Source of the DNA: Candidatus Poribacteria bacterium
GTDB lineage: Bacteria > Poribacteria > WGA-4E > PCPOR2b
Direction: 5' to 3'
Length of the DNA stretch: 64,000 nt
Assembly: GCA_003635265.1 (NCBI GenBank)
Contig: PYIZ01000050.1
Span: 62,001 to 126,000 of the forward strand
Numbering within the stretch: the stretch's first letter is position 1; every line of letters starts with the position of its first letter. The translations under genes were made by a program, and so were the position numbers. Under the pieces are notes generated by a model. That model was given only the letters and a program-made list of their open reading frames with translations. It had not been told where the DNA came from and did no database searches. Below, in pieces: positions 1-64,000 of the stretch.

Positions 1-866
1 TCTCGTAAGGACCGAAATGTCTCTACGAAAAAATAGCCACCAACGTCTTCTAGATGAAAGGAGTTGAGCGGGTGACCGTCTGACCAATCCGCGGTCGGTC
101 GAATGTATGAATTCATATCAAGAATAACATCCGGATATTTCGCCCTGATCTGCCGGAAGAGATGGTGCATAAAATCCTTCATCTTCTCGTAGCGCCAGTT
201 GACAAAGTGTCGAAAATCCATAGAATCAAAGTCAACCTTTCGGGGAATTTCCAACCCTGTCTCTTCCCGAAATAGTCTTTCACAGTAACTACAACAGCAG
301 GAGGGATAAAAAGGACGCTCCTCGTGGGAGCCGTAGTTGGTGTCGTCGAAATAGAAGCCGTCGAGATCAAGATTATCCAACCATTCAATGAGATATTCCG
401 GCAACCAGTCCCGATAGGGTGAGTTAAAACAGAACCAGCCCAGATTCTCAATTTCAGACCTGCCATCATCTAAAAACTCCATTAACCACTCAGGCTGAAG
501 CGGTTTGAGCGGCTTGGTGTATATGACGGGATAGTAGCTGAGGATGAGAATACCTCGTTGGTGTGCCAGTTCCAAAAATCTCGGCAGGCGATCGTTGTCA
601 ACATTGGGATATGGCGGAATCATCTTTGAGCGAAAGCGGGGCGTACCTCTGTTAATCTCCCCATCGACCACCTGCACCTCGACACCAATTTCATCGATGA
701 AGTCCACCCATTCCTCGACAGACAATCCGACGTACGACTCCCCCGGTTGGACACAACTTGGGTAGCACTCTATGCGACACACACGCTTTTCGTAGGGGTT
801 TTCTGCCAGCCTTTGGGCAGTGGATCCGACTCTATTCACTCTTGATTGTCTATCCTCTGCATTCAT
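1..866 (-). CDS. Glycosidase-like TIM-barrel protein, C-terminus cut by window edge
   Basis: The frame is open from ATG at 866 to the window edge, giving 288 residues and no stop, so the C-terminus is missing. It resembles the hypothetical glycosyl hydrolase 6-like group of TIM barrels. Around residues 165-178 is the segment DLDGFYFDDTNYG, which looks like a barrel strand ending in acidic residues, and just after it (about 187-200) a CxxC pair in CCCSYCERLF, a combination I associate with that family. No signal peptide is visible. Catalytic residues cannot be assigned with certainty and the substrate is unknown. It is the last visible gene of a minus-strand run starting at 4582, 59 bp after the preceding gene. 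Confidence 0.7.
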   Translation of the reverse strand, partial: MNAEDRQSRVNRVGSTAQRLAENPYEKRVCRIECYPSCVQPGESYVGLSVEEWVDFIDEIGVEVQVVDGEINRGTPRFRSKMIPPYPNVDNDRLPRFLELAHQRGILILSYYPVIYTKPLKPLQPEWLMEFLDDGRSEIENLGWFCFNSPYRDWLPEYLIEWLDNLDLDGFYFDDTNYGSHEERPFYPSCCCSYCERLFREETGLEIPRKVDFDSMDFRHFVNWRYEKMKDFMHHLFRQIRAKYPDVILDMNSYIRPTADWSDGHPLNSFHLEDVGGYFFVETFRSLR

Positions 867-925
867 GGCGCGTTTTCCTTAACACTCAACCTAATAGAGC
901 GCCAAGCGTTATTTGTGTTATCTGG

Positions 926-1339
926 TTAGCCCCCTACGCTTGCTTTGGATACAATTGTCCCCTCAATAGCGTTCAGAAACTGGAGGACTTCACTGGTCGC
1001 TGGTGGGGCGTTCTGAAATTTGGATTGGTATTCTTTGAGAATCTGATTCAGTCGCATCAAATCTGTTCGACGATCTGTGGTCGCTTCTCTGACCCGCTCA
1101 AACTGAGAGCCGATTTCTTCAACGGATACACCATCCGGTTTCCGCAGCCAGCTGCCATCCGGGGCTTTCATCAACAGGTGTGCTTCGATAGCGTTCAAGG
1201 CACGCTCTGCCATCCAATATCGTGCCCCCTCAGGTCCACCCAACCTTTGATAAAGCAAGGCTCCGACTGCGGCGATAATTATCGCAACAACGAGCCCGGT
1301 CGTCACCACACGCCGGTAACAGCCCTTCCTCTGCACCAT
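926..1339 (-). CDS. Small protein with one N-terminal membrane segment, unknown function
   Basis: 137 residues. Residues about 12-30 (VTTGLVVAIIIAAVGALLY) form one hydrophobic helix after a short basic N-terminus, so the protein is probably anchored with its soluble part outside the cytoplasm. The rest is polar and helical, with no motif I recognise. It starts 3 bp after the stop of the amidohydrolase gene and is very likely co-transcribed with it. Confidence 0.6.
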   Translation of the reverse strand: MVQRKGCYRRVVTTGLVVAIIIAAVGALLYQRLGGPEGARYWMAERALNAIEAHLLMKAPDGSWLRKPDGVSVEEIGSQFERVREATTDRRTDLMRLNQILKEYQSKFQNAPPATSEVLQFLNAIEGTIVSKASVGG

Positions 1340-1342
1340 ATA

Positions 1343-2458
1343 TCACAATTTCCCCTCACGGATTGTTAAATCTGCTTGCAACTTCTGGTTGGCAATAACC
1401 ATCGTACCGTGTGTGTCGAAAAGCTCGAATTCGCCTTCGATGACATCAAAAACAGCGATATCAGCAATCGTTCCGATTTTGAGATGACCGAGTTTATCCT
1501 CACGCCCAATTGCTCTTGCCGCCGCAATCGTCGATTTCTCAATGACCTCCTCAAGCGAGAGTCCAAGACTTAAGAATTTTGATAATGTTGTCGGGAGATC
1601 GTAGACAGGACCGTTGATATTGCCGGAGTGCAGATCTGTACTGATGACGTCGGAGATGAATCCCTGCTCCATTGCACGTTGGGCGACCTCGTAATTAAAA
1701 CTCCCGCCACCATGTCCAACATCAAAGATAACCCCATCTTCGCGGGCTGCCCACGCATCCGGGATAACCCTTCCTTTATCATCAACGATACAGTCACCAT
1801 TACCTTGAAAACAGTGGGTGACGACATCGCCGGGGCGCATCAGTTTCAGAACATCGGGGAGCGGAACCCCAGTCCCAATGTGCACCATGACGGATGTATC
1901 GGCAATTTCAGCCGCTTCAATTGCCAGCTTTAACGGTTCAACACCATTATCACCAACTTGGGATTTACCCTGACGCACTTTAACGCCGACAGTAATGTCC
2001 CGATTTTGCATGAGCGTGTCAGCGACCTTCTCAGGATTAGCGTATTCAAGTTCGTGCATTTCCCCTACGGGCCCATAAACGAGACCGATGCCAGAGATAT
2101 GAACATAAGTTAATATGTGTGTTTGCGCCGGTTGTGCAATATACTCCCGAAAACCGGGGAAGGTCGCCCAACCTGGACTACCAGCATCAACAATTGTTGT
2201 TACGCCCGTCGTTGTGCAGACCGGATCCGCTTTAACACCCCATGTTGTCACGCCCGCGTAGACATGGGCGTGGATGTCCACTAAGCCCGGAGTTACATAC
2301 TTCCCGTCAACGAAAACCGTTTGCGTCGCCTCCCTTGCAGAAATATCGTCCTCGATTGCTGCAATTTTTCCGTCAATAACTGCAACATCGCGCCGGTCAT
2401 GCAATTGCTGCGCGGGGTCAATAACAGTTCCACCTTTTAGCAATATATCATATTTCAT
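1343..2458 (-). CDS. Dihydroorotase-like amidohydrolase/deacetylase
   Basis: 371 residues, full length for the cyclic-amidohydrolase type of metal-dependent hydrolase. Visible landmarks are the N-terminal beta-sandwich start (DILLKGGTVIDP), the metal-binding HAH in GLVDIHAHVY near residue 64, VGVKVRQGKS (the lysine is the candidate carbamylated metal bridge), MVHIGTG and VTHCFQGN for further metal histidines, and STDLHSGN for the catalytic aspartate. It matches best the amidohydrolase/deacetylase metallohydrolases often annotated as dihydroorotase-like. The true substrate is open; an N-acyl amino acid or cyclic amide is likely. It sits 12 bp downstream of the 148-residue protein at 2471-2917. 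Confidence 0.85.
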   Translation of the reverse strand: MKYDILLKGGTVIDPAQQLHDRRDVAVIDGKIAAIEDDISAREATQTVFVDGKYVTPGLVDIHAHVYAGVTTWGVKADPVCTTTGVTTIVDAGSPGWATFPGFREYIAQPAQTHILTYVHISGIGLVYGPVGEMHELEYANPEKVADTLMQNRDITVGVKVRQGKSQVGDNGVEPLKLAIEAAEIADTSVMVHIGTGVPLPDVLKLMRPGDVVTHCFQGNGDCIVDDKGRVIPDAWAAREDGVIFDVGHGGGSFNYEVAQRAMEQGFISDVISTDLHSGNINGPVYDLPTTLSKFLSLGLSLEEVIEKSTIAAARAIGREDKLGHLKIGTIADIAVFDVIEGEFELFDTHGTMVIANQKLQADLTIREGKL

Positions 2459-2470
2459 TTAGACTATTCC

Positions 2471-2917
2471 TCACTGTTTTTCTTGTGCTTCTACCTTATC
2501 GCTATACTTCTGAAATCGACGATACACTTCTTCATTGAAAGCCCAAAAAGAAAATGCAGCTTCTTGACCATGGAGCGAACCGGATGCCAAAAATTGAAAT
2601 CTCTTTACGAAATCCATCGTCATATCCGATGATTTTTTTAGTATCTGATGCCAAGGATAATTAAGAGGCAATTCTTCGATTTCAAAATCATATACTGCCT
2701 CCGATGGCACTATTGGCACACCGTCTTTGAATGCATAAACATAGACGTTTGTAATGGCAAATTGAGTCTGTTCAATTGCCTTAATTACCTCCACTGCATC
2801 TCTCATCTGCCAAATTGGTTCGTCAATGAAGCTAGCTTTGATCGCCTTCGTGATGAAATGACTCGGCAATTGTTGCAAATACAGCATATTCAAATTACTT
2901 AGATCAAATTTACTCAT
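2471..2917 (-). CDS. Hypothetical protein, candidate immunity partner of the E5-like toxin domain
   Basis: 148 residues, soluble, acidic to neutral, no signal peptide and no domain I recognise. A conserved-looking core contains DFEIEELPLNYPW and FWAFNEEVYRRF. It begins 29 bp after the stop of the colicin-E5-like ribonuclease gene on the same strand. A small unassigned cytoplasmic protein directly after a toxin domain is the classic position of an immunity gene, but no sequence match supports this. It may equally be an unrelated hypothetical protein of the operon. Confidence 0.55.
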   Translation of the reverse strand: MSKFDLSNLNMLYLQQLPSHFITKAIKASFIDEPIWQMRDAVEVIKAIEQTQFAITNVYVYAFKDGVPIVPSEAVYDFEIEELPLNYPWHQILKKSSDMTMDFVKRFQFLASGSLHGQEAAFSFWAFNEEVYRRFQKYSDKVEAQEKQ

Positions 2918-2946
2918 GATTATCTCCCCACTTTCTATGACTGACG

Positions 2947-3246
2947 CTACCGAAGTCCACCGGGCAAGTCAGTTGGTGTCATATTCCGATTCCCAAATTG
3001 AATTATATCACCTGTGACATCATCAACTACAATCCAGTCTCCGGTTTGGGGATCTACATATCTTGTTGCGGGATTACCATTTTTGAAGTTTGAAGTGCCG
3101 AATTTCTGTCCACTATCAAAAGTCCGGTTGATTTTTTCGAGTGTCCATGGGCCTCCACGTTTCGTGTCCATCATTTGATTATGTTTTCGGCTACCTGGCC
3201 GGAAATTCGCTTTCGGACGAGGTTGCGAATTGTTTGTAACTTTCAC
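2947..3246 (-). CDS. Free-standing colicin-E5-like ribonuclease toxin domain
   Basis: 99 residues, from a GTG start at 3246 with GAGG upstream. The first 30 residues are basic and disordered-looking. Residues about 33-99 follow the pattern I know from C-terminal toxin domains of the colicin E5 ribonuclease type: GPWTLEKINRTFDSGQKFG, then GNPATRYVDPQTGDWIVVDD, then VTGDIIQFGNR and a proline-rich end. Colicin E5 cleaves anticodon loops of tRNAs with queuosine-type anticodons. Here there is no delivery module (no Rhs repeats, no VgrG, no signal peptide). It is therefore a toxin tip on its own, an antitoxin-controlled toxin, or a relic. It follows queE by 44 bp. Confidence 0.65.
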   Translation of the reverse strand: MKVTNNSQPRPKANFRPGSRKHNQMMDTKRGGPWTLEKINRTFDSGQKFGTSNFKNGNPATRYVDPQTGDWIVVDDVTGDIIQFGNRNMTPTDLPGGLR

Positions 3247-3290
3247 ACTATCCTCGAGTATATTTGATTGCAGAGGTATTATCCATAGTG

Positions 3291-3971
3291 TTACACTCCC
3301 CGTTTATCTCCCCAAATATCGACGTGAACTCGTGGTGAATAGCGATATCCGTGTTCTTTGCAGATATCCACAAGCCACTCCTGTTTGGGGGCTAACTCTT
3401 CGGGGGTTATGCCTTGGGGCATCAGCACAATTGTTTCTGCGGGGATGGGGATTTCTGCCTGTAGTGCTTGGATCTCTGCGAGATCCGCCGGTTGGTCAAC
3501 GACAAACTTGACTTGGCACTCGTACCGATCAAGAAATTGCTGGATAACATCGGGGTGGATGCGTCCACGCTCATGTCTACCAAAATAGCGATTGTCACTG
3601 GGCGGATTGGAGTTTCGCAGTTTGGGGCTCATGGAGATGAGATGTGCCGCCACAGGTGCAAAAATGGTCGCATTCGTTTCAATGGTGATGTGGTGACCAC
3701 GTCGATCAAGTTCTTGGCAGAGTTGGGTCAACTCCTTGACTTGGATGAACGGTTCACCCCCCGTAATAACGACATGCTTGCAATCGTACTTCGTGATTGC
3801 TTCAACTGCTTCTGTGAGGGTGATATCCTTGTTCTCTGGATTCCAAGAGGTGTAAGCTGAATCGCACCAGCCGCACCTTAGATTACAGTAGCTGGTCCGA
3901 AAGAAAACAGAGGGGACGCCAACTAGTTTGCCTTCACCCTGAATTGTATGGAAAAATTCGCTGTATTTCAT
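3291..3971 (-). CDS. queE: 7-carboxy-7-deazaguanine synthase (radical SAM)
   Basis: 226 residues. QueE converts 6-carboxytetrahydropterin to 7-carboxy-7-deazaguanine, the ring-contraction step toward queuosine and other deazapurines. The start is set at MKYSEFF; a longer frame exists upstream but overlaps the preceding gene. The family hallmark TIQGEG follows the start, and CNLRCGWC gives the CxxxCxxC [4Fe-4S] cluster motif around residues 30-38, followed by the SAM-binding TGGEP. It begins 2 bp after the stop of the WGR-domain gene, so translation is probably coupled. No queD, queC or queF is visible in this window. Confidence 0.93.
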   Translation of the reverse strand: MKYSEFFHTIQGEGKLVGVPSVFFRTSYCNLRCGWCDSAYTSWNPENKDITLTEAVEAITKYDCKHVVITGGEPFIQVKELTQLCQELDRRGHHITIETNATIFAPVAAHLISMSPKLRNSNPPSDNRYFGRHERGRIHPDVIQQFLDRYECQVKFVVDQPADLAEIQALQAEIPIPAETIVLMPQGITPEELAPKQEWLVDICKEHGYRYSPRVHVDIWGDKRGV

Positions 3972-3973
3972 AA

Positions 3974-4582
3974 TCAGAAAGACAAAGCCAATTTGAGTTG
4001 TTGGGGTGGGGTGGGATGTCCGACCTGATAGCCCTTTTGGAGTTTGTCGTGGTGAAGTCGGTCCCACTCTTTCTCTGCTGCCTCAAGGTGGGAGTCAAAC
4101 ACCTTCTCCGTTTGCTGAAGACCTCCGTCACGACGACCATAGCGACTGATGACAGAGTACGCGTCGTCCGTAAACGACTGGACAAGATAAAGATGGTAAA
4201 CCTTGTCCGATCTTCCCTCCTGATAGTAGAGGTGCGCAACTCTCCTTGAAAGTAATTTGGCATCGAAGGGAAGGAAAATTGCCTCCTTTGAAGGAAAATA
4301 GAGGGAGGCGTTCCAGTCTCTCTTAATGCGGGACTGGTAATTTGTATAAGCGAAGGTGCACAACTGTTCTGCATCTGCCGAATGAAATTGAATCCGCTGT
4401 TCAGGGATTGAACAGAGTTCAGCCAAAACGACAGGCAGCTTTTCTCGAAGGGCTTCCGGTGTCTCTTGGATTGAGGAATATACCACTTCTAGTCCCACGG
4501 CTTGTGCATCTTCCGAGAGTCGTGCCCTCCAATCCAAGAAACTCGCTTGAGAAACGCCGACGGTGTACAACTCCAATTTCAT
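3974..4582 (-). CDS. WGR-domain protein
   Basis: 202 residues. The C-terminal part (about 125-190) fits a WGR domain: KVYHLYLVQ, then SRYGRRDGG in the place of the WGR signature, then a helix ending with DKLQKGYQVG, which matches the K-x-KGY end of the family. WGR domains bind nucleic acid ends and occur in PARPs and in bacterial MolR-type proteins. The N-terminal 120 residues are unassigned. This gene is first in the tight minus-strand run with queE and the E5-like toxin domain, a combination I do not recognise. Confidence 0.7.
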   Translation of the reverse strand: MKLELYTVGVSQASFLDWRARLSEDAQAVGLEVVYSSIQETPEALREKLPVVLAELCSIPEQRIQFHSADAEQLCTFAYTNYQSRIKRDWNASLYFPSKEAIFLPFDAKLLSRRVAHLYYQEGRSDKVYHLYLVQSFTDDAYSVISRYGRRDGGLQQTEKVFDSHLEAAEKEWDRLHHDKLQKGYQVGHPTPPQQLKLALSF

Positions 4583-4675
4583 CTGCTATTCTCCTTTATT
4601 CAAGAAAATTGGTCGTGTCCCGTCAGATTTCTCAAAGCAATTTACCCATTGGTACATCTTAGGTGAGAAGTAGAG

Positions 4676-4718
4676 GAAGGCAAACTTTTTAATCCTTCAT
4701 GTGAGGAAGTTTGCCTTC
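4676..4718. repeat. Perfect 12-bp inverted repeat (hairpin)
   Basis: GAAGGCAAACTT at 4676-4687 is repeated inverted as AAGTTTGCCTTC at 4707-4718 with a 19-base loop. It lies downstream of the VOC gene and upstream of the WGR gene, both minus strand. No T-run follows on the minus strand, so it is not a canonical intrinsic terminator. It could be a processing hairpin or REP-like element. Confidence 0.6.
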
Positions 4719-4757
4719 TGTGTGATACTGCCTCTATGGGGTATCAGTCCACAAAAG

Positions 4758-5135
4758 CTAGACTGTTCCCTCAATGAGTTCAATCTGCACGTTATCTGGA
4801 CCCTTGACGAAAGCGATCGGCAAACCATTCGGTTTAGCGTCTTCAATCTCAGCTCCTTTTGCTTCCATCTCTGCGAGGGTGGCATCAAGGTCTTCTACCC
4901 CAAACGCCAGTTGATAAACGCCCCAGCGTGGATTGCCGCTGGTCGGTTCCACTTCCATATCACCAAATTTCGGTGAAAGAAAGATTTTCTCTCCACCAAT
5001 ATTCATCCGAACGATTGGCAAACCGCGTACCTCTACTCGCTCCGTAACTTCGCCATTGAGCATCTTTTCGTAGTAAGCAACCGCCGCTTCAACATCTTCA
5101 CAACGCACATGAACGTGATGAAATGTGTATCCCAT
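4758..5135 (-). CDS. VOC family (glyoxalase/dioxygenase-fold) protein
   Basis: 125 residues, one vicinal-oxygen-chelate unit made of two beta-alpha-beta-beta-beta halves. It opens with FHHVHVRCEDVEAAVAYYEK and ends with GPDNVQIELIE, the typical first and last metal-ligand segments (H near residue 8, E near residue 120). The second half starts at GVYQLAFGVEDLDATLAEM. The layout resembles methylmalonyl-CoA epimerase and glyoxalase I relatives, but the substrate cannot be told from sequence. It stands alone between two non-coding stretches of about 165-175 bp. Confidence 0.85.
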   Translation of the reverse strand: MGYTFHHVHVRCEDVEAAVAYYEKMLNGEVTERVEVRGLPIVRMNIGGEKIFLSPKFGDMEVEPTSGNPRWGVYQLAFGVEDLDATLAEMEAKGAEIEDAKPNGLPIAFVKGPDNVQIELIEGTV

Positions 5136-5299
5136 TATTGTCTTCCTCCTAAAGAATGAAATTTTGTCTTGGTCGAAGACTATATCTCGACCTGATACGG
5201 GAATTATTATAGACTATGAGCAGGGTGGATGTAAATATAATTCTCTATTGACGCCCAGAAATTCTCTCAACTTGCTTTTGAATCTGGATGAAATTCGGA

Positions 5300-6298
5300 T
5301 TAGAAAAGAGACTGTGTGTGTTGCAGATACCCTTGAATCCAAGGACGTGTTCGATCACTCATTCCGGCAAAATAGTATAAATCCAGCCAGAGCGTCATCC
5401 CGCGTAGGAAGGCGAGCCTTAAATGGGTGGGAAGCATCTCCCTTTCGGCTTCAGATAATGGACAGATGCTTTCGTAGGCGCGCAGAAATGTGGATTGCTG
5501 ATCCGTGGTTAAGGGCGTAGCTTGATAAACGGCGGGGAAAAAGACCAGCGCGTAAGCTAGGTCATACAAACGGAGCGCGGGACAAGCGGTATCTAGATCT
5601 AGGATTGCGCGTATATCGCTGCCATCAAACTTGAGATTTTGAGCGCGGTAATCGCCGTGTATGATCCACTCCTGTTCGTATTGCGTATCGTGTAGTGCAC
5701 CGACGGAGCTTTTGAGAACATCAACCTCATGCATCCATGAATTGATTTGGGTTGGTGACACCAAATCTTCTGCCACAACGGGTTGGATACGGGATAAACG
5801 CTCCTGCAATTGTATAAAGATCTCGGTTTCTAGGGAAGGTTCGGCAAGTTCGATCCGGGGTTTAAACTGCCGAAGTTGCTGGTGTAAACGTCCGAGCATT
5901 TCCCCCGATGCGCGTAGTTGATCCGAATTCGCAACATCGTAGTCGGATCCCTCAATAAATTCAGAGAGGGCATATACCTCTCCTGTTTCCAGAGGAGAGT
6001 CGCACACGCTGAACGTTTCTCCACTGTTGTTCGGCAGCAACCGAGGAACAGGAAAATCTTCCTGATGCAGAAAGGTTTGGACGGTGTGCGTGAAGGCGAT
6101 TCGTTGGAGGTCGGGTTGGGCAGGGGGCTTTTGATTTCTCGCTGACTTATAGATTTTTAGGAACAATGTTCCCCGATTGGTCGCAAGGCGCATCGTTGTG
6201 CTCATTGCGCCGGTGCCGATTGGTTTTGCAGACTCGATGGTGAGGTCATAGTTCTGACGGATGGATACTTGAATAGCGGTGGCAAGTTCAGCAAGCAT
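5300..6298 (-). CDS. APH-type phosphotransferase (aminoglycoside/homoserine kinase-like)
   Basis: 332 residues of the kinase-like APH fold. The ATP-binding lysine is in TLFLKIYKS near residue 50, the catalytic loop is WIIHGDYRAQNLKFD (HGDxxxxN) around residue 213, and the Mg-binding aspartate is in AILDLDTA. A hydrophobic alpha-helical C-terminus follows, as in homoserine kinase type II and the CotS/YihE relatives. The natural substrate is probably a small hydroxyl compound or the amino acid of a modified metabolite. It begins 12 bp after rlmN on the same strand. Confidence 0.85.
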   Translation of the reverse strand: MLAELATAIQVSIRQNYDLTIESAKPIGTGAMSTTMRLATNRGTLFLKIYKSARNQKPPAQPDLQRIAFTHTVQTFLHQEDFPVPRLLPNNSGETFSVCDSPLETGEVYALSEFIEGSDYDVANSDQLRASGEMLGRLHQQLRQFKPRIELAEPSLETEIFIQLQERLSRIQPVVAEDLVSPTQINSWMHEVDVLKSSVGALHDTQYEQEWIIHGDYRAQNLKFDGSDIRAILDLDTACPALRLYDLAYALVFFPAVYQATPLTTDQQSTFLRAYESICPLSEAEREMLPTHLRLAFLRGMTLWLDLYYFAGMSDRTRPWIQGYLQHTQSLF

Positions 6299-6310
6299 AA
6301 TGGGAATTCG

Positions 6311-7396
6311 CTATGACACCTGCGGCAGCATCGCGCCCTGCTTTTCGTAAATTGTTCGGAGTTGGCCACAGGCGGCGGCGATGTCTCTGCCCTTACTGAA
6401 TCGGATCGGTGCGACATGGTGCCCATCTGAGACAATGCGACGGAATCGTTCGATTTGATCGAGTTCAGGGCGTTGAAAATCGGCACCTTCAATCTCGTTG
6501 AATGGGATAAGGTTTAGCTTGCACGGCAGCCGTCCCATCAGTTTACGGAGGCGTCTGGCATCTGCGATGCTATCGTTCACACCTCGGATCAGGACATATT
6601 CAAGCGTAGCGGGTCGTTGCGTTGCGAGTGCCCATTCCCGCGTGGCGTCGAGAACTTCAGCCATTGGATATTTGGCGTTGATCGGCATCAGTCGTGTGCG
6701 GATTTCATCCGTTGTGGCGTTTAACGAAAGAGCGAGATTGCACTTGAGTTCCTCACGGGTAAACTGTCGTATGCGCCGGGCTAAACCGGAGGTGGACACG
6801 GTGATCTTGCCTTCAGGTATTCCTAACCCGTTTGCATCCGTCATCAAGCGGATTGCCTTCACAGTCTGGTCATAGTTTGCCAGCGGTTCCCCCATCCCCA
6901 TAAACACGACATGGGTTACACCTTTTTCATTGTCCAATTCGCGTTCGATTGTTATCAACTGATCTAAAATCTCTGCCGCTGTTAAATTGCGGAAAAACCC
7001 CATCTTCGCGGTTGCACAAAAATCGCACGCCATCGCACAACCCACCTGTGACGAGAGGCAAACCGTGATACGATCTTGATCATACATCAGAACGCTTTCG
7101 ACCCGACTGCCATCAGGGAGTTGAAATAAGTATTTGACTGCCATGTCGGCATTGGAGGTTGTGCGCGTGAGGACATGTGCCCTGCTGATATAAGCCAGAT
7201 CCACCAACCTCTGTCTTAGCTTATGGGGTAGGTTCGTCATTACCTCGAAGGTCTCCACCCTTCCGTGATACAGCCATGACATCAGTTGCTTCGCACGATA
7301 TTTCGGTTCGTCCCACTGTGTTACTATATCTTCTAGCTCAAGCAGCGTCAATCCCTTCAAGTTGATTTTGTCTGTCTGTGAATGTTGTATTGTCAT
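6311..7396 (-). CDS. rlmN: 23S rRNA (adenine(2503)-C(2))-methyltransferase / tRNA m2A37 methyltransferase
   Basis: 361 residues, full length for RlmN. The radical SAM cluster motif is CAMACDFC near residues 121-128, with the usual GCAMxCxFCATAKMG context. The first methyl-carrier cysteine is in the C-terminal AAACGQLRT (near residue 345), equivalent to Cys355 of the E. coli enzyme. HVVFMGMGEPLANYD supplies the GGE-like SAM-binding strand. The enzyme methylates A2503 of 23S rRNA and A37 of some tRNAs, tuning decoding. It is followed by the APH-type kinase. Confidence 0.97.
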   Translation of the reverse strand: MTIQHSQTDKINLKGLTLLELEDIVTQWDEPKYRAKQLMSWLYHGRVETFEVMTNLPHKLRQRLVDLAYISRAHVLTRTTSNADMAVKYLFQLPDGSRVESVLMYDQDRITVCLSSQVGCAMACDFCATAKMGFFRNLTAAEILDQLITIERELDNEKGVTHVVFMGMGEPLANYDQTVKAIRLMTDANGLGIPEGKITVSTSGLARRIRQFTREELKCNLALSLNATTDEIRTRLMPINAKYPMAEVLDATREWALATQRPATLEYVLIRGVNDSIADARRLRKLMGRLPCKLNLIPFNEIEGADFQRPELDQIERFRRIVSDGHHVAPIRFSKGRDIAAACGQLRTIYEKQGAMLPQVS

Positions 7397-7535
7397 GGTA
7401 TTAATAACTTGTGGCTCGTAACCCGATTGCGTGTTCTGAATGGATTACACAAGCTACAGCACCTTGGTGAAAGGTGTCTTGGATTGTCCTAACTGCTTTG
7501 AGCCGGGGGTTTTCGACAAATCGTCTGTTGGTTCG

Positions 7536-8981
7536 TTACTCGTCAAGTTTCTGTCGCAAAAGTTGGTTGGCCATCTGCGGGTTGGCTTTGCCCCTCGTTG
7601 CTTTCATCACTTGACCGACGAGGAAACCGATTGCCTTCTGCTTTCCATCGCGATAATCTTGTGCGGGACCTGGGTTTTCTTCGATGGCCTGATCGACAAT
7701 TGATTCGATTGCAGACGCGTCAGAAATCTGCGAAAGCCCTTTCTCTTCAACGATTTGCTTTGGAGTTTTGCCGGTTTCAAAGACATCGGGTAAGATGGAT
7801 TTAGCAATTTTGCCGCTGATGGTTTGATCTTTAATTAATTGAAGCAGCTCGCTGAGGTGAGCGGGTGTTACTTTAGCATCCTGAATCTCTATCCCGGCAT
7901 TGTTCAACAGCCCCGACAGGTCACCCATAATCCAGTTACTGCTCGATTTTGGATCACTGCTGAGACGCGCTGTTTCATCGAAAAAGTCCGCCATCTGTCG
8001 TGTGGCAGTGAGAAATTCTGCATCGTAGATAGGAACGCCGTACTCTTCGACAAAACGCTTGCGGCGTTCGGCGGGTAGTTCCGGCAACGCTGCTTGGATA
8101 CGTTCAACTTCTGCTGCATCTACCTCAAAAGGAACAAGGTCCGGTTCAGGAAAATAGCGATAATCATGGGCTTCCTCTTTACTACGCATGGATGCAGTTC
8201 TGCCGGTGTTGATATCAAACAGGACGGTTTCTTGGACCACTTCCTCACCCTGATCGAGAATCCGCGCTTGACGTTTCTCCTCATATTCCAAGGCGGTCAA
8301 CACATGTTGAAATGAATTTTTATTTTTTAATTCCGTTCGTGTTCCCAACTCCTTGCTACCAACAGGACGCAGAGAAATATTCGCATCACAGCGAAAACTT
8401 CCCTCCTCCATATTACAATCGCTAACTTCAACATATTCGAGGATCTCTTTGACTGCACGCCAGTAGGCGATTGCTTCTGCAGGGGAGCGCAGATCCGGCT
8501 CGCTGACAATCTCTAACAACGGTACACATGAACGATTGAAGTCTACATAACTCTGATTCGGATTTCCTGTAACATCTGCATGGACTAGCTTTCCCGCATC
8601 CTCCTCTAGGTGAATACGGTTAATACGAACACGCTTCGTTTCGCTCTCCAATTCATAATCGACATAGCCGTCATAGGCGAGGGGTAGGTCATACTGTGAG
8701 ATCTGGTAGCCTTTCGGCAAGTCTGGATAGAAGTAATTTTTCCGATCGAACTTGCTGTAAGACGCAATTTTGCAATTTAGTCCTAAAGCAGCACGGATTG
8801 AGAACTCGACCGCCCGCTTATTCATCACAGGCAGCACACCGGGCATCCCCAAACAAATGGGACAGGCTTGCGTGTTCGCCTCGGATCCAAACTTAACCTC
8901 ACAGTTGCAAAAGAGTTTGCTATTTGTCGATAATTCAGCGTGAATCTCCAAACCTATAACGGTTTCGTATTTGTCTACCAT
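7536..8981 (-). CDS. gatB: Aspartyl/glutamyl-tRNA(Asn/Gln) amidotransferase subunit B
   Basis: 481 residues, normal length. It begins YETVIGLEIHAELST, the invariant GatB start, followed by two CxxC-type zinc ligand pairs (FCNC near 24-27 and CPIC near 41-44) and LPKGYQISQYDLPL. The C-terminal YqeY-like tail (about 330-481) ends FLVGQVMKATRGKANPQ, which binds the tRNA elbow. GatB carries the kinase site that activates Glu-tRNA(Gln) or Asp-tRNA(Asn) before amidation. gatA and gatC are not in this window. It lies 43 bp downstream of the EnvC-like gene. Confidence 0.97.
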   Translation of the reverse strand: MVDKYETVIGLEIHAELSTNSKLFCNCEVKFGSEANTQACPICLGMPGVLPVMNKRAVEFSIRAALGLNCKIASYSKFDRKNYFYPDLPKGYQISQYDLPLAYDGYVDYELESETKRVRINRIHLEEDAGKLVHADVTGNPNQSYVDFNRSCVPLLEIVSEPDLRSPAEAIAYWRAVKEILEYVEVSDCNMEEGSFRCDANISLRPVGSKELGTRTELKNKNSFQHVLTALEYEEKRQARILDQGEEVVQETVLFDINTGRTASMRSKEEAHDYRYFPEPDLVPFEVDAAEVERIQAALPELPAERRKRFVEEYGVPIYDAEFLTATRQMADFFDETARLSSDPKSSSNWIMGDLSGLLNNAGIEIQDAKVTPAHLSELLQLIKDQTISGKIAKSILPDVFETGKTPKQIVEEKGLSQISDASAIESIVDQAIEENPGPAQDYRDGKQKAIGFLVGQVMKATRGKANPQMANQLLRQKLDE

Positions 8982-9024
8982 GTTTTCTCCCCAATCGGGA
9001 GGTCAATTAACCCCCCGATTGATA

Positions 9025-10218
9025 TTATCTCATCTTTCTTGTCAACCATCTTCGTGTATTCAGAGGCTTAGGGGGCTTATTCAAGGATTTAGGGTATTGC
9101 CAGAGTTGAAAGTTAAGCACTGGGCCAATCAACGATCCGGTTTCACCCACGGTTCCGAGAACTTGTTTCGCTTGAACAGTATCACCCCGTTTCACAGATG
9201 TACTTGACAGATGCGCGTAAAGAGAAGTGTATCCATTCCCGTGCAAAACAACAACTGTATTGCCATAACCCAAGATTGATTCGACAGTTGCGACAATACC
9301 ATCTGCAACACATCGCACGGACTTACCCTTTTTTGCTTGAATAGTGAGACCACGGTCAGTGGGTGTCTGGTTTGGGACAACCACTCCGACAACGGGCCAA
9401 GGGAGTTTACCAAACAACGCTGGTCGAATGCTTTTAATCGTCTCCGCTTGCTCTCTAAGATGCGCCTCGCTAACAATTCCGAGGTGTTCCTCCAACTGTG
9501 CAACAGCAGCGTTTAACTCCTTTAATGCTTGGTTATGAGTTCCCTTTTTTGTTCGGTATTTGTGCAGGAGTTGTTGACGTTTCTGTTCTTGGGTGAGCAG
9601 GAGTGTCCGTTCGGCTTGCTTCGCTTTCTCTGCTGCCTTCGCTGATTGAATCTGGTGAATAAGTTCAGATCTTTTTTGTGCAATTTCTTCCTGTCGAAGT
9701 TGTATTTCCTTTAGCATCTCTTGATCTGCTTCGGCGATAACCCCCATATACTTATACTTTTCCACAAGATCTTGCATGTCTTGAGCACCAAGCAATATCT
9801 TCAAGAAATGTTCATCTTCCTTATTGTAGCCTAGCTTATAAATTGCGCGAATCCGCTTTATAGCTAGTTTATTTAGTTCCTTGTCTTCAGAGAGCAACTC
9901 CCCCAATTCTCTCTGAAGTTCCGTAGCCTCAAGTGTATGATTTTCAATCTCTTGCTGATACCGGGCGAGTTCTTTTTGGTTGGCGGATAACTTGGATTCA
10001 ATCTCTTGTAGTTTTTGTAAGACCCCTTGTTCCTTTTGGATTATTGTGTTTCTTTGCTCTTCGATACTACGCTTTTCCTCCTTTTTCTGTTCATGCTCCC
10101 GCTGCCACTGTTCCGTCTGCTCCGGCATCTGCGCTAAGAGTAGTACGGGCACCTGAAGGAGAATCGCAGCAATAGCGTAGACAAAGGGACTTAAAATCTT
10201 CAACCCAAATAGTTTCAA
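9025..10218 (-). CDS. EnvC-like murein hydrolase activator with degenerate LytM domain
   Basis: 397 residues: an N-terminal hydrophobic export segment (about 8-30), a long coiled coil rich in K, E and Q (about 33-260), and a C-terminal LytM/M23-fold domain (about 280-385). The fold is clear from YGNTVVVLHGNGYTSLYAHL, but zinc ligands are missing: the HxxxD motif is replaced around VPNQTPTD, and the final HFE-type strand reads LNFQLW. It is therefore probably catalytically dead, like EnvC and NlpD, which activate amidases at the septum. The start has a short AAGGAG-like site. It is upstream of gatB on the same strand. Confidence 0.85.
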   Translation of the reverse strand: MKLFGLKILSPFVYAIAAILLQVPVLLLAQMPEQTEQWQREHEQKKEEKRSIEEQRNTIIQKEQGVLQKLQEIESKLSANQKELARYQQEIENHTLEATELQRELGELLSEDKELNKLAIKRIRAIYKLGYNKEDEHFLKILLGAQDMQDLVEKYKYMGVIAEADQEMLKEIQLRQEEIAQKRSELIHQIQSAKAAEKAKQAERTLLLTQEQKRQQLLHKYRTKKGTHNQALKELNAAVAQLEEHLGIVSEAHLREQAETIKSIRPALFGKLPWPVVGVVVPNQTPTDRGLTIQAKKGKSVRCVADGIVATVESILGYGNTVVVLHGNGYTSLYAHLSSTSVKRGDTVQAKQVLGTVGETGSLIGPVLNFQLWQYPKSLNKPPKPLNTRRWLTRKMR

Positions 10219-10286
10219 GACGTGACTCCTTTAATTGCGGGAAAGACTTCCAAAATTTCAGAAGGCTGATATTTGTTCTGTTGGAT

Positions 10287-10324
10287 ATTCCGATACAAGA
10301 CCGAGAGCTATCCTCTATCGGAAT
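10287..10324. repeat. 9-bp inverted repeat upstream of the EnvC-like gene
   Basis: ATTCCGATA at 10287-10295 is mirrored by TATCGGAAT at 10316-10324. It lies in the 162-bp gap between the aldo-keto reductase end and the EnvC-like start, both minus strand. It could be a hairpin after the reductase or an operator for the EnvC-like gene; no T-run follows. Confidence 0.45.
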
Positions 10325-10380
10325 TGCAATATGATATTCGCAGCAGCACGGTCTATACGGAGGATACGTGGTGACCTGAG

Positions 10381-11142
10381 TTAATCAGCAAGTTCATTGA
10401 CAATTGCAACGTTTTCTTCGACCTCGCGCTGACTGATCATGCCAATTGTCATTGCGTGAACACAGGGCAATCCCATGACAAATTCGATGCCTTTCCTCGG
10501 ACCGTCTTCCTCGGCTAACTTGCTTTGTCCGAGCACTTTCATACCATAGATGCCTTTGCCAAATGCTGCCATCTGTTCCATTGTCCGGATAACGTCAGCA
10601 GGTGATGCATCCATGTGAACGCCAGTATAGTTGATCCGAGCCAATACAGCTTCGACCCATTTGGTCATGGCAGCCGTTTGGAATGCGCCATAATCGTGGC
10701 ACGAAACGCCATGCGCACGTATGATTCCCTGTTCTTTACACCGCACTAAGGCTTCCATCGCGTCCGGATAGCGCGTGGGCCAATCGAATTCGGTGAGACA
10801 ATGCAGCAACACAATATCGACGTAGTCCGATCCGATCTCCTTCAAAAATCGTTTGACGTCGTTTTCAACCGATTCCCTAGTGCGAGAAGTCGTTTTTGAT
10901 GTGATAATAACTGAAGACCGATCCAATCCCTTGAGAGCTTCCTTAATATAGGAGTGGCTGCCATATTGGTCCGCAGAATCCCAAAACGTTACACCTTGGT
11001 CGTGGGCAAAATGGAGCAGGTCAACCAAACCTTTCAAGCCTAGTGCCGTCTGATCCGATTTTCCACCCCAGCCGTGTGTGCCTGTTCCAATCGAAAGCCG
11101 CGAAACTCGCAGCCCTGTTCTACCAAAATCGACAACTTGCAT
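10381..11142 (-). CDS. Aldo/keto reductase
   Basis: 253 residues, somewhat shorter than the usual 300 or more. The catalytic set is visible: D and Y in FWDSADQYGSH (about 54-64), K in VIITSKTTSR near 83, and H in DIVLLHCL near 114. LGQSKLAE near the C-terminus is where NADPH-binding residues sit. The start MQVVDFGRTGLRVSRLSIGT is the family's standard N-terminus. It probably reduces an aldehyde or sugar carbonyl. It is transcribed divergently from the nitroreductase across a 291-bp gap. Confidence 0.9.
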   Translation of the reverse strand: MQVVDFGRTGLRVSRLSIGTGTHGWGGKSDQTALGLKGLVDLLHFAHDQGVTFWDSADQYGSHSYIKEALKGLDRSSVIITSKTTSRTRESVENDVKRFLKEIGSDYVDIVLLHCLTEFDWPTRYPDAMEALVRCKEQGIIRAHGVSCHDYGAFQTAAMTKWVEAVLARINYTGVHMDASPADVIRTMEQMAAFGKGIYGMKVLGQSKLAEEDGPRKGIEFVMGLPCVHAMTIGMISQREVEENVAIVNELAD

Positions 11143-11348
11143 TGAATGACTCCTTCGAGTTAAAGATGATTATACCAGTCTGTGGTTGATTTTACCTTTG
11201 TGGACAGTATATCACACGACATTGGTGAGGTCAACCCTATTCACAGAAATCCGCAACGAGTGCCAAATCGAGCCGGAATTACTAGCCTTTATTTTTTTAA
11301 CGCCTCCTTGAAATTTCTAGTTACCTACATTTTTTTACGAGAAACCCC

Positions 11349-11377
11349 TTGACAAATACTCTCGGTGGGTTTATAAT
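11349..11377 (+). promoter_or_regulatory. Consensus sigma70-type promoter of the nitroreductase gene
   Basis: TTGACA at 11349-11354 and TATAAT at 11372-11377 are separated by exactly 17 bp, a full match to the vegetative consensus. The expected transcription start is near 11384, about 50 bp before the nitroreductase start. Confidence 0.9.
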
Positions 11378-11393
11378 TTTCTCAAGTTCAAAA

Positions 11394-11416
11394 TTGAAAA
11401 TGAGTCTCAGTTTCAA
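11394..11416. promoter_or_regulatory. 23-bp operator-like palindrome just downstream of the transcription start
   Basis: The dyad is centred on 11405 and pairs at 10 of 11 positions, with outer arms TTGAAA/TTTCAA and inner TGAG/CTCA. It lies about 10 bp after the predicted start of transcription and before the AAGAAGGAGGAA ribosome binding region, a position suited to repression. The 7-1-7-like spacing recalls Fur-family boxes, but the repressor is unknown. Confidence 0.65.
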
Positions 11417-11433
11417 AAAAGAAGGAGGAAGCG

Positions 11434-12075
11434 ATGAATCAAGAGAATCTGACCACTGAGATACGCTCTGTTCCGACCGATCAGAGTTATCCTGTTACAG
11501 AAGCGATCCGATCCCGCCGAACAATTTTTCAGTTTAAGCCGGACCCGGTGCCCCAAGATGTTCTCGAAGAGATTCTTGAGGCAGGTATCTGGAGTCCCAA
11601 TCATCACCTAACCGAGCCGTGGCGATTCACTGTTATTGGTGAAAAAACGAAGCTGATTCTCGCTGAACGGTATAGTGAAATTCAGATCGAAAAAATTACG
11701 TCCAACCCGACAGCAGCTGCAGCTGCAAATGAAGCAACCCTCGCCAAGGTAGGAGAGGCAGGCTTCAAGAAATTCACCTCCAAACCCACAATCGTAGCGG
11801 TTTCATGCCTCCAAGATGGAGACGAACAACGCAAGCGTGAAGACTACGCGGCAACCTGCTGCGCTATGCTGAACATTCAACTGGCTGGTTGGGAGCGAGG
11901 GGTCGGGATGCAATGGAGCACCGGCGCAATAACGCTGGAGCAGAACACTTACGATCTGCTCGGTATTGATTCCGATCAGGAGTATATCATCGGATTTTAT
12001 TATATGGGCTATCCGGCTGAAGTGCCAACGCCTGAGCGAAAGCCCTTGAGTGAGCAAGTCCGATGGACAGATTGA
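11434..12075 (+). CDS. Nitroreductase-family FMN oxidoreductase
   Basis: 213 residues. AIRSRRTIFQFKPDPVP opens the domain with the FMN-phosphate-binding arginines, WSPNHHLTEPWRFTVIG is the NHQ-like FMN-binding segment, and IIGFYYMGYPAEVP is the C-terminal GYP motif. Members use FMN and NAD(P)H to reduce nitro compounds, quinones or flavins. A strong RBS (AGGAGG) precedes ATG at 11434. It is driven by a consensus promoter with an operator-like palindrome in the leader, so expression is probably strong but inducible. It is a single-gene transcription unit, convergent with the PfkB kinase. Confidence 0.9.
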   Translation: MNQENLTTEIRSVPTDQSYPVTEAIRSRRTIFQFKPDPVPQDVLEEILEAGIWSPNHHLTEPWRFTVIGEKTKLILAERYSEIQIEKITSNPTAAAAANEATLAKVGEAGFKKFTSKPTIVAVSCLQDGDEQRKREDYAATCCAMLNIQLAGWERGVGMQWSTGAITLEQNTYDLLGIDSDQEYIIGFYYMGYPAEVPTPERKPLSEQVRWTD

Positions 12076-12145
12076 AGAATTGATGAACTAACCTTCAATG
12101 AGATAAAGCTTACCTGCTCCGACAATGCGGGCTTACTCCGAACGC

Positions 12146-13189
12146 TTACCGCCGAATCCTAACGCTACCCGCCTGCATTGCGCTTTCGGCTTCTTCGGCA
12201 GTTGCCCAGTTGAAATCGCCGGGGAAGGTATGTGCAAGTGCAGAGTAGCCACCACCGAAATCAACTACCTCTTGGAGCGATTTGCCGTTAAGCAGGCTAT
12301 AGATTAGCCCTGCGGAGAAACTATCACCACCGCCGACGCGATCAACAAGTTCGAGGTTTTCGTAGATACGCGATAGGTAGAAGTCCGATCCATCATACAG
12401 GAGTGTGCGCCAATCGTTCAGCCAACCGGTTTTTGCGTCGCGCAGGGTGGTGCCAATCATTTCGATAGTGGGGAATGCCTCGCAAACCCGTTGTGCGACC
12501 TCTTTATAACTCTCTGGATCAAGTTGGCTGAAGCTTTCAGTTGTGCCCTCTGCTTTGAATCCGAGGGCCATCTCGAAATCCTCTTCGTTGCCGATGAGTA
12601 CACAGACGTGGTCCATCATTTCACGATTCGCAGCTTGAGCTTGTTCTGCGCTCCACAACTTTGATCGGAAGTTCAGGTCGTAACTTGTCTTTACGTCTGC
12701 CGCGCGTGCTGCCTGAAGGGCTTCTTTTGCCACTGCCGCCGCGGAGTCGGATAGGGCGGGAGTAATACCGCTCAGATGGAACCAACGGGCACCGTCAAAA
12801 ATCTGCGACCAATTAATTTCACCGGGTTGGATATTTGAGATTGCTGAATAACCGCGGTCGTAGGTAACGGTGCTAGCTCGGGGTCCCGCGCTCAATTCGA
12901 CATGATAGAAACCGTTCCGTTCTAGTCCGACACCGTCAAACGCTGTCCACGCAATGTGAGACGTATCGACGCCTAGCTCACGCCCTTTGTTAGCAATAAA
13001 TTTTCCCGACCAGTTATCAACTAAACGAGAGACCCATGCGGTGCGTAGTCCTAACTGAGCCCCATTGACTGCGACATTCAACTCCGCCCCGCCGGCGTCC
13101 ATCAATAGCGTTGACGACCCTTCAAGCCGCCTAAACTCGGGCGAAGTAAGTCGTACCATCGCTTCGCCAAATGTAACTAAATCGTACAT
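12146..13189 (-). CDS. PfkB-family sugar kinase, probably 2-keto-3-deoxygluconate kinase
   Basis: 347 residues from ATG at 13189, which is preceded by AAGGAGG at a good distance; a longer frame would overlap that site. The start YDLVTFGEAMVRL and the C-terminal RVGGGDSFSAGLIYSL (anion hole and catalytic aspartate) are PfkB signatures. YDLNFRSKLW in the middle is typical of KdgK-type members. KdgK phosphorylates 2-dehydro-3-deoxygluconate in Entner-Doudoroff-type uronate breakdown. Fructokinase activity is the main alternative. Neighbouring Ldh-family and GH127-like genes agree with sugar-acid use. Confidence 0.87.
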   Translation of the reverse strand: MYDLVTFGEAMVRLTSPEFRRLEGSSTLLMDAGGAELNVAVNGAQLGLRTAWVSRLVDNWSGKFIANKGRELGVDTSHIAWTAFDGVGLERNGFYHVELSAGPRASTVTYDRGYSAISNIQPGEINWSQIFDGARWFHLSGITPALSDSAAAVAKEALQAARAADVKTSYDLNFRSKLWSAEQAQAANREMMDHVCVLIGNEEDFEMALGFKAEGTTESFSQLDPESYKEVAQRVCEAFPTIEMIGTTLRDAKTGWLNDWRTLLYDGSDFYLSRIYENLELVDRVGGGDSFSAGLIYSLLNGKSLQEVVDFGGGYSALAHTFPGDFNWATAEEAESAMQAGSVRIRR

Positions 13190-13287
13190 ATCAACCTCCT
13201 TTGTGGAGTTCACTCCGAAATTGTATGATGTATCCGAACAGACTGACTACGAGTATGTCAACAGTGTAATGAATACTTGAATTCAGT

Positions 13288-13584
13288 TTAGCCGTTCGTG
13301 GATTCACTGATTTGCTGATTTCCCCCATCGCTCTGTTCTACTTTTGCTTGGTATTCGCTGCGTAGTTGTTCAATACAATTACCGCAAAAGCAGTAGACCC
13401 TGCTATAACCGCCGACCTCCTTCTCTAGCAGCGCGTTCATTGGAAATTCCTCATGGCAGAGTGCACATTCCTCAAGTTGAACGCCGGGATCAACTTCTTC
13501 TCCCGCTTTCCGTCTCGAAATGATCCGCAGAACGATCCAGATAATCAGCGGTATACAGATAATCCAGATGATGAAAAATAGCAT
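13288..13584 (-). CDS. Small membrane-anchored protein with CxxC zinc-ribbon-like motif
   Basis: 98 residues. Residues 1-22 are a hydrophobic helix (FFIIWIICIPLIIWIVLRII) followed by RRKAG, so it is probably anchored with the rest in the cytoplasm. Cysteines occur as CALC (about 40-43) and CFCGNC (about 65-70), a possible zinc ribbon. I do not recognise the family. It lies between the Ldh-family gene and the PfkB gene on the same strand. Confidence 0.6.
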   Translation of the reverse strand: MLFFIIWIICIPLIIWIVLRIISRRKAGEEVDPGVQLEECALCHEEFPMNALLEKEVGGYSRVYCFCGNCIEQLRSEYQAKVEQSDGGNQQISESTNG

Positions 13585-13680
13585 AATCAGCTAACCTGTC
13601 CAGAATAAAATTACCCCAAAAAATGTTTAGAATCCGTGAGAGATCCAAGGAAAAAAATAATGCTTTTGCAGAATTCACTT

Positions 13681-13700
13681 TTTACGTGTCACGTTTCACG
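13681..13700. repeat. Copy 1 of a 20-bp dispersed repeat (TTTACG..TCAC.TTTCACG)
   Basis: This 20-bp stretch lies immediately after the Ldh-family stop codon. It differs at only 3 positions from 20131-20150, at the end of the Gfo/Idh/MocA gene. Both copies have the same orientation relative to the gene they follow. Confidence 0.5.
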
Positions 13701-13702
13701 CT

Positions 13703-14773
13703 TTATTGGTAGCGTTCCGCGTCGGCAGATTCAACGGCATTTTCGCTCATTGAAACAGCCAGCTTCTCTGCACACTCTGAAATCTGTTGATGGATGGTAT
13801 CGGGGAGCTCAATGCCGTCAGCCAGACGCTGAACGCGATTTCGATGCTCAAAGTCACCGGGGACGAGCACCTCGTTGAAACCCGGTGCGGGAGGAATCGA
13901 CTTGATACCATCTAGGAAAGCACGCACGCCCTGTTGATATTCGTCCAACGGCGTCAGTGCGCTAACGTTTATCACCTGCATAAAACAGCCGCCCATCGCG
14001 CCTTTTTCAACATCGAAAGTGCCAGATAATCCCCCAAGTAAACAAACCAGCAAGCCAATTGAGTAACCTTTGTGCAAGCCAAATGGCAAGAGGAATCCGC
14101 CATCATAAAAGTCCGCAGGTTTAACACTCGGATTTCCGTCCTTATCCACTATGTGACCTTCAGGTAGATCTTCGCCTTTACTCCGTGCGACTTGGATTTT
14201 GCCCTCGGCAATCATGCTTGTGGCAATATCAATGACAAAAGGGGCATCGTCGCCGGTTGGGACACCGACAGCAATCGGGTTGGTGCCTGTTGCACCGCCT
14301 GCACCGCCAAAGGGCACTGTAATTCCCTGCATTTGTCCACCGCCACCGGTGGTAATAATGCCGATACAGCCTGCGTCTGCCGCCGCTTCTGCATACTCAC
14401 CCAGTCGACCAATGTGACCGGTATTGACGATGCTTACGCTACAAATATCTGCTGCTTTGGCTTTCTCAATTGCTCGGTTCATCGCCTGTCGAGCGATGTA
14501 ATGACCGAAGCAGTTTTTCCCATCGAAAAACATGGTGTTCGCGGTTTCCCTAGCGACTTCTGGTTCCACATTGGGAATAATCCCACCGCCTTCAATGCTG
14601 CGTAGATATGCAGGGATGCGCAGGACGCCGTGTGAGTCATGTCCGGCGAGGTTCGCATTGACCAGAATTTCTGCCACATCGTCAGCGATGTGGCGACTTG
14701 CACCTGCTGCGACGAATATCCGTCGTGTGATAGAATGCAAATGACTTGCTTGTAGTCTATGTGTTGTTGCCAT
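13703..14773 (-). CDS. Malate/L-lactate dehydrogenase (Ldh) family oxidoreductase
   Basis: 356 residues from ATG at 14773 (AAGGA nine bases upstream; the frame continues six codons further but across that site). The family hallmark AGHDSHGVLRIP is at about 43-54 and holds the catalytic histidine, and GTNPIAVGVPTGDDAPFVID is the conserved core. These NAD(P)-dependent enzymes, unrelated to classical MDH/LDH, oxidise 2-hydroxy acids such as malate, sulfolactate, ureidoglycolate or 2,3-diketogulonate. The exact substrate is unknown. It follows the ABC exporter gene by 70 bp. Confidence 0.9.
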   Translation of the reverse strand: MATTHRLQASHLHSITRRIFVAAGASRHIADDVAEILVNANLAGHDSHGVLRIPAYLRSIEGGGIIPNVEPEVARETANTMFFDGKNCFGHYIARQAMNRAIEKAKAADICSVSIVNTGHIGRLGEYAEAAADAGCIGIITTGGGGQMQGITVPFGGAGGATGTNPIAVGVPTGDDAPFVIDIATSMIAEGKIQVARSKGEDLPEGHIVDKDGNPSVKPADFYDGGFLLPFGLHKGYSIGLLVCLLGGLSGTFDVEKGAMGGCFMQVINVSALTPLDEYQQGVRAFLDGIKSIPPAPGFNEVLVPGDFEHRNRVQRLADGIELPDTIHQQISECAEKLAVSMSENAVESADAERYQ

Positions 14774-14843
14774 AGTTAGTATTCCTTTCATGAGTTGATA
14801 AGTGAAAGATGTTGCTTAGTCTAACTTGTTGAGTTAGCTGTTG

Positions 14844-17105
14844 TTATTCTCTGATCCCAATAATTTCAGAGGTCTGTTGTTGTAAGGCTACAAGGTCATA
14901 AAATGCGCCCTTTTTGTCCATTAATTCACTGTGTGTACCGATCTCTACAATTCGTCCTGCATCAAGGACGACCAACCGGTTAGCGTTCCGAAGGGTCGAC
15001 AGTCGATGCGCAATGGCGAAGGTTGTCCGATTTTTGACTAGCCGGGCAACTGCTTCCTGAATCTCCTTCTCGGTTTCCACATCGACCGATGAGGTCGCTT
15101 CATCCAAGATAAGAATCTTGGGGTCATGCAAGATGGCGCGAGCGATAGAAACGCGCTGCTTTTCTCCACCTGACAAGTTGTTTCCCCGTTCTCCAACATC
15201 TGTGTCGTAACCATCTGCTTTTGCCACGATAAAATTATGTGCATTCGCCGCCTGTGCTGCCTGCATGATCTCCTCAAAAGTGGCACCCGGATTGCCATAT
15301 CCGATGTTCTCGGCAATTGTGCCACTAAAGAGGAACGGCTCTTGCAACACGATACCAATCTGACTGCGTAGGTCTTCTAGACGAAGGTTTCGTACATCTA
15401 CACCGTCAATTTCAATGGCGCCACGATCGACATCGTAAAACCGAGCGATTAGGTTCACGGTAGTTGTTTTACCCACGCCGGATTTGCCTACGAGCCCAAT
15501 CATCTCTCCGGGGACAACATCAAGGTCCACCTCGTGAAGAACTGGCTTACTCTTGTCGTAGCCGAAGGTCACATCTTTAAAGGCAACTCGACCTTTTATT
15601 TCTGCGAGTGCGGTCGCCTCTGGATCATCGTAAGCTTCGGGCGACGCATCAATAACCTCAAAAATACGCTCCGCGCCCGCGAAAGCTCGTGTCATCCAGC
15701 TATTGACACGACTAAACCACTCTAAAGGTCCGTAGACCTGCCACATAAAACTGGAAAACGCTACGAGAGTGCCTAGGGTGAAGCTGGTTGTAAGCGTTTC
15801 CAATCCCCCAACCAGCCAGATGATTATTCCCCCACATCCTGTCAGAAGGCTCGTCACTGCAAAGAACACAAGCCAATAACGGGCAGTTCTCCTAGAAATC
15901 CGCATCAAATCGGTGTTCTTCTTCTCAAAGTCTTCTATCTCCCGGGTCTCTTGTGCGAAAGCCTTTACAACGTGGATACCGGCGAATGCCTCGTTTAGTC
16001 GTGCACTCAAATGCGCCCAGCTCTGGCCATGCTTGTTGAAGATTCGTCGCATCCGTTTCCAGAAAAATCTTCCCCAGATTATGACGAAAGGGATGGGAAT
16101 AAGCATGCAAAGGGTAAGCTGCCAATGCATCCAGAATAGGATGCCAAGTATGGCAAACATCTTCACGGTGTGGATCATCAAGTACGGCAGTCCATCAACC
16201 AGAAATTCCCGCAGCATATCGCTATCCCGCGTGACACGGGACATCAGTGCCCCTACCCGACGGTCTGAGTAAAATTGCATTGTAAGCATCTCCAACCGTC
16301 GATAAAGATGGCTGCGGATATCTGCTGTCACCCGTGCGCTCAACCAGCTAACTATCCAACCGCGTGCCAACTCCATACCCAAACTCAGTATACGAAGGCC
16401 GACTAACGCAAGTATCCACCAGCCCAAAAGTACTGCCCTTTGGTCAATGCTGCCAGCCATTTCGCTTTGTGGCAGAAGGACCTTATCAAGGATATGCCGC
16501 ATCACCAGCGGTGGGGCAAGTTCTGAACCGATAGTTACCACTGCGACGAGTGCCAAGAGGATAACCCGCCGTATATAGGGTATCAAATAACTAGCAATTC
16601 GTCCCAACGTTGCTAATCTACGAATGCAAGCGGTGCAGATCCCGTTCTTCTCAGGTAACAGTTTACCACATTTGGAACACCGTATCTGATCAAGTTCCGT
16701 GTTAATCAGAAATTCATCTTGCTGGCGGAGCTGCTCAAGTCCAAGTGCCACCTCAGAGAATTTTTCCGCAAGTGAGCGAGAGTAAGGAATGAAGAGGGTT
16801 GCCTCTTTCTTCCGCTCGATTTCCAAGCGTCCCCCGCCGACTAAGGGCTCGGCTTGGACAGACGCTAATTCCCTGATGGGTACGTCAACAACCCCGTCGA
16901 CTCCTTCCGCCCCGATGGAATCGGGATTCAAAGCAACAGGTACTACAATTACTCGCCTATCTGTGGCGATGACCCACTGCTCTCCAAAGGTGCCATCAGG
17001 ATTCAGATCGGTGGACACACGAATTAACTCTTCTTCTTCGTGAGTCAGCACATCCTGAATTTTCTGGCTGACTGTATCCGACATCTGTTCAAGCAATTTC
17101 ATCAT
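14844..17105 (-). CDS. ABC exporter half-transporter with N-terminal PH-like and zinc-ribbon extension
   Basis: About 753 residues. The start is uncertain: ATG at 17105 or 17102, or TTG at 17117. The first 145 residues form a soluble domain (THEEEELIRVSTDL, VIATDRRVIVV) like the PH domains of membrane-associated proteins. A CSKC...CTAC zinc ribbon follows (about 146-164), then a six-helix type I exporter membrane domain (175-460) and a nucleotide-binding domain with GLVGKSGVGKTT, LSGGEKQRVSIARA, ILILDEATSS and AIAHRLS. Members act as homodimers exporting lipids, glycans or drugs. It starts 65 bp after the GH127-like gene. Confidence 0.92.
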   Translation of the reverse strand: MMKLLEQMSDTVSQKIQDVLTHEEEELIRVSTDLNPDGTFGEQWVIATDRRVIVVPVALNPDSIGAEGVDGVVDVPIRELASVQAEPLVGGGRLEIERKKEATLFIPYSRSLAEKFSEVALGLEQLRQQDEFLINTELDQIRCSKCGKLLPEKNGICTACIRRLATLGRIASYLIPYIRRVILLALVAVVTIGSELAPPLVMRHILDKVLLPQSEMAGSIDQRAVLLGWWILALVGLRILSLGMELARGWIVSWLSARVTADIRSHLYRRLEMLTMQFYSDRRVGALMSRVTRDSDMLREFLVDGLPYLMIHTVKMFAILGILFWMHWQLTLCMLIPIPFVIIWGRFFWKRMRRIFNKHGQSWAHLSARLNEAFAGIHVVKAFAQETREIEDFEKKNTDLMRISRRTARYWLVFFAVTSLLTGCGGIIIWLVGGLETLTTSFTLGTLVAFSSFMWQVYGPLEWFSRVNSWMTRAFAGAERIFEVIDASPEAYDDPEATALAEIKGRVAFKDVTFGYDKSKPVLHEVDLDVVPGEMIGLVGKSGVGKTTTVNLIARFYDVDRGAIEIDGVDVRNLRLEDLRSQIGIVLQEPFLFSGTIAENIGYGNPGATFEEIMQAAQAANAHNFIVAKADGYDTDVGERGNNLSGGEKQRVSIARAILHDPKILILDEATSSVDVETEKEIQEAVARLVKNRTTFAIAHRLSTLRNANRLVVLDAGRIVEIGTHSELMDKKGAFYDLVALQQQTSEIIGIRE

Positions 17106-17170
17106 AGCCTCATCCAATCCGTCGTGGATACGGTCATACTTTCTGCTTGAGGTGATGGGCCCTTGAGGTG

Positions 17171-18712
17171 TTATTCACACGGTGGAAACATTGGCCGATG
17201 TTTCGCGGGTGGTGACATAGCGACGATCTGGTCGCCCCGCCAATCAATGGTGTAGTTTTCAAAGCATATACTCTCGACTGTTCGTGTATCACGCATTGGG
17301 AAAGTAATAATACTTGATGAAGGGGTCTCATTGCCAGTGTTAAGTAGGTATGACTGGATGAATATCTTCTGAGATTCCACACCATTTACTTCCAGACGAA
17401 CATCGTTCTTATCCACCCAAGACGGGATACGCACCAGCAGCGGTCGCCCACTTCGGTTCTCAATTTCAAGGCGTCCTGTTCGGGAAAGATAACTGGTAAG
17501 GCGCACCCCTTCCGCTTCGTGGCTGAATAACAGATTGATGCGTACGCCGGCATCGTCTGAAGTAATAATGGACGATAAGGCTTCACACATCCCATCCACG
17601 GCACCAGATGTAATATCATAGGTTGTGATAGTGGCGTCTGGACGCAAGAGGTAATCGTTGGGCGTTGGAAAGCTGAAGCCACCGCACAGGCGTGAGGCAC
17701 GACGATGAAGGCTATCATCTGTTTCATCAGGATCGTCGGGCAGGTCGTCTACATCAATAACTTGAGAAGGCAGGAGATGTCCGCGAAGTATACGCTCTGC
17801 GTCCTCGAAGTAGTTTGCCCAGCCGGCGTGCCCCAAAAGGAGCGCGGCACGCAGCAGGTCGCCGGTGTTGTTGGATTCACCGCGGGGATGGAATTTATGC
17901 AGCGACTCCATTGACCAACCAAAGCTGCTGTTGAAACGTGGACATCCGACATCGTAAATGGCTTTGACTCTGTTCAACAGATCTGCATCGTTGGTGAGGA
18001 GCGCGAGATCAAGCATTCCGGCGACTATGGCGTTGAGGGAGTGACCGTGAGTCCCCGCTGCTTCCTTGAGTGCACCTTCGGGCGTGAAACAGTGTTCCAG
18101 TGCGTAGGAGGTCATGAGTCCTGCTAATTCCAAGCCAACCTCATCGTCTGTAATACGATAATTCCGAACCAACGCATCAATAGCGCGACCTTCCTGCGAT
18201 GGCTGGTGATTATATTCTGAGACGTAAGAGGGAAGACGATCGAGTTGGATGGCACCGTCGTCATCAAGGGCAGCGCGGGTAGTCCGAATCATCCGCCGAC
18301 TCCACTCCCGCGCACGCTCATCACCGCGAAGGATAAGACCGTTCAGGGCGTGCGTGGATTCCCGTATGTTGTGGAGATGGACGAAACGTTCACCTGTGTC
18401 ATTATCCGCTGTACCGGGCAGGTTGTCCGCTTCATCGAACAGCGCTATCTGAAGATCGGCGAGATCCGCCCAGATGGCTTCATCCACACATTCCTCTGTG
18501 GCGCGCTCCGCCATGCCGATAGCGTGGATGGCTCTAGCGACATCGTGACACCAGTCCCATGCGCCAGAGTGACGAAACGGGTTCAACTGTCCGTCAGCGA
18601 AGCCGATAGACCAATACGGCATGTGTTTATTCGTCGGATCAAGTCCGCCTACAAGCGAATTCAATCCCAACCGAATATGGCCCAGCATATCTACTGGTTC
18701 CAGATGCTGCAT
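17171..18712 (-). CDS. GH127-like (six-hairpin) glycoside hydrolase-related protein
   Basis: 513 residues. The first 350 residues look like an alpha/alpha barrel (repeated helices with HGHSLNAIVAGMLDLALL). The last 150 look like a beta-sandwich with EGVRLTSYLSRTGRLEIENR, LLVRIPSWVDKNDVRLEVNG, a pattern typical of the GH127/DUF1680 arabinofuranosidase group. No signal peptide is seen. I cannot see the GH127 cysteine-zinc catalytic motif, so activity is uncertain. ATG at 18712 has AAGGGGG upstream. It is followed by an ABC exporter and preceded by a CDF metal transporter. Confidence 0.65.
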   Translation of the reverse strand: MQHLEPVDMLGHIRLGLNSLVGGLDPTNKHMPYWSIGFADGQLNPFRHSGAWDWCHDVARAIHAIGMAERATEECVDEAIWADLADLQIALFDEADNLPGTADNDTGERFVHLHNIRESTHALNGLILRGDERAREWSRRMIRTTRAALDDDGAIQLDRLPSYVSEYNHQPSQEGRAIDALVRNYRITDDEVGLELAGLMTSYALEHCFTPEGALKEAAGTHGHSLNAIVAGMLDLALLTNDADLLNRVKAIYDVGCPRFNSSFGWSMESLHKFHPRGESNNTGDLLRAALLLGHAGWANYFEDAERILRGHLLPSQVIDVDDLPDDPDETDDSLHRRASRLCGGFSFPTPNDYLLRPDATITTYDITSGAVDGMCEALSSIITSDDAGVRINLLFSHEAEGVRLTSYLSRTGRLEIENRSGRPLLVRIPSWVDKNDVRLEVNGVESQKIFIQSYLLNTGNETPSSSIITFPMRDTRTVESICFENYTIDWRGDQIVAMSPPAKHRPMFPPCE

Positions 18713-18750
18713 ATACTATCCCCCTTTTAGCTTGACCCCCAATCTGTGTG

Positions 18751-19839
18751 CTATACGACGTGTGAGTGAGTCGGTAAACCGTCGTGGCTATGTTCCATAA
18801 TACTGTGGTGATGTTCGCCAGATTCTTCGACCGGGTCAATATGGATGACCGCCCTAGACAGATAGCTCAGATGATGGAAAAGCTGATGTTGAACCTCTTT
18901 TGCTATCTCATGCCCTTCGGCAACAGATAGGTGTGGCGCTACGGCGATATTAACTTCCGCATGTAGACGGTGTCCAATCCAACGGCTGCGCACGTCTGTT
19001 ACCTCCTCAACCCCCTCAACATGGTGAGCGGCATGGTTTATCTCATCAATGACATCGGTGTCCACACCGTCCAACAAGCGCGTAAATACCGCTTTGCCCG
19101 ACTGCAACACAATCCCAAAAATCGCGATAGTAATAAGCACTCCAACGATGGGATCTGCAAGCGGATGGACGAACCGTATCCCGAGCACTCCCACCAACAC
19201 CGCGAGGCTTGTCCAACCATCAACGCGTGCGTGGTAACCGTCCGCAATAAGCGCAGCACTCCCAATCTCTTTTCCAACCTTAATCCGAAATATTGCAACC
19301 CCTTCATTGCCTATAAAACCAATCACCGATGCGGCAGCAACGACCCAAAGGTGTTCAACAATTTTAGGGTTAAAGAAGCGGTTGATTGATTCGTATCCTG
19401 CGTAAATTGCGCTGAACAGTATCGTAAGCACGATTGCGATACCCGCTAAATCCTCGACACGCCCGTAACCGTAAGTAAACCGTTTGCTCGGTTTTAATCG
19501 GGCGAAGGAGAAAGCAATCCACAACGGAATCGCAGTCGCCGCATCGCCAAAGTTGTGGATCGTGTCAGAAAGCAGTGCGACGCTGTTGGAAATCACAACC
19601 ACGCCAACTTGCAACAGTGCAGTTACCATCAATCCTAGGAAGGACCACTTTATCGCCCAGATGCCGCGCTCCGTGGTTACGATGGACGGGTCAACGACGC
19701 CGTGCGTATGACCATGTTCCCCATGGTCGTGACTGTGACCATGATCATCGTGTTCCTCATGGTCGTGGTGGTCATGATCGTGACCATGACCGTGATGATG
19801 GTGATGTCCGTCATGATGATGCGCTTTTTTCCTAGACAT
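18751..19839 (-). CDS. Cation diffusion facilitator (zinc/divalent metal exporter), His-rich
   Basis: 362 residues. The N-terminal 45 residues are almost only H, D, G and E and probably buffer metal in the cytoplasm; a shorter His cluster ends the protein. Six membrane helices follow. Transport-site residues are seen as HNFGD (helix II) and DGYHARVDGW (helix V), the HxxxD pairs that point to Zn2+ transport. The cytoplasmic C-terminal ferredoxin-like domain (about 250-335) includes VTDVRSRWIGHRLHAEVNI. GGAGGT precedes the ATG. It exports Zn2+ or similar ions against protons. Confidence 0.95.
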   Translation of the reverse strand: MSRKKAHHHDGHHHHHGHGHDHDHHDHEEHDDHGHSHDHGEHGHTHGVVDPSIVTTERGIWAIKWSFLGLMVTALLQVGVVVISNSVALLSDTIHNFGDAATAIPLWIAFSFARLKPSKRFTYGYGRVEDLAGIAIVLTILFSAIYAGYESINRFFNPKIVEHLWVVAAASVIGFIGNEGVAIFRIKVGKEIGSAALIADGYHARVDGWTSLAVLVGVLGIRFVHPLADPIVGVLITIAIFGIVLQSGKAVFTRLLDGVDTDVIDEINHAAHHVEGVEEVTDVRSRWIGHRLHAEVNIAVAPHLSVAEGHEIAKEVQHQLFHHLSYLSRAVIHIDPVEESGEHHHSIMEHSHDGLPTHSHVV

Positions 19840-19963
19840 TAAGAACCACCTCCCGCAATGCGTTCATTAGTGCATTGATTCATTCGTTCATTAAAAAGAA
19901 TGGCTCATGTTAAGAAATAGTGCAAATCCCGTTCCGCCTGCCTGCTCTCGGCTTGTCGGAGTC

Positions 19964-20066
19964 CCGATTTATCCCGATACATCGGGATAAATCGGAGGAA
20001 ACCGAGTTTTGCCGTCCGTTCCGAGACCAGGAAAAAAACTCGGTTTCTCTTCCCCGATATATCGGG
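19964..20066. repeat. Cluster of inverted repeats in the 299-bp gap before the CDF gene
   Basis: Three nested palindromes lie in the gap 19840-20138. First, a perfect 15-bp stem with 2-base loop (19964-19978 and 19981-19995, arms CCGATTTATCCCGAT). Second, arms AACCGAGTTTT (20000-20010) and AAAACTCGGTT (20036-20046 approximately). Third, CCCGATATATCGGG (20053-20066). CCCGAT recurs in two of them. The rest of the gap shows TTCATT-rich low-complexity sequence (19861-19898) and no gene. It looks like a mobile or REP-like intergenic element. Confidence 0.6.
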
Positions 20067-20130
20067 ATTTTCAACGTGGTTTGCACTTTCTTTTTCGTTT
20101 TCTGGTTTTCACGTCCTCCCGTTTTCGGTT

Positions 20131-20150
20131 TTTACGCATCACATTTCACG
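20131..20150. repeat. Copy 2 of the 20-bp dispersed repeat
   Basis: It matches 13681-13700 at 17 of 20 positions. It overlaps the stop and last codons of the Gfo/Idh/MocA gene at 20139, so the C-terminal residues of that protein may be repeat-derived. Confidence 0.5.
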
Positions 20151-21170
20151 TGGCAAAGGCAAGTGAATCTTCGCGCTGTCCTGCGATTGTGACTGCAATG
20201 CTCCCAGCATGATCTCCAGTGTGTGTCGGGCGCGGCGCGGAGGCGAACTACTTGGCACATCGTTCCAGACCATCTGGGCAAGTTCCCGAACGGGATGGAT
20301 CAAGCTATCACCGAAGTAATCCCCGTAGGTTTCACCTTCGGGTGCCGGTGCTTCCGCTGCTGTCCCTTCGGGCTGATCTGTCTTCCACGCTTTGCAATGG
20401 CTGTCGTTCAAAACATAGCGACCATTCGGTCCTTGGAGATCGAATTCGCAACCGGCGGGTGTCATCTTAGCACTGTTCACGATGCCGCGCACCCCGTTGG
20501 CGAACTCAATAATAATTGACGAGGCTGGATCGAGATCAGGATCTCTCCCACCTTCCCCCTTGTACTCGAGACCGTAGTCTTCAAAGCCTTGCTCGTGTGC
20601 AGCGATGAGCCAGACCGGATCCGCGTCAGCAAAATAACAGACCGCGTCAATGAGATGGGTGCCGTTACGGAAAAGCATTGATCGACGCCCTCCCATGTGT
20701 GCAATAATACGGGTCAGTCCGCCGATTTCACCATTCCGAACCGCGGTTCGCACCCCTTGATACAACGGCAGCCAACTCCGCGTGTGATCTACCGACATCT
20801 TGGTCCCATTTCGCTCAACCGTCTCAATAATCCGATCTGCATCTTCAAGGTTAATTGTCAACGGTTTCTCGCAGAGAATCCCTTTGACCCCGGCGTCCGA
20901 TGCGTCACAGACCGGATTGGTGTGATAATCGTCCGGCGTTGCTACGCTGACGACATCCAGATTCTCCTTTTCGAGCATGGTGCGATAGTCGTTGTACTCG
21001 TGGACGGAGCCGCGTGTAATCCGTGACCGCTCGAAGAAGTTGTCGAGGACATCGGGTTTCAGGTCGCAGACTGCGACGAGTTCAAATTCGGAGGCATTGG
21101 CGTAGGCATATCCATGATATGATCCCAAGCCGCAACCGATAACACCTGCCCGTAATTTTTCGTTGCTCAT
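20139..21170 (-). CDS. Gfo/Idh/MocA-family NAD(P)-dependent oxidoreductase
   Basis: 343 residues. The N-terminal Rossmann fold starts RAGVIGCGLGSYHGYAYA, the GxGxxG-type motif. CEKPLTINLEDADRI around residue 100 is the EKP motif with the substrate-binding lysine. The C-terminal alpha/beta domain includes ANGVRGIVNSAKM. Members oxidise or reduce sugars and inositols. The last eight or so residues are encoded by a short dispersed repeat. GAGGT lies before ATG at 21170. It is a stand-alone gene near a phytanoyl-CoA dioxygenase, a pairing often seen in such genomes. Confidence 0.92.
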   Translation of the reverse strand: MSNEKLRAGVIGCGLGSYHGYAYANASEFELVAVCDLKPDVLDNFFERSRITRGSVHEYNDYRTMLEKENLDVVSVATPDDYHTNPVCDASDAGVKGILCEKPLTINLEDADRIIETVERNGTKMSVDHTRSWLPLYQGVRTAVRNGEIGGLTRIIAHMGGRRSMLFRNGTHLIDAVCYFADADPVWLIAAHEQGFEDYGLEYKGEGGRDPDLDPASSIIIEFANGVRGIVNSAKMTPAGCEFDLQGPNGRYVLNDSHCKAWKTDQPEGTAAEAPAPEGETYGDYFGDSLIHPVRELAQMVWNDVPSSSPPRRARHTLEIMLGALQSQSQDSAKIHLPLPREM

Positions 21171-21274
21171 CTATTTACCTCATTCTGTTTGTGGCGAGTT
21201 ACGTAGTTGATTTTAATCCAGTCAAATTTATCCATAGACCCCATCAATTTGCCTGCTACCTGAAAATGTGCGGT

Positions 21275-21628
21275 TCAGGACTCGATACGTTCCACTATCC
21301 AAGACAATATGAAAATTTCTTCCTGCAGAAACCGCTCCTTATACTTTTCAATGGCTTGCCGAAAAAAACTATCCGCTCGGTTGATGTCCGTTGCATAAAC
21401 CATCACTGTTAAGAGTTTGTCCTCGAACAATTGCGTAGACTCGCCGCGCCAGAATCCGCGCAACGCTTGGTTTTCTGACTCTGGAGAGAGGGTCATTCCA
21501 CCAAATTCTTCTCACAGTTCTTTATACGTTTGGTCAAATCGTTCTTCTTCAATTCTAAGACGATTTCCCTCTGCATTGGGATTGTATGTTAGGGGCAGGT
21601 ACATCTCGTATCGTTTCCCAAGTGCCAT
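21275..21628 (-). pseudogene. Small conserved hypothetical gene interrupted by an in-frame TGA
   Basis: Reading from ATG at 21628 gives 38 residues (GKRYEMYLPLTYNPNAEG...) and then TGA at 21514-21512. The same frame continues without further stops for 78 residues to 21275 (EEFGGMTLSPESENQALRGF...). The two parts together look like one family I have seen as a hypothetical protein with YELYLPLRYNDG...EEFGGLT...GIW, in which the TGA position is inside a helix before EEFGG. A single CGA-to-TGA change would explain it. The second half could be translated from ATG 21496 as 73 residues. The gene follows the 70-residue protein by 11 bp. Confidence 0.65.
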
Positions 21629-21639
21629 TACCTTATCCC

Positions 21640-21852
21640 CTACTTTCTCTTGTACCCAGAGACGCTTTTTTGGACTTCTTCCTCACTTAACACTTCGATA
21701 GGCAAACCTTTACTCATGAGCCATTCGTGATCTCTATCTCCAATGACATAAATTCGTTCAGGAATATAGGAAGACCGACAGTTTCTCATAATGGTATGAA
21801 GGGTTTCCTCTGCCAATTCCTTGTCATCGGTTTTGATTCGGATTGCTGGCAT
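21640..21852 (-). CDS. Small hypothetical protein
   Basis: 70 residues from ATG at 21852, which has AAGGAGG about 11 bases upstream; the frame is open further but without an RBS. It starts PAIRIKTDDKELAEETL and contains YIPERIYVIGDRDHEWL; it looks soluble. I do not recognise the family. It is paired with the interrupted gene 11 bp downstream. Confidence 0.6.
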   Translation of the reverse strand: MPAIRIKTDDKELAEETLHTIMRNCRSSYIPERIYVIGDRDHEWLMSKGLPIEVLSEEEVQKSVSGYKRK

Positions 21853-21964
21853 TTTTGTATTTTCCTCCTTATCCAGAATTGATTTATCAACTTCAAGTGC
21901 ACAACTCCTATTTACAAAATACCCGCGACGTTGTGCGATCATTCTACGCTCAATTCACCAGACA

Positions 21965-22831
21965 CTATGATGCCTCGGTATGGGTATTCTGAGGCAATCC
22001 TGCGGGGAAGCCGTAGGGGAGGTCATTGCGATCTGCGGGCAGGGGCCAGCTTTGCCCGCCGAGATTCTGGAACGACTTGTGTCGACCACAGAGCCATAAG
22101 AACATTTCCGACACCTTGATTGTGTCGCGGAACTGCTCTACATATGCGCCGCCAGGACCAGTGTATTGAGCGGTCGCAAAATCGAAATCTGGCTCAATCA
22201 CCCAATCCCGTTGTGGCGGGGTAGTGCGCCAGTAGAAGTATTTGAGTAGGTTGCGGATGCCCGAAGCGGTTGACGGTCCGCGGCGATGCCAGATGTGGTA
22301 TACGGTCAGGAAGATGGAACCGGCGGGCGCGGTAGTGGGAATAGCGCCCTTGATGCTAGCCAGATGTCCCATGAACCTCGCTTTGTTGCGGACAAGATGG
22401 GTCCCCGGCACAATCTGCGTCGGTCCCATTTCAATGGGCGTATCCTGTGGGTAGTAGAAAACCTGCAAAAAGTTGAGTTCGTGGGTGTAGTGATAGTTAC
22501 CGTCCACATGCCACCCACCCACAGCCTGAATGGGACACTGCACGCGGTGGTTACTCATTAGTATCGGCAGGTGAAAGTTGGACCCTAGAAGGGAACGCAC
22601 AGCGCCAGCGGCGGCAGGGTGAACTATCACGTTCTCAACGAACCAGTCTTCCATCAGGATACCGCTTGGCTCCATATAGGAGTGTTGGTCGCAGTATTCC
22701 ATCGTCCTGCGATTGACATCATCGGGAACAACCCCCTCAAGCATTAGATAACCGTTCTTGCAGAACTCTAGCACCTCAGTATCCGTCATCGTCGATTCGC
22801 AGTCGTAGGTTTTCCGCTCTGATATTCGCAT
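21965..22831 (-). CDS. Phytanoyl-CoA dioxygenase (PhyH) family protein
   Basis: 288 residues. It has the 2-oxoglutarate/Fe(II) dioxygenase pattern of PhyH: a start with FCKNGYLMLEGVVPDD, the metal HxD in VGGWHVDGNYHY (near 106-108), and a distal histidine with the 2-oxoglutarate arginine in YHIWHRRGPSTASGIRN (about 178-195). Members hydroxylate diverse small molecules, and many bacterial ones act on halogenated or nonribosomal natural products. The substrate is unknown. It starts 3 bp after the 123-residue hypothetical gene and is co-transcribed with it. Confidence 0.9.
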   Translation of the reverse strand: MRISERKTYDCESTMTDTEVLEFCKNGYLMLEGVVPDDVNRRTMEYCDQHSYMEPSGILMEDWFVENVIVHPAAAGAVRSLLGSNFHLPILMSNHRVQCPIQAVGGWHVDGNYHYTHELNFLQVFYYPQDTPIEMGPTQIVPGTHLVRNKARFMGHLASIKGAIPTTAPAGSIFLTVYHIWHRRGPSTASGIRNLLKYFYWRTTPPQRDWVIEPDFDFATAQYTGPGGAYVEQFRDTIKVSEMFLWLCGRHKSFQNLGGQSWPLPADRNDLPYGFPAGLPQNTHTEAS

Positions 22832-22834
22832 CGT

Positions 22835-23206
22835 TTACCTCCAGCGTTCAAGAATGAATTCAGCACCCAAGCCGTAGAACTCCTTTTCATCTACAGCAAG
22901 CAGCGCCATATTCGGGAAAGAAATAATCCGCCAGCCATCCCGGACAGCTTCTAGGACCGTCTGATAGGGCCAATCCTCCGGATCAGACGGTCCCTCACGA
23001 AGTTCTCCATCCTCAACCAACAGCATACCGACCACCGCCGCTCCGGGAGAGGTGGTCACCGCTTGCAAGTAGAGGATATCCTGCCGTTTCGGACTGTCTA
23101 CCCCCGCAATATCTGCAATTCCCTTGCGCAGATTCGCTTCCGTCAGCGTCCCCTGTTGGAGTTCTGTCGCTAGTGCCTCTACGATTTCTTTCTGTGCTTC
23201 GGTCAT
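22835..23206 (-). CDS. Hypothetical protein in tandem with PhyH
   Basis: 123 residues, soluble, no motif recognised. It starts with a helical segment (KEIVEALATELQQGTLTEAN), then a mixed alpha/beta part containing WPYQTVLEAVRDGWRIISFP and YGLGAEFILERW at the end. AAGGAA precedes ATG at 23206. Its stop is 3 bp from the PhyH start, so a functional link to the dioxygenase is likely but unproven. Confidence 0.65.
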   Translation of the reverse strand: MTEAQKEIVEALATELQQGTLTEANLRKGIADIAGVDSPKRQDILYLQAVTTSPGAAVVGMLLVEDGELREGPSDPEDWPYQTVLEAVRDGWRIISFPNMALLAVDEKEFYGLGAEFILERWR

Positions 23207-23522
23207 TGGGTTTTTTCCTTGTTCAAAGTTATGGTTCTACTCGCAAAAATTCCAGTTATCCCTCCGCCGCATTATACACGAATTCATTTGCCTTGCCAAT
23301 AGAAAACATGATACGATTAAAAAAATCCCTTTACCTACTTGGCAGTCCACCGGTTTCCGAGTTTGGACGCCACATAGGGGAGTCCGGATTTCCTTTGTAA
23401 ATCTCTATACGTTGCTGGCATTTACAAAAACTACATAAGTTGTGAATTTATAAATAGAGGCTGGGGTATATAACAACGGTCCCGTTCAACTCCTTAGATC
23501 AAAATCTCGGAAAGGAATCAAC
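23207..23522. other. 316-bp divergent intergenic region
   Basis: It lies between the divergent 123-residue gene and the plus-strand Gfo/Idh/MocA gene. The AT-rich part at 23421-23475 holds TTTACA, TTTATAAAT and TATATAAC, which could form weak promoters for 23523, but none has consensus spacing. I see no gene or strong repeat in it. Confidence 0.5.
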
Positions 23523-24482
23523 ATGTTAAAGGCAGGATTTATCGGTGCGGGCGGACGAAGTCAAGGCGCGCACTACCCGAATGTGAACCGTCTCGAAGAT
23601 GATGTTGAGATGGTTGCGGTATGTGAACTTGACGAAGAACGAATGGATCAAGTCGCCAAGAAATATGAATTCCAGCATACTTTCACAAATCACCGTGAAA
23701 TGCTCGACAACGTTGACTTGGATATTATCTACTGCGTGATGCGTGAGGAGTGGATATTGCAACCCGCACTCGATTGCCTCAACGCGGGGAAACATATCTT
23801 CATCGAAAAGCCGCCCGGTGCTAACAGCGATGAGACGCAGCAGCTGCTCGACACTGCAATCGCAAATGATGTCTATGCGATGGTCGGTTTTCAACGCCGT
23901 TACGCTGCGGTAACCCGTGAAGCGATGCGCCGCGTGGCAGAGAAAGGGCGTGTTTCTACAGCAATAACCACCTTCAACAAGCAGATTCTCGGCGGTGATG
24001 GCAAGGAGTTCACGACAACACTCTGGAACGATGTGTGTCACGTTGTTGATCTTCTGCGATATATGGCGGGCGGCGAACCCATTGAGGTAACAGCATATCG
24101 GGACAAGTTCGGCAGCGAAAGTCGAAACTGTTACACCGCACTCGTCCGCTTTGATAACGATGTTACTGGTGTGCTACTTGGGAATCGTGCGTCAGGAGGT
24201 CGGGTGCTTCGCTCAGAACTTCACGGCGTGGGGATTGGGTGTTACACGAAGATTCCGGCGGAGATCGAGATCCACGAGGACAACCAGAGCCACACAATGG
24301 GCGGTTGGGAGGTTGATGGCGTTGACGAGCGGGATACGCCTCGATATGAAGGTGTCCTAACGATGCACGAGCACTTCGTAGACTGCGTCCGTAACAAGAG
24401 AGTCCCGATTAGTGATCTTCGTGACGTGATTCATTCGATTCACCTTGTTGATCAGATTGAAGGGGCTTTGCCTGACTCCTAA
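23523..24482 (+). CDS. Gfo/Idh/MocA-family oxidoreductase, first gene of a three-gene operon
   Basis: 319 residues. KAGFIGAGGRSQGAHYPN is the nucleotide-binding start, HIFIEKPPGANSDETQQL is the EKP motif, and VGFQRRYAAVTREAMRR follows as in the myo-inositol dehydrogenase-like subgroup. DVCHVVDLLRYMAGG contains the catalytic-site HxxD-type pattern. RBS AAAGGAA is upstream of ATG. It is followed by a glutamine-synthetase-like ligase (147 bp) and a HAD phosphatase (4 bp further), suggesting a pathway that oxidises a polyol or sugar and then amidates an acid. Confidence 0.92.
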   Translation: MLKAGFIGAGGRSQGAHYPNVNRLEDDVEMVAVCELDEERMDQVAKKYEFQHTFTNHREMLDNVDLDIIYCVMREEWILQPALDCLNAGKHIFIEKPPGANSDETQQLLDTAIANDVYAMVGFQRRYAAVTREAMRRVAEKGRVSTAITTFNKQILGGDGKEFTTTLWNDVCHVVDLLRYMAGGEPIEVTAYRDKFGSESRNCYTALVRFDNDVTGVLLGNRASGGRVLRSELHGVGIGCYTKIPAEIEIHEDNQSHTMGGWEVDGVDERDTPRYEGVLTMHEHFVDCVRNKRVPISDLRDVIHSIHLVDQIEGALPDS

Positions 24483-24524
24483 AATGTCAGAAATCACGAA
24501 GTGCGCGGGAAATAAGCTGCAGCG

Positions 24525-24552
24525 TTAGCCGGTATCAGACACCACCGGCTAA
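24525..24552. repeat. 9-bp hairpin in the Gfo-GS intergenic gap
   Basis: TTAGCCGGT at 24525-24533 pairs with ACCGGCTAA at 24544-24552 around a 10-base loop. No T-run follows. It could be an mRNA processing or stability hairpin between the two genes rather than a terminator. Confidence 0.5.
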
Positions 24553-24629
24553 TGCCTCAATATCTTGTGTCTGTCAATTGAATTTCGGCAGAAGTTAGAC
24601 CTCCCGCCTCAATGCAGAAGAAGGGCATT

Positions 24630-25994
24630 ATGGAAATAAATCAGATCAAAGCGCACCTTGAAAGCGACAAAATTCAGAAGATTAAACTCGCTGGCTTCGA
24701 TATTGATGGGGTCATGCGCGGCAAATACATTTCGCTCGAAAAATTTTTTTCGGTCATTGAAAAGGGGTTAGGTTTCTGTGATGTGACGTTCGGTTGGGAT
24801 ATGATCGATCAACTCTATGAGCAACCGACCGTCACGGGATGGCATACCGGGTATCCGGATCTCCTCGCCAAGATTGACCTGAGTACATATCGCGTGATGC
24901 CTTGGGAGCCGAGCACAGCGCTGTTTTTGCTTGACTTTTACGAGAGCGAAGATCAGCCACTTGCGGTTTCCCCGCGCCAACTCCTCCAAACAGTTGTCCG
25001 TAAAGCGAACGATATGGGATTCCAGCCATTCATGTCAGCGGAGTACGAATACTTCATCTTCCGAGAGACTCCCCATTCCCTAGAGGACAAAGGGTTTGAG
25101 AACATGACGCCGCTTTCGCCCGGCTGGTTCGGCTACAGTGTGTTACGGGCATCTGCGGCTGCGGATTATGTTCACGCAATTATCGATCAGATGGGGGAGT
25201 ATGACGTTGAACTGGAAGGGATACATACGGAAACGGGTCCCGGTGTGTATGAAACTGCGATTCGCTACGACACCGCCTGCAGCGCCGCAGACAAAGCCGC
25301 ACTGTTCAAAACAGGCGTGAAAGAAATCTTAGCCAGACACGGACTTGTCGCAACTTTCATGGCAAGGTGGAGTCTAGATTACCCCGGTTGCAGCGGTCAT
25401 CTGCACCAGAGCTTATGGAATTTAGAAGGCGATACAAATCTGTTTGCCGACGCATCCGATGCTTGGGGTATGTCTCAAACGATGAAACACTTTATCGCGG
25501 GACAGATCGCGGTAATGCCCGAAATGATGGCACTTATCTGTCCGACAATTAACTCCTACAAGCGGACAGTCCCCGGTGCTTGGGCCCCGACCAGTGCCTC
25601 TTGGGGAATAGAAAATAGAACCTGCGCTCTTCGTGCAATTCCCGGCACCTCCCCTAAATCCACGCGGACCGAATATCGGCTAGCCGGTGCCGATGGCAAT
25701 CCACATATCGCTATGGCGGCAAGCCTCGCCGCTGGGCTATACGGCATTGAGCATCAACTCGATCCCGGCGAACCGTTTGAGGGCAACGCCTATAATGCCC
25801 CTCGAGGGCGATTTGAACTTTTGCCAAGATCGTTGGCGGAAGCAACGGATCAGTTGACAGACAGCGAGATCGTTCGTGCCTGCCTCGGTGATGCGTTCGT
25901 AGATCACTTCATAATCACACGCGAGCATGAAATTACGGAATTCCATCGCGCCATAACCGATTGGGAGCTCAAACGATACTTTGAGATTATCTGA
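24630..25994 (+). CDS. Glutamine-synthetase-family ligase (type III/PuuA-like)
   Basis: 454 residues from ATG at 24630 (AGAAGAAGG upstream). The N-terminal beta-grasp part has IKLAGFDIDGVMRGKYI. The catalytic core shows AEYEYFIF (metal glutamates), HTETGPGVYETAIRY (metal and glutamate binding), GCSGHLHQSLW (metal histidine), NSYKRTVPGAWAPT, WGIENRTCALR and TRTEYRLAGADGNPH (ATP/glutamate arginines). Canonical GS has GADANPY at the last site. Divergence from GlnA and the context suggest it couples ammonia or an amine to another carboxylate, as gamma-glutamylpolyamine and related synthetases do. Its stop is 4 bp before the HAD gene. Confidence 0.9.
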   Translation: MEINQIKAHLESDKIQKIKLAGFDIDGVMRGKYISLEKFFSVIEKGLGFCDVTFGWDMIDQLYEQPTVTGWHTGYPDLLAKIDLSTYRVMPWEPSTALFLLDFYESEDQPLAVSPRQLLQTVVRKANDMGFQPFMSAEYEYFIFRETPHSLEDKGFENMTPLSPGWFGYSVLRASAAADYVHAIIDQMGEYDVELEGIHTETGPGVYETAIRYDTACSAADKAALFKTGVKEILARHGLVATFMARWSLDYPGCSGHLHQSLWNLEGDTNLFADASDAWGMSQTMKHFIAGQIAVMPEMMALICPTINSYKRTVPGAWAPTSASWGIENRTCALRAIPGTSPKSTRTEYRLAGADGNPHIAMAASLAAGLYGIEHQLDPGEPFEGNAYNAPRGRFELLPRSLAEATDQLTDSEIVRACLGDAFVDHFIITREHEITEFHRAITDWELKRYFEII

Positions 25995-25998
25995 TACT

Positions 25999-26694
25999 AT
26001 GCTCCCCCAACCGATTCAGCTAGCAATGTTCGACATGGCTGGGACCACTGTCAACGACAAAGTCGACGGACACCCGCTGATGGTCATCAGTATGATGCGT
26101 GCTTTTGCGAAGCACGGGATTGAGCTCGCTCCAGACCTAATTAACAAGCATCGGGGGAAGCAGAAATCTGAGGCTATCCAAACCCTTCTGCGCGAGGTTG
26201 CAGAACTATCTCCAACCGATGCCGAGCGTGTTGGGGATGGCGTGTACTACGATTTTCTTCATGAACTGGAAAGCAACCTTTCAAGTATTTCGGAAATTGA
26301 CGGTACAACCGAGCTTTTCCGACACCTCAAATCTAAGGATATCTATATTGGGGTAGGAAGCGGCTTTCCGAGGCAGGTGGTTCAGGCAATCGTCTCTCGA
26401 CTAGGCTGGCTGGATGAAGGGCTGCTCGACTATGTAGGGAGTGCCGAGCAAATCGGTGTAGGACGTCCCAACCCGAAGATGATCCATGACGCAATGGAAC
26501 GGTTCAACATCACAGATGGAAGCAAGGTCCTCAAAATTGGGGATACTGTGGTTGATATTCAGGAAGGAAAGAACGCCGGTGCATGGACGGTCGCTGTGTT
26601 GACTGGATCTCAGACAGAAGCACAACTGATGGCAGCGGCACCAGATTACATCCTATCAAGTATTCGAGAGTTGACGACGTTAATTCCCCGGTAA
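25999..26694 (+). CDS. Phosphonatase-like HAD-superfamily hydrolase
   Basis: 231 residues from ATG at 25999; an in-frame TTG further upstream overlaps the GS gene. Motif I is MFDMAGTTVND (nucleophile and acid/base aspartates), motif II is VGSGFPRQVV, and motif IV is VLKIGDTVVDIQEG. The cap domain (about 20-95) includes INKHRGKQKSEAI. The MAGTTV start is typical of the phosphonoacetaldehyde-hydrolase-like (PhnX-like) group. Members cleave phosphate esters or phosphonates; here the role is probably dephosphorylation in the small operon. It is convergent with the PD40 gene at 26724. Confidence 0.9.
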   Translation: MLPQPIQLAMFDMAGTTVNDKVDGHPLMVISMMRAFAKHGIELAPDLINKHRGKQKSEAIQTLLREVAELSPTDAERVGDGVYYDFLHELESNLSSISEIDGTTELFRHLKSKDIYIGVGSGFPRQVVQAIVSRLGWLDEGLLDYVGSAEQIGVGRPNPKMIHDAMERFNITDGSKVLKIGDTVVDIQEGKNAGAWTVAVLTGSQTEAQLMAAAPDYILSSIRELTTLIPR

Positions 26695-26723
26695 ATACTC
26701 TAGTGCTCGGCAGCAGGAAGAGG

Positions 26724-27014
26724 TTATCGGGCAACCTGTTTGAGCCACCCCCACATCGTGAATTGCTTGTCCGCAGGCGCAACTGCAAAAGCAGGACTAT
26801 ACCACGCAGGCTGACGGTCATGTGCGAAAGGATTATTAGTGAGGTTTTGGGGATTCCCACCATCGGCATCCATCATGTAGATCTCCCAGTTTCCAGTCCT
26901 ATTGGACTCAAAGGCAATTTGTGCCTGTGCATCGGCATCTACCATCAGTGACGTCAGACCCAAGAAGACAACGCTCGCTCGCACGAAATATGCGAGATTG
27001 TATCTCGGTTGCAT
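26724..27014 (-). CDS. Minimal PD40 protein: signal peptide, one blade, conserved C-terminal tail
   Basis: 96 residues. It has the same signal peptide type as the larger paralogues (QPRYNLAYFVRASVV..., processed after a DAQA-like site), then one complete PD40 blade ([28 protein letters not shown]), then the shared tail AFAVAP..KQFTMWGWLKQ. All the others in the array have six blades, so this looks like an internal-deletion product joining the first and last blades. AAGGAGG precedes ATG, with the array's 30-bp spacer upstream. A single blade cannot close a propeller, so if functional it might oligomerise or act only through its tail. Confidence 0.75.
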   Translation of the reverse strand: MQPRYNLAYFVRASVVFLGLTSLMVDADAQAQIAFESNRTGNWEIYMMDADGGNPQNLTNNPFAHDRQPAWYSPAFAVAPADKQFTMWGWLKQVAR

Positions 27015-27044
27015 CTGCTGTACCTCCTTTTTTATTCAGGTCAA

Positions 27045-27074
27045 TTATCGCGCGATCTGCTTGAGCCATCCCAT
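27045..27074 (-). pseudogene. Orphan PD40 C-terminal tail (remnant)
   Basis: On the minus strand this reads M-G-W-L-K-Q-I-A-R-stop, the last codons of the PD40 family tail (MWGWLKQ...AR) with one codon lost. It lies 4 bp after the stop of the metallopeptidase gene. It is followed by the usual 30-bp spacer and the start of the 26724 gene. It marks where a PD40 gene once ended. Confidence 0.75.
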
Positions 27075-27078
27075 TATA

Positions 27079-30000
27079 TTACTTCAAAATGACCATCCGT
27101 CTCGTGGCAGAATACTCGCCGGCTGAAAAATGGTAAAAGTAAACTCCACTTGCCGCCTGTTCGCCAAGATTGTTTCTCCCATCCCAGTGAATTGCCTTTG
27201 ACCGACTCTCATAGACCGCCGCAATCCGATGGCCAACGTCCAGCGTGCGGACGACCTGTCCCGCTGTGTCATAGATGGTCAATGTCACGAAAGCCTCCTC
27301 TGCCAATCGATACGGTATCCACGTCTCCGGGTTGAACGGATTCGGATAGTTTGCTAACAGTTCCGTCTCCGAAGGCATCTCATAGGGAACCAACGCTAAC
27401 GCCGGTAATTCGATACGGCTCCGCAAAACATCTTCAGCCGTTACCGTATACCGCAACGGCTGCATACCGATTAAGGGAGAGGGAAATCTAACGGAGATTT
27501 CAAGGACATCCCCGATTCGTGCCGCCCGCCCTGTCTCCACATCCACAACGGTTACCTGATAGCCAACCTCCGTGGATCCCCACTTATCCGGAAGAAAAAG
27601 GTTCTCATCTCCTGTTACAGCTCTGTCAGTAGAAAGATTCTTGACAATCACGCGGAGCGCTCCACTGTTGGTGCCCGTATCTTCGCCGACAATCAAACCT
27701 GTCAATGCGACAACGGGTGTGGTATCCTTCACTCCGACACCCGTCAGTGACAACAGCGGGGGGATAGCAGTTCCTGAGTAGTTATACCACCCATCACCGG
27801 AGATAACAACCGTCGCTGCCTGTTGAGCGTTCAGGATAAAGGATTGCCCCCCTATGATGGGGATATCACTGGCATCACCTGTTCCTCTAACCAGCTTGAA
27901 CGCCTTGCTACCCGAAACTGTAATGGCTGAAACATTGTCTTCAATCCCTTCGAGTGCTAACAGGTCGCTGACGTGAGTTATTCGCGAATCTCTCAACGGC
28001 ACCCCCACCAAGTTTCTACCCGGGTGCAACGTTATGAAGCTGCTTCCGTTGGTCCCAAGGGCATCACCACGCAGACGAAGGACCACCGCGTTGTTCATAA
28101 CGGCGATGATACCTCTGTCATTGGTCAAAACCGGATCGGCAATCGTATCTCGGCTCGAGTTACCTAGATAGCTGTGCCATCTCTGAGTGACAGGATCATG
28201 CGTAGTGAGGAAGTTGACGGTGTCCGACCCACCGAGGGCATCGTAGAGGTCAGCAACCGATTTGATGCTCCTTGCCACGTTGTCAACAGTTGTCACCTGT
28301 AGTGGAACATGAATCCAACTGACACCCGCTGGCACCGCCCAGAGGTACTCAGTAGGTCGGTCATCGGAGATGGCGTGAAAGGTGATTTTTCCCTCGATTC
28401 CAGCGGCAGATACAGAGACAGTGTTTGCGCCCAAGTTCCCTAGCGTGAGCGTGTTCTGCGCCCTGCCATTTTCATCAGTTCTAGTGATTTTGGGATGGAC
28501 TATTCCGCCGCCTGTGGTGACAGTAAAGGTGACCGCAATCCCTGAGGCTGCAGAACCGTTCTCATCCTGCACTTCAACGACATAAGGGTTCGACAGTGGT
28601 GTGAAGGCTATCCCTGCTTGGTGATCGCCTGATATTTTCAAAAGGGCCGGGTGTGCTTGGTTGTCAAATAGCACCCTAACTCCTCTGTTTTGGAGGGTTG
28701 GGATGTGCGTATGGATAGATAAGTAGCGTAGGGGGTTTCTCCTTACATCAACCGTGTCTCCGCTTCCCAATCCCGTATTTGCCACCAGGGGCGAGAGGTC
28801 GGATACTGAATTGCCCCAAAGATACAGTGACTCCAGATTGGTTAAGTCTGCTAACGGGGATATATCTGATATTGAATTGTTCGCAAGATACAGTAACTCC
28901 AGATTGGTTAAGTCTGCTAACGGGGATATATCTGATATTGAATTGCTCCTAAGAGACAGTTTCGTCAGATGGGTTAAGCCTTTCAACATGGATATATCCG
29001 ATACGGAATTTCTCCCAAGAGACAGTTTCGTCAGATGGGTTAAGTTTGCCAACGGGGATATATCTGATATTGAATTGCTCTCAAGATACAGCAATTTCAG
29101 ATTGGTTAAGCCTTTCAACGGGGATATATCTGATATTGAATTGTTCCCAAAAAACAAGCTCGTCAGATTGGTTAAGTTTGCCAACGGGGATATATCTGAT
29201 ATTGAATTGCTCCCAAGCGACAGCAATTTCAGATTGGTTAAGTCTGCTAACGGGGATATATCTGATATTGAATTGCCTCCAAGATACAGCAACATTAGAT
29301 TCACTGCATGTTCAAGACCGGTGAGATCTGTTATGCGGTGATTGGTAGCACGAAGGCTCCGTAAGTTTAACATCGCATGAGGCGTAAGCGCAGCCTCACC
29401 AATATGCTTCCGCACTACCGCTGCTAAATTTCCATCCGGTGTTGACACAACCTTGGGGGGCGGCAGCAAGGAGGTAATATTAATTGGATATCGCTGACTC
29501 CATGAGATGTTTCCATGCACATCAATAACCTGAAGGAATACAGATTTGTTTCTTGGTTCTAGTGCAGTTGTGACAATTTCAACGGTGCTGCTTATGCCAG
29601 TTAATCGTTTACAAGCAAGAAAACCCCCGGACCTCTCATAATCAGATTTTACTTCGGGTGTATGTAACCGCGCTTGATGAAGGCCATCAAAATCAGCTAC
29701 CTCAAAACGGAGACCGATGGTATTCGGTAGCGATGCTAACCTTGCTGTGAGTGCTCCAATTGTTGTACTCTTGTTGAAGTTTTGACTGGCACGAGTGGGG
29801 TTGAAGTAAGGATGGACATCCAACCCTTCGGCTGCACATTTAGACAACTGGGATTGATTGCTTCCTCCATAAGACATGATATAGGCATCGTTACGAAAAT
29901 CGTGTCTCAAACCAAAGGTATGCCCAAGTTCGTGGGCGGCAAGATAAACTTTATTAATAATATCTCCTATACCATGGATGAGTGCTGTTCCACCTCCTCC

Positions 30001-30570
30001 ATCACCCAGCGTGGCTTGCCCCCCGGCGCCATCAATCAGATAGCCGCTATCTACCACAATGAGATAGATATTTTGTAAGGTGTCAAACTGTTCGTTGACT
30101 TTTTTTCTAACTTTGTCAAAAGTTTCATGCTCATAATAGTCTGCGGTGAACTGCCCGTTCACATGATGCACCACTGCATTTCCCATCGGATCGGCTTCAA
30201 AGGTAAAGGTTTTTCTGCCAAACCCGTGTCGTTCCATATCGTTAGCGTATCCCTGCTGTACCCTTTTTATTAAGGTATCCATCTGTGCGTTTATATACGG
30301 CCGAGGTTGACGGTCGCTTGGGCGAAAGTAGATGAGCCGAACCGTGTAGGGGTCACCGACGTTCAAATTCGCAGCAGCAGGGGCTTGGGCATAATTGGAG
30401 TTGAGGGATTTGGCATACCAGTGATCGTCCGGTGGATAATCAATCACACCGCAAAAATGTGCCCCGTTTCCCTCCGTTGGCTGGGAGGCGGCAACCGCTG
30501 GGTTAAGTGTGGCACCGGTGAGATAGACTATTACCGCATACAAAGTGAAACGAGAAATTTGTGTTTTCAC
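27079..30570 (-). CDS. Secreted mosaic metallopeptidase with LRRs, Big1 domain and FlgD-like tail
   Basis: 1163 residues from GTG at 30570 (TAAGGAGG upstream). Order: signal peptide (1-27); metzincin peptidase with HELGHTFGLRH near 212-222 and a Met-turn IMSYGG; about nine 22-residue leucine-rich repeats (SISDISPLADLTNL, about 400-600) capped by LRYLSIHTHIP; a bacterial Ig-like Big1 domain (VEVQDENGSAASGIAVTF); a beta-rich region ending with GDGWYNYSG; and a FlgD-like C-terminal unit (NYPNPFNPETWIPYRL ... GVYFYHFSAG ... RRMVILK). It is probably exported and displayed, degrading or binding surface proteins of neighbours or a host. It splits the PD40 array. Confidence 0.88.
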   Translation of the reverse strand: MKTQISRFTLYAVIVYLTGATLNPAVAASQPTEGNGAHFCGVIDYPPDDHWYAKSLNSNYAQAPAAANLNVGDPYTVRLIYFRPSDRQPRPYINAQMDTLIKRVQQGYANDMERHGFGRKTFTFEADPMGNAVVHHVNGQFTADYYEHETFDKVRKKVNEQFDTLQNIYLIVVDSGYLIDGAGGQATLGDGGGGTALIHGIGDIINKVYLAAHELGHTFGLRHDFRNDAYIMSYGGSNQSQLSKCAAEGLDVHPYFNPTRASQNFNKSTTIGALTARLASLPNTIGLRFEVADFDGLHQARLHTPEVKSDYERSGGFLACKRLTGISSTVEIVTTALEPRNKSVFLQVIDVHGNISWSQRYPINITSLLPPPKVVSTPDGNLAAVVRKHIGEAALTPHAMLNLRSLRATNHRITDLTGLEHAVNLMLLYLGGNSISDISPLADLTNLKLLSLGSNSISDISPLANLTNLTSLFFGNNSISDISPLKGLTNLKLLYLESNSISDISPLANLTHLTKLSLGRNSVSDISMLKGLTHLTKLSLRSNSISDISPLADLTNLELLYLANNSISDISPLADLTNLESLYLWGNSVSDLSPLVANTGLGSGDTVDVRRNPLRYLSIHTHIPTLQNRGVRVLFDNQAHPALLKISGDHQAGIAFTPLSNPYVVEVQDENGSAASGIAVTFTVTTGGGIVHPKITRTDENGRAQNTLTLGNLGANTVSVSAAGIEGKITFHAISDDRPTEYLWAVPAGVSWIHVPLQVTTVDNVARSIKSVADLYDALGGSDTVNFLTTHDPVTQRWHSYLGNSSRDTIADPVLTNDRGIIAVMNNAVVLRLRGDALGTNGSSFITLHPGRNLVGVPLRDSRITHVSDLLALEGIEDNVSAITVSGSKAFKLVRGTGDASDIPIIGGQSFILNAQQAATVVISGDGWYNYSGTAIPPLLSLTGVGVKDTTPVVALTGLIVGEDTGTNSGALRVIVKNLSTDRAVTGDENLFLPDKWGSTEVGYQVTVVDVETGRAARIGDVLEISVRFPSPLIGMQPLRYTVTAEDVLRSRIELPALALVPYEMPSETELLANYPNPFNPETWIPYRLAEEAFVTLTIYDTAGQVVRTLDVGHRIAAVYESRSKAIHWDGRNNLGEQAASGVYFYHFSAGEYSATRRMVILK
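28760..29345. repeat. Tandem 66-bp DNA repeats encoding the LRRs
   Basis: About nine 66-bp units each encode one LRR. The core string for ISDISPLA (GGGGATATATCTGATAT on the plus strand) recurs with few changes. Near-identity at DNA level points to recent expansion or ongoing unit gain and loss. Confidence 0.8.
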
Positions 30571-31041
30571 AGATTTACCTCCTTATCGGTTGAGAAGGTA
30601 TAAGAGGCATCTGTAGCTAGATTCTGTAGACATTTCAACAGAACCTAGATAAGATCCGACAGGAATCGTTGCCAAACGAAATTGACTTGTTGAATCATCC
30701 ACAAGCAATTTAGATGCCACAGCTATCTCGTATCATTCGGAGCGTATTGTGCAAAAACCAAGTTTTCCGGAAACTCCTTCTCTGGGCGACTTTGCACTTG
30801 ATTTTACATCAGCTATGATTTCAAAGGGAGGTTTGTGTTCAGGAAGAGTTTGTCGAAACTGTGCCACACTGTTGTTGCAGAAATCCCACACCGGTACTTA
30901 GAATGGACGAGCCAACTTCAATTATATTAAACCAAGTTACTCGGGCATGTTGACGTTTTGATGTTTCTAATATTGGTAAATCCTCTAACATGCTGCCAAC
31001 ATAAATAAGTTGTAGGGAACAACCTTTCCTCTCAAAGGCAG
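30571..31041. other. 471-bp non-coding region between the metallopeptidase and the PD40 array
   Basis: No gene is seen. The last 19 bp (31023-31041) match the standard spacer that follows other PD40 stops, including its CTTTGAG and GGAA parts, and then homology ends. The rest presumably contains the promoter of the metallopeptidase gene, but I find no consensus match. Confidence 0.6.
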
Positions 31042-31995
31042 TTATCGCACAACTTGTTTAAGCCATCCCCACATTGCGAATTGCTTACCTGTCGGAGCAA
31101 CTGCGAAAGCAGGACTATACCACGCAGGATCCACCTCTTGCGTCAAAGGACTGTTTGTGAGCTGTTGAAGATTCCCACCATCGGCGTCCATCACGTAGAT
31201 GTCCCAGTTTCCATTCCTCTTGGAATCAAAGGCAATGCGTTTGCCATCAGGAGACCAAGAGGGAGAACTGTCATCCCAGCGACTGTCTGTGAGTTGTTGA
31301 GGATTCCCACCATCCGCGTCCACCACGTAGATAGCCCTACGGGAAACGAAGGCAATGCGCTTGCTATTGGGAGACCAAGAGGGACTCCAGTCACTACGGC
31401 GAGGACTATTGGTGAGGTTTTGAATTTTCCTGCCATTGGCGCTCATCACGTAGATTTCTGCCCAGTTGTGATCTCTATAGGAAACGAAAGTAATGTGTTT
31501 GCCATTGGGAGACCAAGAGGGTGAATGGTCATCATGGGGATCATTGGTAATGTTTTTAAGATTCTTACCATTGGTGTTCATTACGTAGATTTCCCAGTTA
31601 CCGTCCCTATCGGAAGCGAAGGCGATATGTTTGCCGTCCGGTGACCATGAGGGCAACAAGTCACTATGATGATTTTTTGTGAGGTTGCGACGCCTCCTAC
31701 CATTGGCGTTCATCACGTAGATTTCCCAGTTATCATCCCTATTAAAAGTATTAAAAGTAAAGGCAATGCGTTTGCCATCGGAAGACCAAGATGGATACCT
31801 GTAATCATTGGGATTTTTGGTGAGGTTTTGCGGATTGCCCCCATCGTCGTCCATCACGTAAATGTCCGCGTTGCCGTTCTCGCTGGACACAAAGGCAATC
31901 TGTGCGTGTGCGTTGCCACTTACCATCAGTGACATTAACCCTAAGAGGACAACACTCGCTAAAATGAAATATGCAGGATTGTATTTCCGTTGCAT
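31042..31995 (-). CDS. Exported six-blade PD40 (TolB-like) propeller protein, fifth in array
   Basis: 317 residues from ATG at 31995 with GGAAGG upstream; eight in-frame codons before it include that site. There is a signal peptide to about residue 30 (SGNAHA), then six PD40 blades of about 43 residues with cores such as IYVMNTNGKNLKNITNDP and PSWSPDGKRIAF, then the tail AFAVAPTGKQFAMWGWLKQ. Blade 5 is shortened. PD40 repeats build the TolB-type beta-propeller that binds peptides or proteins. It is the last intact member before the inserted metallopeptidase gene. Confidence 0.88.
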   Translation of the reverse strand: MQRKYNPAYFILASVVLLGLMSLMVSGNAHAQIAFVSSENGNADIYVMDDDGGNPQNLTKNPNDYRYPSWSSDGKRIAFTFNTFNRDDNWEIYVMNANGRRRRNLTKNHHSDLLPSWSPDGKHIAFASDRDGNWEIYVMNTNGKNLKNITNDPHDDHSPSWSPNGKHITFVSYRDHNWAEIYVMSANGRKIQNLTNSPRRSDWSPSWSPNSKRIAFVSRRAIYVVDADGGNPQQLTDSRWDDSSPSWSPDGKRIAFDSKRNGNWDIYVMDADGGNLQQLTNSPLTQEVDPAWYSPAFAVAPTGKQFAMWGWLKQVVR

Positions 31996-32025
31996 CTGTC
32001 GTTCCGCCTTCCTTCTCAAAGGCAG

Positions 32026-32982
32026 TTATCGCACAACTTGTTTAAGCCATCCCCACATCCTAAATGCCTTGCGGACAGGTTCAGCTGCAGAACCATCAGG
32101 AAACCACGCAGGATGGGATTCATCTCCAAAAGAACTGTTAGTCAGGTTTTGCGGGTTTTCCCCATCGTCGTCCATCAAGTAAATTTCCCAGTTACCATCC
32201 CTATCAGAGGCGAAAGCAATGCGTCTGCCGTTAGGAGACCATGAGGGAAACTTATCAGCCGCCGGATGGTTTGTAAGGTTCTGAATATTCTGCCCATCGG
32301 CGTCCATCACGTAAATGTCGATGTCACCATCCTTAGGCGCAGACGTAAAGGCGATCCGTTTACCGTTAGGGGACCATGAGGGGGCCCAGTTATCACGCAG
32401 ACTTCCAGTGAGGTTTTTAGACTTCCCTCCATCGGCGTCCATCACGTGGATGTCCCAGTGGGCACCCCTATGGGAGGCAAAGGCAATGCGCTTGCCATCT
32501 GGGGACCATACGGGATAACGGTCAGTACGGCGGTGACTTCCAGTGAGTTGTTGAATGTTCCTGCCATTGGCGTCCATTACGTAAATGCCTGATCTCCGTT
32601 CCCTATCAGAAGCGAAAGCGATGCGTTTGCCGTCAGGAGACCATGAAGGTTCCCACTCATCTTGATGACTGTTAGTGAGATTTCGGCTTTTTCCGTCATC
32701 TATGTCCATCACGTAGATGTCCCAACTTCTATTGGTCTGGGCAGCGAAGGTGATGCGTTTGCCATCTGGGGACCATGAGAGAAAATCGTCAGCCCAGCGA
32801 TTGTTGGTGAGTCGTCGAAGATTCCTGCCATTGGGATCTATCATATAAATATTCACAGTGTGAATCTTCTCAGACGTAAAGGCAATTTGTGCCTGCGCGT
32901 CAACACCTACCATCAGCGGCATCAGACCCAAAAGAACAGCGTACGCTAGCATGAGATATGTAAGATTGTATCTCCGTCGCAT
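32026..32982 (-). CDS. Exported six-blade PD40 propeller protein, fourth in array
   Basis: 318 residues with ATG at 32982. The signal peptide ends near GVDAQA. Six blades follow, with more variation than its neighbours (for example IYMIDPNGRNLRRLTNN, DIHVMDADGGKSKNLTGS). The tail differs before the end (GSAAEPVRKAFRMWGWLKQ) and has lost the FAV part, yet keeps MWGWLKQVVR exactly. Spacing to both neighbours is 30 bp. Confidence 0.88.
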   Translation of the reverse strand: MRRRYNLTYLMLAYAVLLGLMPLMVGVDAQAQIAFTSEKIHTVNIYMIDPNGRNLRRLTNNRWADDFLSWSPDGKRITFAAQTNRSWDIYVMDIDDGKSRNLTNSHQDEWEPSWSPDGKRIAFASDRERRSGIYVMDANGRNIQQLTGSHRRTDRYPVWSPDGKRIAFASHRGAHWDIHVMDADGGKSKNLTGSLRDNWAPSWSPNGKRIAFTSAPKDGDIDIYVMDADGQNIQNLTNHPAADKFPSWSPNGRRIAFASDRDGNWEIYLMDDDGENPQNLTNSSFGDESHPAWFPDGSAAEPVRKAFRMWGWLKQVVR

Positions 32983-33012
32983 CTGTTATGCCCCCTTCCT
33001 TCTCAAAAGTGG

Positions 33013-33969
33013 TTATCGCGCGATCTGTTTCAGCCCTCCCCACATCGTGAACCTCTTACTCGCAAGAGCCACTGCAAAAGCAGAGCGAAGCCATGTAGGT
33101 TGAGTTTCAGCTGCTAAAGAATTTTTGGTGAGATTTTGCGGATTTCCGCCATCGGCATCCATTACGTAGATATCCAAGTTACCCTCCCTATCAGAGGCGA
33201 AGACAATGTGTGTGCCGTTAGTAGACCATGAGGGATCACGATCAGTAAAGTGGGGATTTTTTGTGAGGTTTCGAGGGTTTCCCCCATCAGCGTCCATCAC
33301 GTAGATGTCTGAGCGCAAGTTGTGCCAATCTGTAACCCTAGATGTGAAGGCGATGCGTTTACCACTCGGAGACCATGAGGGATGCCAGTCAGTACGGTGG
33401 TGGCTTTTAGTGAGGTTTCGAGGATTCCTATCATTGACAGCCATTACGTAGATGTCATGGTGGACTTCCCTTCGAGACCTAGAATGGAAGGCAATATGTT
33501 TGCCATTAGGAGACCATGAAGGGTGAAAGCCAGCAGAGTGATGTTTTTTGGTGAGTTTTCTAATATTTTTCCCATTGGGGTCCATTACGTAAGTGCCCAT
33601 GGGATCCCTATAAGAACTGAAGGCAATGCGTTTGCCATTAGGAGACCATGCAGGATAATAGTCATCTGCCGGATTGTTTGTGATATTTTTGGGATTTTCT
33701 CCATCGGCATCCATCACGTAGATTTCCCAGTTCCCATCTCTCTTGGACTCGAAAGCAATGCGTTCACCGTCGGGAGACCATGAGGGACGCCGGTCCTCCG
33801 CGGGATTGTCTGTAAGTTTTCGAGGATTTCTTCCATCAGCGTCCATCACATAGATTTCCCGGTTCCCATCCCTATCAGACACGAAGGCAATCTGTGCCTG
33901 TACGTCAACGCCTACCATCAACGTCAAGAGGACAACCGTAGCTATTGCGAGAGTGTATCTCCGTTGCAT
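33013..33969 (-). CDS. Exported six-blade PD40 propeller protein, third in array
   Basis: 318 residues with ATG at 33969 (GAAGGAGG eight bases upstream). It has a signal peptide (GVDVQA), six blades (first blade [20 protein letters not shown]), and the tail [19 protein letters not shown], where WGW has become WGG. Blades 4 and 5 carry short insertions ([15 protein letters not shown]). It is presumably periplasmic or surface located, as a binding propeller. Confidence 0.88.
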
Positions 33970-33999
33970 CTGCTGTGCCTCCTTCTTTCTCAAAGTTAG

Positions 34000-34926
34000 T
34001 TATTGGACGACCTGTTTCAGCCACCCCCACATCGTGGGTTGTTTACCCACAGGCGCAACTGCAAACGCAGGTCGATACCAAGTAGGTTCATAGTCAAATG
34101 CTAAAGGATTGTTTGTGAGTTGTCGAGGATTTTGTCCATCGGCATCCATCACATAGATGTCCGCCTTTCCATTCCTTCCGATGTAAGAAAAGGCAATGCG
34201 TTTGCCATCGGGGGACCAAGAGGGATCAAAGTAGCCCCAGGCATCGCCATCTTTGGTGAGGTTGCGATGATTTTGTCCATCAGCGTCCATCACGAAGATG
34301 TCCCAACCCCCTCTATTAGACACGAAGGCAATCTGTTTGCCATCAGGGGACCAAGAGGGTGACCCATCACCACGACGGTGTTGAGTGAGTCTTCGATGAT
34401 TTTGTCCATCAGCGTCCATCACGTAGATGTCCTCGTTCCCATCCCTATCAGACACGAAGGCAATGCGTTTGCCGTCAGGGGACCAAGAGGGAGAATGGTC
34501 AACCGCAGGATTATCTGTGAGTCTTTGAGGATTCTGCCCATCGGTGTCCATCACGTATATTTCACCGTTCCCATCTCTATCAGACACGAAGGCAATGCGT
34601 TTGCCGCCAGGAGACCATGAAGTGTGAAAGTCATCCGCCGGATTGTTTGTGAGGTTCTGAAGATTCCCACCATCGGCGTCCATCACGTAGATTTCCCAGT
34701 CCCTCTCGAAGGCAATCTGTTTACCGTCCGGTGACCATGAGGGATCGTCCTCATCCTCGGGATGATTGGTGAGTTTTCGCTGATTCTTTCCATCGGTGTC
34801 CATCACGAATATGTCCTCGTTCCCATCCCTATCAGATACGAAGGCAATCTGTGCCTGTGTGTCAACGCCTACCGCCAACGTCAAGAGGACAACTGTAGCT
34901 AGCGCGAGAGTGTATCTCCGTTGCAT
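34000..34926 (-). CDS. Exported six-blade PD40 propeller protein, second in array
   Basis: 308 residues with ATG at 34926 (GGAAGGAGG upstream). Its signal peptide is nearly identical to that of the third array member, so the two are recent duplicates. There are six blades with highly regular cores ([18 protein letters not shown]); blade 2 is short ([14 protein letters not shown]). The tail is AFAVAPVGKQPTMWGWLKQ. The 30-bp spacer before and after is conserved. Confidence 0.88.
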   Translation of the reverse strand: MQRRYTLALATVVLLTLAVGVDTQAQIAFVSDRDGNEDIFVMDTDGKNQRKLTNHPEDEDDPSWSPDGKQIAFERDWEIYVMDADGGNLQNLTNNPADDFHTSWSPGGKRIAFVSDRDGNGEIYVMDTDGQNPQRLTDNPAVDHSPSWSPDGKRIAFVSDRDGNEDIYVMDADGQNHRRLTQHRRGDGSPSWSPDGKQIAFVSNRGGWDIFVMDADGQNHRNLTKDGDAWGYFDPSWSPDGKRIAFSYIGRNGKADIYVMDADGQNPRQLTNNPLAFDYEPTWYRPAFAVAPVGKQPTMWGWLKQVVQ

Positions 34927-34956
34927 CTGCTGTGCCTCCTTCCTTTTCAAAGGTGG

Positions 34957-35928
34957 TTATCGTGCGACCCGTTTCAGCCACCCCCACGTTGTGAATTGCT
35001 TACCCGCAGGATCAACTGCAAAAGCAGGGTCATACCATGCAGGATTAGTGTCATCATCGGGATCCTGGGTGAGATTTCTCGGATTTCCTCCGTCAGCGTC
35101 CATCACGAAGATTTCCGGCTGCTTCCTAGCCCTATTAGACGAGAAAGCAATGCGTTTACCGTCCGGAGACCATGAGGGGGCCCTATCCTTAGAGGGATTG
35201 TTAGTAAGATTTCGCTGATTCTTCCCATCGTCGTCCATCACGTAGATTTCATGGTTCCCATCCCTATAGGAATCAAAGGCAATGTGCTTACCGTCCGGAG
35301 ACCATGAGGGATTTTCGTCACGACTGGCATTCTTGGTGAGGTTTCGCCGATTTCCTCCATCGGTGTCCATCACGTAGATTTCTGCCGCCCCATCCCTATC
35401 AGACATGAAGGCAATGCGTTTACCGTCCGGAGACCATGAGGGATGCCAATCATTAATGGGATTGTTAGAAAGGTTTCGCGGATTCGTTCCATCGGTGTCC
35501 ATCACGTAGATTTGCCAGTTCGCATGAAAATCCGCAATCGTCCTATCCCCACTAGAAGTAAAGGCAATGTGTTTACCATCCGGAGACCATGAGGGATGCC
35601 GATCATTAACGGGATTGTTAGTAAGGTTTCGCGGATTCGTTCCATCGGTGTCCATCACGTAGATTTCAAGGTTCCAGTCCCTACCAGACACGAAGGCAAT
35701 CCGTTTACCGCCCGGTGACCATGAGGGCTCCAAGTCACCATGGCGATCATTGGTGAGTCTACGTAGATTCTTCCCATTGGCGTCCATCACGTAGATTTCA
35801 TAGTTCCCATCCCTATCAGACGTAAAGGCAATCTGTGCGTGTGCGTCAACGCCTACCATCAACAGCGTCATTCCCAAAGCTAAAACGCTAGTTAAAATGA
35901 AATGTGCGAGAGTGTATCTCCCTTGCAT
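34957..35928 (-). CDS. Exported six-blade PD40 propeller protein, first in array
   Basis: 323 residues with ATG at 35928; the open frame extends upstream, but the array-typical AAGGAGGCACAACAG leader fixes this start. A signal peptide ends at GVDAHA, then come six blades (blade 3 has a TIADFHAN insertion), then the tail AFAVDPAGKQFTTWGWLK. It is first in the minus-strand array, so its upstream region (35929-36370) should hold the array promoter; I see no consensus promoter there. Confidence 0.88.
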   Translation of the reverse strand: MQGRYTLAHFILTSVLALGMTLLMVGVDAHAQIAFTSDRDGNYEIYVMDANGKNLRRLTNDRHGDLEPSWSPGGKRIAFVSGRDWNLEIYVMDTDGTNPRNLTNNPVNDRHPSWSPDGKHIAFTSSGDRTIADFHANWQIYVMDTDGTNPRNLSNNPINDWHPSWSPDGKRIAFMSDRDGAAEIYVMDTDGGNRRNLTKNASRDENPSWSPDGKHIAFDSYRDGNHEIYVMDDDGKNQRNLTNNPSKDRAPSWSPDGKRIAFSSNRARKQPEIFVMDADGGNPRNLTQDPDDDTNPAWYDPAFAVDPAGKQFTTWGWLKRVAR

Positions 35929-36057
35929 CTGTTGTGCCTCCTTCCCTCTCAAAAACGTAATCCCTATCTGATAACACCCAACTGAAAATTCGGTTCTGTC
36001 AGCGTTTCTAAGACAATCCGAATTGCCATCTATAGTGAATTCAAAAAATAAATAGAC

Positions 36058-36142
36058 ACTTTCGCTCCCCATGTTTGGTAGGTGCTGTTTTCAACTGCGC
36101 CGATTTGGAGCGTCTCATTAATTCTGAAATTTACTATAAACG
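36058..36142. repeat. Dispersed intergenic element, copy 1 (with internal hairpin)
   Basis: This 85-bp stretch aligns with 51030-51109: ACTTTCxCTCCCC at the left, a hairpin in the middle, then CGCCGATTTG and AATTCTxAAATxTACxATAAA at the right. The hairpin here is 36081-36101 (GGTGCTGTT / AACTGCGCC, one mismatch). It lies upstream of the PD40 array. Confidence 0.6.
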
Positions 36143-36227
36143 TCCTTCAGTGAGGTATGTCTATGGAATATTGTCACTGGCTCAAAAAATTTACAGCATA
36201 TTTGCAGGCATTTGCAACCAGTTTTTA

Positions 36228-36256
36228 GAAGTATGGACATAATCTGTCCATACTTC
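36228..36256. repeat. Perfect 12-bp palindrome with 5-base loop
   Basis: GAAGTATGGACA at 36228-36239 is mirrored by TGTCCATACTTC at 36245-36256. It sits 115 bp after the mandelate-racemase-like stop and about 300 bp before the first PD40 gene. No T-run follows on the minus strand. It could be an operator or a terminator-like hairpin. The rest of 35929-36370 shows no gene. Confidence 0.55.
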
Positions 36257-36370
36257 CAACAAAAGTGACAGGAATCTTTATGTGATCGGTAGGTATCCTT
36301 ATAATCACAATGAGGAGGGGTAGGTTTTTGAACCGATATTTAGAATGGAGAAATCAACTGCAATGTCAGG

Positions 36371-37618
36371 TCAGCCCGCTGTGCGTTCCCATGCTTCCGC
36401 AAACGCTGCTGAACCATCGTCGTCCCAGAAATACATATCCACCGGTTGATTGTAACCGGGCCCATGTCCATCTATAAAACTTGGTCCGGTGCCCAAACCA
36501 TCGCCTACAGAACGGACCGGCAGCCGTGCATAAATTGGCGCGAGCCCTGCATATTGAATCTGTATCAAAGCGCGTGGTAACGGATCTGGTTCAACTGCAG
36601 CCCAATGGGCAAGTGCATCACGATCAAGCGTCACGCCTAACCCCGGTTCCTCTGGGACACGCGCTGTCCCGCCAGCGACGGCCAACGCCGGTGTTACGAT
36701 GTCTTCTGCCCACAGGTGGGTGCAGGTAACATGGTGCAGTGTTGCCATTGGGAAGACCGCTGCCATGTGTGCGATAAACGCTCGTGTGATATTACCACCT
36801 GTGTTCTGCATCATGAACGGCACATTCGCCGCCTCAAACAGACCTGCCCGTTGAATAACCTGTCCGGGGGAGGCGTGACCCAGCATATAACCGTCTGCAA
36901 GTCCCATCAGCGCCTCCCGGCCACCCAACGGTAAATGGTGGAAGTAGATCGGCAGCGGACATTTGTCTCGCAGTATGCGATACCCTTCAAAATCGTGTGT
37001 ACGCAACGGGTCTTCAATCGCTCCTGCGATGGGGAACTGTATCAATTCCCGCGCCAAGTCTAAGACATGCTCCACCGTATTGTCGAAGTTGATATCGTAA
37101 TGAATCTTAAACCCCGGCGGCGCAACCTTCTCAAGTTTATTCTGCATCGCCTCGGTCTGTGCGACGACGTTGTGGCAGTGGAAGGTGTGGTACTTGAGCC
37201 ATGTGTAACCTGCAGCGGCTGCGTGCTCAGTCTCCTCTGCCATTTTTTCAGGTGTCTGCGAAACCGTCCATGCCGCCATCGGCACACGCGAACGGACTTG
37301 TGGTCCGAACAGTTTATAGGCGGGAACGTCATTGTACTTGCCGACCAGATCGTAGATAGCTGGAGCGAGGGCGATAGGGAGAGCCGGGTGCGCTAACCAA
37401 TCGCACGGATTTGTGCCGCGCAGCTGCTCAATCCATCCATCTATCCCCTCCCACAATTTACCGACATGCTCACCTAAGCCTTCCAACCCGTTATCGGTCC
37501 GAACAACAAAGACCGTGCGGTAACGGAATTCAGGTCCCTGATAGCGCGTCAACGCCTCGCTATTCCATGCTTGAAACGGTGGGCAGATAACGTGTGTTTC
37601 GATATCGGTGATTTTCAT
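36371..37618 (-). CDS. Mandelate racemase / muconate lactonizing (enolase superfamily) enzyme
   Basis: 415 residues from ATG at 37618 (GGAGGAG about 11 bases upstream; the longer open frame overlaps the HTTM gene). The N-terminal capping domain starts MKITDIETHVICPP. The barrel shows GYTWLKYHTFHCH (strand 2 with KxH-like catalytic pair), HYDINFDNT (first metal D), AGAIEDPLRTHD (metal E), and YFHHLPLGGREAL in place of the usual D/E-bearing strand. Members abstract a proton alpha to a carboxylate, for example in sugar-acid dehydration. The unusual strand ends mean the reaction cannot be named. Confidence 0.85.
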   Translation of the reverse strand: MKITDIETHVICPPFQAWNSEALTRYQGPEFRYRTVFVVRTDNGLEGLGEHVGKLWEGIDGWIEQLRGTNPCDWLAHPALPIALAPAIYDLVGKYNDVPAYKLFGPQVRSRVPMAAWTVSQTPEKMAEETEHAAAAGYTWLKYHTFHCHNVVAQTEAMQNKLEKVAPPGFKIHYDINFDNTVEHVLDLARELIQFPIAGAIEDPLRTHDFEGYRILRDKCPLPIYFHHLPLGGREALMGLADGYMLGHASPGQVIQRAGLFEAANVPFMMQNTGGNITRAFIAHMAAVFPMATLHHVTCTHLWAEDIVTPALAVAGGTARVPEEPGLGVTLDRDALAHWAAVEPDPLPRALIQIQYAGLAPIYARLPVRSVGDGLGTGPSFIDGHGPGYNQPVDMYFWDDDGSAAFAEAWERTAG

Positions 37619-37637
37619 GGTTCTATCGTCTCCTCCT

Positions 37638-38474
37638 CTAGGCAGGTTGATAACCCGCGTGCATGTTGTCGATGAAGCGATGAACGGAAGCCGCTGGAAT
37701 GAAGGCAAGGTATAAAAGAATCATGGTCAAAGTAAAGGTACGGATGGGTAATAAAACGTAAAAAAGGATATGCAAGATGATTCCGGCAGGCATTAAGTAT
37801 TTGCGAAGTTTGGGGATATATAGCCCGAAAGCCAGCGAGAATTCCAGTATCACGGTAGTAATGGCGGCGATAAAACAGAGCGCAGAAAATCCGGGGATAC
37901 TTGCGTAGTCATACCCCGCATAATAGTTGTAAACGAGAAGTTCCAGTCCAGCACCACTCAAAAAACCCCAGTAAAGTTTTGCACTGGCAGTCCAAAAATA
38001 GACCGTCGACAACTGAATCGCAATTAGGCGTAAGCCCCACAAATTGCCGATTTCAGGTGGTGGTGGTACGCCTGATTTTAACGCACGACGGAGTGCCAAC
38101 CAGCGATCCAACGAGTATGAACGACCACACGGTGTCAGTGCAATAAAGAGGATAGCCATAACCAAGAGGAAGGTATGATTATGCCTGAATGACTCATGTA
38201 GGTTAAACAGTATTGAGACAATGACGGCTGTCCCCACTGATGACACACGCGTCCACAGACCGACGCACATAAGCCCGGTAAGGAGGAAAAATGCAGAATT
38301 GAGTAGAATGGTACTCAGTCGTATATCCCGACAGAGTATCAGTTCGCCTGCCCACCGAGCCCAGATGAGCAGAACCAATCCGATTCGGATTAAACCTACC
38401 GAACGGGTGGAATCCCGATAACACAAACCCCAGTTATAAAAACGTTGCAGGAGGCGTAACAAGGTTTTCATCAT
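37638..38474 (-). CDS. HTTM/vitamin-K-dependent-carboxylase-like multi-pass membrane protein
   Basis: 278 residues from ATG at 38474; the frame is open upstream but would overlap the preceding gene. There are at least six hydrophobic helices. The opening RDSTRSVGLIRIGLVLLIWARW and the YFWTASAKLYWGFLSG segment fit the HTTM domain shared with vitamin-K-dependent gamma-carboxylase. Bacterial HTTM proteins are little characterised. It follows the 151-residue protein by 25 bp and precedes the enolase-superfamily gene by 19 bp. Confidence 0.75.
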   Translation of the reverse strand: MMKTLLRLLQRFYNWGLCYRDSTRSVGLIRIGLVLLIWARWAGELILCRDIRLSTILLNSAFFLLTGLMCVGLWTRVSSVGTAVIVSILFNLHESFRHNHTFLLVMAILFIALTPCGRSYSLDRWLALRRALKSGVPPPPEIGNLWGLRLIAIQLSTVYFWTASAKLYWGFLSGAGLELLVYNYYAGYDYASIPGFSALCFIAAITTVILEFSLAFGLYIPKLRKYLMPAGIILHILFYVLLPIRTFTLTMILLYLAFIPAASVHRFIDNMHAGYQPA

Positions 38475-38499
38475 GGCTCTCCAGATGAATATATCCCAT

Positions 38500-38955
38500 T
38501 CACTCGATGCGTTTATCCACATATAGGGTTTCCCACCCATCTCGTGTGCCGATACGTGCATTTACCCGCAAATCAACATCATTCCCCACCTTTTGTCGTA
38601 GACGCTCCGCGACCTCCAACACACCTTTTTCCTTCCTAATCCGTCGTGAATGGTGGTGCAATTTCAGTAGTTTGTCATAGCCTAGGACTTTGAAATGGTC
38701 AATGTATTCAATGCGTCCATCAGGATGTTGAATGTAAAATTCCACATCACAGACGCCGAATCCACGACCATAGTACATCCGCCATCCACGAAGGACATTA
38801 CTGTTACCCTTCAAGACTTGCTTATAAGAGGGACCAAGTACAACGTATAGCGTCAGCAATGTAAAAGCAACTACTCGACAGACAATTACTAACTTGCTCT
38901 CAGTTTCCACTTCCACTGTTGTTTCTTCAGATTGATATTGACTGATTGGATTCAT
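38500..38955 (-). CDS. Single-pass protein paired with the HTTM protein
   Basis: 151 residues: one membrane helix (about 22-42, LVIVCRVVAFTLLTLYVVLG), then an extracytoplasmic domain of about 100 residues beginning RGWRMYYGRGFGVCDVEFYI and ending ARIGTRDGWETLYVDKR. Paired genes like this commonly accompany HTTM proteins, and the soluble part may present a substrate to the carboxylase-like enzyme. The function is unknown. Confidence 0.65.
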   Translation of the reverse strand: MNPISQYQSEETTVEVETESKLVIVCRVVAFTLLTLYVVLGPSYKQVLKGNSNVLRGWRMYYGRGFGVCDVEFYIQHPDGRIEYIDHFKVLGYDKLLKLHHHSRRIRKEKGVLEVAERLRQKVGNDVDLRVNARIGTRDGWETLYVDKRIE

Positions 38956-39010
38956 AGTTTTCCTTCAATTCAAGGAAATCAACTAGCATTTCCTTCAAAC
39001 GGTAACCGTC

Positions 39011-40552
39011 CTAAAAGCGGACGACCAACTCTACATCCGTCAACACAATATCGGAGGCAACCTTCGGGTGACGCTCCTCAAGCACAACCTTGACTTCGTG
39101 CGATCCCATATCTATAGGGTCCTCCATCTCAAAACACAACCACGCCGCCCCACTCACATCCGAGATACGATGCGGGTCATTGATAGTGCAGTAGCGGATT
39201 GTAGGATCATCAAGGGCCGTTCCATCCCAAGAGACCCGTACCACATCTCCACGCACCCACTGATCCAGCCGCACCCGTAACTCGACCTGTTTGGGAGTGC
39301 CAGCGGATAGGTCGTCCGCTACATTTAGTACAATCGTTGGTCCCTCACCAGTGATCGTTCGTTTCAGAACAACCGGGACCTCACCCCAAAGGCGGTCGTT
39401 TCGGTAAGCACCCCGCCATTCTCCTGTCTCCTGTAGGAAGCGGTGGGTTGCCGCATAAATTTTGTTCGTGCCCCGCAATGTATCCGGCGAGCCGATCTGT
39501 GAGAGCAATTCCCGTCTCGAATCGCGGTTCGCATGCCAGTTAAAAACATAGATACCATCTGCACCTGCGCTGTGGTAACGGCTAGCGATAGCACGGGTAC
39601 GCATTCGATCTTTCGTTTCAGTATCTTCGGGTCCAACGAAAGGTCCGGGCAAACCGCCATCAAATCCGGGGTAGACCGCAATCGGCTTATCTCGGCACAG
39701 TTCAACAAAAGCTGCGACATCCAAAGAGGGATCCGTCGCGGCACCACCGGCGGGAATTAGAATATCTACCAACCCCTCATTTACCCAAGTCGGAATGTCG
39801 TATCCGATGTTGCGGCACATCTCCAGCGTGCCAGACACACGTGCCGCTAAGTAGAACGGTTTGCCACGCTTCTTCGCGAGCCCATCGGTCATCTGCCGCA
39901 CCGCCCGCTGCAGATCGGTTAGGACATATCGGAGTCGGTAGGCGTCGTCTGCGGGTAGGTGAAAGGCGTGCCGTTGCCAGTCCAATTCAACGCCGTCCCA
40001 GTCGTATCGTTCGCAAATTTCCTTGATGTGTGCGTAACGATGTTCCCGTATTTCCGGAACAGCGAAGTTCCATGAAAGTGCAAACCACTCCGATGTCTGA
40101 TCACCGAGCAGCCACTCCGGATGTTCGATTCGCATCTGTGTTAGTTCCGTGTGATGCAGTGTCTCTAAATCAGCAATCTGCGCCCCACTGAAGTGATTAT
40201 CGTTCATGCGCACTGATGCGTAGACATGCATCCCAAATTGATGTCCACGATCGATAATGGCTTGCTGTGGATCTTCGCCGCGCTCTGCCATCTGACGGAT
40301 GTTTTCCGTATGGATATACGCTTGAGCACTTTCGTAACGCCGACTATGCACATCACCGAGTTGTTCAAGGACATCGCTCTGCCAACGGGCAGCATGTTCG
40401 CCGATACACCAGAAATGGGCTCCGACCTGCGTATCTTCCAGAGGGGCGTAAGCCTTTTCCAGAAAAGCGTTTACAGACTGTGGTGGCTCGGAGTAACCAT
40501 GAGGGGCACCATCCCAGTTATAGATAATCCGATATTCAGGAGGAGTGGGCAT
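39011..40552 (-). CDS. Glycosidase-like TIM-barrel protein with C-terminal beta domain
   Basis: 513 residues without signal peptide. The barrel part (1-360) has HQFGMHVYASVRMNDNH, the candidate catalytic strand CERYDWDGVELDWQRHAF (about 175-195) and GADGIYVFNWHANRD (about 335). The C-terminal 130 residues form a beta-sandwich (KQVELRVRLDQWVRGDVVRV). It resembles hypothetical glycosyl hydrolases of the GHL10/DUF4015 type often found in Poribacteria and Planctomycetes. It probably acts on an intracellular or imported oligosaccharide; the substrate is unknown. Confidence 0.7.
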   Translation of the reverse strand: MPTPPEYRIIYNWDGAPHGYSEPPQSVNAFLEKAYAPLEDTQVGAHFWCIGEHAARWQSDVLEQLGDVHSRRYESAQAYIHTENIRQMAERGEDPQQAIIDRGHQFGMHVYASVRMNDNHFSGAQIADLETLHHTELTQMRIEHPEWLLGDQTSEWFALSWNFAVPEIREHRYAHIKEICERYDWDGVELDWQRHAFHLPADDAYRLRYVLTDLQRAVRQMTDGLAKKRGKPFYLAARVSGTLEMCRNIGYDIPTWVNEGLVDILIPAGGAATDPSLDVAAFVELCRDKPIAVYPGFDGGLPGPFVGPEDTETKDRMRTRAIASRYHSAGADGIYVFNWHANRDSRRELLSQIGSPDTLRGTNKIYAATHRFLQETGEWRGAYRNDRLWGEVPVVLKRTITGEGPTIVLNVADDLSAGTPKQVELRVRLDQWVRGDVVRVSWDGTALDDPTIRYCTINDPHRISDVSGAAWLCFEMEDPIDMGSHEVKVVLEERHPKVASDIVLTDVELVVRF

Positions 40553-40689
40553 ATCCGTTTTCCTTTTGTTGGGTCATTGGTTCATTAATTGATTGGTTCA
40601 TTAATGTAGCGCAAGTGTGGAATACAGATCTGTGTTCTATACAATGGCGAATGTACTAATGAACTCTTGAACGAATAAACTCTTCTTTG

Positions 40690-42228
40690 TTACTCCCACT
40701 CAATCGTGCTCGGCGGTTTGGAACTGATATCATAAACGACACGATTGATACCACGCACCTCGTTGATGATGCGGTTGGAAATGATGCCCAATACGTTGTG
40801 AGGAATCTTTGCCCAGTCCGCTGTCATGCCATCGGTGCTTGTAACAGCGCGCAAAGCTACAACATTTTCATAGGTGCGCTCGTCGCCCATCACGCCGACA
40901 CTCTTAACAGGCAGAAACACGGTCAACGCCTGCCAGATTTCGTCATATAGTCCTGCTTTCCGTAATTCTGCGATGAAGATTTCATCGGCTTCCTGCAGCA
41001 TGTCGAGGCGTTCTTGCGTGATTGGCCCCAATATACGGACAGCTAGACCGGGACCGGGGAACGGGTGCCGTCCTAGAACCGGTTTCGGGATGCCCAGTTC
41101 TGATCCAACCGCTCGCACCTCATCTTTGAACAGTTCGCGAAGCGGTTCAATCAGTTTGAAAGGTAGATTCTCAGGAAGTCCGCCTACATTATGGTGGGTC
41201 TTAATCGTTGCCGATGGTCCCTTGACGGATACACTCTCGATTACGTCGGGATAGAGCGTGCCTTGTGCTAGGAAGTCGATCTGTCCAATCTGTGACAACC
41301 CTTCTTTGAAAACTTCGATGAACTGATTGCCAATGATTTTGCGCTTCTGCTCCGGGCTTTCAACGCCCGAAAGATATTCGAGAAACCGTTCAGCAGCATC
41401 AACGTAATAAACATCAATGCCAAGTTCCCGAAAGGTTGACAACACCTGATCTGCTTCATTTTTCCGTAACAAGCCGTTATTGACAAAAACGCAGGTCAGC
41501 GCATCCCCGACCGCACGTTTAAGAAGCGTCGCAAGCACTGTCGAGTCAACGCCCCCGCTCACAGCGCATAACACGCGAGCACCATCTGTTTCAGCGCGGA
41601 TCCTCTCTGTTGCCTCCGCGATGAAAGACTGCATCGTCCATTCATCGCTACATTCGCAGACTTCATAGACAAAATTGGCAAGTAGCCTGTTATCATCTCG
41701 CGTGTGGATAACCTCCGGATGGAATTGCAGACCATAAATGTCCCGATCCAGATCTGCAATCGCCGCAATCGGGGAATTGTGGGTATGGGCGACAGGATGA
41801 AATCCATCGGGTAGAACATCAATTCGGTCGCCATGACTCATCCAGACATCTATCGTCTTCGGCAGATCCGCAAACAATGGGATCGGCAGATCTACGATTA
41901 ATTCTGCTGAACCAAATTCACGCTCATCGGCGGGATGCACTTTCCCACCGGCGGAGAGGTGGGCAATGAGCTGCATACCGTAACAGATACCGAGAATCGG
42001 CACGCCGAGGGTTAAAATCTTTGGATCAAGTAGAGGCGCATCTGCCGCATAGACGCTTGCAGGACCACCAGAGAAAATGATACCTTTCGGTTGGATGGAT
42101 GCTAGCTGATTTAGCGGAATATTATAGGGATGAATCTCACAGTACACCTTGTGTTCACGGACACGGCGTGCGATTAACTGTGTATACTGCGAACCGAAAT
42201 CTAAAACAACTATAGTTTCGCGTTTCAT
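40690..42228 (-). CDS. guaA: GMP synthase (glutamine-hydrolysing)
   Basis: 512 residues, full length. The N-terminal class I glutaminase has [16 protein letters not shown] (catalytic Cys) and QFHPEVIHT (His/Glu). The ATP pyrophosphatase domain has [16 protein letters not shown] (PP-loop), and the C-terminal dimerisation domain ends [14 protein letters not shown], the universal end with substrate-binding residues. It converts XMP to GMP in purine synthesis. A minus-strand promoter lies at 42265-42294. The upstream region is shared with sodA in the opposite direction. Confidence 0.98.
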
Positions 42229-42264
42229 AGTGCCTAACCTTCTGATCTATTAAGTCGTAAATTT

Positions 42265-42294
42265 ATTCTATCACAGAGTTATTAGAGCCGTCAA
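42265..42294 (-). promoter_or_regulatory. Promoter of guaA
   Basis: On the minus strand TTGACG (42294-42289) and TAGAAT (42270-42265) are separated by 18 bp. It lies 37 bp upstream of the guaA start. Confidence 0.7.
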
Positions 42295-42316
42295 TTAAGC
42301 ATTTATCAAAAATCGC

Positions 42317-42345
42317 TTGGTTTTAATTATGCGATATGTTATAAT
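42317..42345 (+). promoter_or_regulatory. Promoter of the superoxide dismutase gene
   Basis: TTGGTT (42317-42322), a 17-bp spacer and TATAAT (42340-42345). It lies 84 bp before the sodA start and is back to back with the guaA promoter, so the two -35 boxes are only 22 bp apart. Confidence 0.7.
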
Positions 42346-42429
42346 TATACACTAAGGATTATTTGTTTATTAGTTGGTGTTAGTTTATAACCTACAAAAT
42401 TAAAGGAATCTCTAAGGAGGCAAATCCTA

Positions 42430-43044
42430 ATGGCGCACACACTACCTGACCTGCCGTATGCTCACAATGCTCTGGAACCGCATATTGACGAGCAAACGAT
42501 GCAGATCCATCATGGAAAACACCATCAGGCTTACATCACTAATCTTAACACTGCCCTTGAAGGACTTGATGATTTAGCAGCACTGTCGATCGAGGAATTG
42601 CTCAGTAACATCGACCAAGTGCCGGAAGACAAACGGCAAGCTGTCATCAATAATGGTGGTGGACATGCCAATCACTCACTCTTCTGGACCATAATGGGAC
42701 CCAACGGCGGCGACACCCCAACGCCAGAGGTCGCTGCTGCAATTGAATCCGCTTGTGGATCGCTTGAGGCTGCCAAGGAACAGTTCGTGACAGCCGCGAC
42801 AACCCGTTTCGGATCCGGTTGGGCATGGGTCGTTGTTGATGAAACTGGCAGTATACAAATCTACTCGACTGCTAACCAAGATAGTCCCATTATGCAGGGC
42901 CATACACCGATACTCGGTCTTGATGTTTGGGAACACGCATATTATTTGAAATATCAAAACCTGCGTCCCGCTTATATCGAAGCTTGGACGAACGTTATCA
43001 ATTGGGAAGAGGTCGCCAGACGTTACGCCGCTGCAAAAGGCTAA
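42430..43044 (+). CDS. sodA: Superoxide dismutase (Fe/Mn family)
   Basis: 204 residues. Metal ligands are His in [12 protein letters not shown] (near 27), His in [11 protein letters not shown] (near 80), Asp and His in [16 protein letters not shown] (about 163-167). The [10 protein letters not shown] and NHSLFW segments are typical of the Mn/Fe family, and the GPNGGDTP context leans toward manganese. No signal peptide, so it is cytoplasmic. AAGGAGG is nine bases upstream of ATG. It detoxifies superoxide. A perfect 11-bp hairpin follows the gene. Confidence 0.96.
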
Positions 43045-43064
43045 GGCGACTATTGCAAGTGAGC

Positions 43065-43100
43065 TAGCGTGCCTTCAGATGGTTCACTCAAGGCACGCTA
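43065..43100 (+). terminator. Hairpin after sodA
   Basis: TAGCGTGCCTT (43065-43075) pairs perfectly with AAGGCACGCTA (43090-43100), loop 14 bases. The T-run is absent, so termination may be partial or Rho-assisted. The 3' arm is close to a TATAAT at 43115-43120 that could serve the T-box transcript. Confidence 0.55.
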
Positions 43101-43151
43101 CATCTCTAAATATATATAATCAATCCTGTCCAAAATTGAATATCCAAAAGC

Positions 43152-43478
43152 GATGAAGGGGAGGAGTAAGTCACACGGTCTTGACAGAGCGGGAAATCCA
43201 CTGGCTGAGAGATGTCCCCAAGTTACCCCGACTGAAGGTCGCCCTGGAGCTGCTAACCTGAAAACACCCAGTAGGGTTAGCCGATTTGATGCACGTTACG
43301 CATACCAATGAGTGCCCTTTTACACACAGTATTCGATCAACAAAAGGGAATTGGAGTGGTACCACGGTAAGGACTTTAGAGCAAGCCCTTCTCGTCTCCA
43401 AGTATATCCTCGAAAGTTGTCCCTTGAAATTTTTAATCGGGTAACTTCTACTGAGGGTTGGAACGGGAGGGCTTTTTT
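43152..43478 (+). promoter_or_regulatory. T-box riboswitch controlling ilvBNC, specifier GUC (Val) likely
   Basis: Stem I begins at GATGAAGGGGAGGAGTAAG (about 43152). The conserved AGAGA, CUGGAGCUGC and AGUA parts follow. The T-box itself is TTGGAGTGGTACCACGG at 43351-43367. The terminator arms are 43384-43401 and 43458-43473, ending in TTTTTT (43473-43478), with the antiterminator formed by the T-box strand. After GAA, the specifier position at 43238-43240 reads GUC, a valine codon. Uncharged tRNA(Val) would stabilise the antiterminator and switch on branched-chain synthesis. -10-like TATAAT at 43115-43120 lacks a clear -35. Confidence 0.88.
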
Positions 43479-43541
43479 ATTGGACTCATTCGGCATAAAT
43501 TATGATGAGGTTTTCCTGATTAAACTCAAAAGGAGAGTACT

Positions 43542-45218
43542 ATGGAACTATCAGGAGCAAACATACTGATTGAAAGTCTCAAACAGGAAGGTGTGGAGTA
43601 TATTTTCGGTGTCAACGGTGGTGCAGCGATGCCAATCTTTGATGCCCTTTACGAGCATCCTGATGTCAAACTAATCATGATGCGGCACGAACAAGGCGCG
43701 TCACATGCCGCCGATGGCTACGCACGGGCGACAGGTAAGGTTGGCGTTACGCTTGCTACTTCCGGTCCCGGCGCAACAAACCTAGTGACTGGTATCGCTA
43801 CCGCCTATATGGATTCGATTCCGATGGTGGCGATCACGGGGCAGGTTTTTACCCATCTGATGGGGAACGATGCGTTCCAAGAGTGTGACGTGATAGGCGT
43901 GACGCGCCCGGTTTGCAAACACAGTTACTTAATCAAAAGTGGCGATGAAGTCGCCGACGTCATCGCAGAAGCGTTCCATATTGCTAGCACAGGCAGACCT
44001 GGTCCCGTCGTTGTCGATTTTGCCAAAGATGCACAGATCCACGAATCATTATTCCGCTATCCAGAGAAGGTCAATATCCGCAGCTACAAACCGAAGGTAG
44101 AGGGACACCCACGCCAGATCGCGAAAGCCGTTGAGTTGATTCACAACGCCGAGCGCCCAATCCTCTACGCAGGTGGCGGTGTAACGCTTTCCAACGCTTC
44201 TGAAGAACTGCGTGAATTGGCAATCAAAACAGGTATTCCAATTACCGTGACACTGATGGGGTTAGGCGCATTTCCAGAAACCCATCCGCTGTCAATGGAG
44301 ATGCCCGGTATGCACGGCTCCTGCTGTGCGAACTATGCGTTTACCGATTCCGATCTGGTTATTGCGATCGGTGCCCGGTTCGATGACCGTGTTACGGGAG
44401 ACTTGACGAAATTTGCGCCGAACGCGAAGAAGATCCATATTGACATTGATGCCTCCTGTATTGGCAAGAATGTTCCCATTGATGTGCCGATTGTGGGCGA
44501 TGCCAAGCGCGTATTAGCGGAAATGAACAAACTGGTGCATCGCGTGGACATTGAACCTTGGATGCGCCAAATCAATGAGTGGAAAGAGCAGTATCCCTTT
44601 GAGTACGAACAAAATGGCGATAACATTATGCCGCAGTATGTAATTGAGCAGATCTATGACCTTTATTCTGACGCGATAGTCGTTGGAGATGTGGGACAGC
44701 ATCAGATGTGGGCGGCACAATATTTCAAATTTACCGAACCGCGTCAATGGTTAAACTCTGGCGGACTCGGTACTATGGGATTCAGCTTACCCGCAGCGAT
44801 TGGCGCACAGCTTGGCTGTCCCGACAAAACGGTTGTCAACATCAATGGCGATGGCTCATACATCATGACGATACAAGAGCTTGTCCCCGCCATCACCATG
44901 AAGCTCCCGCTCAAGATCTTTATTATTAACAACATGTATCTTGGCATGGTCCGGCAGTGGCAGGAACTATTCCACCAGAAACGCTACGCCGCGGTTGATT
45001 ATCACGATAACCCTGATTTTGCACTGCTTGCTGAAGCATTCGGGGCAACAGGCATCCGCGTTGAGCGAATCGAAGATGTCCGTCCAGCATTGGAGAAAGC
45101 AAAAGGTATTGACGACGGTCCCGTTGTGATCGACTTTATCGTTGATGAGGAGGAAAATGTGTTCCCAATGGTTCCAGCGGGGGCGGGACTTGGTGACGTG
45201 ATACGAGGTTTGGCATAA
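43542..45218 (+). CDS. ilvB: Acetolactate synthase large subunit
   Basis: 558 residues. TPP-dependent enzyme joining two pyruvates, or pyruvate and 2-ketobutyrate, the first common step of Val/Leu/Ile synthesis. Seen: RHEQGASHAADGYARATG with the TPP-activating glutamate near 50, SGPGATNLVTGIATAYMDS, FAD-region GMHGSCCANYAF, and the TPP/Mg motif NINGDGSYIMTIQEL...NN (about 430-462). GAGAGT-type RBS precedes ATG. The stop overlaps the ilvN start by one base (TAATG), giving translational coupling. Transcription depends on the T-box leader. Confidence 0.97.
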   Translation: MELSGANILIESLKQEGVEYIFGVNGGAAMPIFDALYEHPDVKLIMMRHEQGASHAADGYARATGKVGVTLATSGPGATNLVTGIATAYMDSIPMVAITGQVFTHLMGNDAFQECDVIGVTRPVCKHSYLIKSGDEVADVIAEAFHIASTGRPGPVVVDFAKDAQIHESLFRYPEKVNIRSYKPKVEGHPRQIAKAVELIHNAERPILYAGGGVTLSNASEELRELAIKTGIPITVTLMGLGAFPETHPLSMEMPGMHGSCCANYAFTDSDLVIAIGARFDDRVTGDLTKFAPNAKKIHIDIDASCIGKNVPIDVPIVGDAKRVLAEMNKLVHRVDIEPWMRQINEWKEQYPFEYEQNGDNIMPQYVIEQIYDLYSDAIVVGDVGQHQMWAAQYFKFTEPRQWLNSGGLGTMGFSLPAAIGAQLGCPDKTVVNINGDGSYIMTIQELVPAITMKLPLKIFIINNMYLGMVRQWQELFHQKRYAAVDYHDNPDFALLAEAFGATGIRVERIEDVRPALEKAKGIDDGPVVIDFIVDEEENVFPMVPAGAGLGDVIRGLA

Positions 45219-45709
45219 TGACTGAAGAACGACACATATTTTCCGTGCTTGTTGAAAATCGATTCGGGGTCCTCGCGCGCATTGCGGGGCTGTTCAGTGG
45301 GCGTGGATTTAACATTGATAGCCTCAATGTCGCTGAAACTGATGATCCGGACGTTTCACACATGACGATTGTTACACACGGGGATGCGCAGATTATTGAG
45401 CAGATTTACAAGCACCTGAACAAGCTGATTGATGTTATCAAGGTGACGGATCTCACCGTTGAAAACCACGTTGAGCGGGAGATTGTACTGATTAAGGTCT
45501 ACGCCGAGCCGCAGCGGCGCGGGGAAATTCTCCAAATTGTGGAGATCTTCCGCGCCCACACAGTTGATGTCGGTCCCGATTCCCTAATCATCGAGGTGAC
45601 TGGCGACGAGGGCAAACTGAAGGCGGCTATTGATCTGCTGCGTCCCTACGGCATTCAAGAACTTGCCCGCACCGGCAAAATTGCAATCATGCGTGGCATC
45701 GCAAAGTGA
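45218..45709 (+). CDS. ilvN: Acetolactate synthase small (regulatory) subunit
   Basis: 163 residues. Two parts: an N-terminal ACT domain (HIFSVLVENRFGVLARIAGL, GRGFNIDSLNV) that binds valine for feedback inhibition, and the C-terminal ALS small-subunit domain (REIVLIKVYAEPQRRGEIL, PYGIQELARTGKIAI). Length fits the short bacterial IlvH form. Its ATG overlaps the ilvB stop. It is followed by ilvC after 44 bp. Confidence 0.96.
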   Translation: MTEERHIFSVLVENRFGVLARIAGLFSGRGFNIDSLNVAETDDPDVSHMTIVTHGDAQIIEQIYKHLNKLIDVIKVTDLTVENHVEREIVLIKVYAEPQRRGEILQIVEIFRAHTVDVGPDSLIIEVTGDEGKLKAAIDLLRPYGIQELARTGKIAIMRGIAK

Positions 45710-45753
45710 TGCACTGATATTGCGCTTTCACGTTTCGCATACAAGGAGTATTC

Positions 45754-46746
45754 ATGGCGACAATTTATTACGATAGTGATGCAGATTTTGATTTACTCAA
45801 AGAACGGACTGTTGCTGTCATTGGCTATGGCAGCCAAGGCCGCGCACAAGCGTTGAATCTCAAGGACAGCGGCGCAAACGTTGTCCTCGGGCTGCGACCC
45901 GGCAGCCGTTCCCAACCGGCAGCAGAATCGGAAGGATTGACCGTCAAGAGTATCGATGAAGCCGCTGCTGAAGCCGATATTGTCCAGATTCTCATCCCGG
46001 ATGAGCAACATGGGGCGGTGTATCGAAATCAAATCGAGCCGAATCTACAGGCGGGCAACATGGTGATGGTTTCGCACGGTTTCAGCATTCATTTTGGTCA
46101 GATTGTTCCCGCGGATGGCATTGACGTGGCGATGATTGCACCAAAGGGACCGGGACTGCTCGTGCGAGAGATTTTTGAAGAAGGCGGCGGTGTGCCGTGC
46201 CTCATCGCTATCCAACAGGATGTAACGGGACATGCCAGAGATCTTGCGCTCGCCTATGCGAGAGGGATCGGTGGTACGCGGGCTGGTGTCATTGAGACCA
46301 CCTTCCGTGAAGAGACAGAAACCGATCTCTTCGGCGAACAAGCGGTGCTTTGTGGTGGGACTACCGCCCTGATTAAGGCTGCTTTCGATACCCTCGTAGA
46401 AGCCGGTTACCAGCCGGAGATGGCGTTTTTTGAGTGTCTGCATGAGTTGAAGTTGATTGTAGACCTGATCTACACAGGCGGACTCAGCAAGATGCGCAAC
46501 GATGTCAGCAACACTGCGGAGTTCGGCGACCTCACCCGTGGTCCTCGTGTCATTGATGAGGGGGTCCGAGAGCGGATGCGGACAATTCTTAAAGAGGTAC
46601 AGAACGGCGAATTTGCAAGAGAGTGGGTACTAGAAAATCAGGCGAACCAACCTGTGCTACAAGCCCTCCGTCGCCGAGAGTCGGAGCTACAGATCGAAAA
46701 GGTAGGGGCGGATCTACGGAGCATGATGAGTTGGCTTGAAGAGTAA
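45754..46746 (+). CDS. ilvC: Ketol-acid reductoisomerase
   Basis: 330 residues, class I short form. It has the nucleotide-binding start [20 protein letters not shown], the cofactor loop GLRPGSRSQ (R and S favour NADPH), [13 protein letters not shown], and [20 protein letters not shown], plus the C-terminal knotted domain with active-site D/E residues ([27 protein letters not shown]). It isomerises and reduces acetolactate to dihydroxyisovalerate. AAGGAG lies upstream. An intrinsic terminator closes the operon at 46780-46824; ilvD and leu genes are not next to it. Confidence 0.97.
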
Positions 46747-46779
46747 AAGTTACATGCTGAATAGTATCTTTTCATAAAA

Positions 46780-46824
46780 GTCGTCACTCCGGTTGCAACC
46801 ATACTGCCGAAGTGACGATTTTTT
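46780..46824 (+). terminator. Intrinsic terminator of the ilvBNC operon
   Basis: TCGTCACT...CGG (46781-46792) pairs with CCG.AGTGACGA (46807-46818) with one mismatch, followed by TTTTTT at 46819-46824. Confidence 0.85.
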
Positions 46825-46854
46825 GTTTCGGTCTTGGAAGGATCATTTTTCTTT

Positions 46855-48111
46855 ATGGATACAATCGAGAAAGAGGTCGAGCAACATGAAAAACGCAATC
46901 TTATCGTGTTTGCGACTAACCAAATCTTTATGCGGCTCGGCTGGATTTTCAAGACCGAATCGGTGGTGATGCCGGGGTTTCTGGATGTCTATACTTTATC
47001 GGGGTTTATCCGGGGGCTCCTACCCCTTATCTCTCGAATTGGGCAGAGCATACCTCAGATTCTTATTGCACACCGCGTGGCAAAAATGCCAAGAAAACGA
47101 ATGGTGTTTGTACTTTCCGCGTTCGGTATCACCCTTCCTTGGCTAGTATTGGCACTGACCCTCGAATTTGGAAGGTGGTCAAACAACACAATCGTAGCGA
47201 TTTTTCTGACGTTGTATGGCTTGCACTGGTTGACCTATGGCAGCAATGTCCTTGCACATGGCACGTTACAGGGGAAATTAATTCGCCCTAGAAGACGAGG
47301 GCGTCTATTGGCTTATGCTAGTCTCATCGGCTGCACACTTGCAATTATTATCGTTTGGCTTGTAATGCCACGTTGGGTTCGCGGCGACACTGCCAACTAT
47401 GCTTGGATATTTGGGATGACGGGGATGTTCTTTGGTTTTGCTGCGTGCTCTAGTCTGTTTTTCCGTGAGCCTTCTGATGACCATTCGGCGCAAACCGTGC
47501 CTTTTCTTAAGTACCTCAGTTCCGGACTGATGCTGCTCCGATATGACCGGAATTTTCGTATATTCGCTATTGTCCTGATGTTGTTCTACACAGGGTGGCC
47601 CATTTTTCCGCACTATACCGTTTTTGGAAAACGAACGTTAGGATTAGTGTCAAGAAACTTTGTAACGTTGTTGATTGCACAAAATACAGTCAGTGGACTC
47701 GGCGCCTTGGTGATGGGGAATATCGCAGATCGGCACGGCAATCGGATTGTGATGCGTGTGCTAATCTTTGTCGCTGCTTGTGTGCCCCTGCTGGCGGTTG
47801 GTCTGAGCCGCCTGCCGATGGGCGCGCACTGGTACTGGCTTGTGTACGCCTGTTTGGGATTTACCCCAGTATCGGGTCGTATTCTTACGAACTACACCCT
47901 TGAGATTTCTCCACAAGCGAAACACCCGCAATACTTGGGATTGCTGAGTGTTCTTCAGACAGTGCCGTTGCTCGGTTCGCCGGTGGTTGGTTTGTTGATC
48001 GATCGATTTTCTTTTGAATCCGTGTTTATCACGTGCTCGATCTTGGTCTTCTGTAGTGTCTTGCTGACCTTCCGACTCATTGAACCTCGATCGGAAAACG
48101 TGGGGAGATAA
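46855..48111 (+). CDS. MFS-family transporter
   Basis: 418 residues from ATG at 46855 (GGAAGG upstream, somewhat distant; a TTG further up is also possible). Eleven to twelve hydrophobic helices in two halves with a cytoplasmic loop near the middle containing FFREPSDDHSAQTV. MGNIADRHGNRIVMRV is a partial MFS motif A between helices of the second half. The substrate is unknown. The next gene, a GNAT acetyltransferase, starts 38 bp later. Confidence 0.85.
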   Translation: MDTIEKEVEQHEKRNLIVFATNQIFMRLGWIFKTESVVMPGFLDVYTLSGFIRGLLPLISRIGQSIPQILIAHRVAKMPRKRMVFVLSAFGITLPWLVLALTLEFGRWSNNTIVAIFLTLYGLHWLTYGSNVLAHGTLQGKLIRPRRRGRLLAYASLIGCTLAIIIVWLVMPRWVRGDTANYAWIFGMTGMFFGFAACSSLFFREPSDDHSAQTVPFLKYLSSGLMLLRYDRNFRIFAIVLMLFYTGWPIFPHYTVFGKRTLGLVSRNFVTLLIAQNTVSGLGALVMGNIADRHGNRIVMRVLIFVAACVPLLAVGLSRLPMGAHWYWLVYACLGFTPVSGRILTNYTLEISPQAKHPQYLGLLSVLQTVPLLGSPVVGLLIDRFSFESVFITCSILVFCSVLLTFRLIEPRSENVGR

Positions 48112-48149
48112 AGATGTAGAACAACTATCGTTTGAACAGGAGTATAATT

Positions 48150-48908
48150 ATGCCTAACGAATTGATAACCACCTTTGAAAAACTCTGGGTTGCCCTGCGC
48201 GCTGCGTGGTGCGACAATCACGACCTCAATGGCGCATTGGCTTTCAGCCATGACCGTGCAGCAATGGACTTCTTTCATCGCATTGTGCAGGTGAACGTGG
48301 ACGACGCCCAAGTAGACAGGTTGATTGACAATGCGCTCCGCTTGTTTCAAGAGAAACAATACGACTGCATGTTCACCCTTTCGCCGCTAGACCGTCCTGC
48401 AGATCTTAGCGAGCGATTGGAGAAGCGTGGTTTCACAGAGGGGATGTTGGCATCGGCGATGGTCTATGATCCGCCTAGTGCACCGCTGCCCGTCCAAACA
48501 GCTGCCGAAATCGATGTCTCGCCCGATAGCGAATATGACCTTTGGGCGGCTGTCATGTGTCGCGGATTCGGTCATGACCAGACGATGGGAGAGGTCGGAC
48601 GCGATGTGCTGGTCGTGCCCGAAGTGCGCCGCTATCTGGCGCGTGTGGACGGTGCACCGGCAGGCACGACATTGGTCTACTCACAATTCGGTATGGGCTA
48701 CGTTGACCATGTGGCAACACTGCCAGAACACCGCCGCAAAGGGATCGCCTCTGCTATGGTTGCACGAGCGGTTGCGGATTCACAGGCGATGGGCAACCGC
48801 TGGACAACGCTAGAGACAACAACGGACAGCAACGCCGAGCGGATATACCAACGACAGGGATTCCGCATTGCCTATCATCGACGGCGCTACATCATGCCCC
48901 ATGGGTAA
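48150..48908 (+). CDS. GNAT-family N-acetyltransferase
   Basis: 252 residues from ATG at 48150 (AGGAG upstream; the frame is open six codons further). The C-terminal GNAT core (about 120-252) has YVDHVATLPEHRRKGIASAM, the acetyl-CoA-binding RxxGxA loop, and TTLETTTDSNAERIYQRQGF, the family's final strand-helix. The N-terminal 110 residues form a second, degenerate GNAT-like half. The substrate amine is unknown. Confidence 0.88.
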   Translation: MPNELITTFEKLWVALRAAWCDNHDLNGALAFSHDRAAMDFFHRIVQVNVDDAQVDRLIDNALRLFQEKQYDCMFTLSPLDRPADLSERLEKRGFTEGMLASAMVYDPPSAPLPVQTAAEIDVSPDSEYDLWAAVMCRGFGHDQTMGEVGRDVLVVPEVRRYLARVDGAPAGTTLVYSQFGMGYVDHVATLPEHRRKGIASAMVARAVADSQAMGNRWTTLETTTDSNAERIYQRQGFRIAYHRRRYIMPHG

Positions 48909-48976
48909 GGGTAAGGTAGAATCTGTAGCAAAGAAGGTCTATCAAGCAATATTTCGACAAAAAAGGAGTTCATAGC

Positions 48977-50320
48977 ATGGCACTGCAAGCGTGGATACGC
49001 ATCGGTCAACCCCTGGAACCAGTGATGAACGATTATGAACGGATCTTTGATGCGTGGGAAGCCGGGGGAATCAAAGGCTTTGTTTTTGGTCGCACACTTT
49101 TTGCGGATGCACAGGGTCAATTTACCGTTCCTGCTTTCCCTTCCAACCCGCAAGCGTATCGCAATCGTGGGTTGGAGCCAAATATCCGCAACACAGAAAC
49201 CGATACCGACAAAGAGAAGCTGCTCCATGCTATGCTCGATAACGCCAAGGCACGCGGTTGGGAGATTTTTATTTTTGCACCGGGCAGTGGAGCAACAGGT
49301 GCGAAACCGCTTCCACTAGAGGAGGACCCCTACGGTGCGGTTGCCATGGCAGCAGTCTGGGATGAGACATTCGGCAGCTTTCCACAGGTTGATGGCGGTA
49401 TCATGGATGGTTGGACCGAGTCCGCTTATGAATTGGAATGGCATCACGGTAATGCCGTGTTTGCGGATATCCCTGAATCAACCAAAGCCCAAGCTGCTGT
49501 CAGAGGGTATGATCCAGATAAACTTGAACGCGGCAGGCACCATCTCCATAAGCGTTTCCGCAGTTTAACCCCCGCCGAAGTCCGCTACTACGGTCCCCAC
49601 GGCATACTGTCAGAGATGAACCTCTTTGATATCAACGAGGAGGCAATTTACTGGCTGCGCTGGCGACGGGAGGATGGAATTAAAACAGGCGAGGCATTCC
49701 GGCGTGAACTGGACAAATCCCCGCGCAAGTTATTATTGGGGAATGGTCCCCGCTCGGCGGTATTCTCTGGAATGACTGCGCTCGATTTCCACGCTTGGGA
49801 TAGGATCGTCGATGTTTTGCTCGTCAAGCACTACTTCTGGCATCGCGGCTTCGACGGAATGTACGGCACCGTCGCCCGTTGGATAGGACAGATTCAAGAA
49901 TGGAATCAGCGTCTGACCGAACAGGATTGCTTTACGGTACTGAAAGCGTGGCTAGGTGTAGATTTGCCGGAGGTAAACTCTCTATCGGACATGGACTTGG
50001 GATTTCCCCAAGCCTTCTTCGATCAGGTTGTAACAACTGAAACCGAACGGGCGCTTGCAGCGGTCAGCGAGCCAGAGAAGATTGTTCCTTGGGTGGATAC
50101 GGGACGGATGCCGCACGGCGGAGATCCAATGACCGCCGGAGACCTACATCGCATCCTCACAGCGTCGGAGGAAGTGGGTCTGAAACGTTTCCTTTTCCAT
50201 AACCACGCACATCTTACATCGGCAGAATGGTGCATAATTTCTCGGCTATGCGGACACCCTTGGGACGAAGATCCTAACGGATATTGGCCCCCCGCAACAC
50301 CGAAACCATCGAGTTATTGA
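48977..50320 (+). CDS. Hypothetical TIM-barrel (glycosidase-like) protein
   Basis: 447 residues, soluble. Barrel-like features: GWEIFIFAPGSGATG, QVDGGIMDGWTESAYELEWH with an acidic strand end near 155, FHAWDRIVDVLLVKHYFWHRGFDG, and FLFHNHAHLTSAEW near the end. Other orphan TIM-barrel proteins in this window share the size and the lack of a signal peptide. No family is recognised with certainty. AAAGGAG precedes ATG. It is followed 22 bp later by an isochorismatase-like gene. Confidence 0.65.
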   Translation: MALQAWIRIGQPLEPVMNDYERIFDAWEAGGIKGFVFGRTLFADAQGQFTVPAFPSNPQAYRNRGLEPNIRNTETDTDKEKLLHAMLDNAKARGWEIFIFAPGSGATGAKPLPLEEDPYGAVAMAAVWDETFGSFPQVDGGIMDGWTESAYELEWHHGNAVFADIPESTKAQAAVRGYDPDKLERGRHHLHKRFRSLTPAEVRYYGPHGILSEMNLFDINEEAIYWLRWRREDGIKTGEAFRRELDKSPRKLLLGNGPRSAVFSGMTALDFHAWDRIVDVLLVKHYFWHRGFDGMYGTVARWIGQIQEWNQRLTEQDCFTVLKAWLGVDLPEVNSLSDMDLGFPQAFFDQVVTTETERALAAVSEPEKIVPWVDTGRMPHGGDPMTAGDLHRILTASEEVGLKRFLFHNHAHLTSAEWCIISRLCGHPWDEDPNGYWPPATPKPSSY

Positions 50321-50342
50321 TGAATTGAAAAGGAGGTTCACG

Positions 50343-51017
50343 ATGACTAGCCTAACACTTCCTGTGCGTTGGTACAGCAATGAAACTCAGCATGGCGAAT
50401 TGGAACTTGAATTGGAACGAACCGCTTTTATGATTGTGGACAGTGATTGTGGGGCAGGAAATCGGTATGTGGAAGATGGGATTGCGCCGGCGTTGGCTGC
50501 GGCACGGACAGCGGGCATGAGGGTCGTTTTTATTCATAACGACTTCTCCCTCGTTGATGAGCCGGGCAGCATCAAACGAGAGATCCACGGCACACGCTGG
50601 GGCGATGCGCTCGCTGCGACAAGGCAATCGCCTGCTTCAAGGATACCTTATAAACCGAACTATTCCCCGTCAATTCACCCGTTACCCCACGAGCCAGACT
50701 TTCCCAAGCGTGAGTGGTCAGGGTTCCATGAGACGCATGTCGATTACCATTTACGGTGTTACGACATCAAGAATCTGGTTGCAGTTGGATTCAGTCAGCG
50801 TGCCTGTTTATACCAAACCCTCGCCGGCGCGGTCGAGCACAATTATCGGGTCATCATGCTGCGGGATTGCACACATTCCGCTGAGTATCCCGATACAGTC
50901 GATCTAAACTTACCAGAGGGAGGTTGGCTACGGAAGGTGATGCTGCGTAACTTTGAACATATTATCGGGTATACCTCTACCTCATCGGACTTTGTTGTGG
51001 CGTGTAGGTCGCTTTGA
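50343..51017 (+). CDS. Isochorismatase-like cysteine hydrolase
   Basis: 224 residues from ATG at 50343 (AAAGGAGG upstream). The catalytic triad is suggested by D in FMIVDSDCGAG (near 33), a lysine in the middle part, and the nucleophile in VGFSQRACLYQTLAGA (near 155), where an aligned Cys follows the GFS turn. VIMLRDCTHS follows as usual. Members hydrolyse amides such as nicotinamide, N-carbamoylsarcosine or ureidoacrylate. The identity is open. It is the last gene of the 48977 pair. Confidence 0.85.
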   Translation: MTSLTLPVRWYSNETQHGELELELERTAFMIVDSDCGAGNRYVEDGIAPALAAARTAGMRVVFIHNDFSLVDEPGSIKREIHGTRWGDALAATRQSPASRIPYKPNYSPSIHPLPHEPDFPKREWSGFHETHVDYHLRCYDIKNLVAVGFSQRACLYQTLAGAVEHNYRVIMLRDCTHSAEYPDTVDLNLPEGGWLRKVMLRNFEHIIGYTSTSSDFVVACRSL

Positions 51018-51029
51018 ATCTATGGTGAT

Positions 51030-51109
51030 ACTTTCACTCCCCGGTAGACGAGGTTTCCTAACCTCGCCGATTTGCAGTGTCCAAGTAATTCTAAAATCTA
51101 CCATAAATG
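51030..51109. repeat. Dispersed intergenic element, copy 2 (with internal hairpin)
   Basis: It aligns with 36058-36142 over its whole length. The hairpin is CGAGGTT/AACCTCG at 51049-51066, different in sequence from copy 1 but in the same place. It lies between convergent genes, where it could also act as a terminator. Confidence 0.65.
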
Positions 51110-51133
51110 CAATCGGAGCATCGAAAATCCGAC

Positions 51134-52084
51134 TCACCCATGCACCATCAACCGCCCAACATGAGCAACGATCGATTCGGATAGACCTGTAAGATCATAT
51201 CCGCCCTCCAATGCTGAGATTAACCGTCCCTCACAAGTTTCCGCCGCAATTTCACAAAGGATATCGGTCAGACTGGCAAAACCGTCTGCGGTCATGTTGA
51301 TCGCCGCCAGAGGGTCTAAGCGGTGTGCGTCGAATCCAGCCGAGATTATCAGGAAATCGGGAGAAAAATCGAGCAGTGCGGGCTTAAGGGTGTTTTGGAA
51401 GGCTTCGATATAGTCACTGGGTTCACTACCCGGACGCATCGGTATGTTCAAAGTTGTGCCAACAGCGCCACCCGTACCAGTCTCGCTTGGCATACCGGTG
51501 CCGGGGTAGAGGGGCACCTGATGAGCGGAAACAAAGAAAACAGAGGGGTCATCATAAAAGGCATCTTGCGTCCCATTGCCGTGATGCACGTCCCAGTCAA
51601 TAATTGCGACACGCCCCACTCCATGTTCACGCTGTAGGTATCGTGCGGCGATTGCAACGTTGTTGAATAGGCAGAAGCCCATCGCGCGATTCGGGGTTGC
51701 GTGATGTCCGGGTGGACGGACAAGGGCGAAAGCATTACTCACACTGCCTGCCATGACAGCATCTGCTATCCTCAACACCCCTCCCGCGGAAAGACGTGCA
51801 ATGTCATAAGACGCGGGTGAAGTTGGCGTATCGTAATCGAGGGGAATATTATTTTCACAGTGCCACTTGACCCGATCAATATGTTCTTGGGCGTGTGCAT
51901 AACAGATCTGCTCAATCGTCACAGGGGTCGCTTCGATCTGGTGTAAATCACCCCAAAAATCAGAGGCTTGCAGTGCCTTGATGCTCACCTGTAGACGTTC
52001 CGGACGTTCGGGATTCTGTATTCCGGTATCGTGGTTGAGATAATCGGTGTGGTATACAAAGCCTGTCTTTTTCTGAGAAGTCAT
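51134..52084 (-). CDS. HDAC-family (class II, AcuC/AphA-like) deacetylase
   Basis: 316 residues from ATG at 52084. The zinc deacetylase motifs are all present: NPERPERLQ, LVRPPGHHAT (catalytic HH pair near 135), IDWDVHHGNGTQ (zinc Asp/His), YPGTGMPSETG, and SAGFDAHRLDPL (zinc Asp), ending ALEGGYDL. Bacterial relatives deacetylate acetylpolyamines or acetyl-CoA synthetase. The substrate cannot be assigned. It is convergent with the isochorismatase-like gene. Confidence 0.94.
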   Translation of the reverse strand: MTSQKKTGFVYHTDYLNHDTGIQNPERPERLQVSIKALQASDFWGDLHQIEATPVTIEQICYAHAQEHIDRVKWHCENNIPLDYDTPTSPASYDIARLSAGGVLRIADAVMAGSVSNAFALVRPPGHHATPNRAMGFCLFNNVAIAARYLQREHGVGRVAIIDWDVHHGNGTQDAFYDDPSVFFVSAHQVPLYPGTGMPSETGTGGAVGTTLNIPMRPGSEPSDYIEAFQNTLKPALLDFSPDFLIISAGFDAHRLDPLAAINMTADGFASLTDILCEIAAETCEGRLISALEGGYDLTGLSESIVAHVGRLMVHG

Positions 52085-52172
52085 GGTGCGTTCCAAGTTG
52101 AGGGTGGGTATTCACTTCAATCTTTTAGATTGTAGTTTATTTCAAAACATTCCGCAAGTGAATTTTCTGACC

Positions 52173-52201
52173 TTGACACCCCCTTCCACTTCTGCTATGA
52201 T
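52173..52201 (+). promoter_or_regulatory. Sigma70-type promoter of the secreted fibronectin-type protein
   Basis: TTGACA (52173-52178), 17-bp spacer, TATGAT (52196-52201). The predicted start of transcription is about 45 bp before ATG 52255. Confidence 0.82.
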
Positions 52202-52254
52202 ATTTCAATTGCCTTCAAAAAATTATCTACATGCGCTATCAAAATAGGATAGAG

Positions 52255-54102
52255 ATGAGAATTCAGAAAATCTTTCTAGGTACGATTTGGTTTTTCATCA
52301 GCCTGATTGTTCCAATTTTCGGTTTTGCTCAAATACACACATCAGGAAATGTCGAATTCCACATAGTAGGCGAGGGTTCGCTTGCCGCCAGTGGAGAAGG
52401 TGGGCTTGCTAACAACTTTAGATTTCCGCAATTTGGAGGGTCCTACTATCTCCACGAGCTATCAGAGATTTGGATTGGTGATGCAAATGGAAATGTGGCG
52501 AGTTCATGGGATTTAAATCTTGAGGAACCCGGTCCCCTCAGAATTGGGGAGTGGGCAGCCGCACCAATGAATGTCGTAAGAGTAGATCCAGATGAGCGAC
52601 AGGCAATTATAGCACGATACGATTCCACTGGAACCGCTGGTTTCCCTCTCAATATTGCAGTTGGTCAGCAGAGTTTTTCTTGGAGCACCGCTAATCATCC
52701 CGATGCAGACGATTTCGTTGTGATAAGGTTGACTGTCAAAAACAACGGCAATGGAGAACTTGAGGGTATATATGTCGCAATGATGGCAAATTGGGATGTC
52801 GATGGGGCAGATTTAGCAGCTGGAGAATTAAGCCGGGATTGGGTGGATTGGGATGAAGCACATCAAACGCTATTTACCTATGATGGAGATGATACCGATG
52901 AGCTCAATCCGGTGCATACGGGGCTCAGCTTGCTGGATGGAAAGTTAAATACCCATCAAATTATCCCGTTTTTCGATCTTGAGAACCGACCAATCCTAGA
53001 CCTGTTTTTAGATGAAGGTCGATCTCTTTTCATGGCTAATCCGAATATCTTTACTGCCAGAAAGGCCCATTTAGAGGCACTTAACCTTCCACCTTGGGAT
53101 TATGTATCCATTATTTCAGCGGGACCTTATGACATTCCAGCCAAGCAATTTATCGTTGTTACTTTTGCACTTGTTGCTGGCGAAAATTTAGCGGACCTAC
53201 GGAAAAATATCAATGCGGCGAAAACAGCGACCTTTACGCCGCAACGATTGACCGCCGAAGTTGTAAGAGGAACTGTCCGGTTGAAATGGGAGGCAGCAAT
53301 CAATCCAAGCGTGACTAACTATGCTGTCTTGAGGCGGACGAAGAGTGGAAGTGGGTTCCGGCAGGTTGGGCGAATTGTCAGGGATACTACCTTTGACGAT
53401 ACAGAAATCCGGGGCGGCGTGGAATACACCTACAAGATTCTTCCCGTTCAGTCCAGCGGACAGCCGCTTGAATTTGATTCCTCAGAAGTTAGTATCAGCC
53501 CGGATCATTTTCCGGATACACCGGTCGGCTTAACAGCGACACACGACGGAGACCAAATTATCCTCGGTTGGACAAAATCTACACAGAATATCAGCCGATA
53601 CTTTATCTATCGTAACCACACCGGTCGTAGCCCATGGACGCAGATTGCATCGGTTCCGTCCGGAGTCTCTACTTATGTTGACCGCGATTTCTATCCGGGC
53701 TTGCTGTATTTCTACGCAATCACCGTGGCGAATCCAGCAGATGAAGAGAGTCAACTCTCCCAGAGCGTGAATGTCACTATCCCTGAGGAAACCATCGCAT
53801 CCCCCGCATTGAACTTAGACAAGGTAATCTTTGTCCCCAATCCATATCGACTGAACGGGGGTTCGCAGCCAATGGAATTCCGCAATCTGCCTGACCGTGC
53901 AACCATCCGAATCTACAACAGTACTGGCGATCTCATCAAACAGATTGACCATCGCAGCAACACCTCAATTCAACGTTGGAATGGGCGGAACGAGGTAGGG
54001 GAACAGATCGCCCCCGGTATCTACGTTTATCACATTGAAGCCTTGAGGGAGGGCCAAAGGGGAAAGAATTGGGTGAGCGGAAAGTTCGCGGTGATCCGGT
54101 AA
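52255..54102 (+). CDS. Secreted protein with fibronectin-type III repeats and FlgD-like tail
   Basis: 615 residues from ATG at 52255. Signal peptide to about residue 25 (...FGFAQ). The first 330 residues form a beta-rich domain with GNVEFHIVGEGSLAASGEGG. Two fibronectin-like domains follow (about 345-440 LTAEVVRGTVRLKWEAAIN and 445-520 LTATHDGDQIILGWTKST). The end is a FlgD-like unit: FVPNPYRLNGGSQPMEF, RIYNSTGDLIKQI, WNGRNEVGEQIAPGIYVYHI. Such tails serve as sorting or attachment signals in several phyla. Its tail class differs from the WGxIK tail of the LamG cluster beside it. Confidence 0.85.
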   Translation: MRIQKIFLGTIWFFISLIVPIFGFAQIHTSGNVEFHIVGEGSLAASGEGGLANNFRFPQFGGSYYLHELSEIWIGDANGNVASSWDLNLEEPGPLRIGEWAAAPMNVVRVDPDERQAIIARYDSTGTAGFPLNIAVGQQSFSWSTANHPDADDFVVIRLTVKNNGNGELEGIYVAMMANWDVDGADLAAGELSRDWVDWDEAHQTLFTYDGDDTDELNPVHTGLSLLDGKLNTHQIIPFFDLENRPILDLFLDEGRSLFMANPNIFTARKAHLEALNLPPWDYVSIISAGPYDIPAKQFIVVTFALVAGENLADLRKNINAAKTATFTPQRLTAEVVRGTVRLKWEAAINPSVTNYAVLRRTKSGSGFRQVGRIVRDTTFDDTEIRGGVEYTYKILPVQSSGQPLEFDSSEVSISPDHFPDTPVGLTATHDGDQIILGWTKSTQNISRYFIYRNHTGRSPWTQIASVPSGVSTYVDRDFYPGLLYFYAITVANPADEESQLSQSVNVTIPEETIASPALNLDKVIFVPNPYRLNGGSQPMEFRNLPDRATIRIYNSTGDLIKQIDHRSNTSIQRWNGRNEVGEQIAPGIYVYHIEALREGQRGKNWVSGKFAVIR

Positions 54103-54126
54103 GAATCGAAAGCGTGATACAAAAAA

Positions 54127-54154
54127 AGCGACGCTACATGATATGTGCGTCGCT
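54127..54154 (-). terminator. Intrinsic terminator of the tRNA-Leu gene
   Basis: AGCGACGC (54127-54134) and GCGTCGCT (54147-54154) form a perfect 8-bp stem. On the minus strand it is followed by a run of seven T, downstream of the tRNA gene. It could also serve the plus-strand gene that ends at 54102. Confidence 0.88.
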
Positions 54155-54165
54155 CTTGATGGTGA

Positions 54166-54251
54166 TGCCGGGAAGGGGATTTGAACCCCTACGGGCGAAA
54201 GGGCCCACTAGATCCTGAATCTAGCTTGTCTACCAATTCCAACATCCCGGC
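54166..54251 (-). tRNA. tRNA-Leu (anticodon CAG)
   Basis: 86 bases with a long variable arm, typical of leucine tRNA. Acceptor GCCGGGA pairs with TCCCGGC plus discriminator A at 54166. The anticodon stem CTAGA/TCTAG encloses TTCAGGA, giving anticodon CAG. The T arm is AGGGG TTCAAAT CCCCT. CCA is not encoded. It reads CUG codons. Confidence 0.95.
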
Positions 54252-54285
54252 GTAATCATTTTATCGCCGGTTTAATGACCGCTAC

Positions 54286-54315
54286 AGTCTACATCAGACA
54301 CGGTTGACTTGTCAA
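54286..54315 (-). promoter_or_regulatory. Promoter of the tRNA-Leu gene
   Basis: On the minus strand TTGACA (54315-54310), 18-bp spacer, TAGACT (54291-54286). The start would lie about 28 bases before the tRNA 5' end. Confidence 0.75.
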
Positions 54316-54357
54316 GGAATTTCTACTTCCCAACAACCTAGACCCGATTACACTCAC

Positions 54358-55212
54358 TCACCTCCGCGCTTTAATCTCGCCCCATTTAACGGCTATCTTG
54401 CCAGCAGGTTCGACCGCAGCGACTGGAACATATTTGTCGAGTGACTTCCCACGGTCCCCTAGTTCTTTGGCTTCTTTTACTTGAGCAGCGGTCAGTACAT
54501 GACTGAGGACCACCACTTCATCCATGATGCCTTGGACATATCCCAACTGATCTCGGCGGACTTTGCCAGCGTCCGGGTCGCGCAAATCGTGGCCGATGGT
54601 CAACGGGAATTCAGTTGGCTGAAACGCTCCCCTTTGTTCCTTGACCACTTTTTCCTTCCCATTGGTATAGACTCTGACCTCTTTGCCGTCGGCAACTGCG
54701 GCAACATGAAACCAGTCATTCGCCACAAGAAAATCTGGATCTACCGCAGCCGTTCGTCCACCTTCCGTATTGGCATCAAATGCGAACCCGCCTAGTTTAA
54801 ACCCTTCACGAAACGTTCGCAGTGAATAAGAAGCCCAAAATCGCTTGTTGGACTCCTTAAAAGGCGCGTTTTTCCAGACCAAGGACTGATCTCTTCCGAA
54901 ATCGGGTCGCGTAAATTTAACCCAGCACATCAACGTGACCTGATCCTTCGCATTCAGACTGTTGTCATGGGGAACCTCAAAGTAGGAGTCTGCCCCTTCC
55001 TCTAGTACAACGCCGCCGCCGACCTTGCCCTGTGGCGTCCACGCAGCACCTCCTTTGAATTCTCCGTGGTTGTTATTTGGGGAAGAATCCTTGTGTGCAT
55101 TCGGTTTGGCATCAAACGTCCAATAAGCGAGGAGTTTGGCATAAACATCCATCGAAAAAGAACCGAGAAGGAAGATGAGCACTCCCCCAAAAATGATAAA
55201 TCGTCGAGACAT
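54358..55212 (-). CDS. Exported LamG-domain protein 7 (last in array)
   Basis: 284 residues with ATG at 55212 (AGGAGG upstream). The signal peptide ends near MDVYAK. A LamG-like jelly roll (Laminin_G_3 type, about 28-250) starts LLAYWTFDAKPNAHKDSSPN, then has LEVPHDNSLNAKDQVTLMCW and VRVYTNGKEKVVK, and ends LTAAQVKEAKELGDRGKSL. The tail is PVAAVEPAGKIAVKWGEIK. LamG domains bind glycans or proteins. It is the most diverged of the seven at its tail start. Confidence 0.9.
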   Translation of the reverse strand: MSRRFIIFGGVLIFLLGSFSMDVYAKLLAYWTFDAKPNAHKDSSPNNNHGEFKGGAAWTPQGKVGGGVVLEEGADSYFEVPHDNSLNAKDQVTLMCWVKFTRPDFGRDQSLVWKNAPFKESNKRFWASYSLRTFREGFKLGGFAFDANTEGGRTAAVDPDFLVANDWFHVAAVADGKEVRVYTNGKEKVVKEQRGAFQPTEFPLTIGHDLRDPDAGKVRRDQLGYVQGIMDEVVVLSHVLTAAQVKEAKELGDRGKSLDKYVPVAAVEPAGKIAVKWGEIKARR

Positions 55213-55277
55213 TGGTCATACCTCCTGTTAGTTGAACTAAACCCCGCTAAAGTGTTGAAATCATAACAAAGATTAAA

Positions 55278-56153
55278 CTACTTTGTCATCTTGATCTCGC
55301 CCCATTTAACCGCTAACTTACCTTGAGGTTCCACTCCGAAGACAGGCTGGAAACTCTCAAGCGATTTCCCTTTTTCGCCCAACTCCATTGCTTCTTTGAT
55401 TTGACCTGCAGTCAGTGCATGGTCTAAAATCACCACTTCATCCATGATACCCCGAACAAATCCCAGGAAATGTCGAGCCTCGGGTTCATTCGGATCGCGC
55501 AGATCAAACCCGATTGTCAACGGATCATCAGAAGGTTGAAATACCCCCCGCTGGTTGCCAACTGCTTTCTCTTTTCCGTTGGTGTAGACTCTAACTTTTG
55601 TACCATCAGCAACCCCTGCAACATGATACCACTCATCCACGACGAGCGGAAAATCCGGATCAATTGTAGCCGCCCGTGCCTCCGTCATATTTGCGTCAAA
55701 CGAGAACGAGCCTCGATTAATCCCAGGGCGGTAGAGACGCAAAGCATACGAAGTCCAGAATCGCTTGTTTTCCGCAAAAGGAGCATTTTTCCAAATCAAG
55801 GAACCATCTTCTCCGAAGCCTGTAAAAGCACCGGGATCCGTGAATTTGACCCAACACATCATGGTTATTTGCCCCGTTTTCACATTCAAACTCTCATGAT
55901 GAGGAACTTCAAGCCAAGTTTCTTGACCATTCGCTAGCTGCAGCGCTCCCTTTACCTTGCCCTTGTCCGTCCATTTTGCTTCACCGATGAACGACTTCGG
56001 TTCTCCATGATTGCGGTTTGGAGAGGAATCCTTCCCTAAATTATTTTTATCCTCGAAAGCCCAATAACCGAGGAGTTTGGCATCAGTGCTAATCAAGGGG
56101 CAACAGAAAAGATAGATTAACACGATACCCAAAACCAACATGATACGAAACAT
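55278..56153 (-). CDS. Exported LamG-domain protein 6
   Basis: 291 residues, ATG at 56153 with AGGAGGG upstream. Signal peptide (VLGIVLIYLFCCPLIS, cut before TDAK), LamG domain with FEDKNNLGKDSSPNRNHGE and the paired sheet segments GYVRGIMDEVVILDHALT-like near the end, and the tail PVFGVEPQGKLAVKWGEIK. A KTGQITMMCWVKF version of strand 3 is found. The 65-bp gap to member 7 has no terminator. Confidence 0.9.
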   Translation of the reverse strand: MFRIMLVLGIVLIYLFCCPLISTDAKLLGYWAFEDKNNLGKDSSPNRNHGEPKSFIGEAKWTDKGKVKGALQLANGQETWLEVPHHESLNVKTGQITMMCWVKFTDPGAFTGFGEDGSLIWKNAPFAENKRFWTSYALRLYRPGINRGSFSFDANMTEARAATIDPDFPLVVDEWYHVAGVADGTKVRVYTNGKEKAVGNQRGVFQPSDDPLTIGFDLRDPNEPEARHFLGFVRGIMDEVVILDHALTAGQIKEAMELGEKGKSLESFQPVFGVEPQGKLAVKWGEIKMTK

Positions 56154-56249
56154 TGACCACCCTCCTATCTGTGTCCGTAGCAGAATTCGCGAGAATATGG
56201 GGAGTTTAGCAACCCCTGCGGTGAATCAGGGAACTACTAGTCCGAACCC

Positions 56250-57107
56250 CTACCTCTCCGCTTTAATTGCGCCCCATTGAGTGGCTAATTTGTCCTCGGG
56301 TTCAACAGCGAAAATGGGATTGTACCCTTCGAGCGGCTTTCCTTTTTCGCCCAATTCCATTGCTTCTTTGATTTCGGCACCGGTCAATGCCTTGTCAGCG
56401 ACGATAACCTCATCGATGACACCGTTCATAAAAGCAAAATGTATTAATATGGGACGCAAATCATGCCCAATCGTTAGAGGGAGGTCGGAAGCCTGAAACT
56501 CACCCCTTTGTGGCCCCTTTCCGGTTTCTTTTCCATTAGTATAGACTCGGATTTCCGTGCCATCGGCGGTCGCTGCGATGTGAAACCAGTTTTCTTCCAA
56601 GTCATCCACTTCAGGAAATTTTTTATCGACAACCGCGCTGCGCCCCTCTGTCATATTGGCATCAAATCCGAAGCTTCCAAATTGCGATTTGGGACGCCAT
56701 ATGCGTAAAGCGTAAGATGCCCAAAACCGCTTGTTGGTTTCAAAGGGTCCATACTTCCAGATCAAGGACTGTTCCCGGCCATCACCTGTAAAATCGCCGG
56801 GATTACCAAATTTTGCCCAACACATCAGCGTAATCTCGTCCTTCACGTTGAGGCTATCATCATGAGGCACTTCAAGCCAAGACTTGCCGTCAAATTTTAT
56901 CCCGCCGCCTACTTTACCCTTTGCGGTCCATTCTGCAGACCCTTCGCCTTTGAGTTCCCCATGATTGCGATTTGGAGACAAATCCTTGCCAATGTCTTTT
57001 TTAGTCTTGAAAGCCCAGTAGCCAAGGACTTTTGCATCAGTCTCCATCGTCAAACAACATAAAAGGCAGATCAACAAAACCCAAGTACCTAAAACGGTAC
57101 GAAACAT
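56250..57107 (-). CDS. Exported LamG-domain protein 5
   Basis: 285 residues from ATG at 57107, which follows AAAGGAG at eight bases; longer frames include that site. Signal peptide (WVLLICLLCCLTMETDA), LamG domain (ITLMCWAKFGNPGDFTGDG, RVYTNGKETGKGPQRGEF), and the tail PIFAVEPEDKLATQWGAIK. It is very close to member 4 in coding sequence and in the upstream spacer, so it is a recent duplicate. Confidence 0.9.
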   Translation of the reverse strand: MFRTVLGTWVLLICLLCCLTMETDAKVLGYWAFKTKKDIGKDLSPNRNHGELKGEGSAEWTAKGKVGGGIKFDGKSWLEVPHDDSLNVKDEITLMCWAKFGNPGDFTGDGREQSLIWKYGPFETNKRFWASYALRIWRPKSQFGSFGFDANMTEGRSAVVDKKFPEVDDLEENWFHIAATADGTEIRVYTNGKETGKGPQRGEFQASDLPLTIGHDLRPILIHFAFMNGVIDEVIVADKALTGAEIKEAMELGEKGKPLEGYNPIFAVEPEDKLATQWGAIKAER

Positions 57108-57179
57108 CCAAAATTCTCCTTTCATCTTAAAACCAGATTGGGCAGCGGGCGTATCTTTGATTTTAGACACAGGCAATCA

Positions 57180-58037
57180 CTACCTCCGTGCTTTAATCGC
57201 ACCCCATTGGGTGGCTAATTTGTCTTCAGGTTCAACAGCAAAAACGGGGTTGAACCCCTCGATTGACTTTCCTTTTTCACCCAATGCCATTGCTTCTTTG
57301 ATTTCAGCGGCGGTCAGCGCCTTGTCGGCAACTACCACTTCATCCATGATACCCCTGACGAAAGCGTGATGCGCTAATATGGGACGCAAATCATGGCCAA
57401 TCGTTAGAGGGAGATCGGAAGCTTGAAACTCGCCCCTTTGGGGTCCCTTCCCTGTCTCTTTGCCGTTGGTATAGACTCGGATTTCGGTTCCATCAGCGAC
57501 CGCTGCAATGTGATACCAGTTTTTTTCGATGTCACCTTGTGCAGGAAATTTTTTGTCGACAGCTGCACTGCGCCCCTTTGTCATATTCGCATCAAATCCG
57601 AAACTACCGAACTCTGATTTGGGACGCCACACGCGCAAGGCGTAAGAGGTCCAAAAGCGTTTGTTTGTTTCAAACGGTCCATACTTCCAGATTAAGGACT
57701 GCTCTCGACCACCGCCCTCGGCAAAATCACCAGGATTACTAAATTTAACCCAACACATCAGGGTTACTTGATCCTTGAGGTTAAGACTATCATCATGAGG
57801 GACTTCAAGCCAACCATTATCTAGTTGTAACCCACCACCTACCTTGCCCTTGGCATTCCATTCGGCGGTGCCTTGTCCCTTCAACTCTCCATTGTTGCGG
57901 AATGGTCCCGAATCTTTGCCAACCTCGTTTTTGGTATTGAAAGCCCAATAGCCGCGAACCTTTGCGTCAGCATTCATTGTTGACCAACACAAAAGGCAGA
58001 TTAGCAGAACCCCGGTACTTAAAATGATACGAAACAT
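57180..58037 (-). CDS. Exported LamG-domain protein 4
   Basis: 285 residues from ATG at 58037 (AAAGGAG upstream). Signal peptide (GVLLICLLCWSTMNADAK), LamG domain with SLNLKDQVTLMCWVKF and WRPKSEFGSFGFDANM, and the tail PVFAVEPEDKLATQWGAIK, identical to member 5 over most of its length. The intergenic segment to member 5 is also strongly similar to the one between members 4 and 3, showing that the duplicated unit included the spacer. Confidence 0.9.
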   Translation of the reverse strand: MFRIILSTGVLLICLLCWSTMNADAKVRGYWAFNTKNEVGKDSGPFRNNGELKGQGTAEWNAKGKVGGGLQLDNGWLEVPHDDSLNLKDQVTLMCWVKFSNPGDFAEGGGREQSLIWKYGPFETNKRFWTSYALRVWRPKSEFGSFGFDANMTKGRSAAVDKKFPAQGDIEKNWYHIAAVADGTEIRVYTNGKETGKGPQRGEFQASDLPLTIGHDLRPILAHHAFVRGIMDEVVVADKALTAAEIKEAMALGEKGKSIEGFNPVFAVEPEDKLATQWGAIKARR

Positions 58038-58111
58038 TGGACATTCTCCTTTCATCTTAAAGCCAAATCGGGTAATGAACGCATCTGTTTGATTTTAGAC
58101 ACAGACAACCG

Positions 58112-58972
58112 TTACTTCCTCGCTTTAATCTCACCCCATTGCGTGGCTAATTTGCCTTCGGGTTCAACAGCAAAGACGGGATTGAATCCCTCAAGTGACT
58201 TTCCTTTGTTACCCAACTCCATTGCTCCGTTGATTTGAGCCTCAGTCAGCGCTTTATCTACAATTACAACTTCATCAATGATCCCGAAGAGAAACTCACG
58301 CCCGCCCAGCAAGCCGGGACGTAAATCGTAGCCAATCGTCAAGGGAAGATCTGTTGCTTGAAATTCCCCCCGTTGCGCGGCAGCTTTCTTCTCTTTGCCA
58401 TTGGTATAAATTCGGACTTCTGCACCATCAGCGACACCCGCGATATGATACCATGTTTTGTCGGCATCCCCTGGGTCAGGGAAGTCCGGATCTGCTGCCG
58501 CACTTCGCCCTTTTGTCATGTTGGCATCAAAGCTGAAGCTGCCAAACTTGGTATGCCTGCGCCATACCCGCAAGGCATAAGAGGTCCAGAATCGCTTGTT
58601 TGTCGCAAATGGCCCATTCTTCCAAACAAGGGACTGATCCCGGCCTGTACCGCCAAATGGATCGCCCTCGCCGCTAAATAGAACCCAACACATCATTGTA
58701 ATCTGATCCTTCACGTTGAGGCTATCATCGTGAGGTACTTCAAGCCAACCACTCTTTAGCTTCAACCCGCCGCCCACTTTGCCTTTTGCAACCCATTCGG
58801 CGGATCCCGCACCTTTCGTTACTCCATCGTTGCGGTTCGGAGAGGAATCCTTGCCAAGATCCTTTTTGCTGTTGAAAGCCCAGTAGCCGAGGAGTTTGGC
58901 ATCAACGGTTACCAAGGGAAAGCAGAGGCAATAAATGATGACACAACTCAAAATGATCAATCGTCGAGACAT
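58112..58972 (-). CDS. Exported LamG-domain protein 3
   Basis: 286 residues from ATG at 58972 (AAAGGAG upstream). Signal peptide (SCVIIYCLCFPLVTVDAK), LamG domain with WAFNSKKDLGKDSSPNRNDG and WRRHTKFGSFSFDANMTKG, and the tail PVFAVEPEGKLATQWGEIK. It has an extra GREFLFGIIDEVVIVDKALT variant before the tail. Confidence 0.9.
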   Translation of the reverse strand: MSRRLIILSCVIIYCLCFPLVTVDAKLLGYWAFNSKKDLGKDSSPNRNDGVTKGAGSAEWVAKGKVGGGLKLKSGWLEVPHDDSLNVKDQITMMCWVLFSGEGDPFGGTGRDQSLVWKNGPFATNKRFWTSYALRVWRRHTKFGSFSFDANMTKGRSAAADPDFPDPGDADKTWYHIAGVADGAEVRIYTNGKEKKAAAQRGEFQATDLPLTIGYDLRPGLLGGREFLFGIIDEVVIVDKALTEAQINGAMELGNKGKSLEGFNPVFAVEPEGKLATQWGEIKARK

Positions 58973-59056
58973 TGATAACACTCCTTTCATCGAAACAACC
59001 TATCTGTCCTTTGGTCCAAGGGGATAGATAGTATCAAATCGTGTTATTGGTCCGTT

Positions 59057-59923
59057 TCACTTGCTTCCTGCTTTAAGTTCCCCCCATCTGACAGCTAATT
59101 TGCCTTGGGGGGCGACGTCAAAGAGCAACTGGAAATTGTCGAGCGACTTCCCTTTTTCACCTAACTTCATCGCTTCTTTGACTTGGTTTGCGGTTATTGC
59201 CTTATCGAGAACAATCGCTTCATCGATCAGTCCAAAATGATAGGGCTTGGAGCCACCGCGGTCGGGTGGAATGCGTAAATCAAAGCCAATCGTTAACACC
59301 TGCTCCGAAGGTTTGAACTCGCCCTTCTGGTCGGCGGATGCTTTTTCGACTCCGTTGGTGTAAAGTCGCACCTTTGTGCCATCGGCAGTTGCTGCAATGT
59401 GATACCATTCGTTTACTTCGGGGTGGTCTTTGTCCCCGGGGGCTGTAAACACACGTCCCTCGGTCATTTGAGCTTCAAATATAAAACTTCCCAACTTCTT
59501 TCTTGGACGCAGCTTTGCCAGCGAATAGGAGGTCCAGAATCGCCGGTCTTTCTGATCCCCTTCTAATATAAAGGGTCCATTTTTGTAAATCAAGGACACC
59601 TCGCTAGATTCCCCTAAAGCACCGCCCTCAAAATTTGCCCAACACATTAGAGTAATCTGATTTTTGGGGGTGAGACTGTCATCATGCGGGACCTCAAGCC
59701 ATGAGAGCCCATCCAATTTCAAGGCACCGCCTACTTTCCCCCTCCCATCATGGGCGGCAGCCTTTTTCGGCTCGCCGTGATTGTCCAAGCCCGAAGAGTC
59801 TTTCCCTAATTTATTTTTGTCATCAAACATCCAGTAACCGAGTACTTTGGCATCAACGTGGCTAGGCAACACGCTGAGAAAATAAATACACAAAATCACA
59901 AGCATTGGTACGATGCGTGACAT
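59057..59923 (-). CDS. Exported LamG-domain protein 2
   Basis: 288 residues from ATG at 59923 (AAAGGAGG upstream). Signal peptide (VILCIYFLSVLPSHVDAK), LamG domain with MFDDKNKLGKDSSGLDNHGE and LTPKNQITLMCWANF. It carries an insertion GPFILEGDQKDRRFW that it shares with member 1. The tail is LLFDVAPQGKLAVRWGELK. Confidence 0.9.
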   Translation of the reverse strand: MSRIVPMLVILCIYFLSVLPSHVDAKVLGYWMFDDKNKLGKDSSGLDNHGEPKKAAAHDGRGKVGGALKLDGLSWLEVPHDDSLTPKNQITLMCWANFEGGALGESSEVSLIYKNGPFILEGDQKDRRFWTSYSLAKLRPRKKLGSFIFEAQMTEGRVFTAPGDKDHPEVNEWYHIAATADGTKVRLYTNGVEKASADQKGEFKPSEQVLTIGFDLRIPPDRGGSKPYHFGLIDEAIVLDKAITANQVKEAMKLGEKGKSLDNFQLLFDVAPQGKLAVRWGELKAGSK

Positions 59924-60018
59924 GGATAGCCCTCCTTTTGCCAAAAAAACCACTATCCATCACAATACAGATTGTAGATAGTGGGTCTAGAATCATATTT
60001 GCACAGCGCGCAAACCGC

Positions 60019-60885
60019 TTATTGTCTTGTCGATTTAATTGCGCCCCACTGCATGGCTAATTTGCCTTTGGCTTCGACCGAAAAAATCGCCGGCATATTG
60101 GTGAGAGACTTCCCTTTTTCACCGAGATTAAATGCCTCTTTAATCTGATCCGGGGTCAGTGCTACATCGAGAATCATCACTTCATCTATGGTTCCCCGCA
60201 GGTGACGTCTCGCGCCGCCGACACGATCCACCGGAACACGGTGATCGTAGCCGATTGTCAAAACCTGTTCGGAATTCCTAAACGGACCTCGTTGCACTCC
60301 TTTTGCTCTTTCTTGACCGTCTCGGTAGATTTTAATTTCAGTGCCGTCTCCCACTGCTGCGACATGGTGCCATTCATTCGGTTTGGGAATCAGTGGATCT
60401 CCGGGCAACACAGCCGATCGTCCGCCTTCTGTGTTTGCATCAAATCCAAAAGTGCCGCATGCACATCTATCGCGCCACTTGATCAATGCGTAAGAGGACC
60501 AAAATGTCCGGTCCTTCTTATCGCCTTCCAATATAAAGGGACCATTTTTATAGATTAAACTCTGTTCTTCCCCAGGACCGCTAAAACTGATCCAACACAT
60601 CAGAGTCACCTGATCCTTGACATTCAGGCTGTTATCATGGGGCACCTCAAGGTAGTGTGGAGCCTGGTCTCCTCCTCCTGTTAGGTTCAAGGCACCGCCG
60701 ACTTTTCCCTGTCGTGTCCAAGCACCTGCCTTCAGCTCTCCGTGATTTTTGAAGACTGACAAATCCTTCCCGACGTTCTTTTGGTCATCAAAAGTCCAGT
60801 AGCCGATGACTTTGGCATCCGCATCTATCGGGGACAGATCGATTAACGAAATACTAAATAGAAATAATAAAATGATGCGAGACAT
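60019..60885 (-). CDS. Exported LamG-domain protein 1 (first of the array)
   Basis: 288 residues from ATG at 60885 (GGGAGG six bases upstream; the longer frame is not needed). Signal peptide (LFLFSISLIDLSPIDADAK), LamG domain with WTFDDQKNVGKDLSVFKNHG, EVPHDNSLNVKDQVTLMCW, GPFILEGDKKDRTFW and CACGTFGFDANTEGG, and the tail AIFSVEAKGKLAMQWGAIK. It is preceded by the ThuA-like gene on the same strand (106-bp gap), so the eight genes may form one transcript. Confidence 0.9.
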   Translation of the reverse strand: MSRIILLFLFSISLIDLSPIDADAKVIGYWTFDDQKNVGKDLSVFKNHGELKAGAWTRQGKVGGALNLTGGGDQAPHYLEVPHDNSLNVKDQVTLMCWISFSGPGEEQSLIYKNGPFILEGDKKDRTFWSSYALIKWRDRCACGTFGFDANTEGGRSAVLPGDPLIPKPNEWHHVAAVGDGTEIKIYRDGQERAKGVQRGPFRNSEQVLTIGYDHRVPVDRVGGARRHLRGTIDEVMILDVALTPDQIKEAFNLGEKGKSLTNMPAIFSVEAKGKLAMQWGAIKSTRQ

Positions 60886-60991
60886 GATATTCCTCCCTAA
60901 TATTCTTAGTTGTCCTCCTTTATTCCTTATGAAAATTGTGGAAAGGGGGCAAGTCAGACTTGCCCCCAAGTATCGGGTTGACATCTACTGT

Positions 60992-61918
60992 TTATCGACC
61001 GGTCTTAATCTGCGCCCAAGTCATAGGTAGCTTTGACTTTGGATTCACCGCTCGAAGGTTTGAATCTTCAAACCAATCGATCATGTTCCGCCAGAGGAGC
61101 CACGAATTGCCTTGGCCCAGTTCCTTTTGCCCAAACCCCATGTTCATATTGGTAATTTCGGCACTGCCGCTCAGGACATAAGCCCCTCTTTGAACTCTTC
61201 CATAGACGATAATGGCAATATTGGGATCACCGATATCCTCAGCTGCTACATTAGCGTGTCCGGGCAGCAGACCAACATCGTAACCGGGGAAATCCCCGTC
61301 ACCCACGAAGGTCGGATCTGGGGACTTAGAGGTATCAATAATGCCACCTACCATATCTTTGGTCAGCGGTGTGCCCTCAACATACGCAAGGCAGCATTTG
61401 TCCGCCACAGGGAACCCAGCCAACGCCTTGTCCATGCCGTCCCACAGGGCTACCAACGGTCTATCTTCGGGATCCCGACCGCCGGTGCTGATGACGCCAT
61501 GGCCTTCGTCCATGAACTCTTTGAGTTTTTTGCCGTTGTCCTGAATCCACGCCTGCAAGTCAGGGCTATCCCGCCAAATATGGTAACTGAATACGACAAC
61601 ATCCCACTCACCGCTCCAGAGTTCCTTGTCAAATTTTGCGACATCGTCGCCAACGATCTCAAGAAAGTCTTGACCTTTTGTAAAGCCAAACTGCTCAAAG
61701 ATCGCTTCAAACCACAAACCTTGAAGTTTAGTTTTAATTTTTCCGCCATCAAACGTAGCGGTAGCTCGGGCAGGTGGTCCCCAAACTCCCCACCCTTCAG
61801 GTGAATTGTTAAATACTAAGAATGTGACATCACGTGCTTCAACGGTTGAGGGTAAGCCCCAAATGGCTCCAATAACAAGGAGCGTTATAAGGATTAGAGA
61901 TACTTTTATCCGTAACAT
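60992..61918 (-). CDS. Exported ThuA-like (class I amidotransferase-fold) protein with WGxIK-type tail
   Basis: 308 residues from ATG at 61918 (GGAGG upstream). Signal peptide (LILITLLVIGAIWGLPSTVEA), then an alpha/beta domain with WDVVVFSYHIWRDSPDLQ and KEFMDEGHGVISTGGRDPED, which resembles ThuA/Trehalose-utilisation-like domains. No nucleophile cysteine in a GATase elbow is visible. The end AVNPKSKLPMTWAQIK is a variant of the tail seen in the LamG and PD40 proteins. It is first in the likely eight-gene unit. Confidence 0.75.
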   Translation of the reverse strand: MLRIKVSLILITLLVIGAIWGLPSTVEARDVTFLVFNNSPEGWGVWGPPARATATFDGGKIKTKLQGLWFEAIFEQFGFTKGQDFLEIVGDDVAKFDKELWSGEWDVVVFSYHIWRDSPDLQAWIQDNGKKLKEFMDEGHGVISTGGRDPEDRPLVALWDGMDKALAGFPVADKCCLAYVEGTPLTKDMVGGIIDTSKSPDPTFVGDGDFPGYDVGLLPGHANVAAEDIGDPNIAIIVYGRVQRGAYVLSGSAEITNMNMGFGQKELGQGNSWLLWRNMIDWFEDSNLRAVNPKSKLPMTWAQIKTGR

Positions 61919-62358
61919 TGTCTTATCCTCCATATATTAAGTGTCTATCCGAAAAATCCTAGGGAGTTACCTAGATGTTGCGCTGGGCTTCCCATTTGAC
62001 TTTTGGGATAGGTGTGTTAATCATTCTCAGTTTCCTGAGTTAGTGTAGTATTGTCGATACAATACTCCCTATTCTAATCTAATTTATCAAAAACGCAAGC
62101 GATTGTCAATCGAAAAAATGCAAATTTGATAAAAATATTAAGTGAATATAACGTTACGTTTGGGTGAAAATTCTATTAGATAGTGTATCACTAGGCTAAA
62201 AATCTTCGCAAATTGCCTCACTTAATCTTAATGGAAGTATTAGGGGACATTAACAACCAAGCCAATCTCCTTGTAGGTTGTAAAGACAATCCTTGACAAG
62301 CAAAGCGAGATAGGCTAAAATTGCACTTGGAAAGCAAATCAACAGTTGGAGGAGTGAA
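61919..62358. other. 440-bp divergent AT-rich control region
   Basis: It lies between the ThuA-like gene (minus) and the solute-binding protein (plus). It is AT-rich and holds an 8-bp palindrome (62047-62066) and a short CTCAG/CTGAG hairpin nearby. Promoters for both directions are expected here, but no consensus is clear. Confidence 0.6.
62047..62066. promoter_or_regulatory. Operator-like palindrome in the divergent control region
   Basis: AGTATTGT (62047-62054) and ACAATACT (62059-62066) form perfect 8-bp arms around CGAT. Its size fits a homodimeric repressor such as LacI, GntR or DeoR type. No regulator gene is present in the window. Confidence 0.5.
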
Positions 62359-63732
62359 GTGGTAGAAATAACGCGGCGCGATTTTCTCAAAACATCGGCG
62401 TTGGCAGGTGCCGGCTTGATGACAGGCTGCCTGCGGAAAAAGCCCGAGGGTGTCATTTTCAAAGGCTGGCCCTATGAACCGGACCTTGTGCGCGAAAATA
62501 TCGAATATTTCGAGCGTCAATCTAATGTTGAGGTCGCCTACGAAGCGGTATCAGGCAACTACCACGATAAAATGGTCGCGTTGTTCGTCGGCAAAACACC
62601 GATGGATTGCTGCTATGTTCGTGACGATGATTTGGCGGAGTGGGTCGAAGCGGGCTGGCTGCGTCCTTGTGATGACCTCCCCGGTGCCGACGAGTATCTG
62701 GAAGATATCTTTGATTATAATGCCGATGCTATGACCTACGGGGGTAGACGCTACGGGCTGCCCTATTATACCGATTTTACTGTCTGGCTCTATAACGAGC
62801 AGATGCTTGAGGCAGCAGGCTTTGATGCACCAGCAGAGACACTGGACGAGTTGACCGAACAGGCGATAAAAATCAAAGAGGCGCGGGTGAAATCTGCCGA
62901 CGGGGATGTTGTTGAACATCCGATTGTACTCGGCTTTCGTCAGAATGTCACCGGCTTCGGTGATTGGTGGGCACTGAATTACGCGAGTGAGGTCGATCTC
63001 TTTGACGACGATTTCAACCCAATTTTTCCTGACGATGAAGGGCGACAGGCGGAAAAGATCCTTCAGTGGATTGTCGATGGCATCCACAAACACCATATTA
63101 TCGGCATCAATTCATTGACGATGCCGGATATTCGGGAGAATATTGCAGCGGGTAGACAGACGTTTTGCCTGATGAGTAAATACGACGTAGAATGGATAAA
63201 CAACCGCGAAAACTCCGCTGTCTCTGAAACCTATCTGAGCCAACGCGGCATCCCCGAAACAGAAGCTCTCCATGCAAAGGTCATTAAGATGGCGCGCCTC
63301 CCGTCTCTCGAACCCGAACAGTACGGTACGCTGGGGTGGACGCGGATGTATAGTCTGACATCTCACTGCCAAGAGGAGCACCTATTTGACGCATGGAAGT
63401 TGATGCAATTCCTTGGGGGCAAAGATGCGACTGGTGACTATTACACAGCGCGACGTTGGTTCCAACTCCGGGGCTTGGGATTCGCGTTCATCTCTCTAAT
63501 GGACGATCCGGAAATCGTTGAGTTGACGGAGAAGTGGGGGAACATCAAACTGGTTAAGGAGCTATCGCAGGTCGCCCGCATCCGCGAAAACATCAAAGCC
63601 CCGTGGTTTCCTGACTTCAACGTTTATTATCAGCCGGAGATCCAGAAAATCCTGCTGCGTCAACAATCTCCTCGCGATGGACTAGGGCGGATGGCAAAAC
63701 GGTGTCAAGAATTTAAGCGGGAGTGGACCTAG
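62359..63732 (+). CDS. Extracellular solute-binding protein, Tat-exported lipoprotein
   Basis: 457 residues from GTG at 62359 (GGAGGAG upstream). TRRDFLKTSALAGAGLMTGC combines a twin-arginine motif with a lipobox ending at Cys24, so export is by Tat and the mature protein is probably lipid anchored. The fold is of the ABC sugar-binding (cluster B, MalE-like) type: YGGRRYGLPYYTDFTVWLYN, and WALNYASEVDLFDD. Ligands are probably oligosaccharides or sugar derivatives. No permease genes follow inside the window; a second copy follows 11 bp downstream. Confidence 0.9.
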   Translation: MVEITRRDFLKTSALAGAGLMTGCLRKKPEGVIFKGWPYEPDLVRENIEYFERQSNVEVAYEAVSGNYHDKMVALFVGKTPMDCCYVRDDDLAEWVEAGWLRPCDDLPGADEYLEDIFDYNADAMTYGGRRYGLPYYTDFTVWLYNEQMLEAAGFDAPAETLDELTEQAIKIKEARVKSADGDVVEHPIVLGFRQNVTGFGDWWALNYASEVDLFDDDFNPIFPDDEGRQAEKILQWIVDGIHKHHIIGINSLTMPDIRENIAAGRQTFCLMSKYDVEWINNRENSAVSETYLSQRGIPETEALHAKVIKMARLPSLEPEQYGTLGWTRMYSLTSHCQEEHLFDAWKLMQFLGGKDATGDYYTARRWFQLRGLGFAFISLMDDPEIVELTEKWGNIKLVKELSQVARIRENIKAPWFPDFNVYYQPEIQKILLRQQSPRDGLGRMAKRCQEFKREWT

Positions 63733-63743
63733 AAAGGGGAGAA

Positions 63744-64000
63744 GTGGCAGGAATAACGCGGCGTCATTTTCTCAAAGCATCGGCGTTAGCAGGTGCTGGC
63801 CTGATGACAGGCTGCTGGCGGAGTGCGCCCAAAGGTGTCGTTTTCAAAGGCTGGCCCTACGAACCTGACCTTGTCCGTAAGAACATTGAGTATTTCGAGC
63901 AGCAGTCAAACATCGACGTCGCCTACGAGGCAGTGTCGGGCAACTACCACGATAAAATGGTCGCGTTATTCGTCGGTAAAACACCGATGGATTGCTGCTA
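63744..64000 (+). CDS. Second solute-binding protein, partial, C-terminus beyond window
   Basis: 85 residues visible from GTG at 63744 (GGGGAGAA upstream). TRRHFLKASALAGAGLMTGC matches the previous gene's leader. The following 60 residues (FKGWPYEPDLVRKNIEYFEQ) are about 85-90 percent the same. It is a tandem duplicate. The Tat motif here is RRHFLK. The permease genes may follow outside the window. Confidence 0.88.
   Translation, partial: MAGITRRHFLKASALAGAGLMTGCWRSAPKGVVFKGWPYEPDLVRKNIEYFEQQSNIDVAYEAVSGNYHDKMVALFVGKTPMDCC

Follow-up and report, generated by a model that had tools for sequence, protein, structure and literature searches.

The window, a stretch of 64,000 nucleotides from a Candidatus Poribacteria contig, carries fourteen genes between positions 26724 and 61918 whose products end in the same short motif. 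All fourteen C-terminal tails lie on the minus strand at the positions that a sequence-only reading of this DNA had given them, and they belong to six PD40-type proteins, seven LamG proteins, and one protein called 'ThuA-like'. The features of the region are as follows:

26727..26801, minus strand: tail of the one-blade PD40 protein (YSPAFAVAPADKQFTMWGWLKQVAR); top tail-HMM match of the genome
27079..30570, minus strand: 1163-aa secreted protein with a T9SS type A / FlgD-like C-terminal domain; TIGR04183 at 32 bits, cut-off 23
31045..31119, minus strand: tail of a six-blade PD40 protein (gene 31042-32019); tail HMM, Pfam PD40
32029..32103, minus strand: tail of a six-blade PD40 protein (gene 32026-32982); tail HMM, Pfam PD40
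33016..33087, minus strand: tail of a six-blade PD40 protein (gene 33013-33993); tail HMM, PD40 BLAST cluster
34003..34077, minus strand: tail of a six-blade PD40 protein (gene 34000-34950); PD40 BLAST cluster, NCBIfam propeller matches
34960..35034, minus strand: tail of a six-blade PD40 protein (gene 34957-36072); tail HMM, Pfam PD40
54361..54432, minus strand: tail of a LamG protein (gene 54358-55212); tail HMM, Pfam Laminin_G_3
55281..55352, minus strand: tail of a LamG protein (gene 55278-56153); tail HMM, LamG BLAST cluster
56253..56324, minus strand: tail of a LamG protein (gene 56250-57176); tail HMM, LamG BLAST cluster
57183..57254, minus strand: tail of a LamG protein (gene 57180-58055); Pfam Laminin_G_3, outside the folded domain (AlphaFold)
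58115..58186, minus strand: tail of a LamG protein (gene 58112-58990); tail HMM, LamG BLAST cluster
59063..59134, minus strand: tail of a LamG protein (gene 59057-59953); tail HMM, LamG BLAST cluster
60022..60096, minus strand: tail of a LamG protein (gene 60019-60984); tail HMM, Pfam Laminin_G_3
60995..61066, minus strand: tail of the 'ThuA-like' protein (gene 60992-61933); tail HMM

A six-frame scan of the window for the full tail context (Val, Pro, and Lys-x4-Trp-Gly/Ala-x-Ile/Leu-Lys shortly 5' of a stop) returned those 14 tails only. Column counts bore out the common pattern that had been claimed for them. With the Trp as position 0, the Trp itself, Lys at -5, Ile or Leu at +3, and Lys at +4 each occur in 14 of 14 tails, while Gly at +1 occurs in 13 (the ThuA-like protein has Ala), Val at -10 in 13, and Pro at -8 in 12. 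The consensus would read approximately [FL]-[AS]-V-x-P-x-[GD]-K-[LK]-x-T-x-W-[GA]-x-[LI]-K, usually followed by three to five residues and the stop, so that the tail comprises about 19 conserved residues and a few mostly basic terminal ones. Signal peptides, also predicted for every carrier, were recovered as signal-peptide-like N-termini in all 14 by our home-made rule. The claim that the carriers have three unrelated folds held for two of them, PD40 and LamG; the ThuA-like fold was not established, as that protein has no Pfam match and its AlphaFold model failed, at a pLDDT of 34.6. Its tail is retained in the five orthologues found, all from one genus, with Lys -5 replaced by Gln in one. 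The 1163-aa protein, which also has an M12-type peptidase match, LRR, and Ig-like regions, represents the conventional cargo-tail class within the same window as the short tails.

In the AlphaFold model of a LamG carrier, the domain spans residues 31-270, with 10-residue blocks at mean pLDDT 67-98, and confidence drops to 54-65 over residues 271-291, which hold the tail. The tail is thus outside the LamG fold in the model, and the reading as a core strand was rejected for LamG, the one of the two folds, LamG and PD40, that this test covered. Judging from the model, the tail is probably unstructured and not a folded domain. A fold search with the LamG model found concanavalin-like jelly-roll relatives at low identity. 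Among the 50 matches listed, most were clostridial neurotoxin binding domains and some arabinanase AbnA, and they probably reflect a common lectin fold.

Across the window's genome the motif is present on 99 proteins, 95 of them at the extreme C terminus. This set derives from 98 of 103 tail-HMM matches (the five left out were weak) and from 100 retained proteins, which comprised those at 7 bits or more together with two weaker, hand-added ones; of these two, the one with a truncated tail (L042, 3479-4162) was dropped and the other (L043, 6663-7631) was counted. The ORFs with C-terminal tails have a median length of 321 aa (n = 95), and Lys +4 is found in 95 of 95, although the search pattern that located them itself includes +4. 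By our home-made clustering the carrier bodies form 17 groups, of which 14 are BLAST clusters and three are fragments too short for BLAST comparison. Folds beyond those in the window are found elsewhere in the genome, and the body types include PD40 and Kelch propellers, LamG, 3-keto-disaccharide hydrolase-type, CBM9, and DUF3108-like proteins as well as unknowns. Signal-peptide-like N-termini were assigned by the same kind of home-made rule to 90 of 93 carriers and to 33 of 152 other ORFs, so the tail is not a feature of cytoplasmic proteins. Placement was equally strict in a further set of tail loci, where 170 of 171 matches were C-terminal.

The likeness of the tails exceeds chance, because when four carrier groups of this genome that are unrelated by BLAST are compared, the 17 tail columns average 43-58% identity and 17 columns farther upstream only 6-9%. 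Of 1,700 shuffled C-termini, none scored as high as 10 bits, compared with 80 of 85 real ones, a count that is circular in that these were first found with the same model. At the DNA level, identity of the tails between clusters averages 54% across 51 nt, and one PD40-type fragment at a contig end is a partner in each of the six most similar pairs. Tail codons vary synonymously while the residues stay fixed, which points to selection at the protein level and excludes a DNA-level element.

The tail is not limited to paralogues in the window. A tail-HMM scan of the phylum, which had been suggested as a check, gave matches in 84 of 84 Poribacteria genomes, with 32 to at least 107 per genome, 107 being the most candidates scored for any one genome. 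In a Bacteroidota-type control phylum it matched one genome out of 148. A pattern scan of GTDB returned at least 115 stretches, 109 of those listed being titled Poribacteria; with only six of the listed 115 lacking such a title, we rejected off-phylum matches as proof of broad spread. In two stretches with non-Poribacteria titles (L105 and L152) a similar motif is internal, and in L158 the motif is located 5' of a start codon. L120, where the tail sequence is good, is an isolated 28-aa frame and gives the sole match of its genome, and L151, one contig with the only two tails of an 'archaeon' bin, is probably misbinned. L094, however, led to a genuine second tail-bearing clade (G084/G237), deposited as Pseudomonadota, whose carriers have no BLAST similarity to those of Poribacteria, include one family of 13 members and one of five, and are flagged as lipoprotein-like, with lipobox-like N-termini, in 4 of 19 cases. 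Rfam gave no rRNA in the stretches of G237. This spread over folds, contigs, and clades excludes the copying of one tail among neighbors as the sole source of the pattern.

PEP-CTERM, IPTL-CTERM, GlyGly-CTERM, and LPXTG are portable C-terminal sorting tags that occur many times per genome; in each, basic residues come after a hydrophobic membrane segment, and a sortase or exosortase processes the tag. IPTL-CTERM even includes a Trp-Gly-x-Ile-like stretch. In the Poribacteria tail, by contrast, Lys directly follows Trp-Gly-x-Ile/Leu and the chain soon ends, leaving no hydrophobic segment, which excludes a membrane-anchored CTERM tag. Searching 50 tails at E<=10, with HMMER filters that drop many weak matches, gave no match in NCBIfam, whether to TIGR04183 or to a curated CTERM model. 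Against Pfam the sole match was SBDS, to one tail at E 0.055, and there was none to PF18962. No curated NCBIfam or Pfam model thus captures the tail, which looks like an undescribed address label.

Its closest functional parallel may be the cargo signals of T9SS, of which several classes exist; the type B model is TIGR04131. Like the type A domain (TIGR04183 / PF18962), the tail is C-terminal, is borne by Sec-exported proteins of many folds in many copies per genome, and has a conserved Lys close to the C terminus, and the same genome has both. Type A, however, is a beta-sandwich with a model length of 72 and several motifs including GxY, whereas the tail is about 20 aa, has an invariant Trp, matches neither model, and lacks GxY, which is absent from the column counts of the 99 tails with their 19-aa conserved block. 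T9SS cargo combines a Sec signal peptide with a C-terminal signal (PMC10202324), and one near-invariant Lys close to the C terminus of type A domains contacts PorV (PMC10994853). Prevotella intermedia has shortened T9SS signals, 43-55 aa long, for which the same binding to PorV is predicted. They resemble the tail as reduced signals beside long ones with a basic end, and differ in that they contain motifs B, D (GxY or GxN), and E and should form a three-stranded sheet by prediction; the tail is less than half as long as the shortest of them, and no common motif is apparent beyond the basic end (PMC11969387). Types B and C are likewise other C-terminal classes served by the same translocon. Type B is read via other carrier barrels (PMC10994853), type C is the signal on ChiA, and both differ from type A in sequence (PMC10202324); the tail is set apart from them by the absent NCBIfam match. 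The statement that the tail is unlike the T9SS tail was thus right about sequence, yet T9SS core homologues are present in the phylum.

The SprA model TIGR04189 matched 80 of 81 Poribacteria genomes at E<=0.001 and 0 of 14 controls, with a match above the equivalog cut-off in only 1 of the 81; most of the matched ORFs are about 2,150-2,300 aa long. The SprA-like protein of the window's genome scored 162 bits (E 8.9e-48), where the cut-off is 200. A search of PDB sequences with this protein found nothing relevant, and no other gene family occurs in more than 8 of 15 SprA loci. PorV_fam was above cut-off in 81 of 81 genomes, with 8 to 24 matches each and 14 in the window's genome, and matched 1 of 14 controls, none above cut-off. 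Peptidase_C25, the PorU family, was above cut-off in 80 of 81 genomes and 0 of 14 controls. The C25 protein of the window's genome scores 445 bits, above the PorU sortase cut-off of 420, and two scanned ones from another genome (G083) fall under it (385 and 379). All 8 of 8 C25 proteins share a His and a Cys in the AGHGG and LSCYNG blocks. At one locus (L211) a PorV_fam gene lies immediately 3' of a C25 gene. The GldM model matched none of the 81 genomes and no control genome either. TIGR04183 gave 52 matches in the window's genome, 50 above cut-off, in ORFs of 146-3,282 aa, and matched 3 of 14 controls, one above cut-off. Type A domains and short tails hardly overlap; the only four proteins carrying both (L060, contig C10) have a Leu-for-Trp copy of the motif just before the type A domain. 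Within 321 kb of tail loci from the window's genome we counted nine type A domains against about three expected, with a cluster in L060, and three in 864 kb of relatives' tail loci. Homology searches thus provide good evidence that type A cargo, SprA, PorV, and PorU homologues occur together in Poribacteria, with type A cargo counted in the window's genome and the PorU cut-off passed by one protein of that genome.

The proposal that the tail is a portable sorting, anchoring, or docking signal is supported by its C-terminal position, unrelated bodies, and signal peptides, from which we infer its function, and none of the three outcomes named beforehand as refuting it turned up, with the core-strand check made on LamG. 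The tail would be a short portable C-terminal signal on Sec-exported, mostly small single-domain proteins and would act in the envelope following Sec export. It is very likely that a common partner recognizes it and that carriers are sorted to or docked at the outer membrane or surface, and the tail is probably read at the outer membrane. The leading candidate for its reader is T9SS/PorV. That the partner in Poribacteria is a T9SS-type pathway, a PorV-family barrel with a SprA translocon, is a tentative suggestion, and the combined reading of a sorting or docking tail read by T9SS-type PorV/SprA is likewise one to which we give somewhat less than an even chance. In that case the tail would serve as a minimal cargo signal alongside the conventional type A domain, and PorU-type peptidases may or may not cleave it. 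Since nearly every member of the phylum has both, tail and T9SS show co-presence and not co-variation. Against a T9SS reader stand the missing GxY motif, the absent match to any curated T9SS model, the shortness of the tail and its probable lack of a folded structure, the mostly sub-threshold SprA matches, and two G083 C25 proteins under the PorU cut-off. In the second clade, the 16% sample of the G237 contig that gave no T9SS match is modest evidence against it, and the lipoprotein-like carriers and prepilin-type neighbors of tail genes also count on that side. Only just short of evenly balanced is the idea of a new tag class, about 20 residues long, free of a membrane segment, Trp/Lys-based, found phylum-wide and in an apparently unrelated lineage on unrelated carriers, whose receptor would differ from every sortase, exosortase, and T9SS signal-binding site known.

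The tail could instead dock or anchor its carriers to one abundant envelope component, such as an outer-membrane barrel, a surface polysaccharide, peptidoglycan, or a scaffold protein, with no role in secretion and with diverse proteins assembling on the platform. Most Pfam-named carriers are indeed lectin-like, carbohydrate-binding, or propeller folds, and a basic, probably unstructured tail with one invariant Trp resembles a short linear motif. In addition, the lipobox-like carriers of the second clade (4 of 19) would be membrane-anchored already, making a mere export signal less needed there. Strict C-terminal placement (95 of 99; 170 of 171) is more typical of free-ended or removed signals, and we consider docking alone rather unlikely.

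Neighboring genes in the second clade raise a different possibility, that the tail is a signal for type II secretion or type IV pilus-like export in both clades and that the T9SS of Poribacteria is coincidental. By a home-made rule, prepilin-type genes directly adjoin tail genes in 4 of 10 G237 loci (L227, L229, L231, and L232), one of them with a Pfam N_methyl match slightly below cut-off, while 20 evenly spaced G237 stretches (400 kb) held one other prepilin-type gene (L257) and the L227 gene again. Three of the four pairings, however, come from the five-member carrier family and the fourth involves a fragment, the 13-member family has none, and the rule gave no prepilin-type neighbors in Poribacteria among 34 loci of the window's genome, 109 of relatives, and 26 SprA/C25 loci. 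This route also draws on the second clade, where Poribacteria-derived SprA, C25, PorV, and type A HMMs were matchless in a 467-kb G237 sample, which amounts to about 451 kb once overlaps are removed and covers 16% of the contig. On the 321 kb and 864 kb of comparison tail loci the same HMMs gave SprA 0 and 0, type A 9 and 3, and PorV 1 and 3 matches; because SprA is matchless there too, the second-clade negative is modest evidence. We regard this export route as decidedly unlikely.

A common degron, processing, or quality-control tag of envelope proteins would suit a short free C terminus that lies outside the LamG fold whatever the body. That a removal tag should be fixed on 32 to more than 100 lectin-like and propeller-like proteins per genome, in 84 of 84 genomes, is difficult to square with selection for what these proteins do; we know of no precedent for one, and this reading is very improbable. 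Scarcely credible is a module spread by recombination and now neutral, with no common function, which the many tandem arrays of carriers (the window, L046, L047, and L050) would favor as a setting for copying, but which would decay, whereas tail DNA is only 54% identical between clusters, residues stay fixed as codons vary, and both orthologues and unrelated second-clade families keep the tail.

A 2014 study reportedly found no T9SS in Poribacteria. The core homologues described here run contrary to it and lie beyond the Bacteroidota or FCB group to which T9SS is restricted in the reviews consulted. Poribacteria are prominent sponge symbionts and remain uncultured. If the sorting and docking reading is true, the tail would be an address label for their surface proteins, and part of the secretome, 95 proteins in this genome, would become predictable from sequence.

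Translation of the genes and a six-frame scan of the window confirmed the 14 C-terminal tails that the sequence-only reading had described. Numbered from Trp as 0, Lys at -5, Trp, Ile/Leu at +3 and Lys at +4 are present in all 14, the one-blade protein included, and Gly at +1 in 13, with Trp 8-9 residues from the stop in each; Lys, Trp and Lys were invariant in an alignment of 13 of the tails. Of the three unrelated folds that had been proposed, two are supported by Pfam, PD40 (3 carriers) and LamG (3 carriers), and the remaining PD40-type and LamG carriers of the window fall into the same BLAST clusters. The third is unproven: for the ThuA-like protein there is neither a Pfam match nor a usable AlphaFold fold. 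Tailed paralogues stand in tandem arrays, five PD40 genes at window 31042-36072 and seven LamG genes at 54358-60984, as they do in the loci L046, L047 and L050; tailed genes are often duplicated locally.

The main alternative raised by the sequence-only reading was that the tail is a core strand of the fold. An AlphaFold model of a window LamG protein (44 sequences, mean pLDDT 85.9) gave block means of 67-98 for residues 31-270, falling to 54-65 for 271-291, where a helix at 280-290 is of low confidence; Val 274, Trp 284 and Lys 288 are the invariant residues of the tail. The tail is thus predicted to lie outside the confident LamG fold, which removes the core-strand alternative for LamG.

The window's own genome (G000, 5.3 Mb in 53 contigs; the window is C50:62001-126000) has 103 matches (E<=10) to an HMM built from 13 window tails. 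After rescanning of the matched regions, five weak ones excepted, 100 proteins were retained, of which 99 contain the motif, C-terminally in 95 of the 99. The four remaining copies, all in locus L060, immediately precede a type A domain (the conventional T9SS C-terminal cargo domain, TIGR04183) and have Leu in place of Trp, which seems dispensable once that domain follows:

L060:3162-6098 and 9054-11927, four PD40 paralogues with the Trp-to-Leu motif directly before the type A domain
L060:12097-13305, fifth Leu-bearing PD40 paralogue with no type A domain, ending soon after the motif

The bodies of the own-genome carriers form 14 BLAST clusters, plus three fragments too short for comparison, and separate clusters may have one fold in common, several being LamG. 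Pfam matches were obtained for 15 of 20 representatives (PD40, Laminin_G_3, Kelch, 3-keto-disaccharide hydrolase, CBM9, DUF3108-like and, on a fragment, a weak rhodanese match). Among 20 carriers from loci found by a DNA pattern scan, 8 matched (Laminin_G_3, CBM9, Kelch, right-handed beta-helix, LDL-receptor class B and, just below its cut-off, F5/F8 type C) and 12 had no Pfam match. Across 17 tail columns, the four largest BLAST-unrelated groups agree at 43-58%, versus 6-9% upstream. The expectation that the tail would occur on many folds held, as did its association with signal peptides. By a home-made rule applied to motif-bearing proteins of >=200 aa, signal-peptide-like N-termini were found in 90/93 own-genome carriers versus 33/152 other non-overlapping ORFs of the same loci, and in 133/148 carriers versus 157/480 other ORFs of the pattern-scan loci. 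Judging by their starts, most of the 15 misses in the latter do have a hydrophobic N-terminus, passed over by the rule, and one is truncated at the locus boundary. A lipobox-like start was flagged in 3/93 and 4/148, respectively.

The proposed scan of the phylum was run with a 50-tail HMM, which at E<=0.01 matched 84/84 Poribacteria genomes. Matches per genome numbered from 32 to at least 107, the latter being the maximum of candidates scored. In the phylum of a Sphingobacteriales bin, 1 of 148 genomes matched, there as a single partial match. The degenerate DNA pattern K-L/F-x-T-T-W-G-x-[IL/M]-K, run over 84,980 species, found at least 115 stretches, 109 with a Poribacteria title among the matches listed. 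When closed ORFs of these 115 listed loci are considered, 170/171 HMM matches lie within 12 residues of the stop, and 166 of the 170 tail genes lie in Poribacteria-titled loci. Two tailed genes, the only ones of their genome, stand on a contig (L151) binned under the name Thermoprotei archaeon; this contig is probably misbinned bacterial DNA.

A second clade, outside the set of 84 Poribacteria genomes, was reached through L094, a locus with two real tails in a bin that had been deposited as Pseudomonadota. Five tail matches occur in its genome, G084, and 12 in the relative G237, all on one 2.84-Mb contig; none turned up in the remaining 36 of the 38 genomes searched. Contamination is an unlikely source of the G237 tails because both genomes contain a comparable tandem arrangement of two tail genes. 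Nineteen tailed proteins from the two genomes sort into two families, of 13 and 5 members, and one fragment; at E<=0.01 BLAST finds no similarity between them and the bodies of the Poribacteria carriers. In the smaller family, two members contain ankyrin repeats and match M10/M43 peptidases weakly. A prepilin-type gene directly adjoins a tail gene in 4 of 10 G237 loci; three of these genes encode 580-680 aa and one 197, and three adjoin ankyrin-family carriers, possibly as pilin and exoprotein pairs:

L227:3661-5703, prepilin-type gene beside a tail gene
L229:12450-14195, the same
L231:507-2342, the same
L232:1463-2053, the same

The free C-terminus, probable disorder, rigid Lys/Trp/Lys spacing, many bodies and Sec export together suggest a tag read by something in the envelope. 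The carrier would be exported by Sec, after which an envelope partner would read the tail, itself probably unstructured. In Poribacteria this reader may be the T9SS, with several PorV-family members as possible readers. A 2014 study, in the portion available, described many proteins of Poribacteria as bearing TIGR04183 domains and did not find Por-system structural genes (PMC3909097). Contrary to that report, the phylum does have an SprA-like translocon and a PorU-type sortase, and its PorV family is expanded. SprA (TIGR04189) matches 80/81 genomes, mostly in ORFs of 2,150-2,300 aa, and is over its cut-off in only 1/81; PorV_fam is over cut-off in 81/81, with 8-24 matches per genome, and Peptidase_C25 in 80/81. 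The own-genome C25 protein passes the PorU sortase cut-off and two from G083 do not. The His of AGHGG and the Cys of LSCYNG are kept in 8/8 C25 proteins compared, PorU being described as a Cys/His protease in the accessible text of PMC10202324. Coordinates compared in several genomes (G083, G080, G081, G061), rather than counted systematically, place SprA ~28-35 kb from a C25 gene, and in L211 a C25 gene is followed by a PorV_fam gene. TIGR04183 has 52 matches in the own genome, 50 over cut-off, and matched 3 of 14 controls, 1 over cut-off. GldM was not found in the Poribacteria genomes, and the control genomes were also without a match. Relevant own-genome features are:

L189:8931-15464 (C48), SprA-like translocon gene
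L208:1061-7330 (C9), PorU-type sortase gene
C48:385279, C41:12018 and C44:92970, PorV_fam matches (14 in all)
L216:5279-9382 (C48), PorV_fam gene beside a 992-aa protein with a type A-like end by eye, an arrangement resembling known pairings of a barrel with its cargo, for instance PorQ/PorZ
window 53835-54038, + strand, end of the 623-aa ORF 52231-54102, a possible further type A cargo by a weak match to TIGR04183 (20 bits, under the cut-off)

We infer that the T9SS is the leading candidate reader because homologues of its core are found across the phylum, its cargo is marked by C-terminal signals, in type A signals an almost invariant Lys close to the end contacts PorV (PMC10994853, as far as available), reduced cargo signals exist (PMC11969387, likewise) and each genome has 8-24 PorV_fam matches. 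The strongest rival is a pure docking role with no part in secretion. The gene context of the second clade points to another, reading via prepilin-like partners, and this clade is the main, if modest, evidence against the T9SS: in a 16% sample of G237, HMMs built on Poribacteria T9SS proteins gave no match, a null of modest weight because the comparison loci likewise yielded no match to the SprA model.

The tail fits none of the NCBIfam models. Pfam gave a single match, of one tail to SBDS (E 0.055), which was taken as chance. Neither the tail nor Poribacteria T9SS machinery is described among the matches listed in the open-licence literature, mostly titles and abstract starts, or in the available portions of PMC3909097, PMC13052501 and PMC7313196. 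The portable sorting, anchoring or docking signal first proposed appears to be a new sequence class of a kind already known, the portable C-terminal sorting tags.
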